IMG/VR virus record: IMGVR_UViG_3300020162_002373
Coordinates: 1-37,201 of that record
Reading direction: 5' to 3' (one strand)
From: a virus
DNA: 37,201 bases
Numbering within the stretch: the first letter of the stretch is position 1; every line of letters begins with the position of its first letter. Below are positions 1-37,201 of the stretch, one piece after another. The notes below the pieces were generated by a model. The model worked only from the letters and a program-made list of their open reading frames with translations. It was not told where the DNA came from and did not search any database. A program made the translations under genes and the position numbers.

Positions 1-157
1 AAGAGCGAGAACACGTATCGCGCTGTGTCGGGGTCGGGAAGGGGTGCTCGACGTCGTAGTAGCACCCTGCCGCAAAGAGCATTGCCGCAATTAGGGCAAC
101 AAACACAAGTCCCAGCCGTGCCCCAAGCGCAAGCCCCTCTTTGTATTCACTTTTCAT
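1..157 (-). CDS. Small lipoprotein-like membrane protein, partial at left edge
   Basis: An open frame starts at ATG 157 (minus) and is still open at base 1, giving at least 52 residues. The start is supported by AAGGAGG four bases upstream, inside the end of the preceding gene. Residues 1-14 are charged, then a hydrophobic stretch (GLVFVALIAAMLFAAGC) ends in LFAAGC, which fits a lipobox with the lipidated Cys at about residue 32, followed by YYDVEHP and a Pro/Thr-rich part. Inference: a secreted, lipid-anchored small protein, perhaps acting at the cell envelope. It is the second gene of a two-gene minus-strand operon. A single-pass membrane protein is the alternative reading. Confidence 0.6.
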   Translation of the reverse strand, partial: MKSEYKEGLALGARLGLVFVALIAAMLFAAGCYYDVEHPFPTPTQRDTCSRS

Positions 158-166
158 AGCGCCTCC

Positions 167-382
167 TTACTTCTTGCTATTAAACCGCCAAAGAGCCTCG
201 GGCTCGGCCCGAAGACCCGTGAGGGGCTGAGTCGTGAGACGAGGGTCTTGGTGCCGTGAGGCAGGCGCCACACTGTCCTCATTCCCATAGGGATCGCAAG
301 AGTCACAGTACTCAGTACCGAAGGGAGCATCAAACTCTCTTCCACATGTCCCACAGTGTGCCTTTAACAGTTTCCTCATCAT
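167..382 (-). CDS. Small zinc-ribbon protein
   Basis: This 71-residue protein starts MMRKLLKAHCGTCGREF. CGTC and CDSC, 17 residues later, form a rubredoxin-like CxxC...CxxC zinc knuckle. The start is chosen because AGAGGAGG lies immediately upstream of two adjacent ATGs (382 or 379); the open frame extends further upstream to 535 but lacks a ribosome site there. The stop overlaps the ribosome site of the downstream lipoprotein gene, so the two are co-transcribed. The function is unknown; small Zn ribbons of this kind often bind nucleic acid or a host protein. Confidence 0.65.
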   Translation of the reverse strand: MMRKLLKAHCGTCGREFDAPFGTEYCDSCDPYGNEDSVAPASRHQDPRLTTQPLTGLRAEPEALWRFNSKK

Positions 383-398
383 TGCCTCCTCTGTTTGT

Positions 399-535
399 AT
401 CCCTACCGAGTGATAGACGTTTTCTGGTGAACCACTTCTATCTTCTCGATACGTAAGCAGAGCCCGTGCTCTTCTTTCCCACCGATATTCGGTAGGGATG
501 TACCAAGAGTAGGCATGCTGTTTGTGATGTGTCAA
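399..535 (-). promoter_or_regulatory. Minus-strand promoter and leader with distant inverted repeat
   Basis: Reading the minus strand, TTGACA (535-530) is followed after 18 bases by TACTCT (511-506), a plausible sigma70-type promoter with a weak -10. Downstream in the leader, 499-489 and 409-399 are a perfect 11-bp inverted repeat (ATCCCTACCGA and its complement) that could pair in the RNA or be a two-site operator. No gene is convincing here. Confidence 0.4.
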
Positions 536-885
536 GTGGGGATTTGTGGAGAGGGGTTATGGAGGGGGAGTTATGGGTTGTTGAGCATGAAGATGATAGT
601 TATGTGTCGGAGAACATGGTCGTAAACATCCGCCCGCCCTGTACATAATGTCCCACTTCTCCCCACATCCCCACACTACGTGGTGTATATGCCAGAGTTA
701 CGCACGGAATTAAATGCAATATCATACAAAAAACGTTGCGCGCCAGCCATTTCCTGCACAAGAGTTATGGATATTACGTAATGAGTTATGCATCGTGCAT
801 AATAGGTATCCATGGTGAGTTATGCATCCCCAGTTATGGGCTGGAGTTATGCAGTCAGAGTTATGAATCTCATATAATGAGTTAT
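536..885. other. Non-coding region with dispersed GAGTTATG repeats
   Basis: No convincing gene. The stretch holds many dispersed copies of GAGTTATG or GGGTTATG (for example near 553, 568, 763, 782, 817, 831, 844, 858 and 879), and an imperfect inverted pair (about 535-556 against 652-674, G-rich GTGGGGAT and its C-rich partner). The short frame that can be read through the repeats also overlaps the tRNA and is judged spurious. Confidence 0.6.
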
Positions 886-961
886 GGGGGTCTAGTTCAT
901 CGGTTAGAACGCTCGGCTTATATCCGAGTAGTGCCAGGTTCGACTCCTGGGACCCTCACCA
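886..961 (+). tRNA. tRNA-Ile (anticodon UAU), CCA encoded
   Basis: A full cloverleaf can be drawn. The acceptor arm is GGGGGTC (886-892) with GACCCTC (951-957), one G-U pair. The D arm is GTTC/GAAC, and the anticodon arm is CTCGG/CCGAG (912-916, 924-928) with loop CTTATAT. Anticodon TAT is at 919-921. The variable loop is TAGTG, and the T arm CCAGG/CCTGG has loop TTCGACT. The discriminator A is followed by an encoded CCA (959-961). It would read AUA. Many bacteria read AUA only through lysidine-modified tRNA-Ile2 (CAU), so a phage UAU tRNA could supplement the host. It sits inside the GAGTTATG repeat field with no detectable terminator. Confidence 0.95.
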
Positions 962-1148
962 CCCTAGTTATGCACGGTGAGTTATGAGTTATGCATAAAG
1001 AGTTATGAGTTATGCAAATTGAGTTATGGGTCTCCTATAACGAGTTATGTATCCCCTATAACGCTCTCCTTGGAAGTGAGATTGAGTAGCCCGCCCTGCA
1101 CTGTTGGTGCTCATCGGAGCGTCCCTTATAAGATTACATAAGATTCTA
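962..1148. repeat. GAGTTATG repeats downstream of the tRNA
   Basis: Dispersed and tandem copies of GAGTTATG (about 965-1065) continue the field that precedes the tRNA, including CCTATAAC...GAGTTATG inverted pairs. The end (1131-1145) holds AGATTACATAAG, a variant of the GATTACACAA word repeated elsewhere in the left arm. No gene is seen. Confidence 0.6.
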
Positions 1149-1181
1149 TTCGGTGGATTGACCCCCTCCCCATGAGAATAT
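1149..1181 (+). promoter_or_regulatory. Cassette promoter element, copy 1 (variant)
   Basis: TTCGGTGGATTGA, 11 bases, TGAGAATAT. The first half matches the 16-copy element and the right half is divergent. This copy also contains TTGACC followed after 17 bases by TCTATA, so it may be recognised as an ordinary sigma70 promoter. The leader then forms CCCCC (1192-1196)/GGGGG (1202-1206). Confidence 0.65.
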
Positions 1182-1223
1182 CTATATGTAGCCCCCGCCG
1201 TGGGGGAAAACAGAGGAGGGTCT

Positions 1224-1772
1224 ATGGCACTGAACTGGTCAGTCAAGGCGGTCAAGAACGCAGACGACATCTGCTACTACACCGCTACGAAGAACCGCAT
1301 CTACGACGGGGTAACCCGTGGTGAGGAGTATGTACACCCCACCACGAACGCCTTGGTCTGGGCAACGATGAGCGTCGGGCTCAACGAGATCACCGAAGCG
1401 AACATCGACGAATGGGAGAAGCGCATCGCGCTTGCCTACGCCGTCGCATGGATCAGCAAGTCGATGGTCTTCGCAGGATACGAAGATGACGGCAACATTA
1501 AGTGGGAGCCGCGCTTGATCACCCGAGCCGATCTGGTTAACCACATCGGTCTGGAGACGAACGCGTCCTATGAGTCGCCGTCGGCATGGCGTAAGCGCGT
1601 CATGGAGCGCATGGAGCAGGAGGGTCTGCGTGAACTGAAGCACGCCGAGAAGGACAACCCTGCACTCGATGCGATCACATGGGCAGAGAGCCTCGCCCTT
1701 CGGGACGATATCCGCAGCGGAAAGATTACCAAAGAAGAGGCAGCACTTCCCGAGAATCAGCCAGTGGGTTGA
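1224..1772 (+). CDS. Hypothetical protein, 182 aa
   Basis: This is the first gene of the left-arm array. ATG 1224 is chosen over an upstream GTG because AGAGGAGGG (1212-1220) precedes it. The protein starts MALNWSVKAVKNADD and has a mixed hydrophobic/charged middle (IALAYAVAWISKSMVFAGYEDD). The C-terminal half is charged and helical (ESPSAWRKRVMERMEQEGLREL), which resembles a helix-rich DNA- or protein-binding region. No family is recognised. It is followed by an intercistronic hairpin and three further genes of the same unit. Confidence 0.8.
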   Translation: MALNWSVKAVKNADDICYYTATKNRIYDGVTRGEEYVHPTTNALVWATMSVGLNEITEANIDEWEKRIALAYAVAWISKSMVFAGYEDDGNIKWEPRLITRADLVNHIGLETNASYESPSAWRKRVMERMEQEGLRELKHAEKDNPALDAITWAESLALRDDIRSGKITKEEAALPENQPVG

Positions 1773-1794
1773 TGGTACGGATGTGCTATAAATC

Positions 1795-1822
1795 GGGGAG
1801 GGCGGCACTTGTCGCTCTCCCC
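1795..1822 (+). other. Intercistronic RNA hairpin
   Basis: GGGGAGGGCGGC (1795-1806), loop ACTT, GTCGCTCTCCCC (1811-1822): a 12-bp stem with two G-U pairs and no U tract. It is nearly the same as the hairpin at 9768-9797. It lies just upstream of the ribosome site of the next gene, so it is more likely an mRNA-stability or processing element than a terminator. Confidence 0.7.
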
Positions 1823-1838
1823 ATAGGAAGGAGGCAAC

Positions 1839-2156
1839 ATGAGTATCGAGCAGTTGTTTGAGGATCAGAAGTCAGGGCGGCTACTCGCCGAGCGGCGCAC
1901 GCTGCCCTTCGCAGACCACGATGCCCACTACCTCACAACCGAGATGATTGAGCCGTTGATCGGTTCGGTCATCACAGGCGGTGTGGTAATCGGCGATGGG
2001 TCGTCGGAAGACCCGCTTGTGCCAGTCCTGTTCGTCATGCAGGGCGGCAAGAAGTTCAGCGTCATCATCTCGTCAGACGATGAGGTCAACGATGGCGGTC
2101 GTATCCTATTTGAGCGCGGCACCTACATGATGGTTGCCGCTTCGGAGGTGAAGTAA
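1839..2156 (+). CDS. Hypothetical protein, 105 aa
   Basis: ATG 1839 follows GGAAGGAGG. The 105-residue acidic protein contains a glycine-rich beta section (ITGGVVIGDGSSEDP) and a probable small beta domain (VPVLFVMQGGKKFSVIISSDDE). No family is recognised. The stop TAA is directly followed by the ATG of the next gene, so the two are translationally coupled. Confidence 0.78.
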   Translation: MSIEQLFEDQKSGRLLAERRTLPFADHDAHYLTTEMIEPLIGSVITGGVVIGDGSSEDPLVPVLFVMQGGKKFSVIISSDDEVNDGGRILFERGTYMMVAASEVK

Positions 2157-2579
2157 ATGTGGGAAGTCATTCACACAGAGGAACTGCGTGCTGACCGCAC
2201 GCTGACAGTTTTCTACCGCGAGTCGGAGAACTATGACAGGTCCATCCTGTTCGAGACGAATGTGGACGGCTTGTACATCTCCTACTACGGAACGGCGCGT
2301 GATGCCATCACCGCTGAGAATCGCATCACACAGGTCTGCTATGGGTGGGATGTCCTCATGAGTGAGGCAGACGACTTTGAGCAGCAAAAGTTGCGGGATG
2401 CCTTCTTCTGGTCGGTCCTTGAGAATCGGCTTGGAGATGACGGCTGCGCCCACTCCCCATACACCTGCGATCAGGTGCATCACGCAGCGCAGGTGCTGCT
2501 CAACAATGAAGAGTGCGAGGGGTGCGAGGTGTGCGAGTGGTCAGAGACCATTCACATCCCTGACGCATACCGTCCGTAA
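2157..2579 (+). CDS. Hypothetical protein with C-terminal Cys cluster, 140 aa
   Basis: Starts at ATG 2157, immediately after the preceding stop; GGAGGT is eight bases upstream. The 140-residue acidic protein ends with a cysteine-rich part (DDGCAHSPYTC, then NNEECEGCEVCEWSE) that could bind zinc. The family is not recognised. The next gene follows after 10 bases, with AAGGAGG overlapping the stop. Confidence 0.78.
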   Translation: MWEVIHTEELRADRTLTVFYRESENYDRSILFETNVDGLYISYYGTARDAITAENRITQVCYGWDVLMSEADDFEQQKLRDAFFWSVLENRLGDDGCAHSPYTCDQVHHAAQVLLNNEECEGCEVCEWSETIHIPDAYRP

Positions 2580-2589
2580 GGAGGCTGCT

Positions 2590-2883
2590 ATGTGGGTACA
2601 CAAAGATTGCACACTATCGAGGCAGCGGCTTGAGGGTGAGCGGCTTGGCATTACCTTGTCGGGTAATGTCTCCGTCACCTACACGCCGATGCTGACCGAC
2701 GCTCGGTACTTCGGTATCGACGACGGCAACATGGGCGAGTACCGCAATGTCGGGTCAATCGAATGCGCTGACTGCGATGCGGCTCCGCTCGTCGAGTACA
2801 ACTTCGACTTGGAGTTGTACAAGGTCGAGCAGGCTCTGAAGCAGGGCGACTATGAAAACATTGAGTGGAAGGAGGCTATCTAA
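2590..2883 (+). CDS. Hypothetical protein with CxxC, 97 aa
   Basis: ATG 2590 (MWVHKDCTLSRQ) is preceded by AAGGAGG; the open frame extends upstream but lacks a ribosome site. The protein has IECADCDAAP in its second half, a single CxxC, and an acidic C-terminus. The function is unknown. Its stop overlaps the next ATG (TAATG). Confidence 0.75.
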   Translation: MWVHKDCTLSRQRLEGERLGITLSGNVSVTYTPMLTDARYFGIDDGNMGEYRNVGSIECADCDAAPLVEYNFDLELYKVEQALKQGDYENIEWKEAI

Positions 2884-3215
2884 TGGCATACGAGATTGAC
2901 GGCGTGGAGTTCACGCCCGAGCACGAAGAGCAGGGTCTGGAGTACGACTGCTTTGCGGTCTACAAGACCGTGGTGGTCACGGGCGGCATGATCGAGGGCG
3001 GTGTGTATGACACCGAGTACGAAGCGGTAGAGGCTGCTCGAAAGATTGTATTAGATTTGTACGGCTCAGAGGTGGGCTACCACTCGGACGAGTCGGGTGG
3101 GCAGGTGACTCGAACCACCGCAACGATGACCGAGGAAGAACTCTCCGAGGCGTTGATCGACCGTGATGATGTAGCGTTTGCCACGGTTGCCGAACGAGAG
3201 GTATTGTTCTCCTAG
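2883..3215 (+). CDS. Hypothetical acidic protein, 110 aa
   Basis: ATG 2883 (MAYEIDGVEF) overlaps the previous stop by one base and is preceded by AAGGAGG. The 110-residue, strongly acidic, cysteine-poor protein includes VYDTEYEAVEAARKIV, typical of a small alpha/beta fold. No family is recognised. A ten-base gap leads to the last gene of the unit. Confidence 0.78.
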   Translation: MAYEIDGVEFTPEHEEQGLEYDCFAVYKTVVVTGGMIEGGVYDTEYEAVEAARKIVLDLYGSEVGYHSDESGGQVTRTTATMTEEELSEALIDRDDVAFATVAEREVLFS

Positions 3216-3224
3216 GGGGTAGGT

Positions 3225-3590
3225 ATGTCTGTATCAGATTTAGCGTCAGACCTCTGGGATGGTCCTGATTACTCTGGGCAGTTCGACAACCTGATTAGGG
3301 GTTACGACAGGGATGGAGATTTTGGCGGTAACGCAGTGCGGTACGCCATCTTCTCCACCCTCAATGATGGTCCAGGTGCCATTGGGTATCGTCAAGCAGA
3401 GCAGATTGCACGCAGAGACTACGGTCTGACTGGGTGCACGAGAGAACCTTCTTGGGAGACAGGAAGCCCTACAGACAGCGGAGTGATCTTCACAGATTAC
3501 ACAAACAGTGTTGTGCAGCCGACAGTCGGCTCATGGCTGTCCCTGTCGCAATGGTTGCTCTGGTTCAAGGTTGGCTTCCTCGGGATGTAG
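3225..3590 (+). CDS. Hypothetical protein, 121 aa
   Basis: ATG 3225 is preceded by GGGGGTAGG. The protein starts MSVSDLASDLWDGPDYSG and ends with an aromatic, hydrophobic C-terminus (WLSLSQWLLWFKVGFLGM) that could be a membrane-associating helix. It is the last gene before a terminator. No family is recognised. Confidence 0.72.
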   Translation: MSVSDLASDLWDGPDYSGQFDNLIRGYDRDGDFGGNAVRYAIFSTLNDGPGAIGYRQAEQIARRDYGLTGCTREPSWETGSPTDSGVIFTDYTNSVVQPTVGSWLSLSQWLLWFKVGFLGM

Positions 3591-3615
3591 CGAGCAAGGA
3601 GCCATGGTACGAGCA

Positions 3616-3648
3616 GGGGGTGGGACTTTATGGGTCTCGCCCCCTTTT
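3616..3648 (+). terminator. Rho-independent terminator
   Basis: GGGGGTGGGAC (3616-3626) pairs with GTCTCGCCCCC (3634-3644) and is followed by TTTT. It closes the first five-to-six-gene unit. Confidence 0.75.
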
Positions 3649-4064
3649 CGTTGCCCAGAGCGCGTCAGGGAGCCCTTGTAGGCAGAGTTATGGGTCGGGC
3701 GAATGCCCGTAAGGGGTTATCCACCGAGTTATCCGCACCCCATATGTACTAGTAATAACTAGAAGTACCTATAAGTTACTAGGAGTTATTAGTCATACTG
3801 GTTATTTCTATCGTGTTCATAACTCGTGAGAGTTATGAACGGCGTTACGCTGAACAGTACGAGTTATTAGTACTCGAATGGATTGTTTGGGAAGAAAAAA
3901 TACTCTTGGTATACACCGATTTTACAGGCTCAGTACCATCCGTCCAAGAGGAGTTATGAGTTATGAGTCATAAGTTATGCATCATGCACAACTTTAGTGC
4001 CCTAAAACCCCTGAATCTTGTGCAAAATGCACAAGATCGGTGGTAGCGGTGCTTGTGCTCAGCG
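3649..4064. other. AT-rich intergenic region, possible origin or control region
   Basis: No gene is seen. The region holds TTATCCACC (3718-3726) and TTATCCGCA (3729-3737), both close to the DnaA box TTATCCACA. It also has a perfect 11-bp palindrome GTTCATAACTC/GAGTTATGAAC (3815-3840, loop GTGA), many GAGTTATK and AGTTACTAG words, and a 10-bp palindrome at 4015-4037. Among the longer spacers of the window it is the most AT-rich. A replication origin is possible but unproven. Confidence 0.45.
4015..4037. promoter_or_regulatory. Palindromic operator-like site
   Basis: ATCTTGTGCA (4015-4024), AAA, TGCACAAGAT (4028-4037) is a perfect 10-bp inverted repeat 28 bases upstream of cassette promoter copy 2. 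A half-site TGCACAA recurs near 3980. The position fits a repressor or activator site, or an RNA hairpin. Confidence 0.5.
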
Positions 4065-4097
4065 TTCGGTGGATTCAGTTTATGGTTGTTGTATGTT
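4065..4097 (+). promoter_or_regulatory. Cassette promoter element, copy 2
   Basis: TTCGGTGGATTCA, 11 bases, TTGTATGTT (degenerate right half). The leader stem-loop is GTCAGAG (4105-4111)/CTCTGAC (4121-4127). It drives the DUF932-RadC-HicA unit. Confidence 0.65.
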
Positions 4098-4169
4098 CTT
4101 TGTAGTCAGAGGCGTCGGGTCTCTGACATGAGTGGGAGCCGTAGGCTTCCAAGAAAGAGGAGGTGCTGT

Positions 4170-5132
4170 ATGGCACACGAAGTAGAGACGATGGCATTCG
4201 TCGGCAGTCGGGGTCTCCCGTGGCATGGTCTAGGCACGAGCGTTGAGGAACTGCTCACTGCCAAAGAGATGCAGACGGCAGCAGGTTTGGACTGGGTGGT
4301 CGAGGCAAAGCCAATGACCCTTCAGGGCACGAACATTGTCGTCCCAAACAAGGTGGCGAATGTCCGCGACACGGACAGCGCGGTCTTGGGTGTGGTCGGT
4401 AGCCGATACAAGGTCATTCAGAACCACGAGATGTTCTCGTTCGCTGACTACCTGCTCGATGCAGGTGCTCAGTTCGAGACCGCAGGGTCGCTTCGCGGCG
4501 GAGAAGTCGTCTTCGCAGCGATGGAGATCCCTTCGGAGCACATCGAGATCAAGGGCGACAACGGGCAGACGAAGTCGTATCTCGTTCTTGCGAACGGGCA
4601 CAACGGACTCTTCCCCTTCCGCGCACTCGTGACTCCTGTCCGAGTGGTGTGCATGAACACGCTGAACGCAGCACTTGGTGATGCCAAGACTTCGTTCACG
4701 ATTCGCCACACCGCAAAGGTCGAGGGCAAGATTGCGGAAGCCAAGCGTGCACTCGGCATCACTCACAAGGTGATGGACGAGTTCAGGGTTGGGGCAGAGA
4801 GCCTCATCCTCAAGAAGATGTCGGAGAAGGATGCGATCCGCGTGATCACTTCCATCTTCCCTCTGACCGAGGACGAGAAGCGAGACAAGAAGGTGTTCTC
4901 TGATCGCGCAGCGCAGACGCTGGCGATTTGGAAGAACGCCGAGAACTTGGAAGGCGTACGCGAGACGGCGTGGGGCGTGTGGAACGCAATCGGGGAGTAC
5001 CTCGATCACGGCGTAGCGTATCGTGGCGGTCAGCGATCGACCGCAGCCGATGCGAAGGCATCGAGCATTGTTCTTGATACGGGCTTCGCGGCTCGCACCA
5101 AGCGACAGGCTCTTGCGCTTGTAGCGGCGTAA
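4170..5132 (+). CDS. DUF932 / TIGR03299 phage-plasmid protein
   Basis: The 320-residue protein starts MAHEVETMAFVGSRGLPWHGLG, the hallmark N-terminus of the DUF932 (phage/plasmid-like TIGR03299) family. Further family features are GVVGSRYKVIQNHEMFSFAD (about 80-100), GHNGLFPFRALVTPVRVVCMNTL (about 145-170) and the FTIRHT segment. Length is normal for the family. ATG 4170 is chosen for AGAGGAGG upstream; the longer open frame has no ribosome site and would overlap the leader. The molecular function is not established; members occur on phages and mobile plasmids, often near RadC-like genes, as here, and a link to anti-restriction or DNA replication has been suspected (inference). Confidence 0.9.
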   Translation: MAHEVETMAFVGSRGLPWHGLGTSVEELLTAKEMQTAAGLDWVVEAKPMTLQGTNIVVPNKVANVRDTDSAVLGVVGSRYKVIQNHEMFSFADYLLDAGAQFETAGSLRGGEVVFAAMEIPSEHIEIKGDNGQTKSYLVLANGHNGLFPFRALVTPVRVVCMNTLNAALGDAKTSFTIRHTAKVEGKIAEAKRALGITHKVMDEFRVGAESLILKKMSEKDAIRVITSIFPLTEDEKRDKKVFSDRAAQTLAIWKNAENLEGVRETAWGVWNAIGEYLDHGVAYRGGQRSTAADAKASSIVLDTGFAARTKRQALALVAA

Positions 5133-5139
5133 TGTATTC

Positions 5140-5176
5140 GGGGGCGACGACGGAAACCTTCCCCGTCGTCGTCCCC
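5140..5176 (+). other. Intercistronic RNA hairpin
   Basis: GGGGGCGACGACGG (5140-5153) pairs with CCGTCGTCGTCCCC (5163-5176), 14 bp with one G-U pair and no U tract. It lies between the DUF932 and RadC-like genes, directly before AAAGGAGG. Probably a stability or processing hairpin, possibly tuning the level of the downstream gene. Confidence 0.7.
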
Positions 5177-5194
5177 GCTAACAAAGGAGGTTGT

Positions 5195-5707
5195 ATGTAC
5201 GAATGGCAGAAATACGAAGTGCAGATAAAGCGTGTCGACAGCGGCAGCAAGTCGTTGCAGATTACACAACCTGAAGATGTTCTTGCGTTGTTTGGAGAAC
5301 ACGCTAAGGAGCGAGACCAAGAATCGTTCTGGGTGCTTGCGCTTGATCACAAGAACCAATGCATCGGCATTCAGGAGTTGTACCGAGGGACAACGAACGG
5401 GGCGGCAATCCGCAACGCAGAAGTCTTTCGACTACCAATCCTGACGCAGGCTGCGTGTCTGGTGATTGTTCACAATCATCCGTCAGGACAGACGGAGCCA
5501 AGCGAAGAGGACATCGCGCTAACCGAGTCAATCTTCACTTGCGCTGTGCAACTGGACATTGACTTCCTTGACCATGTAATCGTTGCGGGTGATGAAGTAC
5601 TAAGTTTGCGTCGACATCTTGCAACGAAAGATTACACAATCTGGCACAACGAAAGCCACATGGCTGGGGCGCGAGAGTTGATTGCGAAAGCAGGGCTGCG
5701 CGCATGA
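5195..5707 (+). CDS. RadC-like JAB/MPN domain protein
   Basis: A 170-residue RadC-family protein (JAB1/MPN metalloprotease-like fold). The signature VIVHNHPSGQTEPSEED gives the HxHP...S..D metal-site pattern at about residues 90-106, and DFLDHVIVAGDEVLSL is the conserved C-terminal strand. The N-terminal helix-hairpin part of chromosomal RadC is absent, as in many phage and plasmid forms. ATG 5195 follows AAAGGAGG. RadC is not a proven repair enzyme; a nuclease or deubiquitinase-like hydrolase activity is only presumed. It is followed by the HicA-like gene with a four-base overlap. Confidence 0.88.
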   Translation: MYEWQKYEVQIKRVDSGSKSLQITQPEDVLALFGEHAKERDQESFWVLALDHKNQCIGIQELYRGTTNGAAIRNAEVFRLPILTQAACLVIVHNHPSGQTEPSEEDIALTESIFTCAVQLDIDFLDHVIVAGDEVLSLRRHLATKDYTIWHNESHMAGARELIAKAGLRA

Positions 5708-5907
5708 GTCAGAAGAAAGACATGGAGCAGTTTGTCCGACGGGCTCGGCGTCACGGGTGGCGCGTGGAACTGACGAACGGGGGGCACTACAAGTTCTTCC
5801 CAATCAACGGCAACACGCCAATCATTGCGCCGTCGTCCCCGTCTGGTGTCCGCTCAATAGCGAATACCAAGTCGAGGCTGAAGAAGGCGGGACTTCCGCT
5901 GTCGTAG
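5704..5907 (+). CDS. HicA-like small dsRBD-fold protein
   Basis: This 67-residue protein contains GWRVELTNGGHYKFFP and PIIAPSSPSGVRSIANTKSRLKKAG, which match the HicA/YcfA mRNA-interferase-like layout: a Gly-Gly-His core (His about residue 28) and a basic C-terminal helix. ATG 5704 overlaps the RadC stop (ATGA). No HicB antitoxin partner is seen next to it, and such orphan HicA-like proteins are frequent in phages. RNA binding or cleavage is an inference from the fold. The stop TAG is fused to the tandem repeat array that follows. Confidence 0.7.
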   Translation: MSQKKDMEQFVRRARRHGWRVELTNGGHYKFFPINGNTPIIAPSSPSGVRSIANTKSRLKKAGLPLS

Positions 5908-6003
5908 TTATGAGTTATGGGTTATGAGTTATGAGTTATGAGTTATGAGTTATGAGTTACGCGTTATGCATAATGCATAATAAGTATCCATAACCCATAA
6001 CCC
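5906..6003. repeat. Tandem heptamer array with inverted arm
   Basis: Nine contiguous heptamers NGTTAYG (5906-5968) start inside the stop codon of the preceding gene. They are followed by CATAATGCATAAT and CATAACCCATAACCC (5990-6003), the reverse complement of the same word. The whole can fold into a long hairpin or cruciform. No intrinsic terminator is seen for the unit, so this array may serve as its 3' end. Confidence 0.85.
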
Positions 6004-6052
6004 GTAAGCCAAATCAACGAGCAGCCAAAGATTACACAATGTATAAGGAGAG

Positions 6053-6085
6053 TTCGGTGGATTCGACTTTCCTCTATGGCATTGT
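6053..6085 (+). promoter_or_regulatory. Cassette promoter element, copy 3
   Basis: TTCGGTGGATTCG, 11 bases, TGGCATTGT. Leader stem-loop GCGGG (6095-6099)/CCCGC (6105-6109). AAAGATTACACAAT lies just upstream (6027-6040). Confidence 0.75.
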
Positions 6086-6129
6086 AAAGAAGTAGCGGGG
6101 ATGTCCCGCAGTTTGGAAGGAGGAAGCAA

Positions 6130-6945
6130 ATGCCTAACTGGTGCGCGAATCAACTAGACATCATCGGAGCCGAGGCAGAGGTGTTTAGGCTTATCGAACT
6201 GGTCAAGGGTGAAGACGATGGGTTCGACTTCGCCAAGATTGTCCCAGTCCCAGACAACAAGTTCTACGCAGTCAACGAAGGTCAGAACGATTTCCTTTGT
6301 GGCTGCCACCCAGAGTTCGTCATCACCAAAGCAATGGTGAAGGGAGCCGAGGGACACGAGTACGAGGCGGATCACGGCTTCGAGCCGCAGGAAGGCTACT
6401 GGGCTGTCGATGGCTTCCCAGTCGTGAAGAAGAATCTCGACAACGGAACAATCCAAGTCGTCGTGGAGAACATGTTTGGCGGATCGGAAGTCTGCCCAAC
6501 GCACGACGAACCAAAGATTTCTTCGCACCCAGACTGGTGGTACAACTGGAATGTGAAGAACTGGGGTTCCAAGTGGAACTGCGGTGAGGTCTGGCACGAC
6601 CGAGTAGACAACGGACAGACAATCGAAGGTGAAACCTCATACAACTTCGACACGGCGTGGTCGCCTGCCGAGCCTGTGGTTGCTGCTCTTGCCGAGCAGT
6701 TTCCAACGCTCTCCATTACGCATCGCTATTGCGAAGGCGGTATGGGGTTCGCAGGTCAGGTGGTCTACCTCAGCGGCGAAGAGGTCTCTCGTGATGAATA
6801 CGAGTTTGGCGATTCGTTGCCAGACGAGGCGTACATCGTGGAGGAAGAGGGTCGTCGTGGTTATGAGCGCGACTATGACAAGGTTCCTGCGAACGCGATG
6901 GAGGTGTTCTGCGATGAGCACTTCGGCGGGATCGTCGGGGGTTGA
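6130..6945 (+). CDS. Api92/DUF1281-like ferredoxin-fold protein
   Basis: A 271-residue protein starting MPNWCANQLDIIGAEAEV. It contains WYNWNVKNWGSKWNCGEVWHD (about 135-155) and YNFDTAWSPAEPVVAALAEQFPTL (about 175-197), the diagnostic features of the Api92-like / DUF1281 family (YubB-type ferredoxin-fold domain) found on phages and plasmids. ATG 6130 follows GGAAGGAGG. Biochemical function unknown. It is the only gene of its unit, and its TGA is fused to a four-copy heptamer array, after which the terminator lies. Confidence 0.88.
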   Translation: MPNWCANQLDIIGAEAEVFRLIELVKGEDDGFDFAKIVPVPDNKFYAVNEGQNDFLCGCHPEFVITKAMVKGAEGHEYEADHGFEPQEGYWAVDGFPVVKKNLDNGTIQVVVENMFGGSEVCPTHDEPKISSHPDWWYNWNVKNWGSKWNCGEVWHDRVDNGQTIEGETSYNFDTAWSPAEPVVAALAEQFPTLSITHRYCEGGMGFAGQVVYLSGEEVSRDEYEFGDSLPDEAYIVEEEGRRGYERDYDKVPANAMEVFCDEHFGGIVGG

Positions 6946-6972
6946 GTTATGAGTTATGGGTTATGGGTTATG
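6945..6972. repeat. Tandem heptamer array (4 copies)
   Basis: AGTTATG, AGTTATG, GGTTATG, GGTTATG in strict 7-bp register, beginning at the last base of the preceding TGA stop. Here the array precedes the terminator instead of following it. Confidence 0.8.
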
Positions 6973-7011
6973 CCTAATCCATAACGCGCACTCGCAAGAT
7001 CACATAAGAAC

Positions 7012-7050
7012 AAGGGGAGTCAGGCTTCGGCTTGGCTCCCCTTTCTTGTT
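7012..7050 (+). terminator. Rho-independent terminator, UUCG loop
   Basis: GGGGAGTCAGGC (7014-7025), TTCG, GCTTGGCTCCCC (7030-7041), then TTTCTTGTT. A 12-bp stem with two G-U pairs and flanking A/T complementarity that could make it bidirectional. Confidence 0.85.
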
Positions 7051-7058
7051 TCTGGCGT

Positions 7059-7091
7059 TTCGGTGGAATGATAAGCACCCTATGGCATAGT
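7059..7091 (+). promoter_or_regulatory. Cassette promoter element, copy 4
   Basis: TTCGGTGGAATGA, 11 bases, TGGCATAGT. Leader stem-loop GAGGG (7100-7104)/CCCTC (7110-7114). AAGATCACATAAG lies about 60 bases upstream. Confidence 0.75.
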
Positions 7092-7136
7092 GTTGTTGTG
7101 AGGGGCGTTCCCTCGTAGTTGGAAGGAGGCACACAA

Positions 7137-7649
7137 ATGGCAGAGCGAGTAAACGGCAAGTGGCTCGTCGGGCGAGTCGGCGTTGATGCGGGGATGGTGA
7201 TGGTCGGCGACCCTTGCTACCTCGACACCTACGGCAAGGAATCATCCGACGGATTCCAATGGGTCGAGTCCGAGGTTGATGCTCAAAAGACCAAGCAGAA
7301 GTACGACTACTCGTACAGCGGTGCGTGCGCCGCAACGCTCGGCGAGAACAGCGCGGGTGAGTTGGGTCGGGCAGCAGCGGTAGCGGTGAGCAGCGGCTAC
7401 GGCGACGGCGTGTATCCAGTTTACGCGCACTACAACCACGAGGGTCGCATTGAGCGTCTCGAAGTGGTGTTCGTCAATGACGACGAGGAGGAGGATGTCG
7501 AGGAGGATGAAAAGGAGTACTCGTGCCACGAGTGCGACACAGACCTCACAGAAGACGAAGTGACTTGGGCAACGGAGGATGGCGTTCTAACGATGAACGG
7601 CAATCCGTACTGCGACGGTTGCTTGCCAGAAGAGAAGGAGGAGGACTGA
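7137..7649 (+). CDS. DUF4241-like protein with C-terminal zinc finger
   Basis: This is a 170-residue protein. Residues 1-110 (GRVGVDAGMVMVGDPCYLDTY, then AAAVAVSSGYGDGVYPVYAHYN and RIERLEVVFVND) resemble the DUF4241-type beta-rich domain common in actinobacteria and their phages. A poly-acidic linker (DDEEEDVEEDEKEY) leads to SCHECDTDL and YCDGCLPEE, a CxxC...CxxC zinc finger. ATG 7137 follows GGAAGGAGG. The molecular role is unknown; the acidic linker and finger suggest protein or nucleic-acid binding. It overlaps the next gene by one base (TGATG). Confidence 0.75.
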   Translation: MAERVNGKWLVGRVGVDAGMVMVGDPCYLDTYGKESSDGFQWVESEVDAQKTKQKYDYSYSGACAATLGENSAGELGRAAAVAVSSGYGDGVYPVYAHYNHEGRIERLEVVFVNDDEEEDVEEDEKEYSCHECDTDLTEDEVTWATEDGVLTMNGNPYCDGCLPEEKEED

Positions 7650-8005
7650 TGAGCGGACAGATGGACAACTGCGGCGAGTGCGCCGCCGTTCTTTTCTACG
7701 ATGACGAGAAGGTCATCGGCACTTGGAACGGCGAACCGAATACGCGGTTCGACCTGCTTGATTTCGAGCAGTACAAGGATGGAGTGCCAGAGGGCTACCT
7801 CTTGTACTGCTTGGACTGCGCTCCGTGTGAGTGCGGTCTCCATCCAGACTTGATGTCTGATAGGACAGCGGTCAAGGAAGGGTGGTGTTTCAGCCCCGAC
7901 TGCGATGGGGAAATCGAAGCGCACAAAACAGACGATCATCCGTGTAGTCATTGCTTCAATCCGAAGTTTGACTGCGCGTGTAGCAAAGAGGAGGTGAGCA
8001 AGTGA
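7649..8005 (+). CDS. Cys-rich zinc-binding protein, 118 aa
   Basis: ATG 7649 overlaps the previous stop and follows GGAGGAGG. The protein has at least eleven cysteines in pairs (DNCGEC, YCLDCAPCECG, CFSPDC, HPCSHC, FDCAC), so two or three zinc sites are likely. No family is recognised. The stop overlaps the GTG of the next gene. Confidence 0.75.
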   Translation: MSGQMDNCGECAAVLFYDDEKVIGTWNGEPNTRFDLLDFEQYKDGVPEGYLLYCLDCAPCECGLHPDLMSDRTAVKEGWCFSPDCDGEIEAHKTDDHPCSHCFNPKFDCACSKEEVSK

Positions 8006-8385
8006 GCGCATCGGTAGAAGTGAACATTACGGTCAAGGGTGTCAGTCACGAGAAGAAGGATGCGGTGGTCTCTGCCGTACACCTTGCGCTTCTCGGGACT
8101 GGACTCCCAGACGCAGCATCAGATAAGAACGCGATGTTCGGTGCTGATTACACCTTCGCGGACACGAGCGAGTGGGAGGGATACCCGACCTACTCGTTCG
8201 ATGTCTACACGAAGTCGTTGTCAGTCGCGTGGGATGTTCTGTCTGATCGCTTCGGCGAGAAGATTGTTGAGGCGGTGTACGCAGCAGACCCAGAAGCAGA
8301 GGCTTCGGTCTATGTGTACAACCTCGACAGGGAACCAGACTACGAGACGCACACGGTGGCGCAGAAGACCGTAGGTGCTCTGTGA
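8002..8385 (+). CDS. Hypothetical protein, 127 aa
   Basis: GTG 8002 follows AGAGGAGG and overlaps the preceding stop. The protein starts MSASVEVNITVKGVSHEKKDAV and contains TYSFDVYTKSLSVAWDVLSDRFGEKIVEAV, a ferredoxin-like alternation of strand and helix. No family is recognised. The stop overlaps the ATG of the HTH gene (TGATG). Confidence 0.75.
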   Translation: MSASVEVNITVKGVSHEKKDAVVSAVHLALLGTGLPDAASDKNAMFGADYTFADTSEWEGYPTYSFDVYTKSLSVAWDVLSDRFGEKIVEAVYAADPEAEASVYVYNLDREPDYETHTVAQKTVGAL

Positions 8386-8681
8386 TGGGCAAGAAGGTTG
8401 TCCTTGACGAGACGGTCGTCATCGGCAAGTTGAAGAGTGGAGCCAAGCAGCGAGACATTGCCGCAGAGTTCGGCGTGTCTCGCCAATGGGTCTCGCAGTT
8501 CGCAAAACGCAACGGTCTCGGTCAACCGAAAGCAGGGCGACCATCCCGATACGAGCACGAGAAGATTGTGTTGATGTTGAAGGGTGGGATGTCCTACGAC
8601 GAGGTTGCTTCGAAGATTGGTGCTCAGAGCGGCACAGCGGTTCGCGCTGCTATCGGCTACTACAAGCGCAAAGCAAACTAG
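8385..8681 (+). CDS. Small HTH DNA-binding protein
   Basis: A 98-residue basic protein. LKSGAKQRDIAAEFGVSRQWVSQFAKRNGL (about 16-45) is a clear helix-turn-helix of the sigma-region-4/resolvase type, and the C-terminal half (MLKGGMSYDEVASKIGAQSGTAVRAAIGYYKRK) looks like a second one. ATG 8385 is taken; GTG 8382 is possible. As one of two plausible DNA-binding regulators in the left arm it is a candidate for recognising the cassette promoters or the GTTATG arrays (inference only). The stop TAG is fused to the following repeat array. Confidence 0.82.
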   Translation: MGKKVVLDETVVIGKLKSGAKQRDIAAEFGVSRQWVSQFAKRNGLGQPKAGRPSRYEHEKIVLMLKGGMSYDEVASKIGAQSGTAVRAAIGYYKRKAN

Positions 8682-8714
8682 TTATGAGTTATGGGTTATG
8701 CGTTATGGGTAATG
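8680..8714. repeat. Tandem heptamer array (5 copies)
   Basis: AGTTATG, AGTTATG, GGTTATG, CGTTATG, GGTAATG in 7-bp register, starting inside the HTH gene's TAG stop. A C-rich tract (GACCCTTACCGATACCCGCCC) follows. Then comes a hairpin CCAGAG (8748-8753)/CTCTGG (8775-8780) with an inner GCTCA/TGAGT pair. Confidence 0.8.
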
Positions 8715-8790
8715 CCTAATGCTCGACCCTTACCGATACCCGCCCATCCAGAGATTGCTCAATAACTGAGTAGCCTCTGGTTGGGTGCGG

Positions 8791-8823
8791 TTCGGTGGAT
8801 TCAGTTCTAGGGTGTGGCATTGT
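8791..8823 (+). promoter_or_regulatory. Cassette promoter element, copy 5
   Basis: TTCGGTGGATTCA, 11 bases, TGGCATTGT, a full match. This is one of only two copies without an obvious leader stem-loop; GAAGGAGG follows almost at once and the first gene is the 21-aa membrane miniprotein. Confidence 0.8.
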
Positions 8824-8845
8824 AGTAGTGGAAGGAGGCAGTCAG

Positions 8846-8911
8846 ATGGATTCGGTTCTGTATGTAGTAGCCGTTTGGATCGTAATGTTGTGGTTGATGT
8901 CCAAGAAGTAA
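8846..8911 (+). CDS. 21-aa single-pass membrane miniprotein
   Basis: ATG 8846 follows GGAAGGAGG. The peptide is MDSV followed by a hydrophobic run LYVVAVWIVMLWLM and SKK. An acidic N-terminus, about 14 hydrophobic residues and a basic end suggest a tiny membrane protein, N-out or N-in unknown. Clearly related peptides occur at 14235 and 17850, and a looser one at 18535. The strong ribosome site and conservation argue that it is real. It is coupled to the DUF3846-like gene (next ATG 11 bases on). Function unknown. Confidence 0.7.
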   Translation: MDSVLYVVAVWIVMLWLMSKK

Positions 8912-8921
8912 GGAGGTGTGT

Positions 8922-9308
8922 ATGGGATTCGCAATCGTGATTCGGGCAGACAAGACTCGTGCCGAACTCGTGCCGTTTGAGGATGGTTCGTACGAGGCAA
9001 TCAACAAGACCATTGACGCGCAGTACACCGACATCATTGGGGTTGGCTCAATGCGCGGTGTGAGGTGGCTGATGGTTGGGGACTCCGTTCGGGAGTTCAA
9101 GCCAGAGATGCCAACGAACGAGTGGGCAACGCTGCTTCGGATGTTCTCAAACGGCGGCGGCAACGATGTGAAAGGTGATGTCGTGCTGTTCGCCAACACG
9201 GAAGGTCTGGCGGGTCGCCCATTGAGCGAGCAGGAAGCGCGCGACCTGTGGGCAATGTTCTCGGCACGAAGCGGGTCGTTTGACTCGCAACTCGTAGCCA
9301 CAGCGTAA
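8922..9308 (+). CDS. DUF3846-like protein, copy A
   Basis: A 128-residue protein with an LVPFEDGSYEAINKTIDAQYTDIIGV start, a DSVREFKPEMPTNEWATLLRMF middle and VKGDVVLFANTEGLAGRPLSEQEARDLWAMF end. The same order of segments is seen in the gene at 15107 and resembles DUF3846 (short phage proteins of unknown role). ATG 8922 follows AAGGAGG. It lies in the unit with the 21-aa peptide, the MGQYH protein and the HTNG protein. Confidence 0.65.
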   Translation: MGFAIVIRADKTRAELVPFEDGSYEAINKTIDAQYTDIIGVGSMRGVRWLMVGDSVREFKPEMPTNEWATLLRMFSNGGGNDVKGDVVLFANTEGLAGRPLSEQEARDLWAMFSARSGSFDSQLVATA

Positions 9309-9319
9309 GGAGGTAGACG

Positions 9320-9763
9320 ATGGGTCAGTATCACTCACTCTTCAATCTAGACAAGTTGGAGGTTGTGAATCCGCACGACCTCGGCTTCGGAGCCAAGCAG
9401 CGTGAGCACTCAGGACACGGCGGCGGTTCGCTTGCCGACATCCTGTATGTGCTCTGTGCCTACAAGGAGGCACGCGGCGGCGGCGACTGGGCGAACGACA
9501 ACTCGGACTTCCCTGAGTTCACGAACGGCGTGTTCAAGGGGCGTTGGCACGGCGACCGCGTAGCAGTCATCGGCGACTACTACGAGGAGAGCGACCTGCC
9601 AGCGGGTTGGGCTGAGGCGTTGAGCGACATCGGTGAGCCGACGAAGTTCAAGGACATCTCAGACGAGATTCGCCCCTTCGTGGACAAGTTGTTCAACGAG
9701 GATGGCAAGTACGATTACCGCAACCTGAGTCAGCAACTCGCTGACCTCACAGCGGCGAAGTAG
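9320..9763 (+). CDS. MGQYH / NLDK family protein, 147 aa
   Basis: Starts MGQYHSLFNLDKLEVVNPHDLGFGAKQREH. This opening (MGQYH, NLDK, PH.LG.G) is shared with uncharacterised actinobacterial and phage proteins (from memory, unverified). It continues GGSLADILYVLCAY, then a Gly-rich section and WHGDRVAVIGDYYEESDLP. ATG 9320 follows AAGGAGG. Function unknown. An intercistronic hairpin follows. Confidence 0.75.
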   Translation: MGQYHSLFNLDKLEVVNPHDLGFGAKQREHSGHGGGSLADILYVLCAYKEARGGGDWANDNSDFPEFTNGVFKGRWHGDRVAVIGDYYEESDLPAGWAEALSDIGEPTKFKDISDEIRPFVDKLFNEDGKYDYRNLSQQLADLTAAK

Positions 9764-9767
9764 ACTA

Positions 9768-9797
9768 CGAGGGGGGCGGCACTCGCCGCTCCCCTCG
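9768..9797 (+). other. Intercistronic RNA hairpin
   Basis: CGAGGGGGGCGGC (9768-9780), ACTC, GCCGCTCCCCTCG (9785-9797): 13 bp with one G-U pair, no U tract, just before AAAGGAG. Sequence close to the hairpin at 1795. Confidence 0.75.
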
Positions 9798-9814
9798 CAG
9801 GAAAGGAGAACAAG

Positions 9815-10045
9815 ATGTACGGAGAACAAGCGAACACTTGGTATCAGATTCACACGAACGGAGCGGTCACAACCTTCGCTCGCTTCTACGAAGGGAAGAG
9901 CGATGCAGGTGCAACGATCTTCGTCTTTGAGAAGATGCAGGCGGACAGCGTGAACAAGTTGATTGAGGTCTTCGGCGAAGAGGAGTACGACGAACTCACG
10001 GCGGCAATCAACCGCGTGAAGATTGCGCGAACTCTCGCTGAGTAA
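9815..10045 (+). CDS. HTNG-family protein, copy A
   Basis: A 76-residue protein with TWYQIHTNGAVTTFARFYEG near the N-terminus and FVFEKMQADSVNKLIEVFGEEE in the middle. The gene at 16027 encodes a diverged paralogue with the same landmarks (WVQIHTNGGTTTFARW, YLFEKM, EVFG). ATG 9815 follows AAAGGAG. No known family. It is directly followed by the structured-RNA region. Confidence 0.78.
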   Translation: MYGEQANTWYQIHTNGAVTTFARFYEGKSDAGATIFVFEKMQADSVNKLIEVFGEEEYDELTAAINRVKIARTLAE

Positions 10046-10213
10046 TGAATCCGTGCCGCGTGCAGGGCGGCTAGTTGGCAGATTGACGAACTGCCCGCGA
10101 CGATAAGGTCTGGCTCTTGGGCTCCTAACCAGAGAAGGTAGAGTCAGCAGCAACTAGGCGAGAGCCGAAGGTTGCCTCCGCAAGGGGATAAGCGTCACAG
10201 CCGCGACAGGCTT
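10046..10213 (+). ncRNA. Candidate structured non-coding RNA
   Basis: About 170 bases between a stop codon and a strong terminator hold no gene but rich potential structure. CTAGTTG (about 10071-10077) pairs with CAACTAG (about 10152-10158), enclosing two hairpins: GGCAG/CTGCC, and GTCTGG/CCAGA with an inner CTC-TTGG/CCAGAG alternative. After the closing arm come GGC-GAGA-GCC and CCTCCGCAAGGGG. The shape (a multibranch domain closed by a long-range helix, then a 16-bp terminator) resembles a small RNA or a 3'-UTR element. It does not fold as a tRNA or tmRNA. The 5' end is unknown; it is probably released from the mRNA. Confidence 0.5.
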
Positions 10214-10258
10214 GGGGAGTCGTACCAGATGTGGTGTCTGGTGCGGCTCCCCTTTTTT
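10214..10258 (+). terminator. Strong rho-independent terminator
   Basis: A continuous 16-bp stem, 10214-10229 with 10237-10252 (three G-U pairs), loop TGTGGTG, followed by six T. It is the strongest terminator of the left arm and ends the candidate RNA. Confidence 0.92.
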
Positions 10259-10327
10259 GTTATGGGTTATGAGTTACGGGTTATGAGTTACGAGTTACGA
10301 GTTACGAGTTACGAGTTATGAGTTACG
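10258..10327. repeat. Tandem heptamer array (10 copies)
   Basis: Ten contiguous NGTTAYG heptamers, alternating AGTTACG and GGTTATG, begin at the last T of the terminator. A C-rich CCCGTATCCCGTGCC tract follows. The longest regular array of the window. Confidence 0.88.
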
Positions 10328-10417
10328 CAATACGCGTATAGCCGCGCGCGACCTGCTTCCCGTATCCCGTGCCAAAGAGTTGGCACAAGTCAGGGCGATG
10401 ATTGCGGCGCATCAGAG

Positions 10418-10450
10418 TTCGGTGGATTCACCATAGAGGTCTGGCATAGT
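10418..10450 (+). promoter_or_regulatory. Cassette promoter element, copy 6
   Basis: TTCGGTGGATTCA, 11 bases, TGGCATAGT: full match. Leader stem-loop CAGGGA (10459-10464)/TCCCTG (10468-10473). Confidence 0.8.
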
Positions 10451-10491
10451 GAACAAGTCAGGGAGATTCCCTGCGTAGCAAGGAGGTTCAG

Positions 10492-10944
10492 ATGGAGCAC
10501 GAACAAGTGGTCAAGGTGATGCGCTCGGCGAAGGGTCGCTTCGTCAAGGTCATCACGGAAACCGCAGCGGTCAGTCCTGCTGAGATGGCTCGGCGCATCG
10601 CTAAGGCTGCGGCAAGCGTCGCACCTGACGCGAAGGCGGCGATTCCGATGGTCAAGACTCTGAGCACTCGCACCGATGAGCGCGGGTGGACAATCAGCGT
10701 CGTTCAGATTGTCGGTCAGTTGGACAAGCACTACGGCGAGGATGGCTTCCACATCGGCAAGGATGGCGGGTTGTCGTTCAGCCTCGTCGGTGGTGCGCCA
10801 GAGGAATACGGCTTCGCTACGGCGTGTCCGTACTCTGGCAAGGAGGGTGCGTCGTGCGAGATGCGCGGCAAGCGACACGCGCACCGCTCGGTGAACGCAG
10901 GGCGCGTTCAGGAGATCATCATCGCAGGCGAGTCGTTCGCCTGA
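10492..10944 (+). CDS. 150-aa paralogue family protein, copy A
   Basis: ATG 10492 follows AAGGAGG. The C-terminal half (EYGFATACPYSGKEGASCEM, RGKRHAHRSVNAGRV, EIIIAGESF) matches the gene at 17190 (EYGEATACPYASREGSSCYG, KGERHSHRAYGLERI, SVVVNGEEF). Both are exactly 150 residues long. Two conserved Cys and a basic RHxHR motif suggest a metal or nucleic-acid site. The N-terminus AKGRFVKVITETAAV is also shared. The family is unknown; a duplicated cassette gene. Confidence 0.8.
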   Translation: MEHEQVVKVMRSAKGRFVKVITETAAVSPAEMARRIAKAAASVAPDAKAAIPMVKTLSTRTDERGWTISVVQIVGQLDKHYGEDGFHIGKDGGLSFSLVGGAPEEYGFATACPYSGKEGASCEMRGKRHAHRSVNAGRVQEIIIAGESFA

Positions 10945-10950
10945 CGGCAA

Positions 10951-10976
10951 GGGGAGGCGGCGCAAGCCGCCTCCCC
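10951..10976 (+). terminator. GCAA-loop hairpin at unit end
   Basis: GGGGAGGCGGC, GCAA, GCCGCCTCCCC: a perfect 11-bp stem with a GNRA tetraloop, no U tract, three bases before the next promoter element. It may be a weak terminator or a 3'-end stabiliser. Confidence 0.6.
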
Positions 10977-10978
10977 GC

Positions 10979-11011
10979 TTCGGTGGATTCACTAGCCGTG
11001 TGTGGCATAGT
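10979..11011 (+). promoter_or_regulatory. Cassette promoter element, copy 7
   Basis: TTCGGTGGATTCA, 11 bases, TGGCATAGT: full match. Leader stem-loop TCAGG (11019-11023)/CCTGA (11028-11032). The only unit boundary without a heptamer array. Confidence 0.8.
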
Positions 11012-11053
11012 GTAGTAGTCAGGGATTCCTGACGAGTAGCGAAGGAGGTTCAG

Positions 11054-11326
11054 ATGGGATACGCAACGGCACTCGGTATCGCAGAGTCAGGGTTGGACTT
11101 GGACTTGCAACTGCATTGGCACTTCACGAGCAACTGCTACCCGCCAATCCCGCTGATGATGATTGCACCTGCGAAGGCGGCAATCGCACTCGCGGAGAGC
11201 GGCGAGTCTGACGAGATGGTGCAGATGCCTGATGGTGCGGAGCATCGCAAGTACGGATCACAAGTCCCTGCGTGGGTGATGATTCAGTCGCTTCACTTGG
11301 AAGCGTTCATCAGCAACGAGCAGTAG
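11054..11326 (+). CDS. Hypothetical protein, 90 aa
   Basis: ATG 11054 follows GAAGGAGG. MGYATALGIAESGLDLDLQLHWHF..., with a CYPPIPLMMIAPAKAAIALAESGE segment and an acidic C-terminal part (VQMPDGAEHRKYGSQVPAW). No family is recognised; probably a small soluble alpha-helical protein. A GCAA-loop hairpin separates it from the next gene. Confidence 0.75.
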   Translation: MGYATALGIAESGLDLDLQLHWHFTSNCYPPIPLMMIAPAKAAIALAESGESDEMVQMPDGAEHRKYGSQVPAWVMIQSLHLEAFISNEQ

Positions 11327-11332
11327 TGCGGA

Positions 11333-11356
11333 GGGGAGAGGCGCAAGCCTCTCCCC
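11333..11356 (+). other. Intercistronic RNA hairpin
   Basis: GGGGAGAGGC, GCAA, GCCTCTCCCC: a perfect 10-bp stem with a GNRA loop, just before GGAAGGAGG. Confidence 0.75.
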
Positions 11357-11374
11357 GACGCGGAAGGAGGAGCA

Positions 11375-11584
11375 ATGAGCAAGCCAACGGAGTCTATGGA
11401 GTGCGACTTCTGCCACAATCAGGCAGCGTTCATCGCAGACAACAACGCAGCAGAGCACGCTTGGGCGTACTGCGAATCGTGCGAGGAGAAGCGCGCTGAG
11501 AAGTACGGCTGCGCGATGATTCTCTCGGAAGGCGCGAGTTGCGAAGACGGCATCTGCGGCTGCGGCGGAACAGGAGTCCTATGA
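11375..11584 (+). CDS. Zinc-ribbon miniprotein, 69 aa
   Basis: ATG 11375 follows GGAAGGAGG. Two zinc-knuckle pairs, ECDFC and YCESCEEKRAEKYGC, plus a C-terminal CEDGICGCGG. N-terminal CxxC to CxxC spacing is typical of a treble-clef/zinc-ribbon finger. Overlaps the next gene (ATGA). Function unknown. Confidence 0.75.
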   Translation: MSKPTESMECDFCHNQAAFIADNNAAEHAWAYCESCEEKRAEKYGCAMILSEGASCEDGICGCGGTGVL

Positions 11585-11715
11585 GCACGAAGGTCTGGTG
11601 TGAAGATTGCGAGAGAACGGAGATTGTCTGCGAGTGTGTGGACAACCCTGAGCGAGATAATGCGTGCTACGAGTTGGAGCAGTCAGAGAACTGCGAGCAC
11701 CCGCAGGAGAGTTAG
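11581..11715 (+). CDS. Cys-rich miniprotein, 44 aa
   Basis: ATG 11581 overlaps the previous stop by four bases. The peptide (MSTKVWCEDCERTEIVCECV..., ending CEHPQES) has six cysteines and is acidic. It is kept as real because of the tight coupling, the same codon style and the recurrent pattern of Cys-rich miniproteins in these units. The stop is followed directly by GGGTTATG repeats. Confidence 0.6.
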   Translation: MSTKVWCEDCERTEIVCECVDNPERDNACYELEQSENCEHPQES

Positions 11716-11716
11716 G

Positions 11717-11751
11717 GGTTATGGGTTATGCATTATGCGTTATGCATAATG
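11717..11751. repeat. Tandem heptamer array (5 copies)
   Basis: GGTTATG, GGTTATG, CATTATG, CGTTATG, CATAATG in 7-bp register, one base after the stop codon, then ATACCCGTACCCGTATCC. No intrinsic terminator precedes it. Confidence 0.78.
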
Positions 11752-11826
11752 CTATACCCGTACCCGTATCCCCCCTACCACCAACCAGAAACCAATCCAC
11801 CGAACTGATGATGGTACGGATTCTCG

Positions 11827-11859
11827 TTCGGTGGATTCATCTCTGGCGTGTGGCATTGT
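11827..11859 (+). promoter_or_regulatory. Cassette promoter element, copy 8
   Basis: TTCGGTGGATTCA, 11 bases, TGGCATTGT. Leader stem-loop GCGGA (11869-11873)/TCCGC (11879-11883). Confidence 0.8.
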
Positions 11860-11900
11860 GTAGAAGTAGCGGAGATGTTCCGCATAGCAAGGAGGTGCGT

Positions 11901-12047
11901 ATGTGCCGTATGTGTGGTTCGGATGATGTCGTCATCAGCGGCGAGGATGTCGCTCTGGTGTGCGAGAGTTGCAAGGAGATTGCTTGGGCAATCTCAGATG
12001 CCGTGCAAGCAGATGCGTGGCGAGAAGCAGAGGAGGTGGCTCTATGA
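11901..12047 (+). CDS. Zinc-ribbon miniprotein, 48 aa
   Basis: ATG 11901 follows AAGGAGG. MCRMCGSDDVVISGEDVALVCESC... is a compact CxxC...CxxC zinc ribbon followed by an acidic helix (AWAISDAVQADAWREAEEV). The longer upstream frame has no ribosome site. Overlaps the next gene by four bases (ATGA). Confidence 0.72.
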   Translation: MCRMCGSDDVVISGEDVALVCESCKEIAWAISDAVQADAWREAEEVAL

Positions 12048-12451
12048 GCGGCAAGGGATTCTGGTCAAAGGTGAACGCAGCGATGCGAGAGATTGACTCA
12101 TCTTCGGTGATGTTTGTCTTCGGTCATACCGAAGCGAGCCGATGGTGCTGTACCTCGTGCTCGGCGGCGCAGGGCTTCCAGATGTGGAAGGAGTACGCCG
12201 AAGACGAGAAGGCAAAGGCAGAAGAGAGCGGCAACGACTTTGACGAAGGCTTCTACGACGACGCGATGTTCGTCTTCTACCACGACCAAGACCACAATCG
12301 GGGTGCGACCGATGTGTATCTTGGGTGGTCAGGGAAGGACACGCCAAGCATCGTTCAGCACTTCTTCCGCAAGCACGGACTAGAAGTCGTGTTGCCGCCA
12401 GACGAGCACACGAAGATTCTGGTGAAGGAGCCGACTCTTGTCGCCGTGTGA
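12044..12451 (+). CDS. DUF6891-like protein, 135 aa
   Basis: Contains WCCTSCSAAQG (about 42-52), YDDAMFVFYHDQDHNRGATDVYLGWSG (about 78-104) and a closing IVQHFFRKHGLEVVLPPDEHTKI. This order (a CCxxC site, an acidic FYHxQD strand, a Y-L-G/A-W/Y-G strand and a GLxVxxP end) matches the DUF6891 family as remembered. ATG 12044 is preceded by GGAGG and overlaps the previous stop. Function unknown. Confidence 0.65.
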   Translation: MSGKGFWSKVNAAMREIDSSSVMFVFGHTEASRWCCTSCSAAQGFQMWKEYAEDEKAKAEESGNDFDEGFYDDAMFVFYHDQDHNRGATDVYLGWSGKDTPSIVQHFFRKHGLEVVLPPDEHTKILVKEPTLVAV

Positions 12452-12614
12452 GCACGGCAGCGTGCGATGGCTGCACCAGAAGAAGGAGCAGGACTGCGGC
12501 GAGTGCAGCAGGGATGGCGATCCTTGCTCGCTCGTCGTATGTACTGAGTGTGGCGAAGAGATGCTCGGTGAACTAACTGACGCGCAGCAACGATTCTTGC
12601 AGGAAACTGCATAA
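12438..12614 (+). CDS. Cys-rich miniprotein, 58 aa (TTG start)
   Basis: TTG 12438 lies seven bases after AAGGAG and overlaps the previous gene by 14 bases in another frame. The product begins MSPCEHGSVRWLHQKKEQDCGECS and continues CSLVVCTECGEEMLGELTDAQQRFL: six Cys arranged as a zinc ribbon. The frame ends at TAA 12614, seven bases before the terminator stem, which fits a real last gene. Confidence 0.6.
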   Translation: MSPCEHGSVRWLHQKKEQDCGECSRDGDPCSLVVCTECGEEMLGELTDAQQRFLQETA

Positions 12615-12620
12615 CAAGAA

Positions 12621-12652
12621 GGCGGCAGGGCTTCGGCTCTGTCGCCTTTTTT
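12621..12652 (+). terminator. Rho-independent terminator, UUCG loop
   Basis: GGCGGCAGGGC (12621-12631), TTCG, GCTCTGTCGCC (12636-12646), TTTTTTG. 11-bp stem with two G-U pairs. Confidence 0.92.
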
Positions 12653-12657
12653 GTTGC

Positions 12658-12699
12658 AGTTATGAGTTATGGGTTATGTGTTATGCATTATGTAATACG
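12658..12699. repeat. Tandem heptamer array (6 copies)
   Basis: AGTTATG, AGTTATG, GGTTATG, TGTTATG, CATTATG, TAATACG in 7-bp register, then a C-rich tract (CCCATACCCCATACCCGTATCC) that includes ACCCAT, complementary to ATGGGT in the array. Confidence 0.85.
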
Positions 12700-12772
12700 C
12701 ACTACCCATACCCCATACCCGTATCCGCCAATGATTCTGGCAAGTCTGGCTCGGTTGGGGTGCTCGGTGCGA

Positions 12773-12805
12773 TTCGGTGGATTCAGTTCGGGGGTCTGGC
12801 ATAGT
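12773..12805 (+). promoter_or_regulatory. Cassette promoter element, copy 9
   Basis: TTCGGTGGATTCA, 11 bases, TGGCATAGT: full match. Leader stem-loop CGGGGA (12814-12819)/TCCCCG (12823-12828). Confidence 0.8.
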
Positions 12806-12844
12806 ACATACATCGGGGAAGTTCCCCGCAGCAGAGGAGGTCTT

Positions 12845-13390
12845 ATGGATAGCAGCACCGTTGATTGCGCCGCACCTCGTTGTGGTGAGGCGATAGAGGA
12901 AGATTACGCCGAGTACTCCAACATCTTGGAGGCGCAGATTTGCTCGGCGTGCTGGCAGTCCGATACTGAGCACGCTTCAATGGTCACGATGTTCACGCCA
13001 AGCGGCGAGGTGAATAAAGTCATCCTCGGCGACCTCGTGGCACTTGACCCTGAATACGGCGAGCCTGTTGACGCTTCCACTTGGAAGCGTGAGTGGCGCG
13101 CATCGTCGGCGTGGCGAGGTCATTACGATACGGTCTTCGTGAGCGGGTGGACTGAGGTTGAAGAGGATTTGTTGCTCTGGGGCGAGCGTACCGATGGGCA
13201 AGACCTCGGCGTGAAGATTCAGGCGGCGTGTGAAGATGGCACGCTACCGTGCGAGGTGACGGTCATCGCTGACCCGACCTCTAACCTCTTCGCGCAGGGG
13301 ATTAGTTTCTGGGTGCGCGATGCTGACGCGATGACCTTCGCCGTGTGGGTGAAGGGCGACGCGGCATACGCGGGGGCGACCTCGCGCTAG
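12845..13390 (+). CDS. Hypothetical protein with N-terminal zinc site, 181 aa
   Basis: ATG 12845 follows AGAGGAGG. The N-terminus MDSSTVDCAAPRCGEAI...ICSACWQSD gives a CxxxxC...CxxC zinc site (about residues 8-42). A longer acidic domain follows (TVFVSGWTEVEEDLLLWGE; EVTVIADPTSNLFAQGISFWVRDADAMTFAVWV). No family is recognised. It is the sole gene of its unit. Confidence 0.75.
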   Translation: MDSSTVDCAAPRCGEAIEEDYAEYSNILEAQICSACWQSDTEHASMVTMFTPSGEVNKVILGDLVALDPEYGEPVDASTWKREWRASSAWRGHYDTVFVSGWTEVEEDLLLWGERTDGQDLGVKIQAACEDGTLPCEVTVIADPTSNLFAQGISFWVRDADAMTFAVWVKGDAAYAGATSR

Positions 13391-13415
13391 GCGATACGCG
13401 ACGACGCGCAATCAA

Positions 13416-13451
13416 GGGGAGTGGGGGCTTCGGCTCCTGCTCCCCTTTTTT
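13416..13451 (+). terminator. Rho-independent terminator, UUCG loop
   Basis: GGGGAGTGGGGGC (13416-13428), TTCG, GCTCCTGCTCCCC (13433-13445), TTTTTT. A long GC-rich stem with one mismatch-prone centre. Confidence 0.9.
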
Positions 13452-13456
13452 GTTGC

Positions 13457-13505
13457 TGTTATGAGTTACGAGTTATGGGTTATGTGTTATGAGTTACGAG
13501 TTATA
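13457..13505. repeat. Tandem heptamer array (7 copies)
   Basis: TGTTATG, AGTTACG, AGTTATG, GGTTATG, TGTTATG, AGTTACG, AGTTATA in 7-bp register, followed by CATTACCCATTACCCGTACCC. Confidence 0.85.
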
Positions 13506-13596
13506 CATTACCCATTACCCGTACCCGAACTCCCGTATCACCGCTCCACAATCCTGCTGACCCTGACCTCGTGCCGTGGCGCACCTCGTCGGGGAG

Positions 13597-13629
13597 TTCG
13601 GTGGATTCATCGCAGGGGTGTGGCATTGT
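13597..13629 (+). promoter_or_regulatory. Cassette promoter element, copy 10
   Basis: TTCGGTGGATTCA, 11 bases, TGGCATTGT. The leader pairs GGAGGTG (13639-13645) with CACTTCC (13653-13659), which would hide a decoy ribosome site; the real GAGGAGG follows at 13665. Confidence 0.78.
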
Positions 13630-13675
13630 GAAGGTAGAGGAGGTGCTGTGATCACTTCCCAAGTGAGGAGGTCTT

Positions 13676-14005
13676 ATGACCGACACACAGAAACTAACGG
13701 ACATCCTAGCGGAGGCACGCCGCAGCGCGGAGCGCGCATCGTCAGCGGCGCAGGATGCCGCATCCGAGGCACAGGACGCGCAGTCCTACGCTGACTCGGC
13801 AAGTGATTCGGCGGGTTCTGCTGAGTCGCACGCTGATGAGGTTCAGGAGGCTCTGGACTCGGTTGAGGAGATGGTCGCTGAGGTGGTCGCTGAGAACGAG
13901 CGACTGACCGCAATCATCGCCAAGATTCGCACCGCCCTTGATGGGTGGGACGCTGCGGATGAGGTCGCTGACCTCATCGCTGAGGCGACAGAAGTAGTCG
14001 CCTAA
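13676..14005 (+). CDS. Ala/Ser/Glu-rich coiled-coil protein, 109 aa
   Basis: ATG 13676 follows GTGAGGAGG. The protein is almost entirely low-complexity heptad-like helix (ERASSAAQDAASEAQDAQSYADSASDSAGSAESHADEVQEAL..., with MVAEVVAENERLTAIIAKI a clear coiled coil at about 65-85). It is strongly acidic, with no Cys. It probably forms an oligomeric rod; the function is unknown. A UUCG hairpin follows. Confidence 0.75.
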   Translation: MTDTQKLTDILAEARRSAERASSAAQDAASEAQDAQSYADSASDSAGSAESHADEVQEALDSVEEMVAEVVAENERLTAIIAKIRTALDGWDAADEVADLIAEATEVVA

Positions 14006-14017
14006 ACAATCGGCGGA

Positions 14018-14045
14018 CGGCGGCGGGGCTTCGGCTCCGTCGCCG
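14018..14045 (+). other. Intercistronic RNA hairpin, UUCG loop
   Basis: The 12 bases 14018-14029 pair with 14034-14045 around TTCG (two G-U pairs), no U tract. It stands before TAGGAGGG, the ribosome site of the next gene. Confidence 0.72.
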
Positions 14046-14065
14046 CGAGCCACATAGGAGGGTGT

Positions 14066-14242
14066 ATGAATCGGAGAAATGTTGAGAAGATCGCCATCCC
14101 AGAGCACTCCGTCCGATGGACGAAGCGTCCTGCTGCTGATGGTGATTGTTGCGAGAAGCATCGTCGTGAGAAGCGCGGTGATGATCGCAAGCGCGCTATT
14201 GCTGAGGCTCGCCGCGTGAAGTACGCGGAGCCAAGTGAGTGA
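14066..14242 (+). CDS. Basic miniprotein, 58 aa
   Basis: ATG 14066 follows TAGGAGGG. MNRRNVEKIAIPEHSVRWTK... with DGDCCEKHRREKRGDDRKRA: a CC pair and a His, and many Arg/Lys, suggesting nucleic-acid binding. Its stop overlaps the 21-aa membrane peptide by eight bases, as also happens at 17850-17857. Confidence 0.62.
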   Translation: MNRRNVEKIAIPEHSVRWTKRPAADGDCCEKHRREKRGDDRKRAIAEARRVKYAEPSE

Positions 14243-14300
14243 GGTGTTGTACCTCGTCGCCGTCGCCGTCGTGATGGCGTGGCTGATGAGGGCAAAGTGA
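14235..14300 (+). CDS. 21-aa single-pass membrane miniprotein
   Basis: GTG 14235; the peptide reads MSEV, LYLVAVAVVMAWLM, RAK. Nearly the same as the 20-aa peptide at 17850 and similar to that at 8846. The DNA also matches closely (GTCGCCGTCGTGATGGCGTGG shared in shortened form with 17873-17893). Weak GGAG lies four bases upstream; coupling to the preceding gene by an eight-base overlap is likely. It is the last gene before the terminator. Confidence 0.65.
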   Translation: MSEVLYLVAVAVVMAWLMRAK

Positions 14301-14304
14301 AGGA

Positions 14305-14340
14305 GGGCGGGTCGCTTCGGCGGCTCGCCCTTCTTTGTTT
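14305..14340 (+). terminator. Rho-independent terminator, UUCG loop
   Basis: GGGCGGGTCGC (14305-14315), TTCG, GCGGCTCGCCC (14320-14330), TTCTTTGTTT. 11-bp stem with two G-U pairs. Confidence 0.88.
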
Positions 14341-14345
14341 CTGGG

Positions 14346-14387
14346 GGTTATGAGTTACGGGTTATGCGTTATGTGTTACGAGTTACC
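14346..14387. repeat. Tandem heptamer array (6 copies)
   Basis: GGTTATG, AGTTACG, GGTTATG, CGTTATG, TGTTACG, AGTTACC in 7-bp register, then CATTACCCATACCCGTATCCG. Confidence 0.85.
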
Positions 14388-14475
14388 CATTACCCATACC
14401 CGTATCCGTATCTCCATCACTCCGTATCCGCCCTGCTCTTGCCGTTGCCGCTCGGCTTCGCGTGCCGTTGCGGGC

Positions 14476-14508
14476 TTCGGTGGATTCACCGCAGGGGTGT
14501 GGCATTCT
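14476..14508 (+). promoter_or_regulatory. Cassette promoter element, copy 11
   Basis: TTCGGTGGATTCA, 11 bases, TGGCATTCT (one change). Leader stem-loop GAGCGG (14520-14525)/CCGCTC (14531-14536). Confidence 0.78.
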
Positions 14509-14555
14509 GTATTCATCGGGAGCGGCGATACCGCTCACACATTGAGGAGGTCGGT

Positions 14556-14801
14556 ATGTCGTACCGCCATCTAATCGGCGAGCCCGTGCTCACCGAGGCG
14601 CAGGTTGAGAATCACATTCTCGCCATCGCCAAGAACATTACCGAATCACAAGAGCGCGGCTCTTGCGATTCCATCGCGGCGTGCGATTCACGCCTTTGCG
14701 TAGAGCGTCGGTTGCTCGCGGTTGAGCAACTCCGCCTCTATCTGGTTGATTCCCTCGCCGCAATCGCGGCAGAAGAAGTACACCAGAAGTACTACCGCTA
14801 G
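14556..14801 (+). CDS. Hypothetical helical protein, 81 aa
   Basis: ATG 14556 follows GAGGAGG. MSYRHLIGEPVLTEAQVENHILAIAKNITE..., largely helical with CDSIAACDSRLC in the middle (three Cys, CxxxxxCxxxxC). No family is recognised. A perfect hairpin follows. Confidence 0.72.
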   Translation: MSYRHLIGEPVLTEAQVENHILAIAKNITESQERGSCDSIAACDSRLCVERRLLAVEQLRLYLVDSLAAIAAEEVHQKYYR

Positions 14802-14822
14802 GCGACGGCTTCGCCTCACAAC

Positions 14823-14848
14823 GGCGGCGGGGCTACGGCTCCGCCGCC
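14823..14848 (+). other. Intercistronic RNA hairpin, UACG loop
   Basis: GGCGGCGGGGC, TACG, GCTCCGCCGCC: an 11-bp stem with one G-U pair and an exceptionally stable UNCG-class tetraloop, before TAGGAGG. Confidence 0.78.
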
Positions 14849-14865
14849 AACACTAGGAGGTTGTT

Positions 14866-15024
14866 ATGACGATTACGGCATCGCGTGTATGGCACAGCGG
14901 CGCGTGGGTTATCTCCGCTATGTATGCGGGATACCAAGAATCCATCACCTACTACGGATTCACCAAGCGCGAGGCGATGGCACGCTTCCGCGAGGAGATG
15001 AAGCGTAGGCGATACGCGAAGTAG
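14866..15024 (+). CDS. Basic miniprotein, 52 aa
   Basis: ATG 14866 follows TAGGAGG. MTITASRVWHSGAWVISAMYAGYQESITYYGFTKREAM..., ending KRRRYAK. Short beta strands then a basic helix; probably nucleic-acid binding. It ends two bases before promoter copy 12, without a terminator. Confidence 0.68.
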   Translation: MTITASRVWHSGAWVISAMYAGYQESITYYGFTKREAMARFREEMKRRRYAK

Positions 15025-15026
15025 GA

Positions 15027-15059
15027 TTCGGTGGATTGCTCCCCGATGCGTGGCATAGT
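15027..15059 (+). promoter_or_regulatory. Cassette promoter element, copy 12
   Basis: TTCGGTGGATTGC, 11 bases, TGGCATAGT. Leader stem-loop CGGGG (15068-15072)/CCCCG (15078-15082). Confidence 0.78.
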
Positions 15060-15106
15060 CTACTCATCGGGGGGCTTCCCCGTAGGAAGAAAGAAGGAGG
15101 CACACG

Positions 15107-15514
15107 ATGGCAGGGTTGATGTATGTGATCCGCGCGCTAGAAGATGGCACGCATCGCATCGTGAAGATGGAGCGCGGCGAGCAGTCGCGCGGCTTACAGC
15201 CGATGTATGACGCGATCGGTTGCCAATATGTGGAGATGGTCGGGCGCGGCAATCTCGGCGGCGTACCCGTTGCGCTTCTGGTAGACGAGGAGGGGCTTCT
15301 CGTACAGAATCCGCGAATCAACCTCACCGCGTGCGATGTGTTCGCGGTCGCAACCAAGAGCGCGCCGATGTACCTACGGGGCGGCGGTTTGGCGGGCGAT
15401 GCGGTACTCGTACACGATGACGAGTTGCGCGGCTTCACCGATGCGGAAATCGCCAAGATTGAGCGCGTGCTCAACGATGGCGGCTTCCCCCTCTACGAGG
15501 GGCGCACGCTCTAA
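15107..15514 (+). CDS. DUF3846-like protein, copy B
   Basis: A 135-residue protein. MYDAIGCQYVEMVGRGN, VALLVDEEGLLVQNPRINLTACDVFA and GDAVLVHDDELRGFTDAEIAKI follow the order seen in DUF3846, including the conserved DEEG...NP..N motif. The gene at 8922 is a more diverged relative. ATG 15107 follows AGAAGGAGG. Function unknown; single-gene unit. Confidence 0.72.
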   Translation: MAGLMYVIRALEDGTHRIVKMERGEQSRGLQPMYDAIGCQYVEMVGRGNLGGVPVALLVDEEGLLVQNPRINLTACDVFAVATKSAPMYLRGGGLAGDAVLVHDDELRGFTDAEIAKIERVLNDGGFPLYEGRTL

Positions 15515-15534
15515 CAGGTCGCACACACAACGAG

Positions 15535-15561
15535 GGGGCGGGTCGCGGGGCGGCTCGCCCC
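15535..15561 (+). terminator. Hairpin terminator
   Basis: GGGGCGGGTCGC (15535-15546), GGG, GCGGCTCGCCCC (15550-15561), then TTCTGCGTTTC. 12-bp stem, weak U tract; the stem sequence is nearly that of 14305-14330. Confidence 0.72.
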
Positions 15562-15576
15562 TTCTGCGTTTCTGGG

Positions 15577-15665
15577 GGTTATTGGTTATGCGTTATGTGT
15601 TATGTGTTATGTGTATACCCGTACCCGTACCCGTACCAAACCAAACCAAACCAAACCAAACCAAA
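15577..15665. repeat. Heptamer array, CCCGTA repeats and CCAAA repeats
   Basis: Five NGTTAYG-type heptamers (15577-15611) are followed by three CCCGTA hexamers (15618-15635) and six tandem CCAAA pentamers (15636-15665). The pentamer run is unique in the window and probably arose by slippage of the C-rich tract. Confidence 0.85.
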
Positions 15666-15696
15666 CTCAGGCGCGCCCTTCGGAGTGCTGGTGGGG

Positions 15697-15729
15697 TTCG
15701 GTGGATTGGGCGGCGGCGTGTGGCATTGT
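15697..15729 (+). promoter_or_regulatory. Cassette promoter element, copy 13
   Basis: TTCGGTGGATTGG, 11 bases, TGGCATTGT. Leader stem-loop GAGAGGC (15737-15743)/GCTTCTC (15748-15754), loop AAAC. Confidence 0.78.
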
Positions 15730-15773
15730 GTAGATAGAGAGGCAAACGCTTCTCACAAGGAAGGAGAAACGAA

Positions 15774-15971
15774 ATGCCGTACATCAAGGGACAGGGACAC
15801 ATTGAGGATGGTACTCCTTGCCTCGCCGATGAGTACTTCCTAAACGGATGCGAGGAGGATGCGGAAACCTTCATCCGAATCCACGATGGCTCGGAGGATG
15901 GAGTAAAGATTCCAGTCTGCGAGGATTGCGCCGAGGGCGCGAAGGCTATCAACTCCCTAGCAGGGCGATAG
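15774..15971 (+). CDS. Small zinc-binding protein, 65 aa
   Basis: ATG 15774 follows GGAAGGAG. MPYIKGQGHIEDGTPCLADEYF..., with C16, C26 and VCEDC near the end: a possible four-Cys zinc site. Acidic. No family is recognised; first of two genes in its unit. Confidence 0.7.
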   Translation: MPYIKGQGHIEDGTPCLADEYFLNGCEEDAETFIRIHDGSEDGVKIPVCEDCAEGAKAINSLAGR

Positions 15972-15977
15972 GGGCAA

Positions 15978-15998
15978 GGGGGCGGCGTTGCCGCCCCC
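15978..15998 (+). other. Intercistronic RNA hairpin
   Basis: GGGGGCGGC, GTT, GCCGCCCCC: a perfect 9-bp stem before GAAGGAGG of the HTNG copy B gene. Confidence 0.72.
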
Positions 15999-16026
15999 AA
16001 CTCCCCACAACGAAGGAGGCGCAACG

Positions 16027-16266
16027 ATGGATAAGACGAAAGAAAATCTTTGGGTACAGATTCACACGAACGGCGGCACGACAACCTTCGCCCGATGGCG
16101 CAAGTATCCAGACTACACGCTCAATGTGGTTGAGTATCTCTTTGAGAAGATGTCGGTAGACACGACAACGCCACAGGGTAGCGTGGAGGTCTTCGGAGAT
16201 CAGATCTTCGGCACCGCAGAGGCGGCGATGGCTCGCCTAGACGAAGCGGTCGCGTTGTCGCGCTAA
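16027..16266 (+). CDS. HTNG-family protein, copy B
   Basis: A 79-residue paralogue of the 9815 gene. LWVQIHTNGGTTTFARWRKYP near the N-terminus, then VEYLFEKMSVD and SVEVFGDQIFGTAEAAMARLDEA. ATG 16027 follows GAAGGAGG. Family unknown; the conserved IHTNG...TTFAR core is probably the functional site. Confidence 0.78.
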   Translation: MDKTKENLWVQIHTNGGTTTFARWRKYPDYTLNVVEYLFEKMSVDTTTPQGSVEVFGDQIFGTAEAAMARLDEAVALSR

Positions 16267-16272
16267 CAACGA

Positions 16273-16301
16273 GAGGGAGGGTCGCGGGGCGGCTCTCCCT
16301 C
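16273..16301 (+). terminator. Hairpin terminator
   Basis: GAGGGAGGGTCGC (16273-16285), GGG, GCGGCTCTCCCTC (16289-16301), TTCGTGTTTC. 13-bp stem, weak U tract. Confidence 0.75.
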
Positions 16302-16316
16302 TTCGTGTTTCTGGGC

Positions 16317-16351
16317 AGTTATCGGTTATGCGTTATGCGTTATGCGTTATG
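16317..16351. repeat. Tandem heptamer array (5 copies)
   Basis: AGTTATC, GGTTATG, CGTTATG, CGTTATG, CGTTATG in 7-bp register, then TATTACCCATTACCCGCTACC. Confidence 0.85.
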
Positions 16352-16439
16352 TATTACCCATTACCCGCTACCCATACCCGTATCCGCCCGTACCGATTCG
16401 CCGATGGTCGCCGCGCAGGGTTCGCCCTTCGGCGTGCTG

Positions 16440-16472
16440 TTCGGTGGATTCAGGTTCGCCGTGTGGCATTGT
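16440..16472 (+). promoter_or_regulatory. Cassette promoter element, copy 14
   Basis: TTCGGTGGATTCA, 11 bases, TGGCATTGT. Leader stem-loop CGGAGA (16481-16486)/TCTCCG (16490-16495). Confidence 0.8.
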
Positions 16473-16517
16473 TTAGTAGTCGGAGAGATTCTCCGCAGTA
16501 TGGAAGGAGAGAACACT

Positions 16518-16907
16518 ATGACGAACACAGGGAGCGGCATCGTTCTGGTCGGCTATGTGGACACAACGGCAGGGGTCGTGCTTTGCGTTGATTGCGTGAA
16601 TCGTCATCAGGGCGCGACCGATGCGATGGACACCGTGTATAGCCCCGATGTGAACGAGGACACCCCCGCGTGCTTTGATTGCGGGGCATCGCTAGACGAA
16701 ACGGAAACGCTTTTCCGAATCGTTCGCGTGTTCGCGGGTGGTCGGTATCCAAGCGAAACAGTCGCCGATGGGCTCACCATCGCGCAGGTTCGTGCGTGGA
16801 CTAACGACCCAGAAACGAGCAGCAGAACCGCGAAGGGCGCGGAAGCGGTAGAGCGCACGCGTCTATGCGGCGAGTGGATGGACACCTACGAGCCACAGAG
16901 CAGGTAG
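16518..16907 (+). CDS. Zinc-binding protein, 129 aa
   Basis: ATG 16518 follows GGAAGGAG. The N-terminal half carries VLCVDCVNRH and ACFDCGASLDETE, a CxxC...CxxC zinc ribbon. The C-terminal half is a plain alpha/beta stretch (DGLTIAQVRAWTNDPETSS). No family is recognised; single-gene unit. Confidence 0.72.
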   Translation: MTNTGSGIVLVGYVDTTAGVVLCVDCVNRHQGATDAMDTVYSPDVNEDTPACFDCGASLDETETLFRIVRVFAGGRYPSETVADGLTIAQVRAWTNDPETSSRTAKGAEAVERTRLCGEWMDTYEPQSR

Positions 16908-16926
16908 CACACGCAGGGGCAACAGC

Positions 16927-16966
16927 AAAGGGGCGGCGATCCTTCGGGGTCGTCGCCCCTTTGTGT
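16927..16966 (+). terminator. Rho-independent terminator, UUCG loop
   Basis: AAAGGGGCGGCGATCC (16927-16942), TTCG, then a 16-base complementary arm (16947-16962) ending in TTT, followed by GTGTTT. 16-bp stem. Confidence 0.85.
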
Positions 16967-16971
16967 TTATG

Positions 16972-17013
16972 GGCTATGTGTTATGGGTTATGGGTTATGG
17001 GTTATGTGTTATG
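16972..17013. repeat. Tandem heptamer array (6 copies)
   Basis: GGCTATG, TGTTATG, GGTTATG, GGTTATG, GGTTATG, TGTTATG in 7-bp register. A tract of ATCCGTATCCGTATCTCCG follows. Confidence 0.85.
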
Positions 17014-17111
17014 TGTATACGCCTATCCGTATCCGTATCTCCGTAATCCAATCCGAAAGAATCCGACGCGCTTCGGCGTGCGCTTCACCCTTCGGGGAGC
17101 ACCTCGGCGGC

Positions 17112-17144
17112 TTCGGTGGATTCAGCGCGGGGGCGTGGCATTGT
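17112..17144 (+). promoter_or_regulatory. Cassette promoter element, copy 15
   Basis: TTCGGTGGATTCA, 11 bases, TGGCATTGT. Leader stem-loop CGGGG (17153-17157)/CCCCG (17163-17167). Confidence 0.8.
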
Positions 17145-17189
17145 ATAGGAGTCGGGGGGCTTCCCCGCAGTATGAAAGGAGAGCGCACT

Positions 17190-17642
17190 ATGGCAACGGC
17201 AGAGCAGATTCACGCCGCAATCGCAGCGGCGAAGGGGCGCGTGTTCACCCTCGTGGCGAGCACGCTCCCGACACCAGAGAAGGTTCTGGTGAAGCGCGCC
17301 AATGACGCGAAGGGCAAGAGCGTAGAAGGGCACACCTTCGCCGCTCAGCAGACGCTCAGCACCTCAGAGGTAGACGGCGGCACGATCTCAGTCGTGCGCG
17401 TCAGCGGGCGACCCGACCCAGCGTGGGGCGGCGGCGATCCGATCCGCCTCAGCAAGAAGGGCACGCAGTCGGTCGGCTTCCTCGTCTACGCGATGAACGA
17501 GTACGGCGAGGCGACGGCTTGTCCCTACGCTTCCCGCGAGGGGTCGTCGTGCTACGGCAAGGGCGAGCGACACTCACACCGCGCCTATGGTTTGGAGCGC
17601 ATCTCGTCGGTCGTTGTGAACGGCGAGGAGTTTGTAAAGTAG
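17190..17642 (+). CDS. 150-aa paralogue family protein, copy B
   Basis: Exactly 150 residues like its paralogue at 10492. Shared landmarks are AAKGRVF (about 14), QTLSTSEVDGGTISVVRVSG (about 54-73), EYGEATACPYASREGSSCYG, KGERHSHRAYG and the VVVNGEEF end. ATG 17190 follows GAAAGGAG. The paired Cys and RHxHR motif are conserved between copies, so they are likely functional. Unknown family. Confidence 0.8.
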   Translation: MATAEQIHAAIAAAKGRVFTLVASTLPTPEKVLVKRANDAKGKSVEGHTFAAQQTLSTSEVDGGTISVVRVSGRPDPAWGGGDPIRLSKKGTQSVGFLVYAMNEYGEATACPYASREGSSCYGKGERHSHRAYGLERISSVVVNGEEFVK

Positions 17643-17645
17643 AGC

Positions 17646-17685
17646 GCGGCGGCGCGTCGCTCCTTCGGGGGCGGCGCGTCGTCGC
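17646..17685 (+). other. Very long intercistronic hairpin, UUCG loop
   Basis: 17646-17663 pairs with 17668-17685 over 18 bp (five G-U pairs) around TTCG, without a U tract. The most stable internal hairpin of the array; GAGAGGG of the next gene follows. Confidence 0.78.
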
Positions 17686-17701
17686 AGAAAGAGAGGGCAC
17701 T

Positions 17702-17857
17702 ATGAATCGGAAAGCAATCATCAGCCTTCGCACCTATGCGGAGATTGAGCAGGAGCGCAAGAATCGCGCCTTCGTCGGTCGTATGGCGTGGTACGCCATC
17801 AGCGCGGCGGCGGCGTACTTCTTGGCGCATCTCGTCTACGCGGTGGCGCGTGGTTGA
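17702..17857 (+). CDS. Small membrane protein, 51 aa
   Basis: ATG 17702; MNRKAIISLRTYAEIEQERKNR..., then MAWYAISAAAAYFLAHLVYAV, a clear transmembrane segment, ending ARG. N-terminal charged part likely cytoplasmic. GAGAGGG lies upstream. Overlaps the 20-aa membrane peptide by eight bases; both may act together in the membrane. Confidence 0.7.
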   Translation: MNRKAIISLRTYAEIEQERKNRAFVGRMAWYAISAAAAYFLAHLVYAVARG

Positions 17858-17912
17858 GGTGGTGTATCTCGCGGCGGTCGCCGTCGTGATGGCGTGGATT
17901 CTTCGCAAGTAG
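17850..17912 (+). CDS. 20-aa single-pass membrane miniprotein
   Basis: GTG 17850; MVEV, VYLAAVAVVMAWIL, RK. Almost the same as the peptide at 14235 in protein and DNA, with the same eight-base overlap with the gene before it and the same position just before the terminator. Confidence 0.65.
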   Translation: MVEVVYLAAVAVVMAWILRK

Positions 17913-17916
17913 TCGC

Positions 17917-17953
17917 AAGAGGCGGCGTGCCTTCGGGCGCGTCGCCTCTTTGT
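17917..17953 (+). terminator. Rho-independent terminator, UUCG loop
   Basis: AAGAGGCGGCGTGCC (17917-17931), TTCG, 17936-17950, then TTT within a TTTG tail. 15-bp stem. Confidence 0.85.
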
Positions 17954-17963
17954 GTTTCTGGCG

Positions 17964-18005
17964 GGTTATGGGTTATGTGTTATGTGTTATGTGTTATGTC
18001 TTACG
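17964..18005. repeat. Tandem heptamer array (6 copies)
   Basis: GGTTATG, GGTTATG, TGTTATG, TGTTATG, TGTTATG, TCTTACG in 7-bp register, then CATAACCTATGCC. A CTTCGG-rich stretch (about 18054-18100) follows, as also before copies 14 and 15. Confidence 0.85.
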
Positions 18006-18097
18006 CATAACCTATGCCAGCCTTCCCGTGGTTTCCATCTACCTATTCTCTACCCTTCGGGTCGCCTTCGGCGCGCGCTTCGGCGTGCGCTTCACCC

Positions 18098-18130
18098 TTC
18101 GGTGGATTCATCACCCCCCTCTGGCATAGT
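18098..18130 (+). promoter_or_regulatory. Cassette promoter element, copy 16
   Basis: TTCGGTGGATTCA, 11 bases, TGGCATAGT: full match. It starts an unusually long leader (about 187 bases). Confidence 0.8.
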
Positions 18131-18146
18131 GAAGCAGTCAGGGGGA

Positions 18147-18243
18147 GCAGTCAGTCCCGCAGTCAGTCCCGCAGTCAGTCCATCCGATCCGCTACGGCGC
18201 GATGATGGCGGTGAGTCGGGCGGTCAGTCGGGCGGTCAGTCTT
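18147..18243 (+). repeat. Two sets of 12-bp tandem repeats in a leader
   Basis: Three copies of GCAGTCAGTCCC (18147-18181, last one base short) and three copies of GCGGTSAGTCGG (18208-18243, last one diverged) share the core GTCAGTC. The frame across them gives SPAVSPAV or SRAVSRAV but has no ribosome site. Confidence 0.8.
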
Positions 18244-18252
18244 GCTCTGGCA

Positions 18253-18284
18253 GGGGGATGGCGTGCCGTAGCGCGCCATCCCCC
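18253..18284 (+). other. Leader RNA hairpin
   Basis: The 14 bases 18253-18266 pair with 18271-18284 around CGTA (one G-U pair), ending 32 bases before the ATG. In place it matches the intercistronic hairpins of other units. Confidence 0.75.
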
Positions 18285-18316
18285 CTACTCACTACGGCAC
18301 ACGAAGGGGGATCACG

Positions 18317-18538
18317 ATGAGCGCAACGATCACACGGCTCACCACGGAGCAGCCGCGCGGATGCGGCGCAACAGCGTGCGGCGAGTCAGCCGTCGTCAGC
18401 ATCAGCGTCAGGATCGCGGAACGCTACCCGAAGTCCAACGGCATCTGGGGTACCCGCCACATCACGGCACTAGTCGTGCCGTCGTGCGCGGCGCACGCGT
18501 CAGCAGTCCGCGATGCGATGCGCGAGGTGGGGGAGTGA
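18317..18538 (+). CDS. Small Cys-containing protein, 73 aa
   Basis: ATG 18317 follows AAGGGGGAT. MSATITRLTTEQPRGCGATACGESAVVSISVRIAE..., with CGATAC and a later C; a small beta protein, perhaps zinc-binding (WGTRHITALVVPSCAAHASAV). The longer frame 18202-18615 in another phase is a shadow. Overlaps the 26-aa peptide (GTGA). Confidence 0.7.
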   Translation: MSATITRLTTEQPRGCGATACGESAVVSISVRIAERYPKSNGIWGTRHITALVVPSCAAHASAVRDAMREVGE

Positions 18539-18615
18539 GCGGCGAGGGGCTGCTCTCCCTCGCCTACATCGCCGCCACTTGGATCGTCATCCTCGCGGTG
18601 ATGCGTCGCGGCTAG
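18535..18615 (+). CDS. 26-aa single-pass membrane miniprotein
   Basis: GTG 18535 overlaps the previous stop; GGTGGGGGA lies just upstream. MSGEG, LLSLAYIAATWIVILAVM, RRG: the fourth tiny membrane peptide, again last in its unit. It has the layout of the other three (acidic start, hydrophobic run, basic end) but its sequence is only loosely similar. Confidence 0.6.
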   Translation: MSGEGLLSLAYIAATWIVILAVMRRG

Positions 18616-18638
18616 TTATCGGCTCCGAACTATCCCAA

Positions 18639-18666
18639 CCCCCCCGCGCGTTCAGGCGCGGGGGGG
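18639..18666. terminator. Hairpin between convergent arms
   Basis: CCCCCCCGCGC (18639-18649) pairs with GCGCGGGGGGG (18656-18666), perfect 11 bp, loop GTTCAG. It lies between the last plus-strand gene and the end of the minus-strand operon, and could stop transcription from either side although neither side has a good U tract. Confidence 0.6.
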
Positions 18667-18762
18667 TGTGGTCTCAAAGGCTGCACCTAGATTTTTTCTC
18701 CAATCCGCAAGGATCGGATGTCAACCCCATATTTCCCGCTGGGAAAGAACCCCCCGATACCC

Positions 18763-19065
18763 CTATCCCCTAATTTTTTTTTCGATATCCTCGGCCTTGA
18801 TAAAGCCCATGATCGCGCGTGGGGCTCCGTCTGCCGGTACGTAGACCATCATCGGGATAGTGCGTACTTCCCACTCGTTAGTGAGGGCTCGCTCGATATC
18901 CACGTTTACTTTGATGACGGTGATGTCAGGGTTGAGGGCTGCGAAACGGTCTACTTCTGGCATCGTGCGCTTACACGGCTCGCACCAAGGGGCCCAGAAC
19001 TCCAGGAGAAGGGCTTTAGAGCCACGGAGAGCGGCGATTTGGGTGGAGGGGCTGTCTTGGTGCAT
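18763..19065 (-). CDS. Thioredoxin-like protein
   Basis: A 100-residue thioredoxin fold. FWAPWCEPCKRTMPEVDRFA contains the WCxPC redox site (CEPC, about residues 26-29), NPDITVIKVNVD and the cis-Pro segment VRTIPMMVYVPADG follow. Start ATG 19065 (MHQDSPST) has AAGGAG six bases upstream; the longer frame would run into the terminator of the preceding SSB gene. It may serve as a disulfide reductase or, as host thioredoxin does for T7 polymerase, as a replication cofactor (inference). Last gene of the minus-strand operon and probably also transcribed separately. Confidence 0.92.
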   Translation of the reverse strand: MHQDSPSTQIAALRGSKALLLEFWAPWCEPCKRTMPEVDRFAALNPDITVIKVNVDIERALTNEWEVRTIPMMVYVPADGAPRAIMGFIKAEDIEKKIRG

Positions 19066-19094
19066 GGGGCGCTCCTTATGGCTGTATTTGGGGG

Positions 19095-19126
19095 AAAAAC
19101 AACCCCCAAGGTTTCCCCTGGGGGTT
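19095..19126 (-). terminator. Minus-strand rho-independent terminator
   Basis: On the minus strand AACCCCCA (19126-19119) pairs with TGGGGGTT (19108-19101) and is followed by GTTTTT (19100-19095). It ends the main replication operon after SSB, before thioredoxin. Confidence 0.82.
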
Positions 19127-19185
19127 GAGTACATCTCCCTCCGAAGTTGTGATGACTTCAGAAGCGTGACCAGGGCGTGATGACC

Positions 19186-19569
19186 CTAGAACGGAATGTC
19201 GATGTCGTCGTTGATATTAGCAGATTGGGTCGACCCGACAGGTTCCTGCGAGGCACCGTCCTTCTTCTGCTTCTCGACCTGGAGGAAGCGGCACGAAATC
19301 GAAATTTCGCTTCGTGCGACGCCCTGCTTGTCGGTCCACGATGAGACCGAAGGGACGCCTTCGACATAGACCAAGTCGCCCTTACGGACGATTTTCTCGG
19401 CAATTTCAGCCTTCGCATCCCAGCACGAAACGCTGTACCACGTGGTCTTCTGCTCTCCTGCCTCTTTCTGATTGTCCGCCACGCTGAAGTTGGCAACGGT
19501 CTTGCCGGTCTTCGTTGCGCGGGTTACTGGGTCGCTCCCGACGCGCCCAAGGAGTGTGACCTTAATCAT
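19186..19569 (-). CDS. ssb: Single-stranded DNA-binding protein
   Basis: A 127-residue OB-fold SSB. MIKVTLLGRVGSDPVTRATKTGKTVANFSVAD and WYSVSCWDAKAEIAEKIVRKGDLVYVEG are classic SSB segments (residues 1-75), then a variable linker and the acidic tip DDIDIPF that docks partner proteins. ATG 19569 has AAGGAG upstream. It coats single-stranded DNA in phage replication. Its neighbours are RusA, the DnaC-like ATPase and the DnaD-like protein. Confidence 0.96.
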   Translation of the reverse strand: MIKVTLLGRVGSDPVTRATKTGKTVANFSVADNQKEAGEQKTTWYSVSCWDAKAEIAEKIVRKGDLVYVEGVPSVSSWTDKQGVARSEISISCRFLQVEKQKKDGASQEPVGSTQSANINDDIDIPF

Positions 19570-19937
19570 CCTAGATCTCCTTCCTGCCATATCGACAGGT
19601 CTACATATTCGGTGTCTTGCTGCGTCTGGAGAGACCAGACCCTTGGCAAGAACCACCGATCATTAATACCCAAACCCGATGCAACTGCATCAAGCGTGAG
19701 TTTCAGGATATTGTCGGCATCCATCGGCCTCTTCAGGCTGATACTAATGTCGACGATTGTCCTCTCTTCTTTTGCGGACCAGAGTGTCTCGTGCGCCCTG
19801 GCCCGCACGAGCGATTCTATCAGGGTCTTCCAGTCTTTTGCAATCCGTGTCTTGTAGACGATGTTTCCATGCGCACGGTATGCCGCATTCCAGGATGGGG
19901 GCCTACCGAGCAGCCGTATCCTCAGCGGCTCGCGCAC
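19566..19937 (-). CDS. rusA: RusA-like Holliday junction resolvase
   Basis: The frame contains LRIRLLGRPPSWNAAYRAHG, IVYKTRIAKDWKTLIESLV, VDISISLKRPMDADNILKLTLDAV and INDRWFLPR, the RusA order, with the catalytic Asp cluster (DADN and the ND pair). GTG 19937 gives 123 residues, the usual RusA size, overlapping the DnaC-like gene by 35 bases; ATG 20009 or 20087 would add an N-terminus with no family match, and no candidate has a good ribosome site. RusA cuts four-way junctions during recombination-dependent replication or before packaging. Confidence 0.88.
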   Translation of the reverse strand: MREPLRIRLLGRPPSWNAAYRAHGNIVYKTRIAKDWKTLIESLVRARAHETLWSAKEERTIVDISISLKRPMDADNILKLTLDAVASGLGINDRWFLPRVWSLQTQQDTEYVDLSIWQEGDLG

Positions 19938-20589
19938 GAGGGCGATAGTCGGGGGCGTCCATACGGACGACTCTGCATGTGTGTTGGAGCCGAGAGATTG
20001 CTGGGCCATAGCCAAGATCATCCAATTCATCAAGCGTGCGATTACTGGTAGCAATCGTGGGCTTGCAGGCACTATACCTGCTCTCAATCAGCACGTACAG
20101 TTTTTCGGAGGCCCAATCCGTCGCTCGCTCCTTCCCCAAGTCATCGAGGACGACCACAGATGCCTTGTCGAGGCAGTATTCGAATAACTGCGATGCCTCA
20201 CCCTCCGAGTAGCGCATTTGCGAGCGTAGACGCTCCAGGAACAGCGGAACGTTGAGGAACCGCATCTTATGGACTGGCTGTGCTGAGGGCTGGTAGTAGA
20301 TCTCGCGTTCCGCTTCCGCAGCCTGCTCTGCGACCCATGCCTCTGCCTTGCCCCGTAGTGCTGCGACCGCTAGGTGTGTCTTGCCTGTGCCTGGGGTTCC
20401 CAGCAGCATGAAGCCCTGATCTGACAGGGGGCTGGTAATCCATTCCTGTGCAGCATTACGGCCCTTCTCAGTGCCAGGACGATCAACCCAGGTAGAAAGG
20501 GATGAGGCAGCGTGACGCTGCTGAATCCCTGCTTTTTCTAAAATTTTTTCGACCCGTTCCGCCTGCGGCGGAGTCGTTTCGGCATGCAT
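19903..20589 (-). CDS. DnaC/IstB-like AAA+ helicase loader
   Basis: A 228-residue AAA+ ATPase. Walker A is GTPGTGKT (about 64-71), Walker B VVVLDDLGKE (about 144-153), sensor-1 IATSNRTLDEL, and an arginine-rich end (ISRLQHTCRVV). The size and motifs fit DnaC/DnaI loaders, which load a replicative helicase. ATG 20589 has GGAGGTGAGGC upstream. It follows the DnaD-like gene, the usual phage pairing. No helicase or polymerase is visible, so it probably hijacks the host replisome. Confidence 0.92.
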   Translation of the reverse strand: MHAETTPPQAERVEKILEKAGIQQRHAASSLSTWVDRPGTEKGRNAAQEWITSPLSDQGFMLLGTPGTGKTHLAVAALRGKAEAWVAEQAAEAEREIYYQPSAQPVHKMRFLNVPLFLERLRSQMRYSEGEASQLFEYCLDKASVVVLDDLGKERATDWASEKLYVLIESRYSACKPTIATSNRTLDELDDLGYGPAISRLQHTCRVVRMDAPDYRPRARAAEDTAAR

Positions 20590-20605
20590 GCCTCACCTCC
20601 ATTCT

Positions 20606-20632
20606 CAATCGTCCGTCCGCGACGGACGATTG
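20606..20632. other. Perfect 12-bp palindrome between replication genes
   Basis: CAATCGTCCGTC, CGC, GACGGACGATTG. In the minus-strand mRNA it is a hairpin between the DnaD-like and DnaC-like genes, without a U tract; as DNA it could be a protein site. Confidence 0.75.
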
Positions 20633-20646
20633 TGTGCATGTGTTTG

Positions 20647-21372
20647 CTATTCGACGAAAGAATCCCGGCTTTCGCTTCGTGTGGTTGTTGTGACCGTGGC
20701 GCCGAACTTGGCTCGACCCTGACCGAGTTTGGTGATGTACGCAATGTAGTCCCCCTTCACATCACGCAGTGCAGCCTCGCATACCGCAGACATGAGCGCG
20801 GGGATTCCGCCCGGATAGGACTTGATGAGTCGTGCCACGCGACCGTAATCATTCTTGTCGGGAATGATGCCGAACTGCGCGGCGATGAATTCGGTCAGCC
20901 TGCCCTGCGGATTTGGCCCACCGACCACGTACTCCAGCCATTCCTTCATCGTGCGGACTGGGACGGGGTTATCGTCGATGTGATTGATTTCCAATCGCTC
21001 GTATCGTTCTCGCGCTTGGGCAGACTTCTTCAGTCGCTCCGCGCGTGAGGCATCTTGTGGGGTCTCCTGCCACTCGTCCCAATCGTGGACTACAAGTCCA
21101 TCAAGCAGCCCAACCCGTCGGAACACCGCAAGCCACTTGGCGTTCTGGGTGCCAACGACGGCTTCGATGTGCTGATCGGATTCGAACACGCCGTGTGTTT
21201 CTGATGCCGCGCACAGAAGCGTGATCCACGCCCAACGCGCATTGTTGTCTGGTAGTCGCCACAACTTCTTGTGCTTTGGCAGGTCGCTGTAGCAACGCCA
21301 CCACACACGTCGAACTGTCTCCTTTGCGACGAGGTCCTCTGGGAAGAACGGAATATCCTTGTAGTCAGTCAT
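20647..21372 (-). CDS. DnaD-like replication initiation protein
   Basis: A 241-residue protein. The N-terminal 110 residues (VRRVWWRCYSDLPKHKKLWRLPDNNARWAWITLLCAASETHG, DQHIEAVVGTQN, VFRRVGLLDGLVVHDWDEWQ) form a winged-helix domain like phage replisome organisers. The C-terminal part (FIAAQFGIIPDKNDYGRVARLIKSYPGGIPALMSAVCEAAL...KGDYIAYITKL) resembles a DnaD/DnaB2 domain. Its placement before the DnaC-like ATPase supports origin recognition and helicase loading. ATG 21372 follows the upstream stop at once, with GGAGGGAGG as ribosome site. Confidence 0.75.
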   Translation of the reverse strand: MTDYKDIPFFPEDLVAKETVRRVWWRCYSDLPKHKKLWRLPDNNARWAWITLLCAASETHGVFESDQHIEAVVGTQNAKWLAVFRRVGLLDGLVVHDWDEWQETPQDASRAERLKKSAQARERYERLEINHIDDNPVPVRTMKEWLEYVVGGPNPQGRLTEFIAAQFGIIPDKNDYGRVARLIKSYPGGIPALMSAVCEAALRDVKGDYIAYITKLGQGRAKFGATVTTTTRSESRDSFVE

Positions 21373-21534
21373 CTAGTGGCCTCCCTCCGCAATGCAGATC
21401 TCACATCCGCATGTTGCAATGTTGTGACACTTTTCGCATCTCCACACACCAAGCCCTGGACCAGACTTTAGCGTCTCACTTGTGTCGTCGCCGCAGTCCT
21501 GGCACGGCTGGTAGCCGTACTCATCTGGCATCAT
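21373..21534 (-). CDS. Zinc-finger miniprotein, 53 aa
   Basis: MMPDEYGYQPCQDCGDD..., then WRCEKCHNIATCGCEIC. Eight cysteines: CxxC, CxxC and CGCEIC, probably two zinc sites. It starts at ATG 21534 overlapping the upstream stop (TAATG) and ends directly before the DnaD-like ATG, so it is co-translated with the replication genes. Function unknown. Confidence 0.68.
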   Translation of the reverse strand: MMPDEYGYQPCQDCGDDTSETLKSGPGLGVWRCEKCHNIATCGCEICIAEGGH

Positions 21535-21830
21535 TACTCTTGCTCTCCATCCAACTTCCCCATGAATGCAATCATTGCCAGCGGATTGCGGAGATTAACC
21601 AATGCGTCGGCTGGCGTCAAGCCACTTGCGACGACTCGGAAGAATCCATCACGGTCAGAAGCCTGCGCCTGGTAGAAGTCGGGCTTCGACTCCACCGAAA
21701 GCATCATCGTTGCCGGTAGGTACATCTTTAAGACGCGAACCGCGCAGGAAACGCAATCCTTTTGATATGGCTCATGCTCGCACTTCGGCGGAGCAATGTC
21801 GTAAAATTCAACATACCCCGCCGGCGACAT
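21534..21830 (-). CDS. Hypothetical protein with CxxC, 98 aa
   Basis: MSPAGYVEFYDIAPPKCEHEPYQKDCVSCAV... gives C, C and CxxC (KDCVSC) in the first third. The rest (YQAQASDRDGFFRVVASGLTPADALVNLRNPLAMIAFMG) is helical. The start ATG 21830 overlaps the RecB-like stop (TAATG). No family is recognised. Confidence 0.72.
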   Translation of the reverse strand: MSPAGYVEFYDIAPPKCEHEPYQKDCVSCAVRVLKMYLPATMMLSVESKPDFYQAQASDRDGFFRVVASGLTPADALVNLRNPLAMIAFMGKLDGEQE

Positions 21831-22765
21831 TATCGAACCCTCGGTGGGTCTTGTAGCGTTTTTACTGCATTGTCGGCAAGGGTTGGAAGAAGGACCTTCA
21901 ACGCCCTGCGAGAATCTGGCAACTGCTGCGGGTGGCTCTCCCACTTGTCGCACAACGCGCGGAACTCGCACTTCTCGTGGATGAACGCTGTTGGGTTTGG
22001 GTAGATTGCGCCCTTCTCTCGTGCGTCAAGGAACGCCCGAACTTGAACGTACAGGCGGTCAATCTGATCTTGGCTTCTTCGGGTTGGCCTTCGGTCAACG
22101 TTCGGACCCTTTGCTGACTTGCTAATGATGTTGAACGTCACCTCTGGGTCGTGACCGAAGTTGTCACGGACAGCCAGGGCGTAAGCCGTTGCTTGAATGT
22201 CTCCGTGCTCTCGACCCTGCTCCCACTTTCGCTCTGCCGTCTTGTGCTCAACAACGTTCTTGTTATCAAGCAACATGTCAACGGTTGCCTTTAGTTGGAT
22301 GGGAAGCGTGCCCAACTTGCTGTGCTTGATGTCGGCCATAAACGTCTTTTCGATGCCGCCATCCTGGTGCGGGGTCCAGTCATCGCCTGCAGTAATTGCT
22401 GCCTCTAGCATCTCCTGACCCGTGGCGCTATCCGTCAGGATGTTGCGCGTGGTCTCTAGCGACCAGTCCACCTTCTCCGCCTCTTTCTGATAGGTGTCGG
22501 AAAACCCAAGCAACGCAAATTCCCTTGCTTTGCCGCTGGTAAACTTATTGGACTTATTGCTATACCAAAGTGCCAAGCCGGAATGCACTGCAGTCCCAAG
22601 CGCAAAGAACGGTGTCGTTCGCTCGGTCCACAGGCCCATCTTGTATTTGTACCACCAGCGAAGTGGGCACGAGAGATACTCTCGCAACTCACTCACGCTG
22701 ATATAGGTAGGGTTACGCTCAATGATTCCGTGACCGCCAAGGTCTGGAAACGGCGCGCTACTCAC
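21830..22765 (-). CDS. RecB/Cas4-like PD-(D/E)XK nuclease
   Basis: A 311-residue nuclease. ISVSELREYLSCPLRWWYKYK is the usual entry (motif with a Cys), FFALGTAVHSGLALWY supplies the conserved His, LKATVDMLLDNKNVVEHKTAERKW contains D...E-x-K (VDMLLD and EHKT), and GDIQATAYALAV is motif QxxxY. Two more Cys (CEFRALCDKW) sit near the end. A complete Cas4/AddB iron-sulfur set would need four; only three fit, so a cluster is doubtful. With the Erf-like protein next to it, this makes an exonuclease-annealase recombination pair. Start ATG 22765; overlaps the Erf-like gene by four bases. Confidence 0.88.
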   Translation of the reverse strand: MSSAPFPDLGGHGIIERNPTYISVSELREYLSCPLRWWYKYKMGLWTERTTPFFALGTAVHSGLALWYSNKSNKFTSGKAREFALLGFSDTYQKEAEKVDWSLETTRNILTDSATGQEMLEAAITAGDDWTPHQDGGIEKTFMADIKHSKLGTLPIQLKATVDMLLDNKNVVEHKTAERKWEQGREHGDIQATAYALAVRDNFGHDPEVTFNIISKSAKGPNVDRRPTRRSQDQIDRLYVQVRAFLDAREKGAIYPNPTAFIHEKCEFRALCDKWESHPQQLPDSRRALKVLLPTLADNAVKTLQDPPRVR

Positions 22766-23376
22766 TGGGCAAGCGCCTCACGCTTTGCCTTATACACATC
22801 CGCAAGATACTTGCGTGCGTCAACACCAAGCGACGTCTTGCTGATGTCCAGGCCAATCTTGCTAAGTTCATCAACCGAAGTTGCGCTTGCAATTGTGGAT
22901 GACCACTCATCGGCAGCAACCTGCTCCTGTTCAGTTGGCTTTGCTGCAACCTTCTTGGTCTTTGTCTCCCTGATTACGCCGTCGGAGTCGGTCTCCCGTG
23001 GGGAGTCCTCTCGCTTTGCGCGAATCTCATCGTCCGACGCAACGCGCTTAGACGGAAGCCCCGCCATCACGAGTGCGCGACCGACAGCCGAAGTTTCGCA
23101 GTTCTCAATTTCGGAACCACGGGTGTACGGCGTTGCTCCTGGGATCTGCATGGCGCTGTGGCCAACCCCAGCGGGTCGGTCGTCCATGAATCCAAGTTCA
23201 TCAGACGCGCCGTCAAACTTCACGCCACGGTAGGCGCGAGCCTCAATCACAACGCGCTTCTCGTTGTGCTCAACGATGCGAGTCTCAATGCGACCGTTTG
23301 GGTATGCGTCATACCATGCGCGAATACGCTCCGCGACATCAACGTAATCCTTTAGTGCGCTCTTATCGAATGCCAT
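22762..23376 (-). CDS. Erf-like single-strand annealing protein
   Basis: A 204-residue protein. IRAWYDAYPNGRIETRIVEHNEKRVVIEARAY, then TPYTRGSEIENCETSAVGRALVMAGL (about 95-115), the signature of the phage Erf/ERF-like annealase group in actinophages. The C-terminus is charged and probably flexible (KTKKVAAKPTEQEQV). Together with the adjacent RecB-like exonuclease it would mediate homologous recombination, which could help shuffle the repeat-bounded cassettes (inference). ATG 23376 overlaps the HTH gene's stop by one base. Confidence 0.75.
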   Translation of the reverse strand: MAFDKSALKDYVDVAERIRAWYDAYPNGRIETRIVEHNEKRVVIEARAYRGVKFDGASDELGFMDDRPAGVGHSAMQIPGATPYTRGSEIENCETSAVGRALVMAGLPSKRVASDDEIRAKREDSPRETDSDGVIRETKTKKVAAKPTEQEQVAADEWSSTIASATSVDELSKIGLDISKTSLGVDARKYLADVYKAKREALAQ

Positions 23377-23636
23377 TACTCTGCCTCCTCTTCAATGTCT
23401 ACAAACAATTCCGACTCGGGTCGCCCCAAGTAGGTACTCAACTTCTTGCGAAGCGAATCGGTCATTGGGCTTTGCCCATACTGGACCTGATTCAAATACC
23501 CGTATGAAATGCCCAGGTGCTTCGCAACCCACCTGCGCTTCACGCCAGATGCAGCAATAATACCCCACACCTTTTGGGTGGACTCCCGCTGCAAGTGTCG
23601 CTTCTTAGCGTTGTTTTCCCCGCTTTGCTTACTCAT
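23376..23636 (-). CDS. XRE/Cro-type HTH regulator
   Basis: An 86-residue protein. VWGIIAASGVKRRWVAKHLGISYGYLNQVQYGQSPMTDSLRKKLSTYL is a Cro/C1-type HTH (about 23-70), followed by an acidic tail (FVDIEEEAE). ATG 23636 is chosen because GGGGG precedes it; it overlaps the next upstream gene by eight bases. It probably regulates phage operons, but no operator is assigned. Confidence 0.82.
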   Translation of the reverse strand: MSKQSGENNAKKRHLQRESTQKVWGIIAASGVKRRWVAKHLGISYGYLNQVQYGQSPMTDSLRKKLSTYLGRPESELFVDIEEEAE

Positions 23637-23943
23637 CAATGCCCCCGCCCATTTCCGGCATCTCTTGGTTTGCCCAGAATACATATGCCATAGATGCCCC
23701 GGCAAAAATGTACTTACGCTTAACTGGATCAAGGTAGTCACCCTCGTTGGCATCAAAGTACCGCGCCAGGGCGGCGTCCATTACGACACGCCCGAACGTT
23801 TGATTTTTGTCTGGCTCTGAGATTGTGGGTGACTCAATTCCCTCAAGGGCATCTCTCGTCAAATTAAACCCAACGATATTAAACTGCTCTTCTTCCTTGT
23901 ATTCATTAATAGTCTTTTCGATTTCGTCAGTCACGCTTTCCAC
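23629..23943 (-). CDS. Hypothetical acidic protein, 104 aa
   Basis: MESVTDEIEKTINEYKEEEQFNIVGFNLTRDALEGIE..., a helical acidic protein with an aromatic section (KYIFAGASMAYVFWANQEM). No family is recognised. It overlaps the Zn/HTH gene by 17 bases and the XRE gene by eight, so it is embedded in a tightly packed regulatory segment. Confidence 0.7.
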   Translation of the reverse strand: MESVTDEIEKTINEYKEEEQFNIVGFNLTRDALEGIESPTISEPDKNQTFGRVVMDAALARYFDANEGDYLDPVKRKYIFAGASMAYVFWANQEMPEMGGGIDE

Positions 23944-24220
23944 CTCTCCGGTCTTTGTTTGTTAGTGGAAGCCCAGAGGCGTCCACAATTTGATACACAC
24001 GCTGCCTGGAAACGCCAAAATCACGAGCAATTTCAGCCATGGTCATCCCACTTGCGCGAGCGCCAAGAATTTTTTTAGCGCGCTCTACGCTTGCTGAATG
24101 CCACCGGCTCTTTTTCTCAATAAGAGCGCAATCCCAACAGCGAACGGAAACTTCGGTTGACTTTGGGCCGCCACAATCGATGCACCGAAATACCGATTGC
24201 TTGACCTCAATGTTCTCCAT
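23927..24220 (-). CDS. Zinc-ribbon plus HTH regulator, 97 aa
   Basis: Residues 12-33 carry CIDCGG...VRCWDC (CxxC...CxxC zinc ribbon). Residues 50-80 carry ARASGMTMAEIARDFGVSRQRVYQIVDASGL, a sigma-region-4-like HTH. The basic tail is DRRGGKRD. No ribosome site precedes ATG 24220, and a promoter-like pair ends about two bases upstream, so the mRNA may be leaderless. Candidate regulator of the phage. Confidence 0.8.
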   Translation of the reverse strand: MENIEVKQSVFRCIDCGGPKSTEVSVRCWDCALIEKKSRWHSASVERAKKILGARASGMTMAEIARDFGVSRQRVYQIVDASGLPLTNKDRRGGKRD

Positions 24221-24228
24221 AGGCGATG

Positions 24229-24257
24229 AGTATGAGGTATCACAACCGTATCGTCAA
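24229..24257 (-). promoter_or_regulatory. Minus-strand promoter, possibly leaderless
   Basis: TTGACG (24257-24252), 17 bases, CATACT (24234-24229), nine bases upstream of ATG 24220. The expected start of transcription falls at or next to the ATG. Confidence 0.55.
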
Positions 24258-24448
24258 GAGCGATATGGTTCACCCGTGCGATTTCGCGCTTCGGCGCACG
24301 AAACATGCAGTTGCATGGCGCCCAACTGGAGGACCGGGCCAAGGTTCTTGATGGCGGCCGTCTTGTCGCTGATACGCACGCGATTAGGGCACTGCGCCCA
24401 CTGACATATAGAATTCAGTCTCGACAACTCTTCTGCAAACCTAGCCAT
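24254..24448 (-). CDS. Small Cys-containing protein, 64 aa
   Basis: MARFAEELSRLNSICQWAQCPNRVRI..., with CQWAQC and a later C. ATG 24448 has TTGGAG eight bases upstream and overlaps the HNH stop by eight bases, the style of this operon. No family is recognised; a small zinc finger is possible. Confidence 0.6.
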   Translation of the reverse strand: MARFAEELSRLNSICQWAQCPNRVRISDKTAAIKNLGPVLQLGAMQLHVSCAEARNRTGEPYRS

Positions 24449-24734
24449 TGTGGTTCTCCAAATAATTATTTAATAACGGTCGCCATGTCCTTGAGGCTTC
24501 CGTCTTAAGCCGATGATGGTACCCACAGAGGATAACGCAGTTACCTTCCGTGCTAGGACCCCGCTTTCCGAATCCAGCAGAGTTTACATGATCTACTTCC
24601 AGAATGATACGTCCACCAGAGCCGAATTGGCTGCCGCAAGGCCCTGGCATCCCGATTTGGGGCCCAACGCACCCTCGATCGCGCGACATGAGCGCGTAGC
24701 GAAGTTCTTGCGTTACGGGGTCCTTCCTCGGCAC
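24441..24734 (-). CDS. HNH endonuclease
   Basis: A 97-residue protein. Pattern: CVGPQIGMPGPCG near residue 22, ILEVDHVNSAGFGKRGPSTEGNCVILCGYHHRLK (about 44-77), with DH (first His), N and HH, the HNH active site plus Cys residues for a structural zinc. GTG 24734 overlaps the upstream stop (TAGTG). Such small HNH proteins beside terminase or portal genes often aid packaging; here it lies five genes from the portal. A homing endonuclease is the alternative. Confidence 0.85.
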   Translation of the reverse strand: MPRKDPVTQELRYALMSRDRGCVGPQIGMPGPCGSQFGSGGRIILEVDHVNSAGFGKRGPSTEGNCVILCGYHHRLKTEASRTWRPLLNNYLENHNG

Positions 24735-25012
24735 TACTCTGCCTCTTCGTCAATGCGCCGTGACTTAAGGAGGGCTGCGCTCATGGAAAATTGTCGAGAC
24801 ATCCGCTCTAGGCGCAATGACGCTGTCCTTAGCGCAATGACATCTTGATTATCCTCGGTCGCAGCAATGCTGACGACTGCGTATCTGACTCCCAGGTCGT
24901 GCAGTTCTTTTGCGGTTCCTGCAAGCAAGTCGGAAATATCAGGAGGATTTGGACTTGGCGCTTCCTGCGGCACTTCTTTTCTTTTTTGGAACAGTTTTCT
25001 TAGCATGCTCAT
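24734..25012 (-). CDS. Hypothetical protein, 92 aa
   Basis: MSMLRKLFQKRKEVPQEAPSPNPPDISDLLAG... has a basic N-terminal helix, a Pro-rich linker and a helical end (DVIALRTASLRLERMSRQFSMSAALLKSRR). ATG 25012 has AAGGTGA upstream. No family is recognised. It overlaps the next gene in another frame by 74 bases. Confidence 0.65.
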   Translation of the reverse strand: MSMLRKLFQKRKEVPQEAPSPNPPDISDLLAGTAKELHDLGVRYAVVSIAATEDNQDVIALRTASLRLERMSRQFSMSAALLKSRRIDEEAE

Positions 25013-25109
25013 TCACCTTACTGATAGATGCCTTCTTTGGCGATGAAGAGGAGTTTAGCACTTTGCAGGGCATGCAAAAGCATGGTTGCTGATGATACAA
25101 CTTATCCAT
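24939..25109 (-). CDS. Small basic CxCxxC protein, 56 aa
   Basis: MDKLYHQQPCFCMPCKVLNSSSS... with CFCMPC near the start and a Lys/Ser-rich tail (AKKTVPKKKRSAAGSAKSKS). ATG 25109 has GAGGA five bases upstream and overlaps the previous stop by eight bases. The 74-base overlap with the next gene is unusual, so it may instead be a shadow; the Lys-rich tail recalls the KA-rich protein at 34707. Confidence 0.45.
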   Translation of the reverse strand: MDKLYHQQPCFCMPCKVLNSSSSPKKASISKVNEHAKKTVPKKKRSAAGSAKSKSS

Positions 25110-25383
25110 TGCCGTCCTCAGAAAACCATTGCAATACGGCTCCATCCTTTGTTACTGGGCAAAGATCGGCGGTAAGTTGATCACTAGCAATAAGCCCGTC
25201 GATGATTTCCTTATTAGCATCGCCCACCACCGGCTTACCCCAGCGAACAACAATGGTAAAACCAACCTGTTCGGAAAAAATAATGCCGGCATCAACATAT
25301 TTCTGCCAGACAGCGGCTGCACCATCACCGTAAGTGCCTGCCCAATCACTAATGCGATCCGGCACGACAATATCCATGGACAT
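25102..25383 (-). CDS. Hypothetical protein, 93 aa
   Basis: MSMDIVVPDRISDWAGTYGDGAAAVWQKYVDAGIIFSEQ... , a small alpha/beta acidic protein with no cysteine-rich or HTH signature. ATG 25383 has GAAAGGA upstream, three bases after the portal stop, so it is probably translated together with the portal. Function unknown. Confidence 0.72.
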   Translation of the reverse strand: MSMDIVVPDRISDWAGTYGDGAAAVWQKYVDAGIIFSEQVGFTIVVRWGKPVVGDANKEIIDGLIASDQLTADLCPVTKDGAVLQWFSEDGNG

Positions 25384-25386
25384 TGA

Positions 25387-27591
25387 TTAGTCCTTTCGCT
25401 CTTGCGCCTCTACTGATCGCATTACCTTAGCAGTCCACGACTGCCCCGCATCGCCGCCCCAGAGGGCCCACGCGATTCTTCCTGCTGATGGATATCCTGG
25501 CTCCCCAGGGCTAAACCCCTCGCCCTTCTTGTCTACTTCGTGGCGAGCGAGATAAGCGCTCATCTTCTTCACGCGAGCAATTGTCATCCTGTTGCCAATG
25601 AGCATACGCGCGGTGCGCTGCCCTGGGCCAATGCCGCCTCGACCGAACTGCTTGCGCCAAAGAAGGCCACGTGCGGCCTCAACTTTGACGCTATTGGGAA
25701 CAGTCAAATTAACTGACTTGAGCAATCCTTTTTCCGCATCTTCCGGATCGTCTGGAACTTGCGCTGGGGTCATTGTCTTTACCCCGAGTTTTCGGTACTC
25801 GGCCAACACATCCTCGTCATTTTCAATTGCGAAAGCAATATCGTTGTTCGCCATCAACTCTTTCATCACGCGCTTCTTGAAGACGGGCTGCGGCTCGCCT
25901 GTGTCGTTCATGATGAGTCGTTCGTATGGAACATCAAACTTGTTAAGCATCGCCTCTGTTTCACTGCGCTTGCTTTCGCTTCGTGCAGTAAGAATGTAGA
26001 TTGCAAACTCATCTGCCTGATCGAGCAGGAAATCAACAGTGTTATCAATTGGTCCGCTTGCAGTTGTTAGCGTTCCGTCAATATCGCACGTGATTACGGG
26101 CTTACCGGCGGCCTTTTGATCTGCTGGCTGCTGGTTTGGACCCATCTGCGGATTCTCTGGTCGCATCGTTTCTGGGTCTGTTGCGTCTTCTGGGTCGGGG
26201 TCTCCCTCTCCGCCGCCATCCTCGTCCGGTCCGTCTTCATCTGGCCCTTCGCCATCAGGGTCTTCATCTGGCTTTTCACCAAGCAGTTCGTGCTCAAGAT
26301 ACTCAATATAGAGAGACATTGGCATGTAGCCCTTTGGCGACATTACCCAAATCTCATCACCGTACTCGCCAATGCCGTCCTGGCCGCGCTCCTTAAGCGC
26401 GTCATTGATGCGGAGCCACGGAAGGCCGCCAAGTGCAGCCTTGTAATACTCAGCAATGACGGCCTGACTTGCGCGACCAACATCGGTGTAAGCAAATCGA
26501 AGCGTTTCATCAAAGCGCCAAATGATTTCGCGGGTCAGGTACTCGGCAATGAGGTCAAGCAATGGTGCGATACCGTTGTCGGCAGTAAACGCTGCGCCGA
26601 CCTCTGCGCTTGATCGGTTTACGTCAAACGAGATGCCGATGTCTTGTGGCTGAACGCCGAACACCGCACAAATCTTTCGCGCCAGATAAATCTGCCACTC
26701 CATAAATTGCATGTCGCGGTTCGACGCGCCAAGTGGTGTCCACTTAACGCCCTTACCGCCGCCGACAATTGCAACCATGCTCTTGCCGCCAATTTCTGCT
26801 TCCCAATACGCCTTGAACTGGTCAACCTGGTCGGGGCGAATGCCCTCGCCGAGGTCAATGATTCCTGGGGGCGCAGCCTGCATGACGGACTTTGAGTTAT
26901 AGGCAGCCGCAGCAAGGTCGGCCTCAATGGTTTCAGCAAGAACCTCTAGTGGCGAAAGCCCAAGTGGTGAATACGTTACTGGGTTGTGAATCAAGACAAC
27001 CATCTCGTCGTTGCGGTACTCGGCAACAATCTTGCCGGTCGCATCTAGTTCGAAATAGCGAGGGTCGTTCTTCTTTGTTCCGTCCCAGTCCTGGTCAAAC
27101 GCAATAAAGCCCGCGTCCTTTGGCCACAGGTTGGCAATCTTCTTGGAGCCGGTTGCGCCCACGCGCGACCCGCGCGTCAACTCAACTTCAATACAACCCT
27201 GATCAAGTACCAGAAGGTCTTCAACTACTGGCTCAATAAATGAACGGAACGAATCCCCACGTGAGTTTGGGTGGCGGAACATGTAGCGCAACTCTTCAAC
27301 AATCTTTTGATTTGGAGTTGAGTTGCCATCAAGGTCAACAATGTCCCAACGCGCACGGCTTACCTGCTGGCGGCGAAGGTTGATTGCGGCGCGAAGCCAC
27401 GGGTTGTTTCTGGACCATCGGCGCAACTGCGCAACGCTGCGCTTCATTACGCCGCCCTGCCCAACTGCTGCTCGGGCGTATGGGCTGTTCTCCCAGTCTG
27501 GGATTACTCCGATTTCGGATTTGGGCGCAGTGACAACTTGCTCAGTCCGGCCGAGCAGTCGATCCAAAAAACTGGGGCGCTCGTCTGCCAT
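25387..27591 (-). CDS. Portal protein with C-terminal HAD phosphatase domain
   Basis: A 734-residue protein, far longer than the usual 400-500 of HK97-type portals. Residues 1 to about 430 are the portal (RWSRNNPWLRAAINLRRQQVSRARW, IHNPVTYSPLGLSPLEVLAETI, AVFGVQPQDIGIS, NRSSAEV). Residues 435-490 are an acidic Pro/Asp/Glu-Gly linker. Residues 497-610 form a HAD-type phosphatase: CDIDGTL with D503/D505, ILTAR with T535, FKKRV lysine and AIENDED acidic motif, close to phage phosphatases of the PNK type. Residues 635-725 are a small basic domain (LARHEVDKKGEGFSPGEPGYPSAGRIAWALWGGD) seen at the end of several phage head proteins. The portal ring is the packaging gate; the HAD role is unknown. Start ATG 27591. 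Confidence 0.9.
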   Translation of the reverse strand: MADERPSFLDRLLGRTEQVVTAPKSEIGVIPDWENSPYARAAVGQGGVMKRSVAQLRRWSRNNPWLRAAINLRRQQVSRARWDIVDLDGNSTPNQKIVEELRYMFRHPNSRGDSFRSFIEPVVEDLLVLDQGCIEVELTRGSRVGATGSKKIANLWPKDAGFIAFDQDWDGTKKNDPRYFELDATGKIVAEYRNDEMVVLIHNPVTYSPLGLSPLEVLAETIEADLAAAAYNSKSVMQAAPPGIIDLGEGIRPDQVDQFKAYWEAEIGGKSMVAIVGGGKGVKWTPLGASNRDMQFMEWQIYLARKICAVFGVQPQDIGISFDVNRSSAEVGAAFTADNGIAPLLDLIAEYLTREIIWRFDETLRFAYTDVGRASQAVIAEYYKAALGGLPWLRINDALKERGQDGIGEYGDEIWVMSPKGYMPMSLYIEYLEHELLGEKPDEDPDGEGPDEDGPDEDGGGEGDPDPEDATDPETMRPENPQMGPNQQPADQKAAGKPVITCDIDGTLTTASGPIDNTVDFLLDQADEFAIYILTARSESKRSETEAMLNKFDVPYERLIMNDTGEPQPVFKKRVMKELMANNDIAFAIENDEDVLAEYRKLGVKTMTPAQVPDDPEDAEKGLLKSVNLTVPNSVKVEAARGLLWRKQFGRGGIGPGQRTARMLIGNRMTIARVKKMSAYLARHEVDKKGEGFSPGEPGYPSAGRIAWALWGGDAGQSWTAKVMRSVEAQERKD

Positions 27592-27816
27592 CTATCTAGT
27601 TCCCCTTCGGTGTCGCCGCAAAGCATCCTGCCAGACACCATTCAGCATGTCCTGATTAATCAAATCTCTTGTTTCAGCAAGCGTTCGCATAACGACTGGC
27701 TTGCCATCTTCGTATGTTACCGCACGCATGCAAGGGTACCTTGCCCACCACTGTGGCACAACAAAGTTTCCGTCTGTGAACTTTACCTCAATGGTCCCCT
27801 GGATATCGTAGCCCAT
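27592..27816 (-). CDS. Hypothetical protein, 74 aa
   Basis: MGYDIQGTIEVKFTDGNFVVPQWWARYPCMRA..., ending in a basic helix (QDALRRHRRGTR). ATG 27816 has GAGGAG upstream; its stop is directly followed by the portal ATG, suggesting coupled translation. No family is recognised. Confidence 0.72.
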   Translation of the reverse strand: MGYDIQGTIEVKFTDGNFVVPQWWARYPCMRAVTYEDGKPVVMRTLAETRDLINQDMLNGVWQDALRRHRRGTR

Positions 27817-27818
27817 GG

Positions 27819-28214
27819 CTACTCCTCTTCTGTCGACCCCTCGATTGACTCGTCCTCTTCGTCGGCAATCTCCTGGTCAATCATTGCGCTGACTTCAAGG
27901 CTGTACTTCTTTCGCTGGGGAACGCTCATTTTTGCCTTGTGCAAGTCAATATAACAGGCATCGCAGACCAAATAGCGCCGTTGCCCTTTTGCCCGGGGCA
28001 CCATGGGCTCCGGGACGAGGTTCTTTTCCAGGTGATGCTTGCCGGTCAAGATCGTGCAATTTGCGCACTTTGGGTGGGCCGAGCGGTTTGCCATGTACTC
28101 CTTGAAGATGGGGGCAGCCTGCTTCTGGAGTCGCTTAATGGCCAGCGTGATCTCACGCAGTTCGTTTTCAGTATGGTTAATCTCTGTGCACAGTGGGCAT
28201 ATAGGCTCGTTCAT
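27819..28214 (-). CDS. Zinc-binding protein, first gene of the minus operon
   Basis: MNEPICPLCTEINHTENELREI..., KCANCTILTG and LVCDACYIDLHKAKM give three CxxC knuckles (about residues 6, 51 and 92), joined by a helical segment and followed by an acidic tail (EDESIEGSTEEE). The longer frame to 28361 crosses the promoter. ATG 28214 (or 28220) has no ribosome site; TACAAT lies immediately upstream, so a leaderless start is likely. Confidence 0.78.
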   Translation of the reverse strand: MNEPICPLCTEINHTENELREITLAIKRLQKQAAPIFKEYMANRSAHPKCANCTILTGKHHLEKNLVPEPMVPRAKGQRRYLVCDACYIDLHKAKMSVPQRKKYSLEVSAMIDQEIADEEDESIEGSTEEE

Positions 28215-28220
28215 GGGCAT

Positions 28221-28230
28221 ATTGTAGCAG
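28221..28230 (-). promoter_or_regulatory. Extended -10 promoter of the minus operon
   Basis: TGCTACAAT reads TGN-TACAAT on the minus strand (28229-28221) directly before ATG 28220/28214. No TTGACA is at the proper distance. Position fits a leaderless start of the replication operon. Confidence 0.5.
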
Positions 28231-28259
28231 TATTGGAAGATTATGGGATCTTCTAGAGA

Positions 28260-28275
28260 TGTTTCACGTGGAACG
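28260..28275. promoter_or_regulatory. parS-like palindrome
   Basis: TGTTTCACGTGGAACG matches the ParB/Spo0J parS consensus TGTTTCACGTGAAACA at 14 of 16 bases. It lies between the two divergent operons. No ParB is in the window. Confidence 0.6.
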
Positions 28276-28298
28276 CAGCCCCGCATATTTGAAAGATG

Positions 28299-28328
28299 TT
28301 GTAATATGTCCCAATATGAGTGTATGAT
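28299..28328 (+). promoter_or_regulatory. Candidate plus-strand promoter of head genes
   Basis: TTGTAA (28299-28304), 18 bases, TATGAT (28323-28328). A second possible pair TTGAAA/CAATAT overlaps it. It would drive the protease-capsid operon through a leader of about 105 bases that contains GTTCGCC/GGCGAAC and GTCAAC/GTTGAC hairpins. Confidence 0.45.
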
Positions 28329-28441
28329 GTTCGCCGGGACGCCTCGTTGGCGAACCGCCAAGTCAACTATGGGTTGACGGGATGATGATACTTACGTAGA
28401 TGCGACCCTTAGAGTCGCCAAAGCAGCCCGGGGGGATTACT

Positions 28442-29815
28442 GTGGACTTTAAACTTTTTACCGGAACTCTTAAGGCTTACGAGACAGAGAGCGGCGACCG
28501 CTACGTATCTGGAACCACCTCTTCAACCATCCGCGACCTCCATGGTGATGCCATGGCAATGTCCGCGTTGAAGAGCATGGAAGACACCGCCAAGCAGAAT
28601 ATGACCGTCTTCCTCAACCACAACTACAACGTCCCAGAGGATCTATTTGGCTCAGCAACCGATGCGCGCATTGTTAAGCGCATGGACGAAGAGACGGGCC
28701 AAGAGGTCTATGACCTTGATATCGACGTCAAGGTTTGCCCAGAGGATGAGAACCCACAGGCAATGCAGGCTTACCGTGCCATCAAGCGCGGAGTCAAGTT
28801 GGGGCTTTCTATCGGCGCTCGTGTTGAGAATGCCGACAAGAAGCGCGACGAGAAGAGCGGCATTGACACCTACGTCATCAACAAGGTTCGCCTTCTTGAG
28901 GCAAGTGTTGTGGGCATTCCAGCAAATCAGCGCTCATACCTGCACAACGCAGTCAAGAGCCTGCGCTCAAAGCCGGAAGAGAACGAAGTTGAGCATGCCA
29001 TCATCCGAGACCTCACCGATAAGGTGGAAGAAACTGAAGGCCAACAGGCCGCAGGCAAGAATGAGACAGAGGATTCAACCTCTGCTGAATTGGAGAAGAA
29101 CATGACTGAAGAGATCGCCCCACAGGTCGCAGAGGAGACCCCAGAGGTCGCCCCTGAGGCCGAGCCAGCGGTGGCTGTTGAGCCTGCCGTTGAGCCAGTA
29201 GCCGAAGAGGCCCACGCAGAAGCCCACGCGGCAGTTGATGAGTACCGAGAGGTCTCAGAGGCTGACGTTGCAGAGGTTCTTGCAGAGGTTCTCGCTTCGG
29301 CAACTAGCAACCGCCTTGCACTTGAGACCGGCGCGCCCCTTCAGGGTGAGGCCGAGGCTCCAGTTGCAGAGCCAGTTGCTGCGGAGCCAGTTGCAGAAGA
29401 GGTCGCCGTTGAGGCTGCCCCTGCAGAGGCTGCGCCTATTGATGCGGTTATCGAGGAGCCTGTCGCCGAACTGGCTTCCGAGGACCAGGGCGTTGAGCCC
29501 ATTGTAGACCTGAGCGAAGCCGAGAAGTCTTCCGACGTGGACGATATCGGTAAGATCGTTGAGGTCGCCAAGTCAGCACTCGATGCAGCCAAGACGGCTC
29601 AGCAGGAGGTGGAGACTCTCCGCAAGGAGATCACCGAACTCGCTGCCGCGAAGGCCAAGGTTGAGAAGGATTTGGAGAGCGCCATGAACGTGATCGACCG
29701 CTTGTCGGCCGAACCGGTTGGGCGCAAATTGATTAGCAAGGCTACGGAGCAGCGACATAGCGACGCTACGTGGTTGCATCCATATATCCAGCGCGTTCTC
29801 GAAGCGCAGGACTGA
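28442..29815 (+). CDS. Prohead protease (S78-like) fused to scaffold-like domain
   Basis: 457 residues from GTG 28442, chosen for GGGGGGAT six bases upstream; ATG 28400 in the same frame has none. Residues 1-190 are an S78/U35 protease: His in TVFLNHNYNVPEDLFGSA, Ser in GLSIGARVE, Glu in LLEASVVGIPANQRS. Residues about 200-370 are a long low-complexity Ala/Glu/Val/Pro stretch; about 385-435 a coiled coil (AKTAQQEVETLRKEITELAAAKAKVEKDL), typical of a scaffold. The protein would cleave itself and capsid N-termini during head maturation. The major capsid gene follows after 16 bases. Confidence 0.9.
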   Translation: MDFKLFTGTLKAYETESGDRYVSGTTSSTIRDLHGDAMAMSALKSMEDTAKQNMTVFLNHNYNVPEDLFGSATDARIVKRMDEETGQEVYDLDIDVKVCPEDENPQAMQAYRAIKRGVKLGLSIGARVENADKKRDEKSGIDTYVINKVRLLEASVVGIPANQRSYLHNAVKSLRSKPEENEVEHAIIRDLTDKVEETEGQQAAGKNETEDSTSAELEKNMTEEIAPQVAEETPEVAPEAEPAVAVEPAVEPVAEEAHAEAHAAVDEYREVSEADVAEVLAEVLASATSNRLALETGAPLQGEAEAPVAEPVAAEPVAEEVAVEAAPAEAAPIDAVIEEPVAELASEDQGVEPIVDLSEAEKSSDVDDIGKIVEVAKSALDAAKTAQQEVETLRKEITELAAAKAKVEKDLESAMNVIDRLSAEPVGRKLISKATEQRHSDATWLHPYIQRVLEAQD

Positions 29816-29831
29816 AAGAAGGAAATAAATC

Positions 29832-31082
29832 ATGAGTGAGATTAAGGAAAAGTTGCAGGATCTGGAGAAGGGCCTTGAGGCTCTTTCCCACACCCCTGCG
29901 GTCATCGGTAAGGATACCGACTCGACTGTAAAGACATTTGACGCAAACGAGGGTGCCGCCCTTCAGCGCGAATTGCGCAAGCGATTCAAGCAGATGAGCA
30001 GCGCCGAGATCACCGAGATGCTTGACATCCAGGCTTCCCGCGAGAATGGTAAGCAGGCTTCGTCCGAGGTTCTTAACACCTTGGCAGTCGCCAACCCACA
30101 GATCGCTAAGTTGCTTGATGCCAGCGGCGGTGCTGCGCTCATCCGACAGGACTTGGAGCCAATGCTCTACGCCCTGTTCGTAAAGCGATTCCCGCTCTTT
30201 GAGCGACTTCGCAAGGAGCCAGCAAACGGCTTGGTTCACGCTTACAATCAGCAGACCTCGTATGGTGACGCAGTGTTCCAGACGGAGTTGGGCACGGTGA
30301 CGGATGACGTTAACGTCTACGCTCGCCAGACCACCAACGTCGCGGTACTTGCTACCCGCCGTGGTATTTCCCTCAAGTCACAGTTCGCCATTCAGCAGGG
30401 TGGCGCGGCCGGTAATCACGGCCTCGCAACCGAGTTGTCAGGCGGCGTGACCGCAATCGCCCACAAGTTGCAGAAGCAGGTCCTCCAGGGCAACGCTTCT
30501 ACTTCGACCGCCGCTGGCGCGTCGACTGAGTTGGGTGCTTGGGACACGAACGGTTTTGACGGTCTTCGCAAGTTGATGGGATCAGCCGCAGCGGCTGGTA
30601 ACGTCATCACCTCAAAGGGCTCCTCGTCGTACACGGCTGCTATCAACGAGACCGTTGCTGGCATCTTGAACAACGGCGGAAATCCATCGGCCATCGTTTT
30701 GAGCCCGACGGATTACGCTGCTTACACAAACGAGTTGCTCACGCTGGTCCGCTATCCAGGCGCTGGAAGCGTTGACGCAGGTCTTGGCCTTGGCAGCGTT
30801 GCCACGCCAGCCGGCGCTCTTCCGCTCTTGGCTGTTCCTGGTGACGGAATTGGTTCGTACGCTGTTACCGTTAGCGGTACCACGACGAACTACCGCGATA
30901 TGTACGTAATCGACGAAGACGCTTGGGCAATGCCGTACCTTGGCAACGATGCCATTACGACGCTCGAGATTCCAGTCGGTGTCGCCGGTGCTTTGACCCG
31001 CTTGTACATCCAGTTCTGCATGTACGGCCTGTCGAACAAGGCGCCACAGTTCAATGGTAAGATCCGCGTCACAGTTGCCTAA
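29832..31082 (+). CDS. Major capsid protein (HK97 fold)
   Basis: A 416-residue protein. The N-terminal 80 residues are a charged helical scaffolding-like segment (LQDLEKGLEAL, ALQRELRKRFKQMSSAEITEML), likely removed by the protease. The remaining shell domain has FERLRKEPANGLVHAYNQQTSYGDAVF, RGISLKSQFAIQQGG and the C-terminal DAWAMPYLGNDAITTLEIPVG. ATG 29832 follows AAGGA. Followed by a perfect terminator that lowers expression of later genes. Confidence 0.93.
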   Translation: MSEIKEKLQDLEKGLEALSHTPAVIGKDTDSTVKTFDANEGAALQRELRKRFKQMSSAEITEMLDIQASRENGKQASSEVLNTLAVANPQIAKLLDASGGAALIRQDLEPMLYALFVKRFPLFERLRKEPANGLVHAYNQQTSYGDAVFQTELGTVTDDVNVYARQTTNVAVLATRRGISLKSQFAIQQGGAAGNHGLATELSGGVTAIAHKLQKQVLQGNASTSTAAGASTELGAWDTNGFDGLRKLMGSAAAAGNVITSKGSSSYTAAINETVAGILNNGGNPSAIVLSPTDYAAYTNELLTLVRYPGAGSVDAGLGLGSVATPAGALPLLAVPGDGIGSYAVTVSGTTTNYRDMYVIDEDAWAMPYLGNDAITTLEIPVGVAGALTRLYIQFCMYGLSNKAPQFNGKIRVTVA

Positions 31083-31106
31083 TAGCGCTGTAGCGTAGTT
31101 CTAATG

Positions 31107-31138
31107 AAAGGGGCCGGGCTTAGGCCCGGCCCCTTTCG
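31107..31138 (+). terminator. Terminator after major capsid gene
   Basis: AAAGGGGCCGGGC (31107-31119), TTAG, GCCCGGCCCCTTT (31124-31136): perfect 13-bp stem with a short U tract, followed by CGATTTG. Probably a partial terminator. Confidence 0.85.
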
Positions 31139-31155
31139 ATTTGTAAGGAGTATTT

Positions 31156-31485
31156 ATGAGTGACAAGTTGATTGACGAAAATGGTCGATACATCGATCCG
31201 GCAAGAAGGACGGAACAGAAGCCCGAAGAGGCTGGCGCTGCACTTGCTTTCCGAGTGATTGCGAAGGCTGCGAAGGAGGAGATCCTCCCGAAGAAGATCT
31301 ATCGAATCTACATGCCGATCGGCGACGCATCAGTTGCGCTTTCGGACGGCCGAACCTACCAGTTTGTGAATGACGAGTGCAATGTTCTCGGTAAGCACCT
31401 TCAAGAACTTCTTGACATGGGTGCTCGTGAGGTCAAGCAAGACCGTGGGGATATTGACCGCGTGTTCTCGGACGAGAACCGCTAA
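31156..31485 (+). CDS. Small head-region protein, 109 aa
   Basis: MSDKLIDENGRYIDPARRTEQKPEEAGAALAF..., then IYRIYMPIGDASVALSDGRTYQFVNDECNVL, a short beta domain. ATG 31156 follows GTAAGGAG. Its place after the capsid gene suggests a capsid decoration or head-associated protein (inference from position). Followed by a terminator. Confidence 0.68.
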   Translation: MSDKLIDENGRYIDPARRTEQKPEEAGAALAFRVIAKAAKEEILPKKIYRIYMPIGDASVALSDGRTYQFVNDECNVLGKHLQELLDMGAREVKQDRGDIDRVFSDENR

Positions 31486-31503
31486 ACAGCCTCAAAACTA
31501 GCC

Positions 31504-31552
31504 ACACCACGTTCATCGCAGGCACTAGCCGGATGGACGTGGTGTCTTGTTT
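31504..31552 (+). terminator. Terminator overlapping a promoter-like site
   Basis: ACACCACGTTCATC (31504-31517) pairs with 31532-31545 over 14 bp (one G-U pair), loop of 14, then CTTGTTT. The right arm runs into TGGCATAGT (31552-31560), so the next transcript may start where this one stops. Confidence 0.78.
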
Positions 31553-31560
31553 GGCATAGT
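31530..31560 (+). promoter_or_regulatory. Degenerate cassette-like promoter before connector genes
   Basis: TGGCATAGT (31552-31560), the right half of the cassette element, with CGG exactly 22 bases upstream as in the full copies, but the left half reads CGGATGGACG. ATG 31569 lies nine bases after it with no ribosome site, so a leaderless mRNA is plausible. Confidence 0.45.
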
Positions 31561-31568
31561 ATTTACCC

Positions 31569-32483
31569 ATGATTAAAGTAACAGTACCCGTTCCAAGCAT
31601 TGCAACGACCATCGCTTCGTATTCCCACATTCAGTTGGGACGAGCCGCTACGTCTGCTGAGGCGACGAGCCGAACTGGTTCTTTTGTTGACCTTGGTGCC
31701 GTAATCACCCTCTCTTCGCTTGTTTCTGCTTATGACTACTTTGATAGCGACGCTGCGGTCGGGCAGTGGCACACGTGGCGACCATCCAACTCTACCGGGA
31801 GCAGCGGTGGCTCCTGGTCTACACCGTTCCGTGGGCAGGAGCAGGGATACATCACCGTCGACCAGTTCCGTGAGTACGAGATGGGCGTCCTGACTAACGC
31901 TGATGGATCAGACATGGGCGATCGAAAGTTGGAGCGTTTTATCAAGGTTGCCAGCAGCCTTGTCGACTCTTACACCCAGCAGTCCTTCCAGTTGCGACAA
32001 GACACAGAGAAGCATAAGTGGAACCAGGCAACGAGAAGGGTCTACCCGTATCGTCGGCCAATCGTTTCACTTGTTTCCTTGACCGTAAATGTTAGCGCGC
32101 AGCAGAGCGCGGCATTCACCGTAAACGATATCTTCGCAAACAAGGACAGGAACTACTTTGAAGTCACTAGCCTTGCCACCGTGACCTACTCTCTGTTCCC
32201 CGTCCTAGTAAACCTTGGCCTCATTGAGCCAGTGTCGGTGTTGACCTACGTAAGCGGATACGCGGAAGTTCCGGAAGACGTTAAGGATGCAACGGCGATA
32301 ATCACAGCGCACCTGCTTGCTGAGGACTCGCTAGACAAGCAGGGCCTTGGGGCTCTGAGTGAACTGACCGTTGGTTCGATGAGCATGAAGCGCCATATGC
32401 CAGAGCCTGGCGTGCGATTTGGCGGCATCCCAGGGACTGCGGCCGCCATACTGGACGACTATGTTGTGGTAAATGTCCGATGA
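31569..32483 (+). CDS. Head-tail connector (adaptor) protein
   Basis: 304 residues. The C-terminal 200 (VDQFREYEMG, RKLERFIKVASSLVDSYTQQSF, YPYRRPIVSLVSLTVNV, PEDVKDATAIITAHLLAED) follow the helical gp6/gp15-like adaptor pattern that binds under the portal. The N-terminal 100 residues (SHIQLGRAATSAEATSRTGSFVDLG, WRPSNSTGSSGGSWS) are an extra beta, Ser-rich domain. Overlaps the next gene by four bases. Confidence 0.8.
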   Translation: MIKVTVPVPSIATTIASYSHIQLGRAATSAEATSRTGSFVDLGAVITLSSLVSAYDYFDSDAAVGQWHTWRPSNSTGSSGGSWSTPFRGQEQGYITVDQFREYEMGVLTNADGSDMGDRKLERFIKVASSLVDSYTQQSFQLRQDTEKHKWNQATRRVYPYRRPIVSLVSLTVNVSAQQSAAFTVNDIFANKDRNYFEVTSLATVTYSLFPVLVNLGLIEPVSVLTYVSGYAEVPEDVKDATAIITAHLLAEDSLDKQGLGALSELTVGSMSMKRHMPEPGVRFGGIPGTAAAILDDYVVVNVR

Positions 32484-32818
32484 GCCTACCCGGCTTCACC
32501 ACCTCAGTCACAATCAAGCGCGTTGGGCAAACTGGGCATGCCGCAGACGGCACTCCAACGGTTGAACTAACCACCGTTTGGAGCGGAAAGTGCCACTACC
32601 AGCCAGAGAGCAAGGAATCAGTAAATCAACTCTACACGGCTACTGGTCAGGCGGCAGAGGCGAGGTATTTGTTCTTTGTTCCATACCTGACCGGCTCTAA
32701 TCAGCCGTGGATTGCAGATCTTGTGGAGGCGGATAGCCTTCAGTTCCAGGTTGATGAAGTGATCAGGGAGGGGCTTCGTCACCACCTTATCCTGGGGGCG
32801 AAGAGGGTAGATCGCTGA
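32480..32818 (+). CDS. Head closure / stopper protein
   Basis: A 112-residue beta-barrel-like protein: MSLPGFTTSVTIKRVGQTGHAADGTPTVE..., WSGKCHYQPESKESVNQLYTATGQAAEARYLFFVP, IADLVEADSLQFQVDEVIREG. Size, place between adaptor and gp10-like gene and the T-W-x-G-K motif fit a gp16/FII-type stopper. Four-base overlap upstream and TGATG downstream. Confidence 0.72.
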   Translation: MSLPGFTTSVTIKRVGQTGHAADGTPTVELTTVWSGKCHYQPESKESVNQLYTATGQAAEARYLFFVPYLTGSNQPWIADLVEADSLQFQVDEVIREGLRHHLILGAKRVDR

Positions 32819-33501
32819 TGGCGGAGCGCCGCCTCCCCCCATCTTTTCGTCGCGGCAGGCGTCAAACATCGCTTGGCTCTCTTGTTAAAATGCGTGAGCA
32901 GGCGGAAGACCTTAAGGAATATGCCGAGGCCATCCGCAGGAAGGCAGGCGCCGTCAGGGAACTTGGGGCAAATAGGCAGGCGCTGGTGCGGTACATCGCA
33001 GATCATCCCGAGTACGTGGAGGCCATGACAAGAGCCTGGAGGACCGCGCTCTACGGCCCCGGCGCAATGACCCAGTGGTTTGCGGAGACCACTCGTGACG
33101 AGGCCCTAAAGGGCATTGAGGGGTATCCAGAGGCTGGCGTTCCGGTCGACAGCGGAGCGCTGCAGGACTCTCTTACTATAGAGGGAGCAGAGGGGGCAAT
33201 CGGCGACGTGCTTATCTCTAGGGACGGCAAGATCACCTTTAGGTACGGAGCCGCCCCGGAGCGACAGTATGCGCCGTTTGCCCCCAACTCAACAAAGGAG
33301 CAGCAAGCAAAGATGCCGTTTGATAAGGACTCGACATACCTTGATGAGATAAACGAATTTTATGGCGAGGGCGGCGAGGGGTTTTTTGAAATTGGGCTTG
33401 AAGAGATGGGAAAGAGCGAAAGGCTAAGGGAGTGCTGGCTAGAGATAGGCAATATTATGAACTCAGCCGCACGGGCTTTTATTGCGGAGAAATCTAAGTA
33501 G
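32818..33501 (+). CDS. HK97 gp10-like neck/tail-completion protein
   Basis: 227 residues, starting with a basic segment (RRLPPSFRRGRRQTS) and a long charged helix, then VPVDSGALQDSLTIEGAEG and GKITFRYGAAPERQYAPFAPNSTKE, the VDTGxLRxSI...Y.xxx.P motif of gp10-like proteins. It probably links neck and tail. The next plus-strand gene comes only at 35270 because a minus-strand block is inserted. Confidence 0.72.
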   Translation: MAERRLPPSFRRGRRQTSLGSLVKMREQAEDLKEYAEAIRRKAGAVRELGANRQALVRYIADHPEYVEAMTRAWRTALYGPGAMTQWFAETTRDEALKGIEGYPEAGVPVDSGALQDSLTIEGAEGAIGDVLISRDGKITFRYGAAPERQYAPFAPNSTKEQQAKMPFDKDSTYLDEINEFYGEGGEGFFEIGLEEMGKSERLRECWLEIGNIMNSAARAFIAEKSK

Positions 33502-33502
33502 A

Positions 33503-34669
33503 CTAAGCCTTTGGCCTGTACTGCTTTCCGCGCCAAACCAACTCGTGACCAGTCCACGAAGCAAAGTCTGGCTGCCACTCTCCGGCATCCCTACCAAACC
33601 GCTCAATGACTGCAAATCCCGCAGCCCAACGGCTGACCTGATGCTGGGCAAGGTAGCCCAACTCCGTCCGTCGGCACATCATGCCCGTTGAGATGGCGGC
33701 GAGCCGGCGCTCACCCACGCCAGCAAAGCCGCCAACGGTCCTGAAGGCAAGGCCTTGTGAGTGGTCGTGCCCGCCAACAACGGAAACACCTGCTGCGTCC
33801 ACGATTGGCATGATGCTGGCGCCACCGCCGGTATTCTTAGAATACGTCCCGTGCGTCGCAATGAGGTCTGGGGCAATCTGATAGTAGGAGCGCAAGTTCT
33901 CCGGCCCAGAGAATGCCGTGCCATCGTAGACCGCCGGCTCAATCCCAAGTCGGTCGAGCCGAAGGAGGGACGCAAGCGAGAGCATTTCAACTCCGTTGAC
34001 ATCGGTAATGCCAACAAGTTCCGGGGCCTTGCGGGCAAGCCACTTGCTCATCCGTGCTTCGTGATTTCCATAAATGAATACAATCTTGGCATTCTTTCCG
34101 GCGGCGGCTCTAATTTCCGCAAGGCGGTTATGTGAGTGCTGCAACTCGTCCTGAATGGACATCCCTAGGCGGGGGTCCCTGTCGAACGCGCTGGCCGCCG
34201 TGAGGTCCAAGATATCCCCAGTCAGAACAATTTGATCTGGTCGCTCTGCGGCGAGGAAGGTGAGGAACGAGGCGAACACGTCACCATCCTCAAAGGGGAA
34301 CTGGAAGTCGCCAGCGGCAACAATTAGTTCACCACGATCCTTTGACGCGGTACCGATGCGGGAGACGTAGTCAAGTTTACTGAACTTAACCATCCCAATA
34401 TCGGACATCTGTTCCAATTCTTTCATGGACGATGGGGTTGGCATCTTGTTGTAACCTCCATTAAATCTTCGGCCGTCTTGGATGTCCGCCGCTGAGCGGC
34501 GCCCATTAGATCTGCGACCATCTTGTATGTCCGTTTCTCCACGGCGCAGACGGTCACGCTTTACTCGGTAGGAATCAAATCCTCGCTCTGGGTACTTCTT
34601 ATGGAAATCATCCCATTCAAGATGCAAAGCGTCTTTACGCTCGGTATCAGTCCAGTAGCGCGTGGGCAT
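33503..34669 (-). CDS. Calcineurin-like metallophosphoesterase
   Basis: 388 residues. Metal motifs in order: AAGDFQFP (about 118-125), LTGDILDL (about 148-155), FIYGNHEAR (about 199-207), IATHGT (about 271-276) and VVGGHDHSQG (about 296-305). The N-terminal 75 residues contain an HTH-like YRVKRDRLRRGE and two copies of DIQDGRRxNG, a small duplication visible also in the DNA. ATG 34669 has GGGAGG upstream. It is transcribed against the structural genes around it; it may be a nucleotide or DNA phosphatase (inference). Confidence 0.88.
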   Translation of the reverse strand: MPTRYWTDTERKDALHLEWDDFHKKYPERGFDSYRVKRDRLRRGETDIQDGRRSNGRRSAADIQDGRRFNGGYNKMPTPSSMKELEQMSDIGMVKFSKLDYVSRIGTASKDRGELIVAAGDFQFPFEDGDVFASFLTFLAAERPDQIVLTGDILDLTAASAFDRDPRLGMSIQDELQHSHNRLAEIRAAAGKNAKIVFIYGNHEARMSKWLARKAPELVGITDVNGVEMLSLASLLRLDRLGIEPAVYDGTAFSGPENLRSYYQIAPDLIATHGTYSKNTGGGASIMPIVDAAGVSVVGGHDHSQGLAFRTVGGFAGVGERRLAAISTGMMCRRTELGYLAQHQVSRWAAGFAVIERFGRDAGEWQPDFASWTGHELVWRGKQYRPKA

Positions 34670-34706
34670 AGAAACCTCCCGTGCGGCTTGGATTTTTAAA
34701 GGCGGA

Positions 34707-34868
34707 TTACGCCTTCTTGGCCTTCTTGGCGACAGGCTTCGCAGCAGGCTTTGCAGCCTTCTTGGCGACAGGCTTTGCGGCCTTTGCCTTTACTGCCTTC
34801 TTTGCGGCTGGCTTGGCAGCCTTCTTGGCGGTCTTCTTGTTACCAAAGATCTTATTGAGAATCGACAT
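34707..34868 (-). CDS. Lys/Ala-rich histone-like miniprotein
   Basis: 53 residues: MSILNKIFGNKKTAKK, then repeats of KKAAKPAAK/KPVAKKAAKP to the end. This resembles histone H1 or HupB/Lsr2-type tails and would bind DNA, or the membrane through the amphipathic MSILNKIFG helix. ATG 34868 has GGAG eight bases upstream. It lies between the holin-like gene and the phosphoesterase on the same strand. Confidence 0.72.
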   Translation of the reverse strand: MSILNKIFGNKKTAKKAAKPAAKKAVKAKAAKPVAKKAAKPAAKPVAKKAKKA

Positions 34869-34893
34869 ATACACACTCCATACTAGGTTCGGG

Positions 34894-35184
34894 CTACTTG
34901 CCGAACACCTGCATGATAACAGCATATATGGCCAGCAACAAGGCCAAAACAGAACCCCCCTCAGGGAAAGCCCACTTAAGAAGAGACTTCTGCTGGTTCT
35001 CCTGGGCCTCCCGGCGGATCTGCTCCTCCCGCATCTCCGTCAATGTTGCATGAATTTTGTCCATGCCCTCTTCAAGGTGGTCAATGCGGCGAGATACGTC
35101 GCTAAGTTTAGTCGTCATTTCTCCCCTCCAGTGGGCCCATTCGGTGAGGTAATCAATGTCTGCCATGCGGGTATTCTCTCTCAT
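34894..35184 (-). CDS. XhlA/holin-like membrane protein
   Basis: 96 residues (or 90 from ATG 35166). A coiled coil (MTTKLSDVSRRIDHLEEGMDKIHATLTEMREEQIRREA) is followed by a basic KSLLKWAFPEGG and one transmembrane helix (SVLALLLAIYAVIMQVF) at the C-terminus. This is the layout of XhlA/hemolysin-type and other class-III-like holins. It may serve in lysis, but no endolysin is in the window. Confidence 0.65.
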   Translation of the reverse strand: MRENTRMADIDYLTEWAHWRGEMTTKLSDVSRRIDHLEEGMDKIHATLTEMREEQIRREAQENQQKSLLKWAFPEGGSVLALLLAIYAVIMQVFGK

Positions 35185-35254
35185 TACACAATAAGAATAA
35201 AGTTAAATTCTTGCTGCGCAGGGCGCGTAGGCCTAGACCCCCTTCCGGATGTCG

Positions 35255-35260
35255 TATAAT
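35255..35260 (+). promoter_or_regulatory. Perfect -10 box before the tail genes
   Basis: TATAAT lies 10 bases upstream of ATG 35270. No clear TTGACA is found at 17-18 bases. The expected transcription start is at or next to the ATG, so translation may be leaderless. Confidence 0.5.
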
Positions 35261-35269
35261 ATCTCTTGT

Positions 35270-35668
35270 ATGAAGGGATTGTATGAGACGTTCTTTTCGG
35301 TTCTGAGCGCTGACGGCTCGCTGCAAGGCTTGTTGTCTGGTTCGGCTGTAGATAAGAAAGTCTATCCAATTCATCATGTCGGGGTTAGTAGACCCCCGGC
35401 GGTCAGGATAGCCGTCCTAAATGGGAACAGTGAAGTCGGCAGACTGGTCGAGAGAGTTGTAGTGGATGTGCTTATTGCGTCGGCGAGCGGCACAACTGAA
35501 CTCAACAGTATCTCGAAGCGGATCGACGAACTGGTGAACCGAAGCAGGATGTCCGGGCCAGATGGTGTGGTAGTGCATTTGTGCGTCAAGATGCTTGAAC
35601 GCGATGCCTACGATGCAAAGTCTTTAGAATATCGGAGAATAATCCGATATGGCGTAATAATGAAATAG
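35270..35668 (+). CDS. Tail terminator / completion protein
   Basis: 132 residues from ATG 35270 (an in-frame ATG at 35249 would overlap the -10 box). MKGLYETFFSVLSADGSLQGLLSG..., RPPAVRIAVLNGNSEVG, RVVVDVLIASASGTTELNSISKRIDELVN: the DUF3168/gp17-like tail terminator pattern (a ferredoxin-like ring at the head-proximal end of the tail tube). Followed directly by the major tail protein. Confidence 0.75.
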   Translation: MKGLYETFFSVLSADGSLQGLLSGSAVDKKVYPIHHVGVSRPPAVRIAVLNGNSEVGRLVERVVVDVLIASASGTTELNSISKRIDELVNRSRMSGPDGVVVHLCVKMLERDAYDAKSLEYRRIIRYGVIMK

Positions 35669-35683
35669 AGTAGGAGAAATACT

Positions 35684-36244
35684 ATGCTTACACTAGGATC
35701 TGGTCGCATTTATGTGGCCGATTGGTACGAGGGAGCCTCGACGGTTCCAAGCGCCACTTACGTAAGTGGTACGCCAACCACGACTCAGTCGAAGTTGTAT
35801 GAGATCGGCGAAATCGCCGGTGACGTCGACTTCACGCTTGAGTTCCAGGAGAAGGAGTTCTACGGTCAGTCGAACTTCGCAATTCAGAAGGCCTACTACG
35901 GCGGTAAGTGCGAACTTAACGCTAAGAAGGTCGAGTTGAACCTTGCAAACCTCCAGAACTTCTGGACGAGTTCGAGCCTTATCGCTCGTGACACCTTGAC
36001 CTCGTATGACCACGACGTGACGGCCTCAGGCCTCCCACGCCCGTTGTACGTCAAGTTTGTCCACACCCGTTCGGATGATCCGACGAAGACTGTGACTGTT
36101 CACCTTTATAAGGCGTTCAGCCCGAAGTTGACCTTCCCATTCACGCGTGAAGACATCACCACCATGGACATCGGGTTCATGGGCGTGACCGACCGCGACG
36201 TGGCTGGTGCCGCCGACAAGATTCTTCTTGTTGAGGCTTCCTAA
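35684..36244 (+). CDS. Major tail protein
   Basis: 186 residues, beta-rich: MLTLGSGRIYVADWYEGAS..., YEIGEIAGDVDFTLEFQEKEFYGQSNFAIQKAYYGGKCELNAKKVEL (the tube-protein core), FSPKLTFPFTREDITTMDIGF. ATG 35684 follows GTAGGAGA. Its place between the tail terminator and the chaperone pair and its termination by a double hairpin support a highly expressed tube protein. Confidence 0.88.
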   Translation: MLTLGSGRIYVADWYEGASTVPSATYVSGTPTTTQSKLYEIGEIAGDVDFTLEFQEKEFYGQSNFAIQKAYYGGKCELNAKKVELNLANLQNFWTSSSLIARDTLTSYDHDVTASGLPRPLYVKFVHTRSDDPTKTVTVHLYKAFSPKLTFPFTREDITTMDIGFMGVTDRDVAGAADKILLVEAS

Positions 36245-36297
36245 TTGATTGCGGCGTAAGCCGCAATCAAACCCCCGCCCGGCTTGCTGGGCGGGGG
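36245..36297 (+). terminator. Double hairpin after major tail gene
   Basis: First stem TTGATTGCGGC (36245-36255), GTAA, GCCGCAATCAA (36260-36270), perfect 11 bp. Second stem CCCCCGCCC (36272-36280)/GGGCGGGGG (36289-36297). No long U tract; probably a partial terminator. Confidence 0.75.
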
Positions 36298-36409
36298 AGC
36301 GACTTTCCCAGATAAAACCCCTCCCTCCTGCTCCACCCCCACTCAAACCCCCTACTTTGTTGTACAATGAATAAGCCGTTTGGCAGGAAGTTTATAGAGG
36401 AGATTACCC

Positions 36410-36730
36410 ATGGCAGAACTTAGCGTAGTCCGCAACAAGGGTGCGCTCACCCTGAATGATCTTGCTGACCTAGAAGAGAAGTTTGATAGTCGACTAGATC
36501 AGTTGGACACTACACGATTTACCGTTCTCCGCTACATCATGTGGCTCGTCATTCGACGTGAAGAGCCAGGCGTAACTGAGCATCTTGTGGGCGAGCGGTT
36601 CGACCTTCAGACGCTTCAGGTTGAGGCACTTGCGGTACTTCGCCGCAGCGGTCTTCTCCCAGCAGAGGAGGAGGGCGGACCAGCGGACCCAGTTGAGGCG
36701 CTCAAAGAGGGAAAAGCGCCCAGGGAGTAG
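36410..36730 (+). CDS. Tail assembly chaperone, short form (G-like)
   Basis: 106 residues, MAELSVVRNKGALTLNDLADLEEKFDSRL..., mostly helical. It ends at TAG 36730. The slippery heptamer G GGA AAA (36709-36715) lies in frame five codons before the stop. ATG 36410 follows AGAGGAG. It acts as a tape-measure chaperone in tail assembly. Confidence 0.82.
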   Translation: MAELSVVRNKGALTLNDLADLEEKFDSRLDQLDTTRFTVLRYIMWLVIRREEPGVTEHLVGERFDLQTLQVEALAVLRRSGLLPAEEEGGPADPVEALKEGKAPRE

Positions 36731-37071
36731 CCTGGGAAGACATTGACTGGGGTGGGATTATGGCTTCATACGCAGATGCGTATGGGTACACCCCAGATCA
36801 ATTTATGTCTTTGACACTCCCAAACCTTACGCACTTTGGGGATCACGCACGGCGTCAATCAGAAGAGATGGAACGCTCGTCCAAGGGAAACTCAGGCTTC
36901 AGTTCCTCTAACACTGGATCTATTGGGAAAAACGGTCATAATAGCAAGCAAGGAAAGTGGAAGAGCGGAACTTCGATTGAGTCCCTTATCGGAATGTATG
37001 GGGACCCTGCATCCAAGAAAAACATCATGAACGAAGCGCTCGGACAACCCCCCAAAGAAACCAAGGAATAG
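36410..37071 (+). CDS. Tail assembly chaperone, -1 frameshift product (GT-like)
   Basis: At 36709-36715 the 0 frame reads G GGA AAA, a canonical X XXY YYZ slip site and one base from the lambda GGGAAAG. A -1 slip continues ...EGKSAQGVAWEDIDWGGIMASYADAYGYTPDQFMSLTL... and stays open to 37071, giving about 220 residues. The extension contains WEDIDW and YGYTPDQFMSLTLPNL, typical of the T half. The ATG at 36760 has no ribosome site, which favours frameshifting over independent start. Confidence 0.85.
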
Positions 37072-37086
37072 CATTAAGGGATTCAC

Positions 37087-37201
37087 ATGGCTGACTTCGG
37101 CGGTAACGACGATCAAGACATAAAGATAAATATTGATGTCGTCGGCGCAAGTGAGTCAGCAACCGAGATCGATGCGGTTGCCGATTCCATTGAGAGCGTT
37201 G
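37087..37201 (+). CDS. Tape-measure protein, N-terminus (partial)
   Basis: ATG 37087 to the window end, 38 residues: MADFGGNDDQDIKINIDVVGASESATEIDAV... The form (IKINIDVVGxSxSATEID) is that of tape-measure N-termini, and the position after the chaperone pair supports it. AAGGGAT lies upstream. Confidence 0.75.
   Translation, partial: MADFGGNDDQDIKINIDVVGASESATEIDAVADSIESV

Follow-up and report, generated by a model that had tools for sequence, protein, structure and literature searches.

The −35 half of putative phage early promoters differs genome-wide between close relatives that share genes, leaders, and −10 elements

A genome-wide exchange of the −35 half of putative early promoters was found among closely related phages. 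The same genes and the same predicted RNA start, with one promoter half swapped everywhere, suggest a phage-specific switch that redirects host RNA polymerase. In the reading that we prefer, a phage factor takes the place of −35 recognition in the manner of T4 MotA and works together with the host enzyme, a proposal drawn from sequence to which we give a probability of about 0.64. The starting point is a phage contig of 37.2 kb (37,201 nucleotides, analyzed over its whole length and called the window below) with genes for a portal protein, an SU10-type capsid protein, and a head protease, and also for an SSB, a DnaC-like loader, and a PD-(D/E)XK exonuclease. Neither megablast of the 8- to 20-kb region nor blastn of the 8.6- to 11.1-kb region gave a match in 50,697 phage records, and an Rfam scan of the window returned only tRNA. 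One relative of the portal protein, at 56%, lies in a 70% GC Anaerolinea MAG contig and is too weak to name a host.

RESULTS

Sixteen bipartite sites precede genes in the left half of the window

The original prediction described 16 plus-strand copies of a bipartite element, and a left block was indeed present at 16 of 16 coordinates. The left block TTCGGTGGATTCA was exact at 11 of the 16 sites, and its core, TTCGGTGGATT followed by CA, was found at 15, the site at 7059 carrying TTCGGTGGAAT instead. The right block TGGCATWGT was exact in 13 of 16; the site at 14476 reads TGGCATTCT, and those at 1149 (TGAGAATAT) and 4065 (TTGTATGTT) are weak, with matches limited to the key −10 positions. The idea that one string fits every copy therefore holds for 13 to 14 copies, with 1149, 4065, and 14476 deviating, and the 11-base gap between the blocks is constant across copies, as had been claimed. 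When up to three mismatches were allowed, the pattern gave 14 matches in the window versus 0 in 100 shuffles, and the chance expectation for such sites is 0. A position weight matrix applied to both strands of the window, a check proposed with the original prediction, scored the 16 sites between 25 and 39 and the best other position at 17.8; no further site of this kind emerged, and there were no copies on either strand from 18131 to 37201. The only extra occurrence was an isolated left block without a −10 on the minus strand (11794 to 11804), and all 16 sites stand before gene starts. A Shine-Dalgarno (SD) sequence and a start codon follow about 20 to 70 bases past the predicted +1 at 15 sites, such that the predicted placement upstream of a gene start was confirmed for these 15 but is less clear at 18098, where the leader is long and decayed.

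All predicted promoters lie on the plus strand and are numbered from left to right. Promoter 1 (1149 to 1181) has TTCGGTGGATTGA at −39 to −27 and a weak extended −10, and its predicted +1 at 1188 is followed by a hairpin at 1192 to 1206 and the gene at 1224 to 1772. Promoter 2 (4065 to 4097) combines an exact left block with a weak −10 that is identical at the ortholog in a related phage, G008, and leads from a predicted +1 at 4104 through a hairpin at 4105 to 4127 into a DUF932 gene at 4170 to 5132. Promoter 3 (6053 to 6085; predicted +1 at 6092; hairpin at 6095 to 6109) serves the gene at 6130 to 6945, whose product has an Api92-like C-terminal domain, and promoter 4 (7059 to 7091; predicted +1 at 7098; hairpin at 7100 to 7114), the one with the variant left block, serves the genes at 7137 to 8681. 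Promoter 5 (8791 to 8823; predicted +1 at 8830) serves a 21-codon ORF at 8850 and then the gene at 8922; its leader hairpin is absent in the window, and the orthologs in G008 and in another relative, G002, have one. Promoter 6 (10418 to 10450; predicted +1 at 10457; hairpin at 10459 to 10473) precedes the gene at 10492 to 10944, promoter 7 (10979 to 11011; predicted +1 at 11018; hairpin at 11018 to 11033) the gene at 11054 to 11326, promoter 8 (11827 to 11859; predicted +1 at 11866; hairpin at 11869 to 11883) the gene at 11899 to 12047, and promoter 9 (12773 to 12805; predicted +1 at 12812; hairpin at 12814 to 12828) the gene at 12845 to 13390. A larger hairpin (13639 to 13659) follows promoter 10 (13597 to 13629; predicted +1 at 13636) ahead of the gene at 13676 to 14005, and promoter 11 (14476 to 14508; predicted +1 at 14515; hairpin at 14520 to 14536), which has the deviating −10, stands before the gene at 14556 to 14801. 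The gene at 15107 to 15514 follows promoter 12 (15027 to 15059; predicted +1 at 15066; hairpin at 15068 to 15082), that at 15774 to 15971 follows promoter 13 (15697 to 15729; predicted +1 at 15736; hairpin at 15737 to 15754), that at about 16515 to 16907 follows promoter 14 (16440 to 16472; predicted +1 at 16479; hairpin at 16481 to 16495), and that at 17190 to 17642 follows promoter 15 (17112 to 17144; predicted +1 at 17151; hairpin at 17153 to 17167). Promoter 16 (18098 to 18130; predicted +1 at 18137) has no clear hairpin in its decayed leader and may serve a possible gene at 18317 to 18538.

The early genes are organized as modules in the order intrinsic terminator, tandem GTTATGN repeats, promoter, hairpin, SD, and gene. 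An intrinsic terminator on the plus strand at 7012 to 7043 precedes promoter 4 and marks a module boundary, and similar terminators mark boundaries at 3615 to 3645, 10214 to 10252, 13414 to 13447, 16271 to 16303, and 17917 to 17950.

An extended −10 of the housekeeping type forms the right block

Five related genomes contributed 52 aligned sites (window, 16; G001, 6; G002, 13; G008, 14; L215, 3), which include orthologs and are not independent. T at −15, A at −11, and T at −7 were each present in 52 of 52 aligned sites, G at −14 was present in 50 of 52, and the seventh base past the −10, the likely +1, was a purine in 51 of 52. The sites thus have the TGn, the A at position 2, and the T at position 6 of a sigma70-type extended −10, and also, at the level of sequence, a purine start predicted about 7 bases past the −10 and a structured leader. 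We conclude from these positions that the right block belongs to the housekeeping type of extended −10 (TGn-CATWGT), such that only the −35 half is unusual. The original prediction, that this is not a standard TTGACA/TATAAT promoter, is correct for the left block, which contains no −35 box, but not for the right block; the start that it expected 6 to 9 bases after TGGCATWGT agrees with the +1 predicted here at 7. The alignment was also inspected by eye for the GG-N10-GC of sigma54 promoters at −24/−12, and no GC occurs at the required distance.

At 14 of the 16 sites in the window, a short leader hairpin begins at the predicted start. Eleven distinct stems sharing one geometry, which come from paralogous and orthologous sites and are not independent, were compared: 66 of 66 cells were paired, and four of the six pairs changed on both sides, a covariation score that was reached by 0 of 500 shuffles. 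A 5′-terminal hairpin followed by an SD suggests that the leader may protect the mRNA. The case for identifying these putative sites as promoters is strong.

The left block stands in place of a −35 box

The left block spans −39 to −27, that is, the −35 region. There is no TTGACA-like −35 at 16 to 18 bp from the −10, and a scan with the standard sigma70 consensus caught 0 of the 16 sites. Two more distant relatives, G016 and G019, differ here: ahead of their orthologs of the genes at 4170 and 6130, the corresponding position is occupied by TTGAC-N17-TANNNT-like promoters, again with a similar hairpin in the leader, and the ortholog of the gene at 1224 in G016 likewise has such a promoter. Specifically, the orthologs of gene 4170 in both genomes have TTGACG-N17 promoters, and the ortholog of gene 6130 in G016 has TTGACA-N17-TACAAT. 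TTGAC promoters ahead of an SD and a start codon number 19 in G016, 18 in G019, and 16 in G021; they number 0 in the window (G000), 1 in G001, 0 in G002, and 0 in G008. The TTGAC promoters of the distant orthologs indicate that in one phage clade the left block has supplanted the −35 box.

Left blocks agree within each genome and differ between close relatives

The window's portal protein is 96 to 97% identical to its counterparts in G001 and G002. The window and G001, which keeps TTCGGTGGATT, have a left block here called type A; type B is CTCCATAGTAGGTTT-N7, found at 13 of 13 sites in G002; type C is CTTAKCGGTGGGATCG-N11, found at 14 sites in G008; and type D is TCATAGnnAGCG-N8, found at 3 sites in L215. 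Types A and C have in common CGGTGG 22 bases before the TGG, and types B and D have in common CATAG 19 bases before it. Left blocks are therefore uniform inside each genome and different across close phages.

At orthologous promoters of the window and G002, mean identity was 85% for the gene, 91% for the leader, 94% for the −10, 45% for the left block, and 55% for the upstream region. Shuffled controls gave 45% for the left block, and random 60-mers gave about 49%; the left blocks of the two phages are thus no more alike than shuffled sequence. At most sites the upstream DNA is diverged as well, and the block there changed along with it. The exception is the site at 10979, where phages of types A, B, and C agree in the upstream 60 bp, the leader, and the gene, the difference being confined to about 24 bp in the −35 region.

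At the DNA level G002 is about 90% like the window and G008 about 75%, yet it is G008 that has the CGGTGG family in common with the window. We conclude that the left-block type, as classified in these alignments, does not track the core genome. Moreover, identity between G002 and G008 reaches 96% in parts of the early region despite their different left blocks, and we conclude from this pattern of identity that genes behind different left blocks have been traded between phages. Another contig, G003, matches G002 with 99.2% identity from a point within one promoter onward, but the left block at that promoter is of type A; the junction lies 480 bp from the contig end and may be either a natural recombinant or an assembly joint.

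Candidate specificity factors

Sigma region 4 is the part of a sigma factor that reads the −35 region. Of the two agents originally proposed, a phage regulator or an alternative sigma factor, the first accords with a phage-specific promoter-like element, but a full alternative sigma was not found: in 17 related contigs, some of them incomplete, Sigma70_r2 had 0 matches (control genomes were positive), and no phage sigma with regions 2 and 4 was found among them. G015 (a protein of 137 amino acids), G011, G016, and G021 encode standalone sigma-region-4 proteins, and no clear protein of this kind was found in the incomplete genomes of the type A, B, C, and D phages. A 71-amino-acid sigma-region-4 protein occurs in G016 and G021, both of which have a second promoter class, ACCTAAAYGAATC-N9-TGGCAT-like; the protein may be linked to that class, two related genomes being too few for proof. 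In G016 its gene is found past the homologs of the first genes in the window, which would place the window's counterpart in DNA to the left of base 1. A search for that DNA with the protein encoded at 1224 to 1772 reached a distant group only, and none of the contigs found here covers it.

Within the window, p97 (97 amino acids; 23927 to 24220, minus strand) has two CxxC pairs and a sigma-region-4-like helix-turn-helix (HTH) that scores below the Pfam cutoff, and its structure model is poor (pLDDT 57). Its recognition-helix segment SRQRVYQ is unchanged in the type A, B, and C phages, and p97 thus does not account for the left-block difference. The early-region protein p99 (99 amino acids; 8382 to 8681, plus strand) has two HTH-like stretches and is 90% identical in A and B phages, which argues against its being the specificity determinant alone. 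As the recognition segments of p97, p99, and p86, the HTH proteins of the window, do not vary among A, B, and C phages, all three were rejected as the specificity factor.

A weak candidate is p93 (93 amino acids; 25102 to 25383, minus strand), encoded by the gene after the portal gene. In this slot, the one of its kind noticed in the sampled DNA, A and C phages share one gene family and B and D phages another, unrelated one, an agreement with the left block that may be due to chance given five genomes and about fifty slots. No DNA-binding domain was recognized in p93; its predicted fold is of low confidence (pLDDT 69), and the model had no match in the PDB below an E value of 0.001.

DISCUSSION

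In the preferred reading, host RNA polymerase with its housekeeping sigma would read the extended −10, and the left block would bind a phage-encoded factor acting with the polymerase from the −35 position. Transcription would begin at the predicted purine 7 bases past the −10, and the mRNA would open with the short hairpin and then the SD. The specificity of the factor would differ between close phages, with all sites of a genome carrying the matching block. We infer both that the left block acts positively rather than repressively and that the factor exists and is of this nature; the constant spacing and the loss of TTGAC favor a positive role, short of proof. A more specific version, which we offer tentatively, is that a small phage protein, sigma-region-4-like or equivalent, replaces region 4 of the host sigma and that the phages switch this address everywhere together while trading genes and leaders.

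Extended −10 promoters can function without a −35 element. The chief rival explanation takes the left block to be the operator of an immunity-type phage repressor laid over the −35 region of such promoters. In its favor, asymmetric sites of 13 to 16 bp that keep one orientation, are uniform in each phage, and differ in heterotypic relatives resemble those of cluster A mycobacteriophages (PMC6550527), and immunity groups would account for a change made at all sites in concert. We nonetheless think it unlikely, as each full site is at one fixed distance from a −10 whereas cluster A sites are mostly off promoters, and as the TTGAC box found at orthologous promoters of relatives has been lost here, a loss that a repressor does not need. 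Moreover, no repressor or integrase gene was recognized in the sampled, incomplete genomes.

Less likely still is a host factor, an alternative sigma or an activator, that reads the left block in phages that differ by host. Host sigma groups do differ in −35 preference, and the phages could have different hosts, but the left blocks of G002 and G008 differ in front of early genes whose near identity suggests that they were exchanged recently within one host. All of the phages, furthermore, have the same −10, and uniformity within a genome combined with near-complete difference between 90%-identical phages exceeds what host drift would give. A complete phage sigma, with region 4 on the left block and region 2 on the −10, would explain a bipartite site of constant spacing; we consider it very improbable given that Sigma70_r2 is missing from the 17 related contigs, partly incomplete as they are, and that the −10 bears the housekeeping signature.

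The same genes, leaders, and −10s behind different recognition blocks in phages that are about 90% alike amount to a natural experiment in promoter evolution. Under the preferred reading of a phage factor at the −35 position, a matching regulator and orthogonal promoter/factor pairs are to be expected, and the question arises of how more than 12 binding sites in one genome change together.

Among known systems, the start-associated sequence (SAS) of cluster K mycobacteriophages is a 13-bp repeat 3 to 9 bp from start codons that is probably translational, and the ESAS, an inverted repeat of 17 bp that has −35 and −10 elements of SigA type, contains a putative promoter and varies in its repeat consensus between subclusters (PMC3203893, PMC11373665). 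The sites described here are likewise repeated at early gene starts, but their left block has neither a dyad nor a −35, and they have another sequence than the GGGATAGGAGCCC-like 13-mer and predicted starts about 20 to 70 bp before the start codons. The SAS, originally proposed as a loose analogue, is accordingly a looser fit than the T4 middle promoters. The operators and stoperators of cluster A are asymmetric sites of 13 to 14 bp in one orientation, 20 to 30 per genome, with a consensus tied to the regulator (PMC6550527, PMC9283540), and the present sites are also asymmetric, oriented, and phage specific. Stoperators, however, are mostly not promoter associated and block elongation, whereas each full site here comes with a −10, a predicted start, and, though not always clearly, a hairpin in the leader; rather than being spread over the genome off promoters, 16 of 16 precede gene starts and none lies in the 18- to 37-kb region.

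T4 middle promoters, which serve a set of phage genes transcribed by host RNA polymerase through sigma appropriation by MotA and AsiA, have a MotA box centered near −30 that replaces the −35 element and a good, often extended −10 (PMC6755090). The left block is similar in that an element at −39 to −27 replaces the TTGAC of the orthologs, but it is longer (13 to 16 bp), has another sequence, and is fully changed between close relatives. A general Pfam/PHROGs scan recognized no MotA or AsiA homologs among the proteins of the window, an incomplete genome. The standalone sigma-region-4 proteins, putative in function, come from phages of the same wider family (G016, G021, G015, and G011) and offer a concrete idea of how host polymerase may be redirected outside T4.

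Promoter-associated elements and other features of the window and its relatives

Analysis of G003 (L185), which matches the close relative G002 from inside one promoter onwards, indicated a hybrid promoter at 458-490, in which an A-type left block, the type found in the window, is followed by B-type DNA, the type of G002, such that the breakpoint falls within the promoter itself. In the window, within 11794-11837, a second left block in inverted orientation and lacking a -10 element precedes the 11827 site by 33 bp.

In the more distant relatives G019 (55.5-66.4 kb) and G016, a hairpin of the form GTTCnnCCCCA-(varying stem)-TGGGATAGAAC was found upstream of TTGAC promoters, and its inner stem showed covariation as judged by eye. 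The hairpin could possibly indicate either an upstream terminator or a regulator site. Standalone C-terminal parts of housekeeping-type sigma factors, each without region 2, are encoded by G015 (24324-24737; regions 3.2 and 4) and G011 (66046-66207).

Tandem GTTATGN repeats of 3 to 7 units lie 3′ of terminators at 780-1060, at 3690-3980 and in every intergenic region from 5.9 to 18.0 kb of the window, and were also present in G002 and the close relative G008. Other relatives contain intergenic micro-repeats of another kind (TAACTAAC, GGGGTATGGGG and ATGATGA). A tRNA-Ile with a TAT anticodon (window 886-961) lies among GAGTTATG repeats.

The tape-measure position of G008, a phage of approximately 80 kb, is occupied by an open frame of 5112 codons (33404-48742; L174-L175), followed next by a frame of 2635 codons. 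The portal protein of the window (25387-27591, -) includes a polynucleotide-kinase-like C-terminal stretch (residues 490-617) that is conserved across many IMG/VR relatives.
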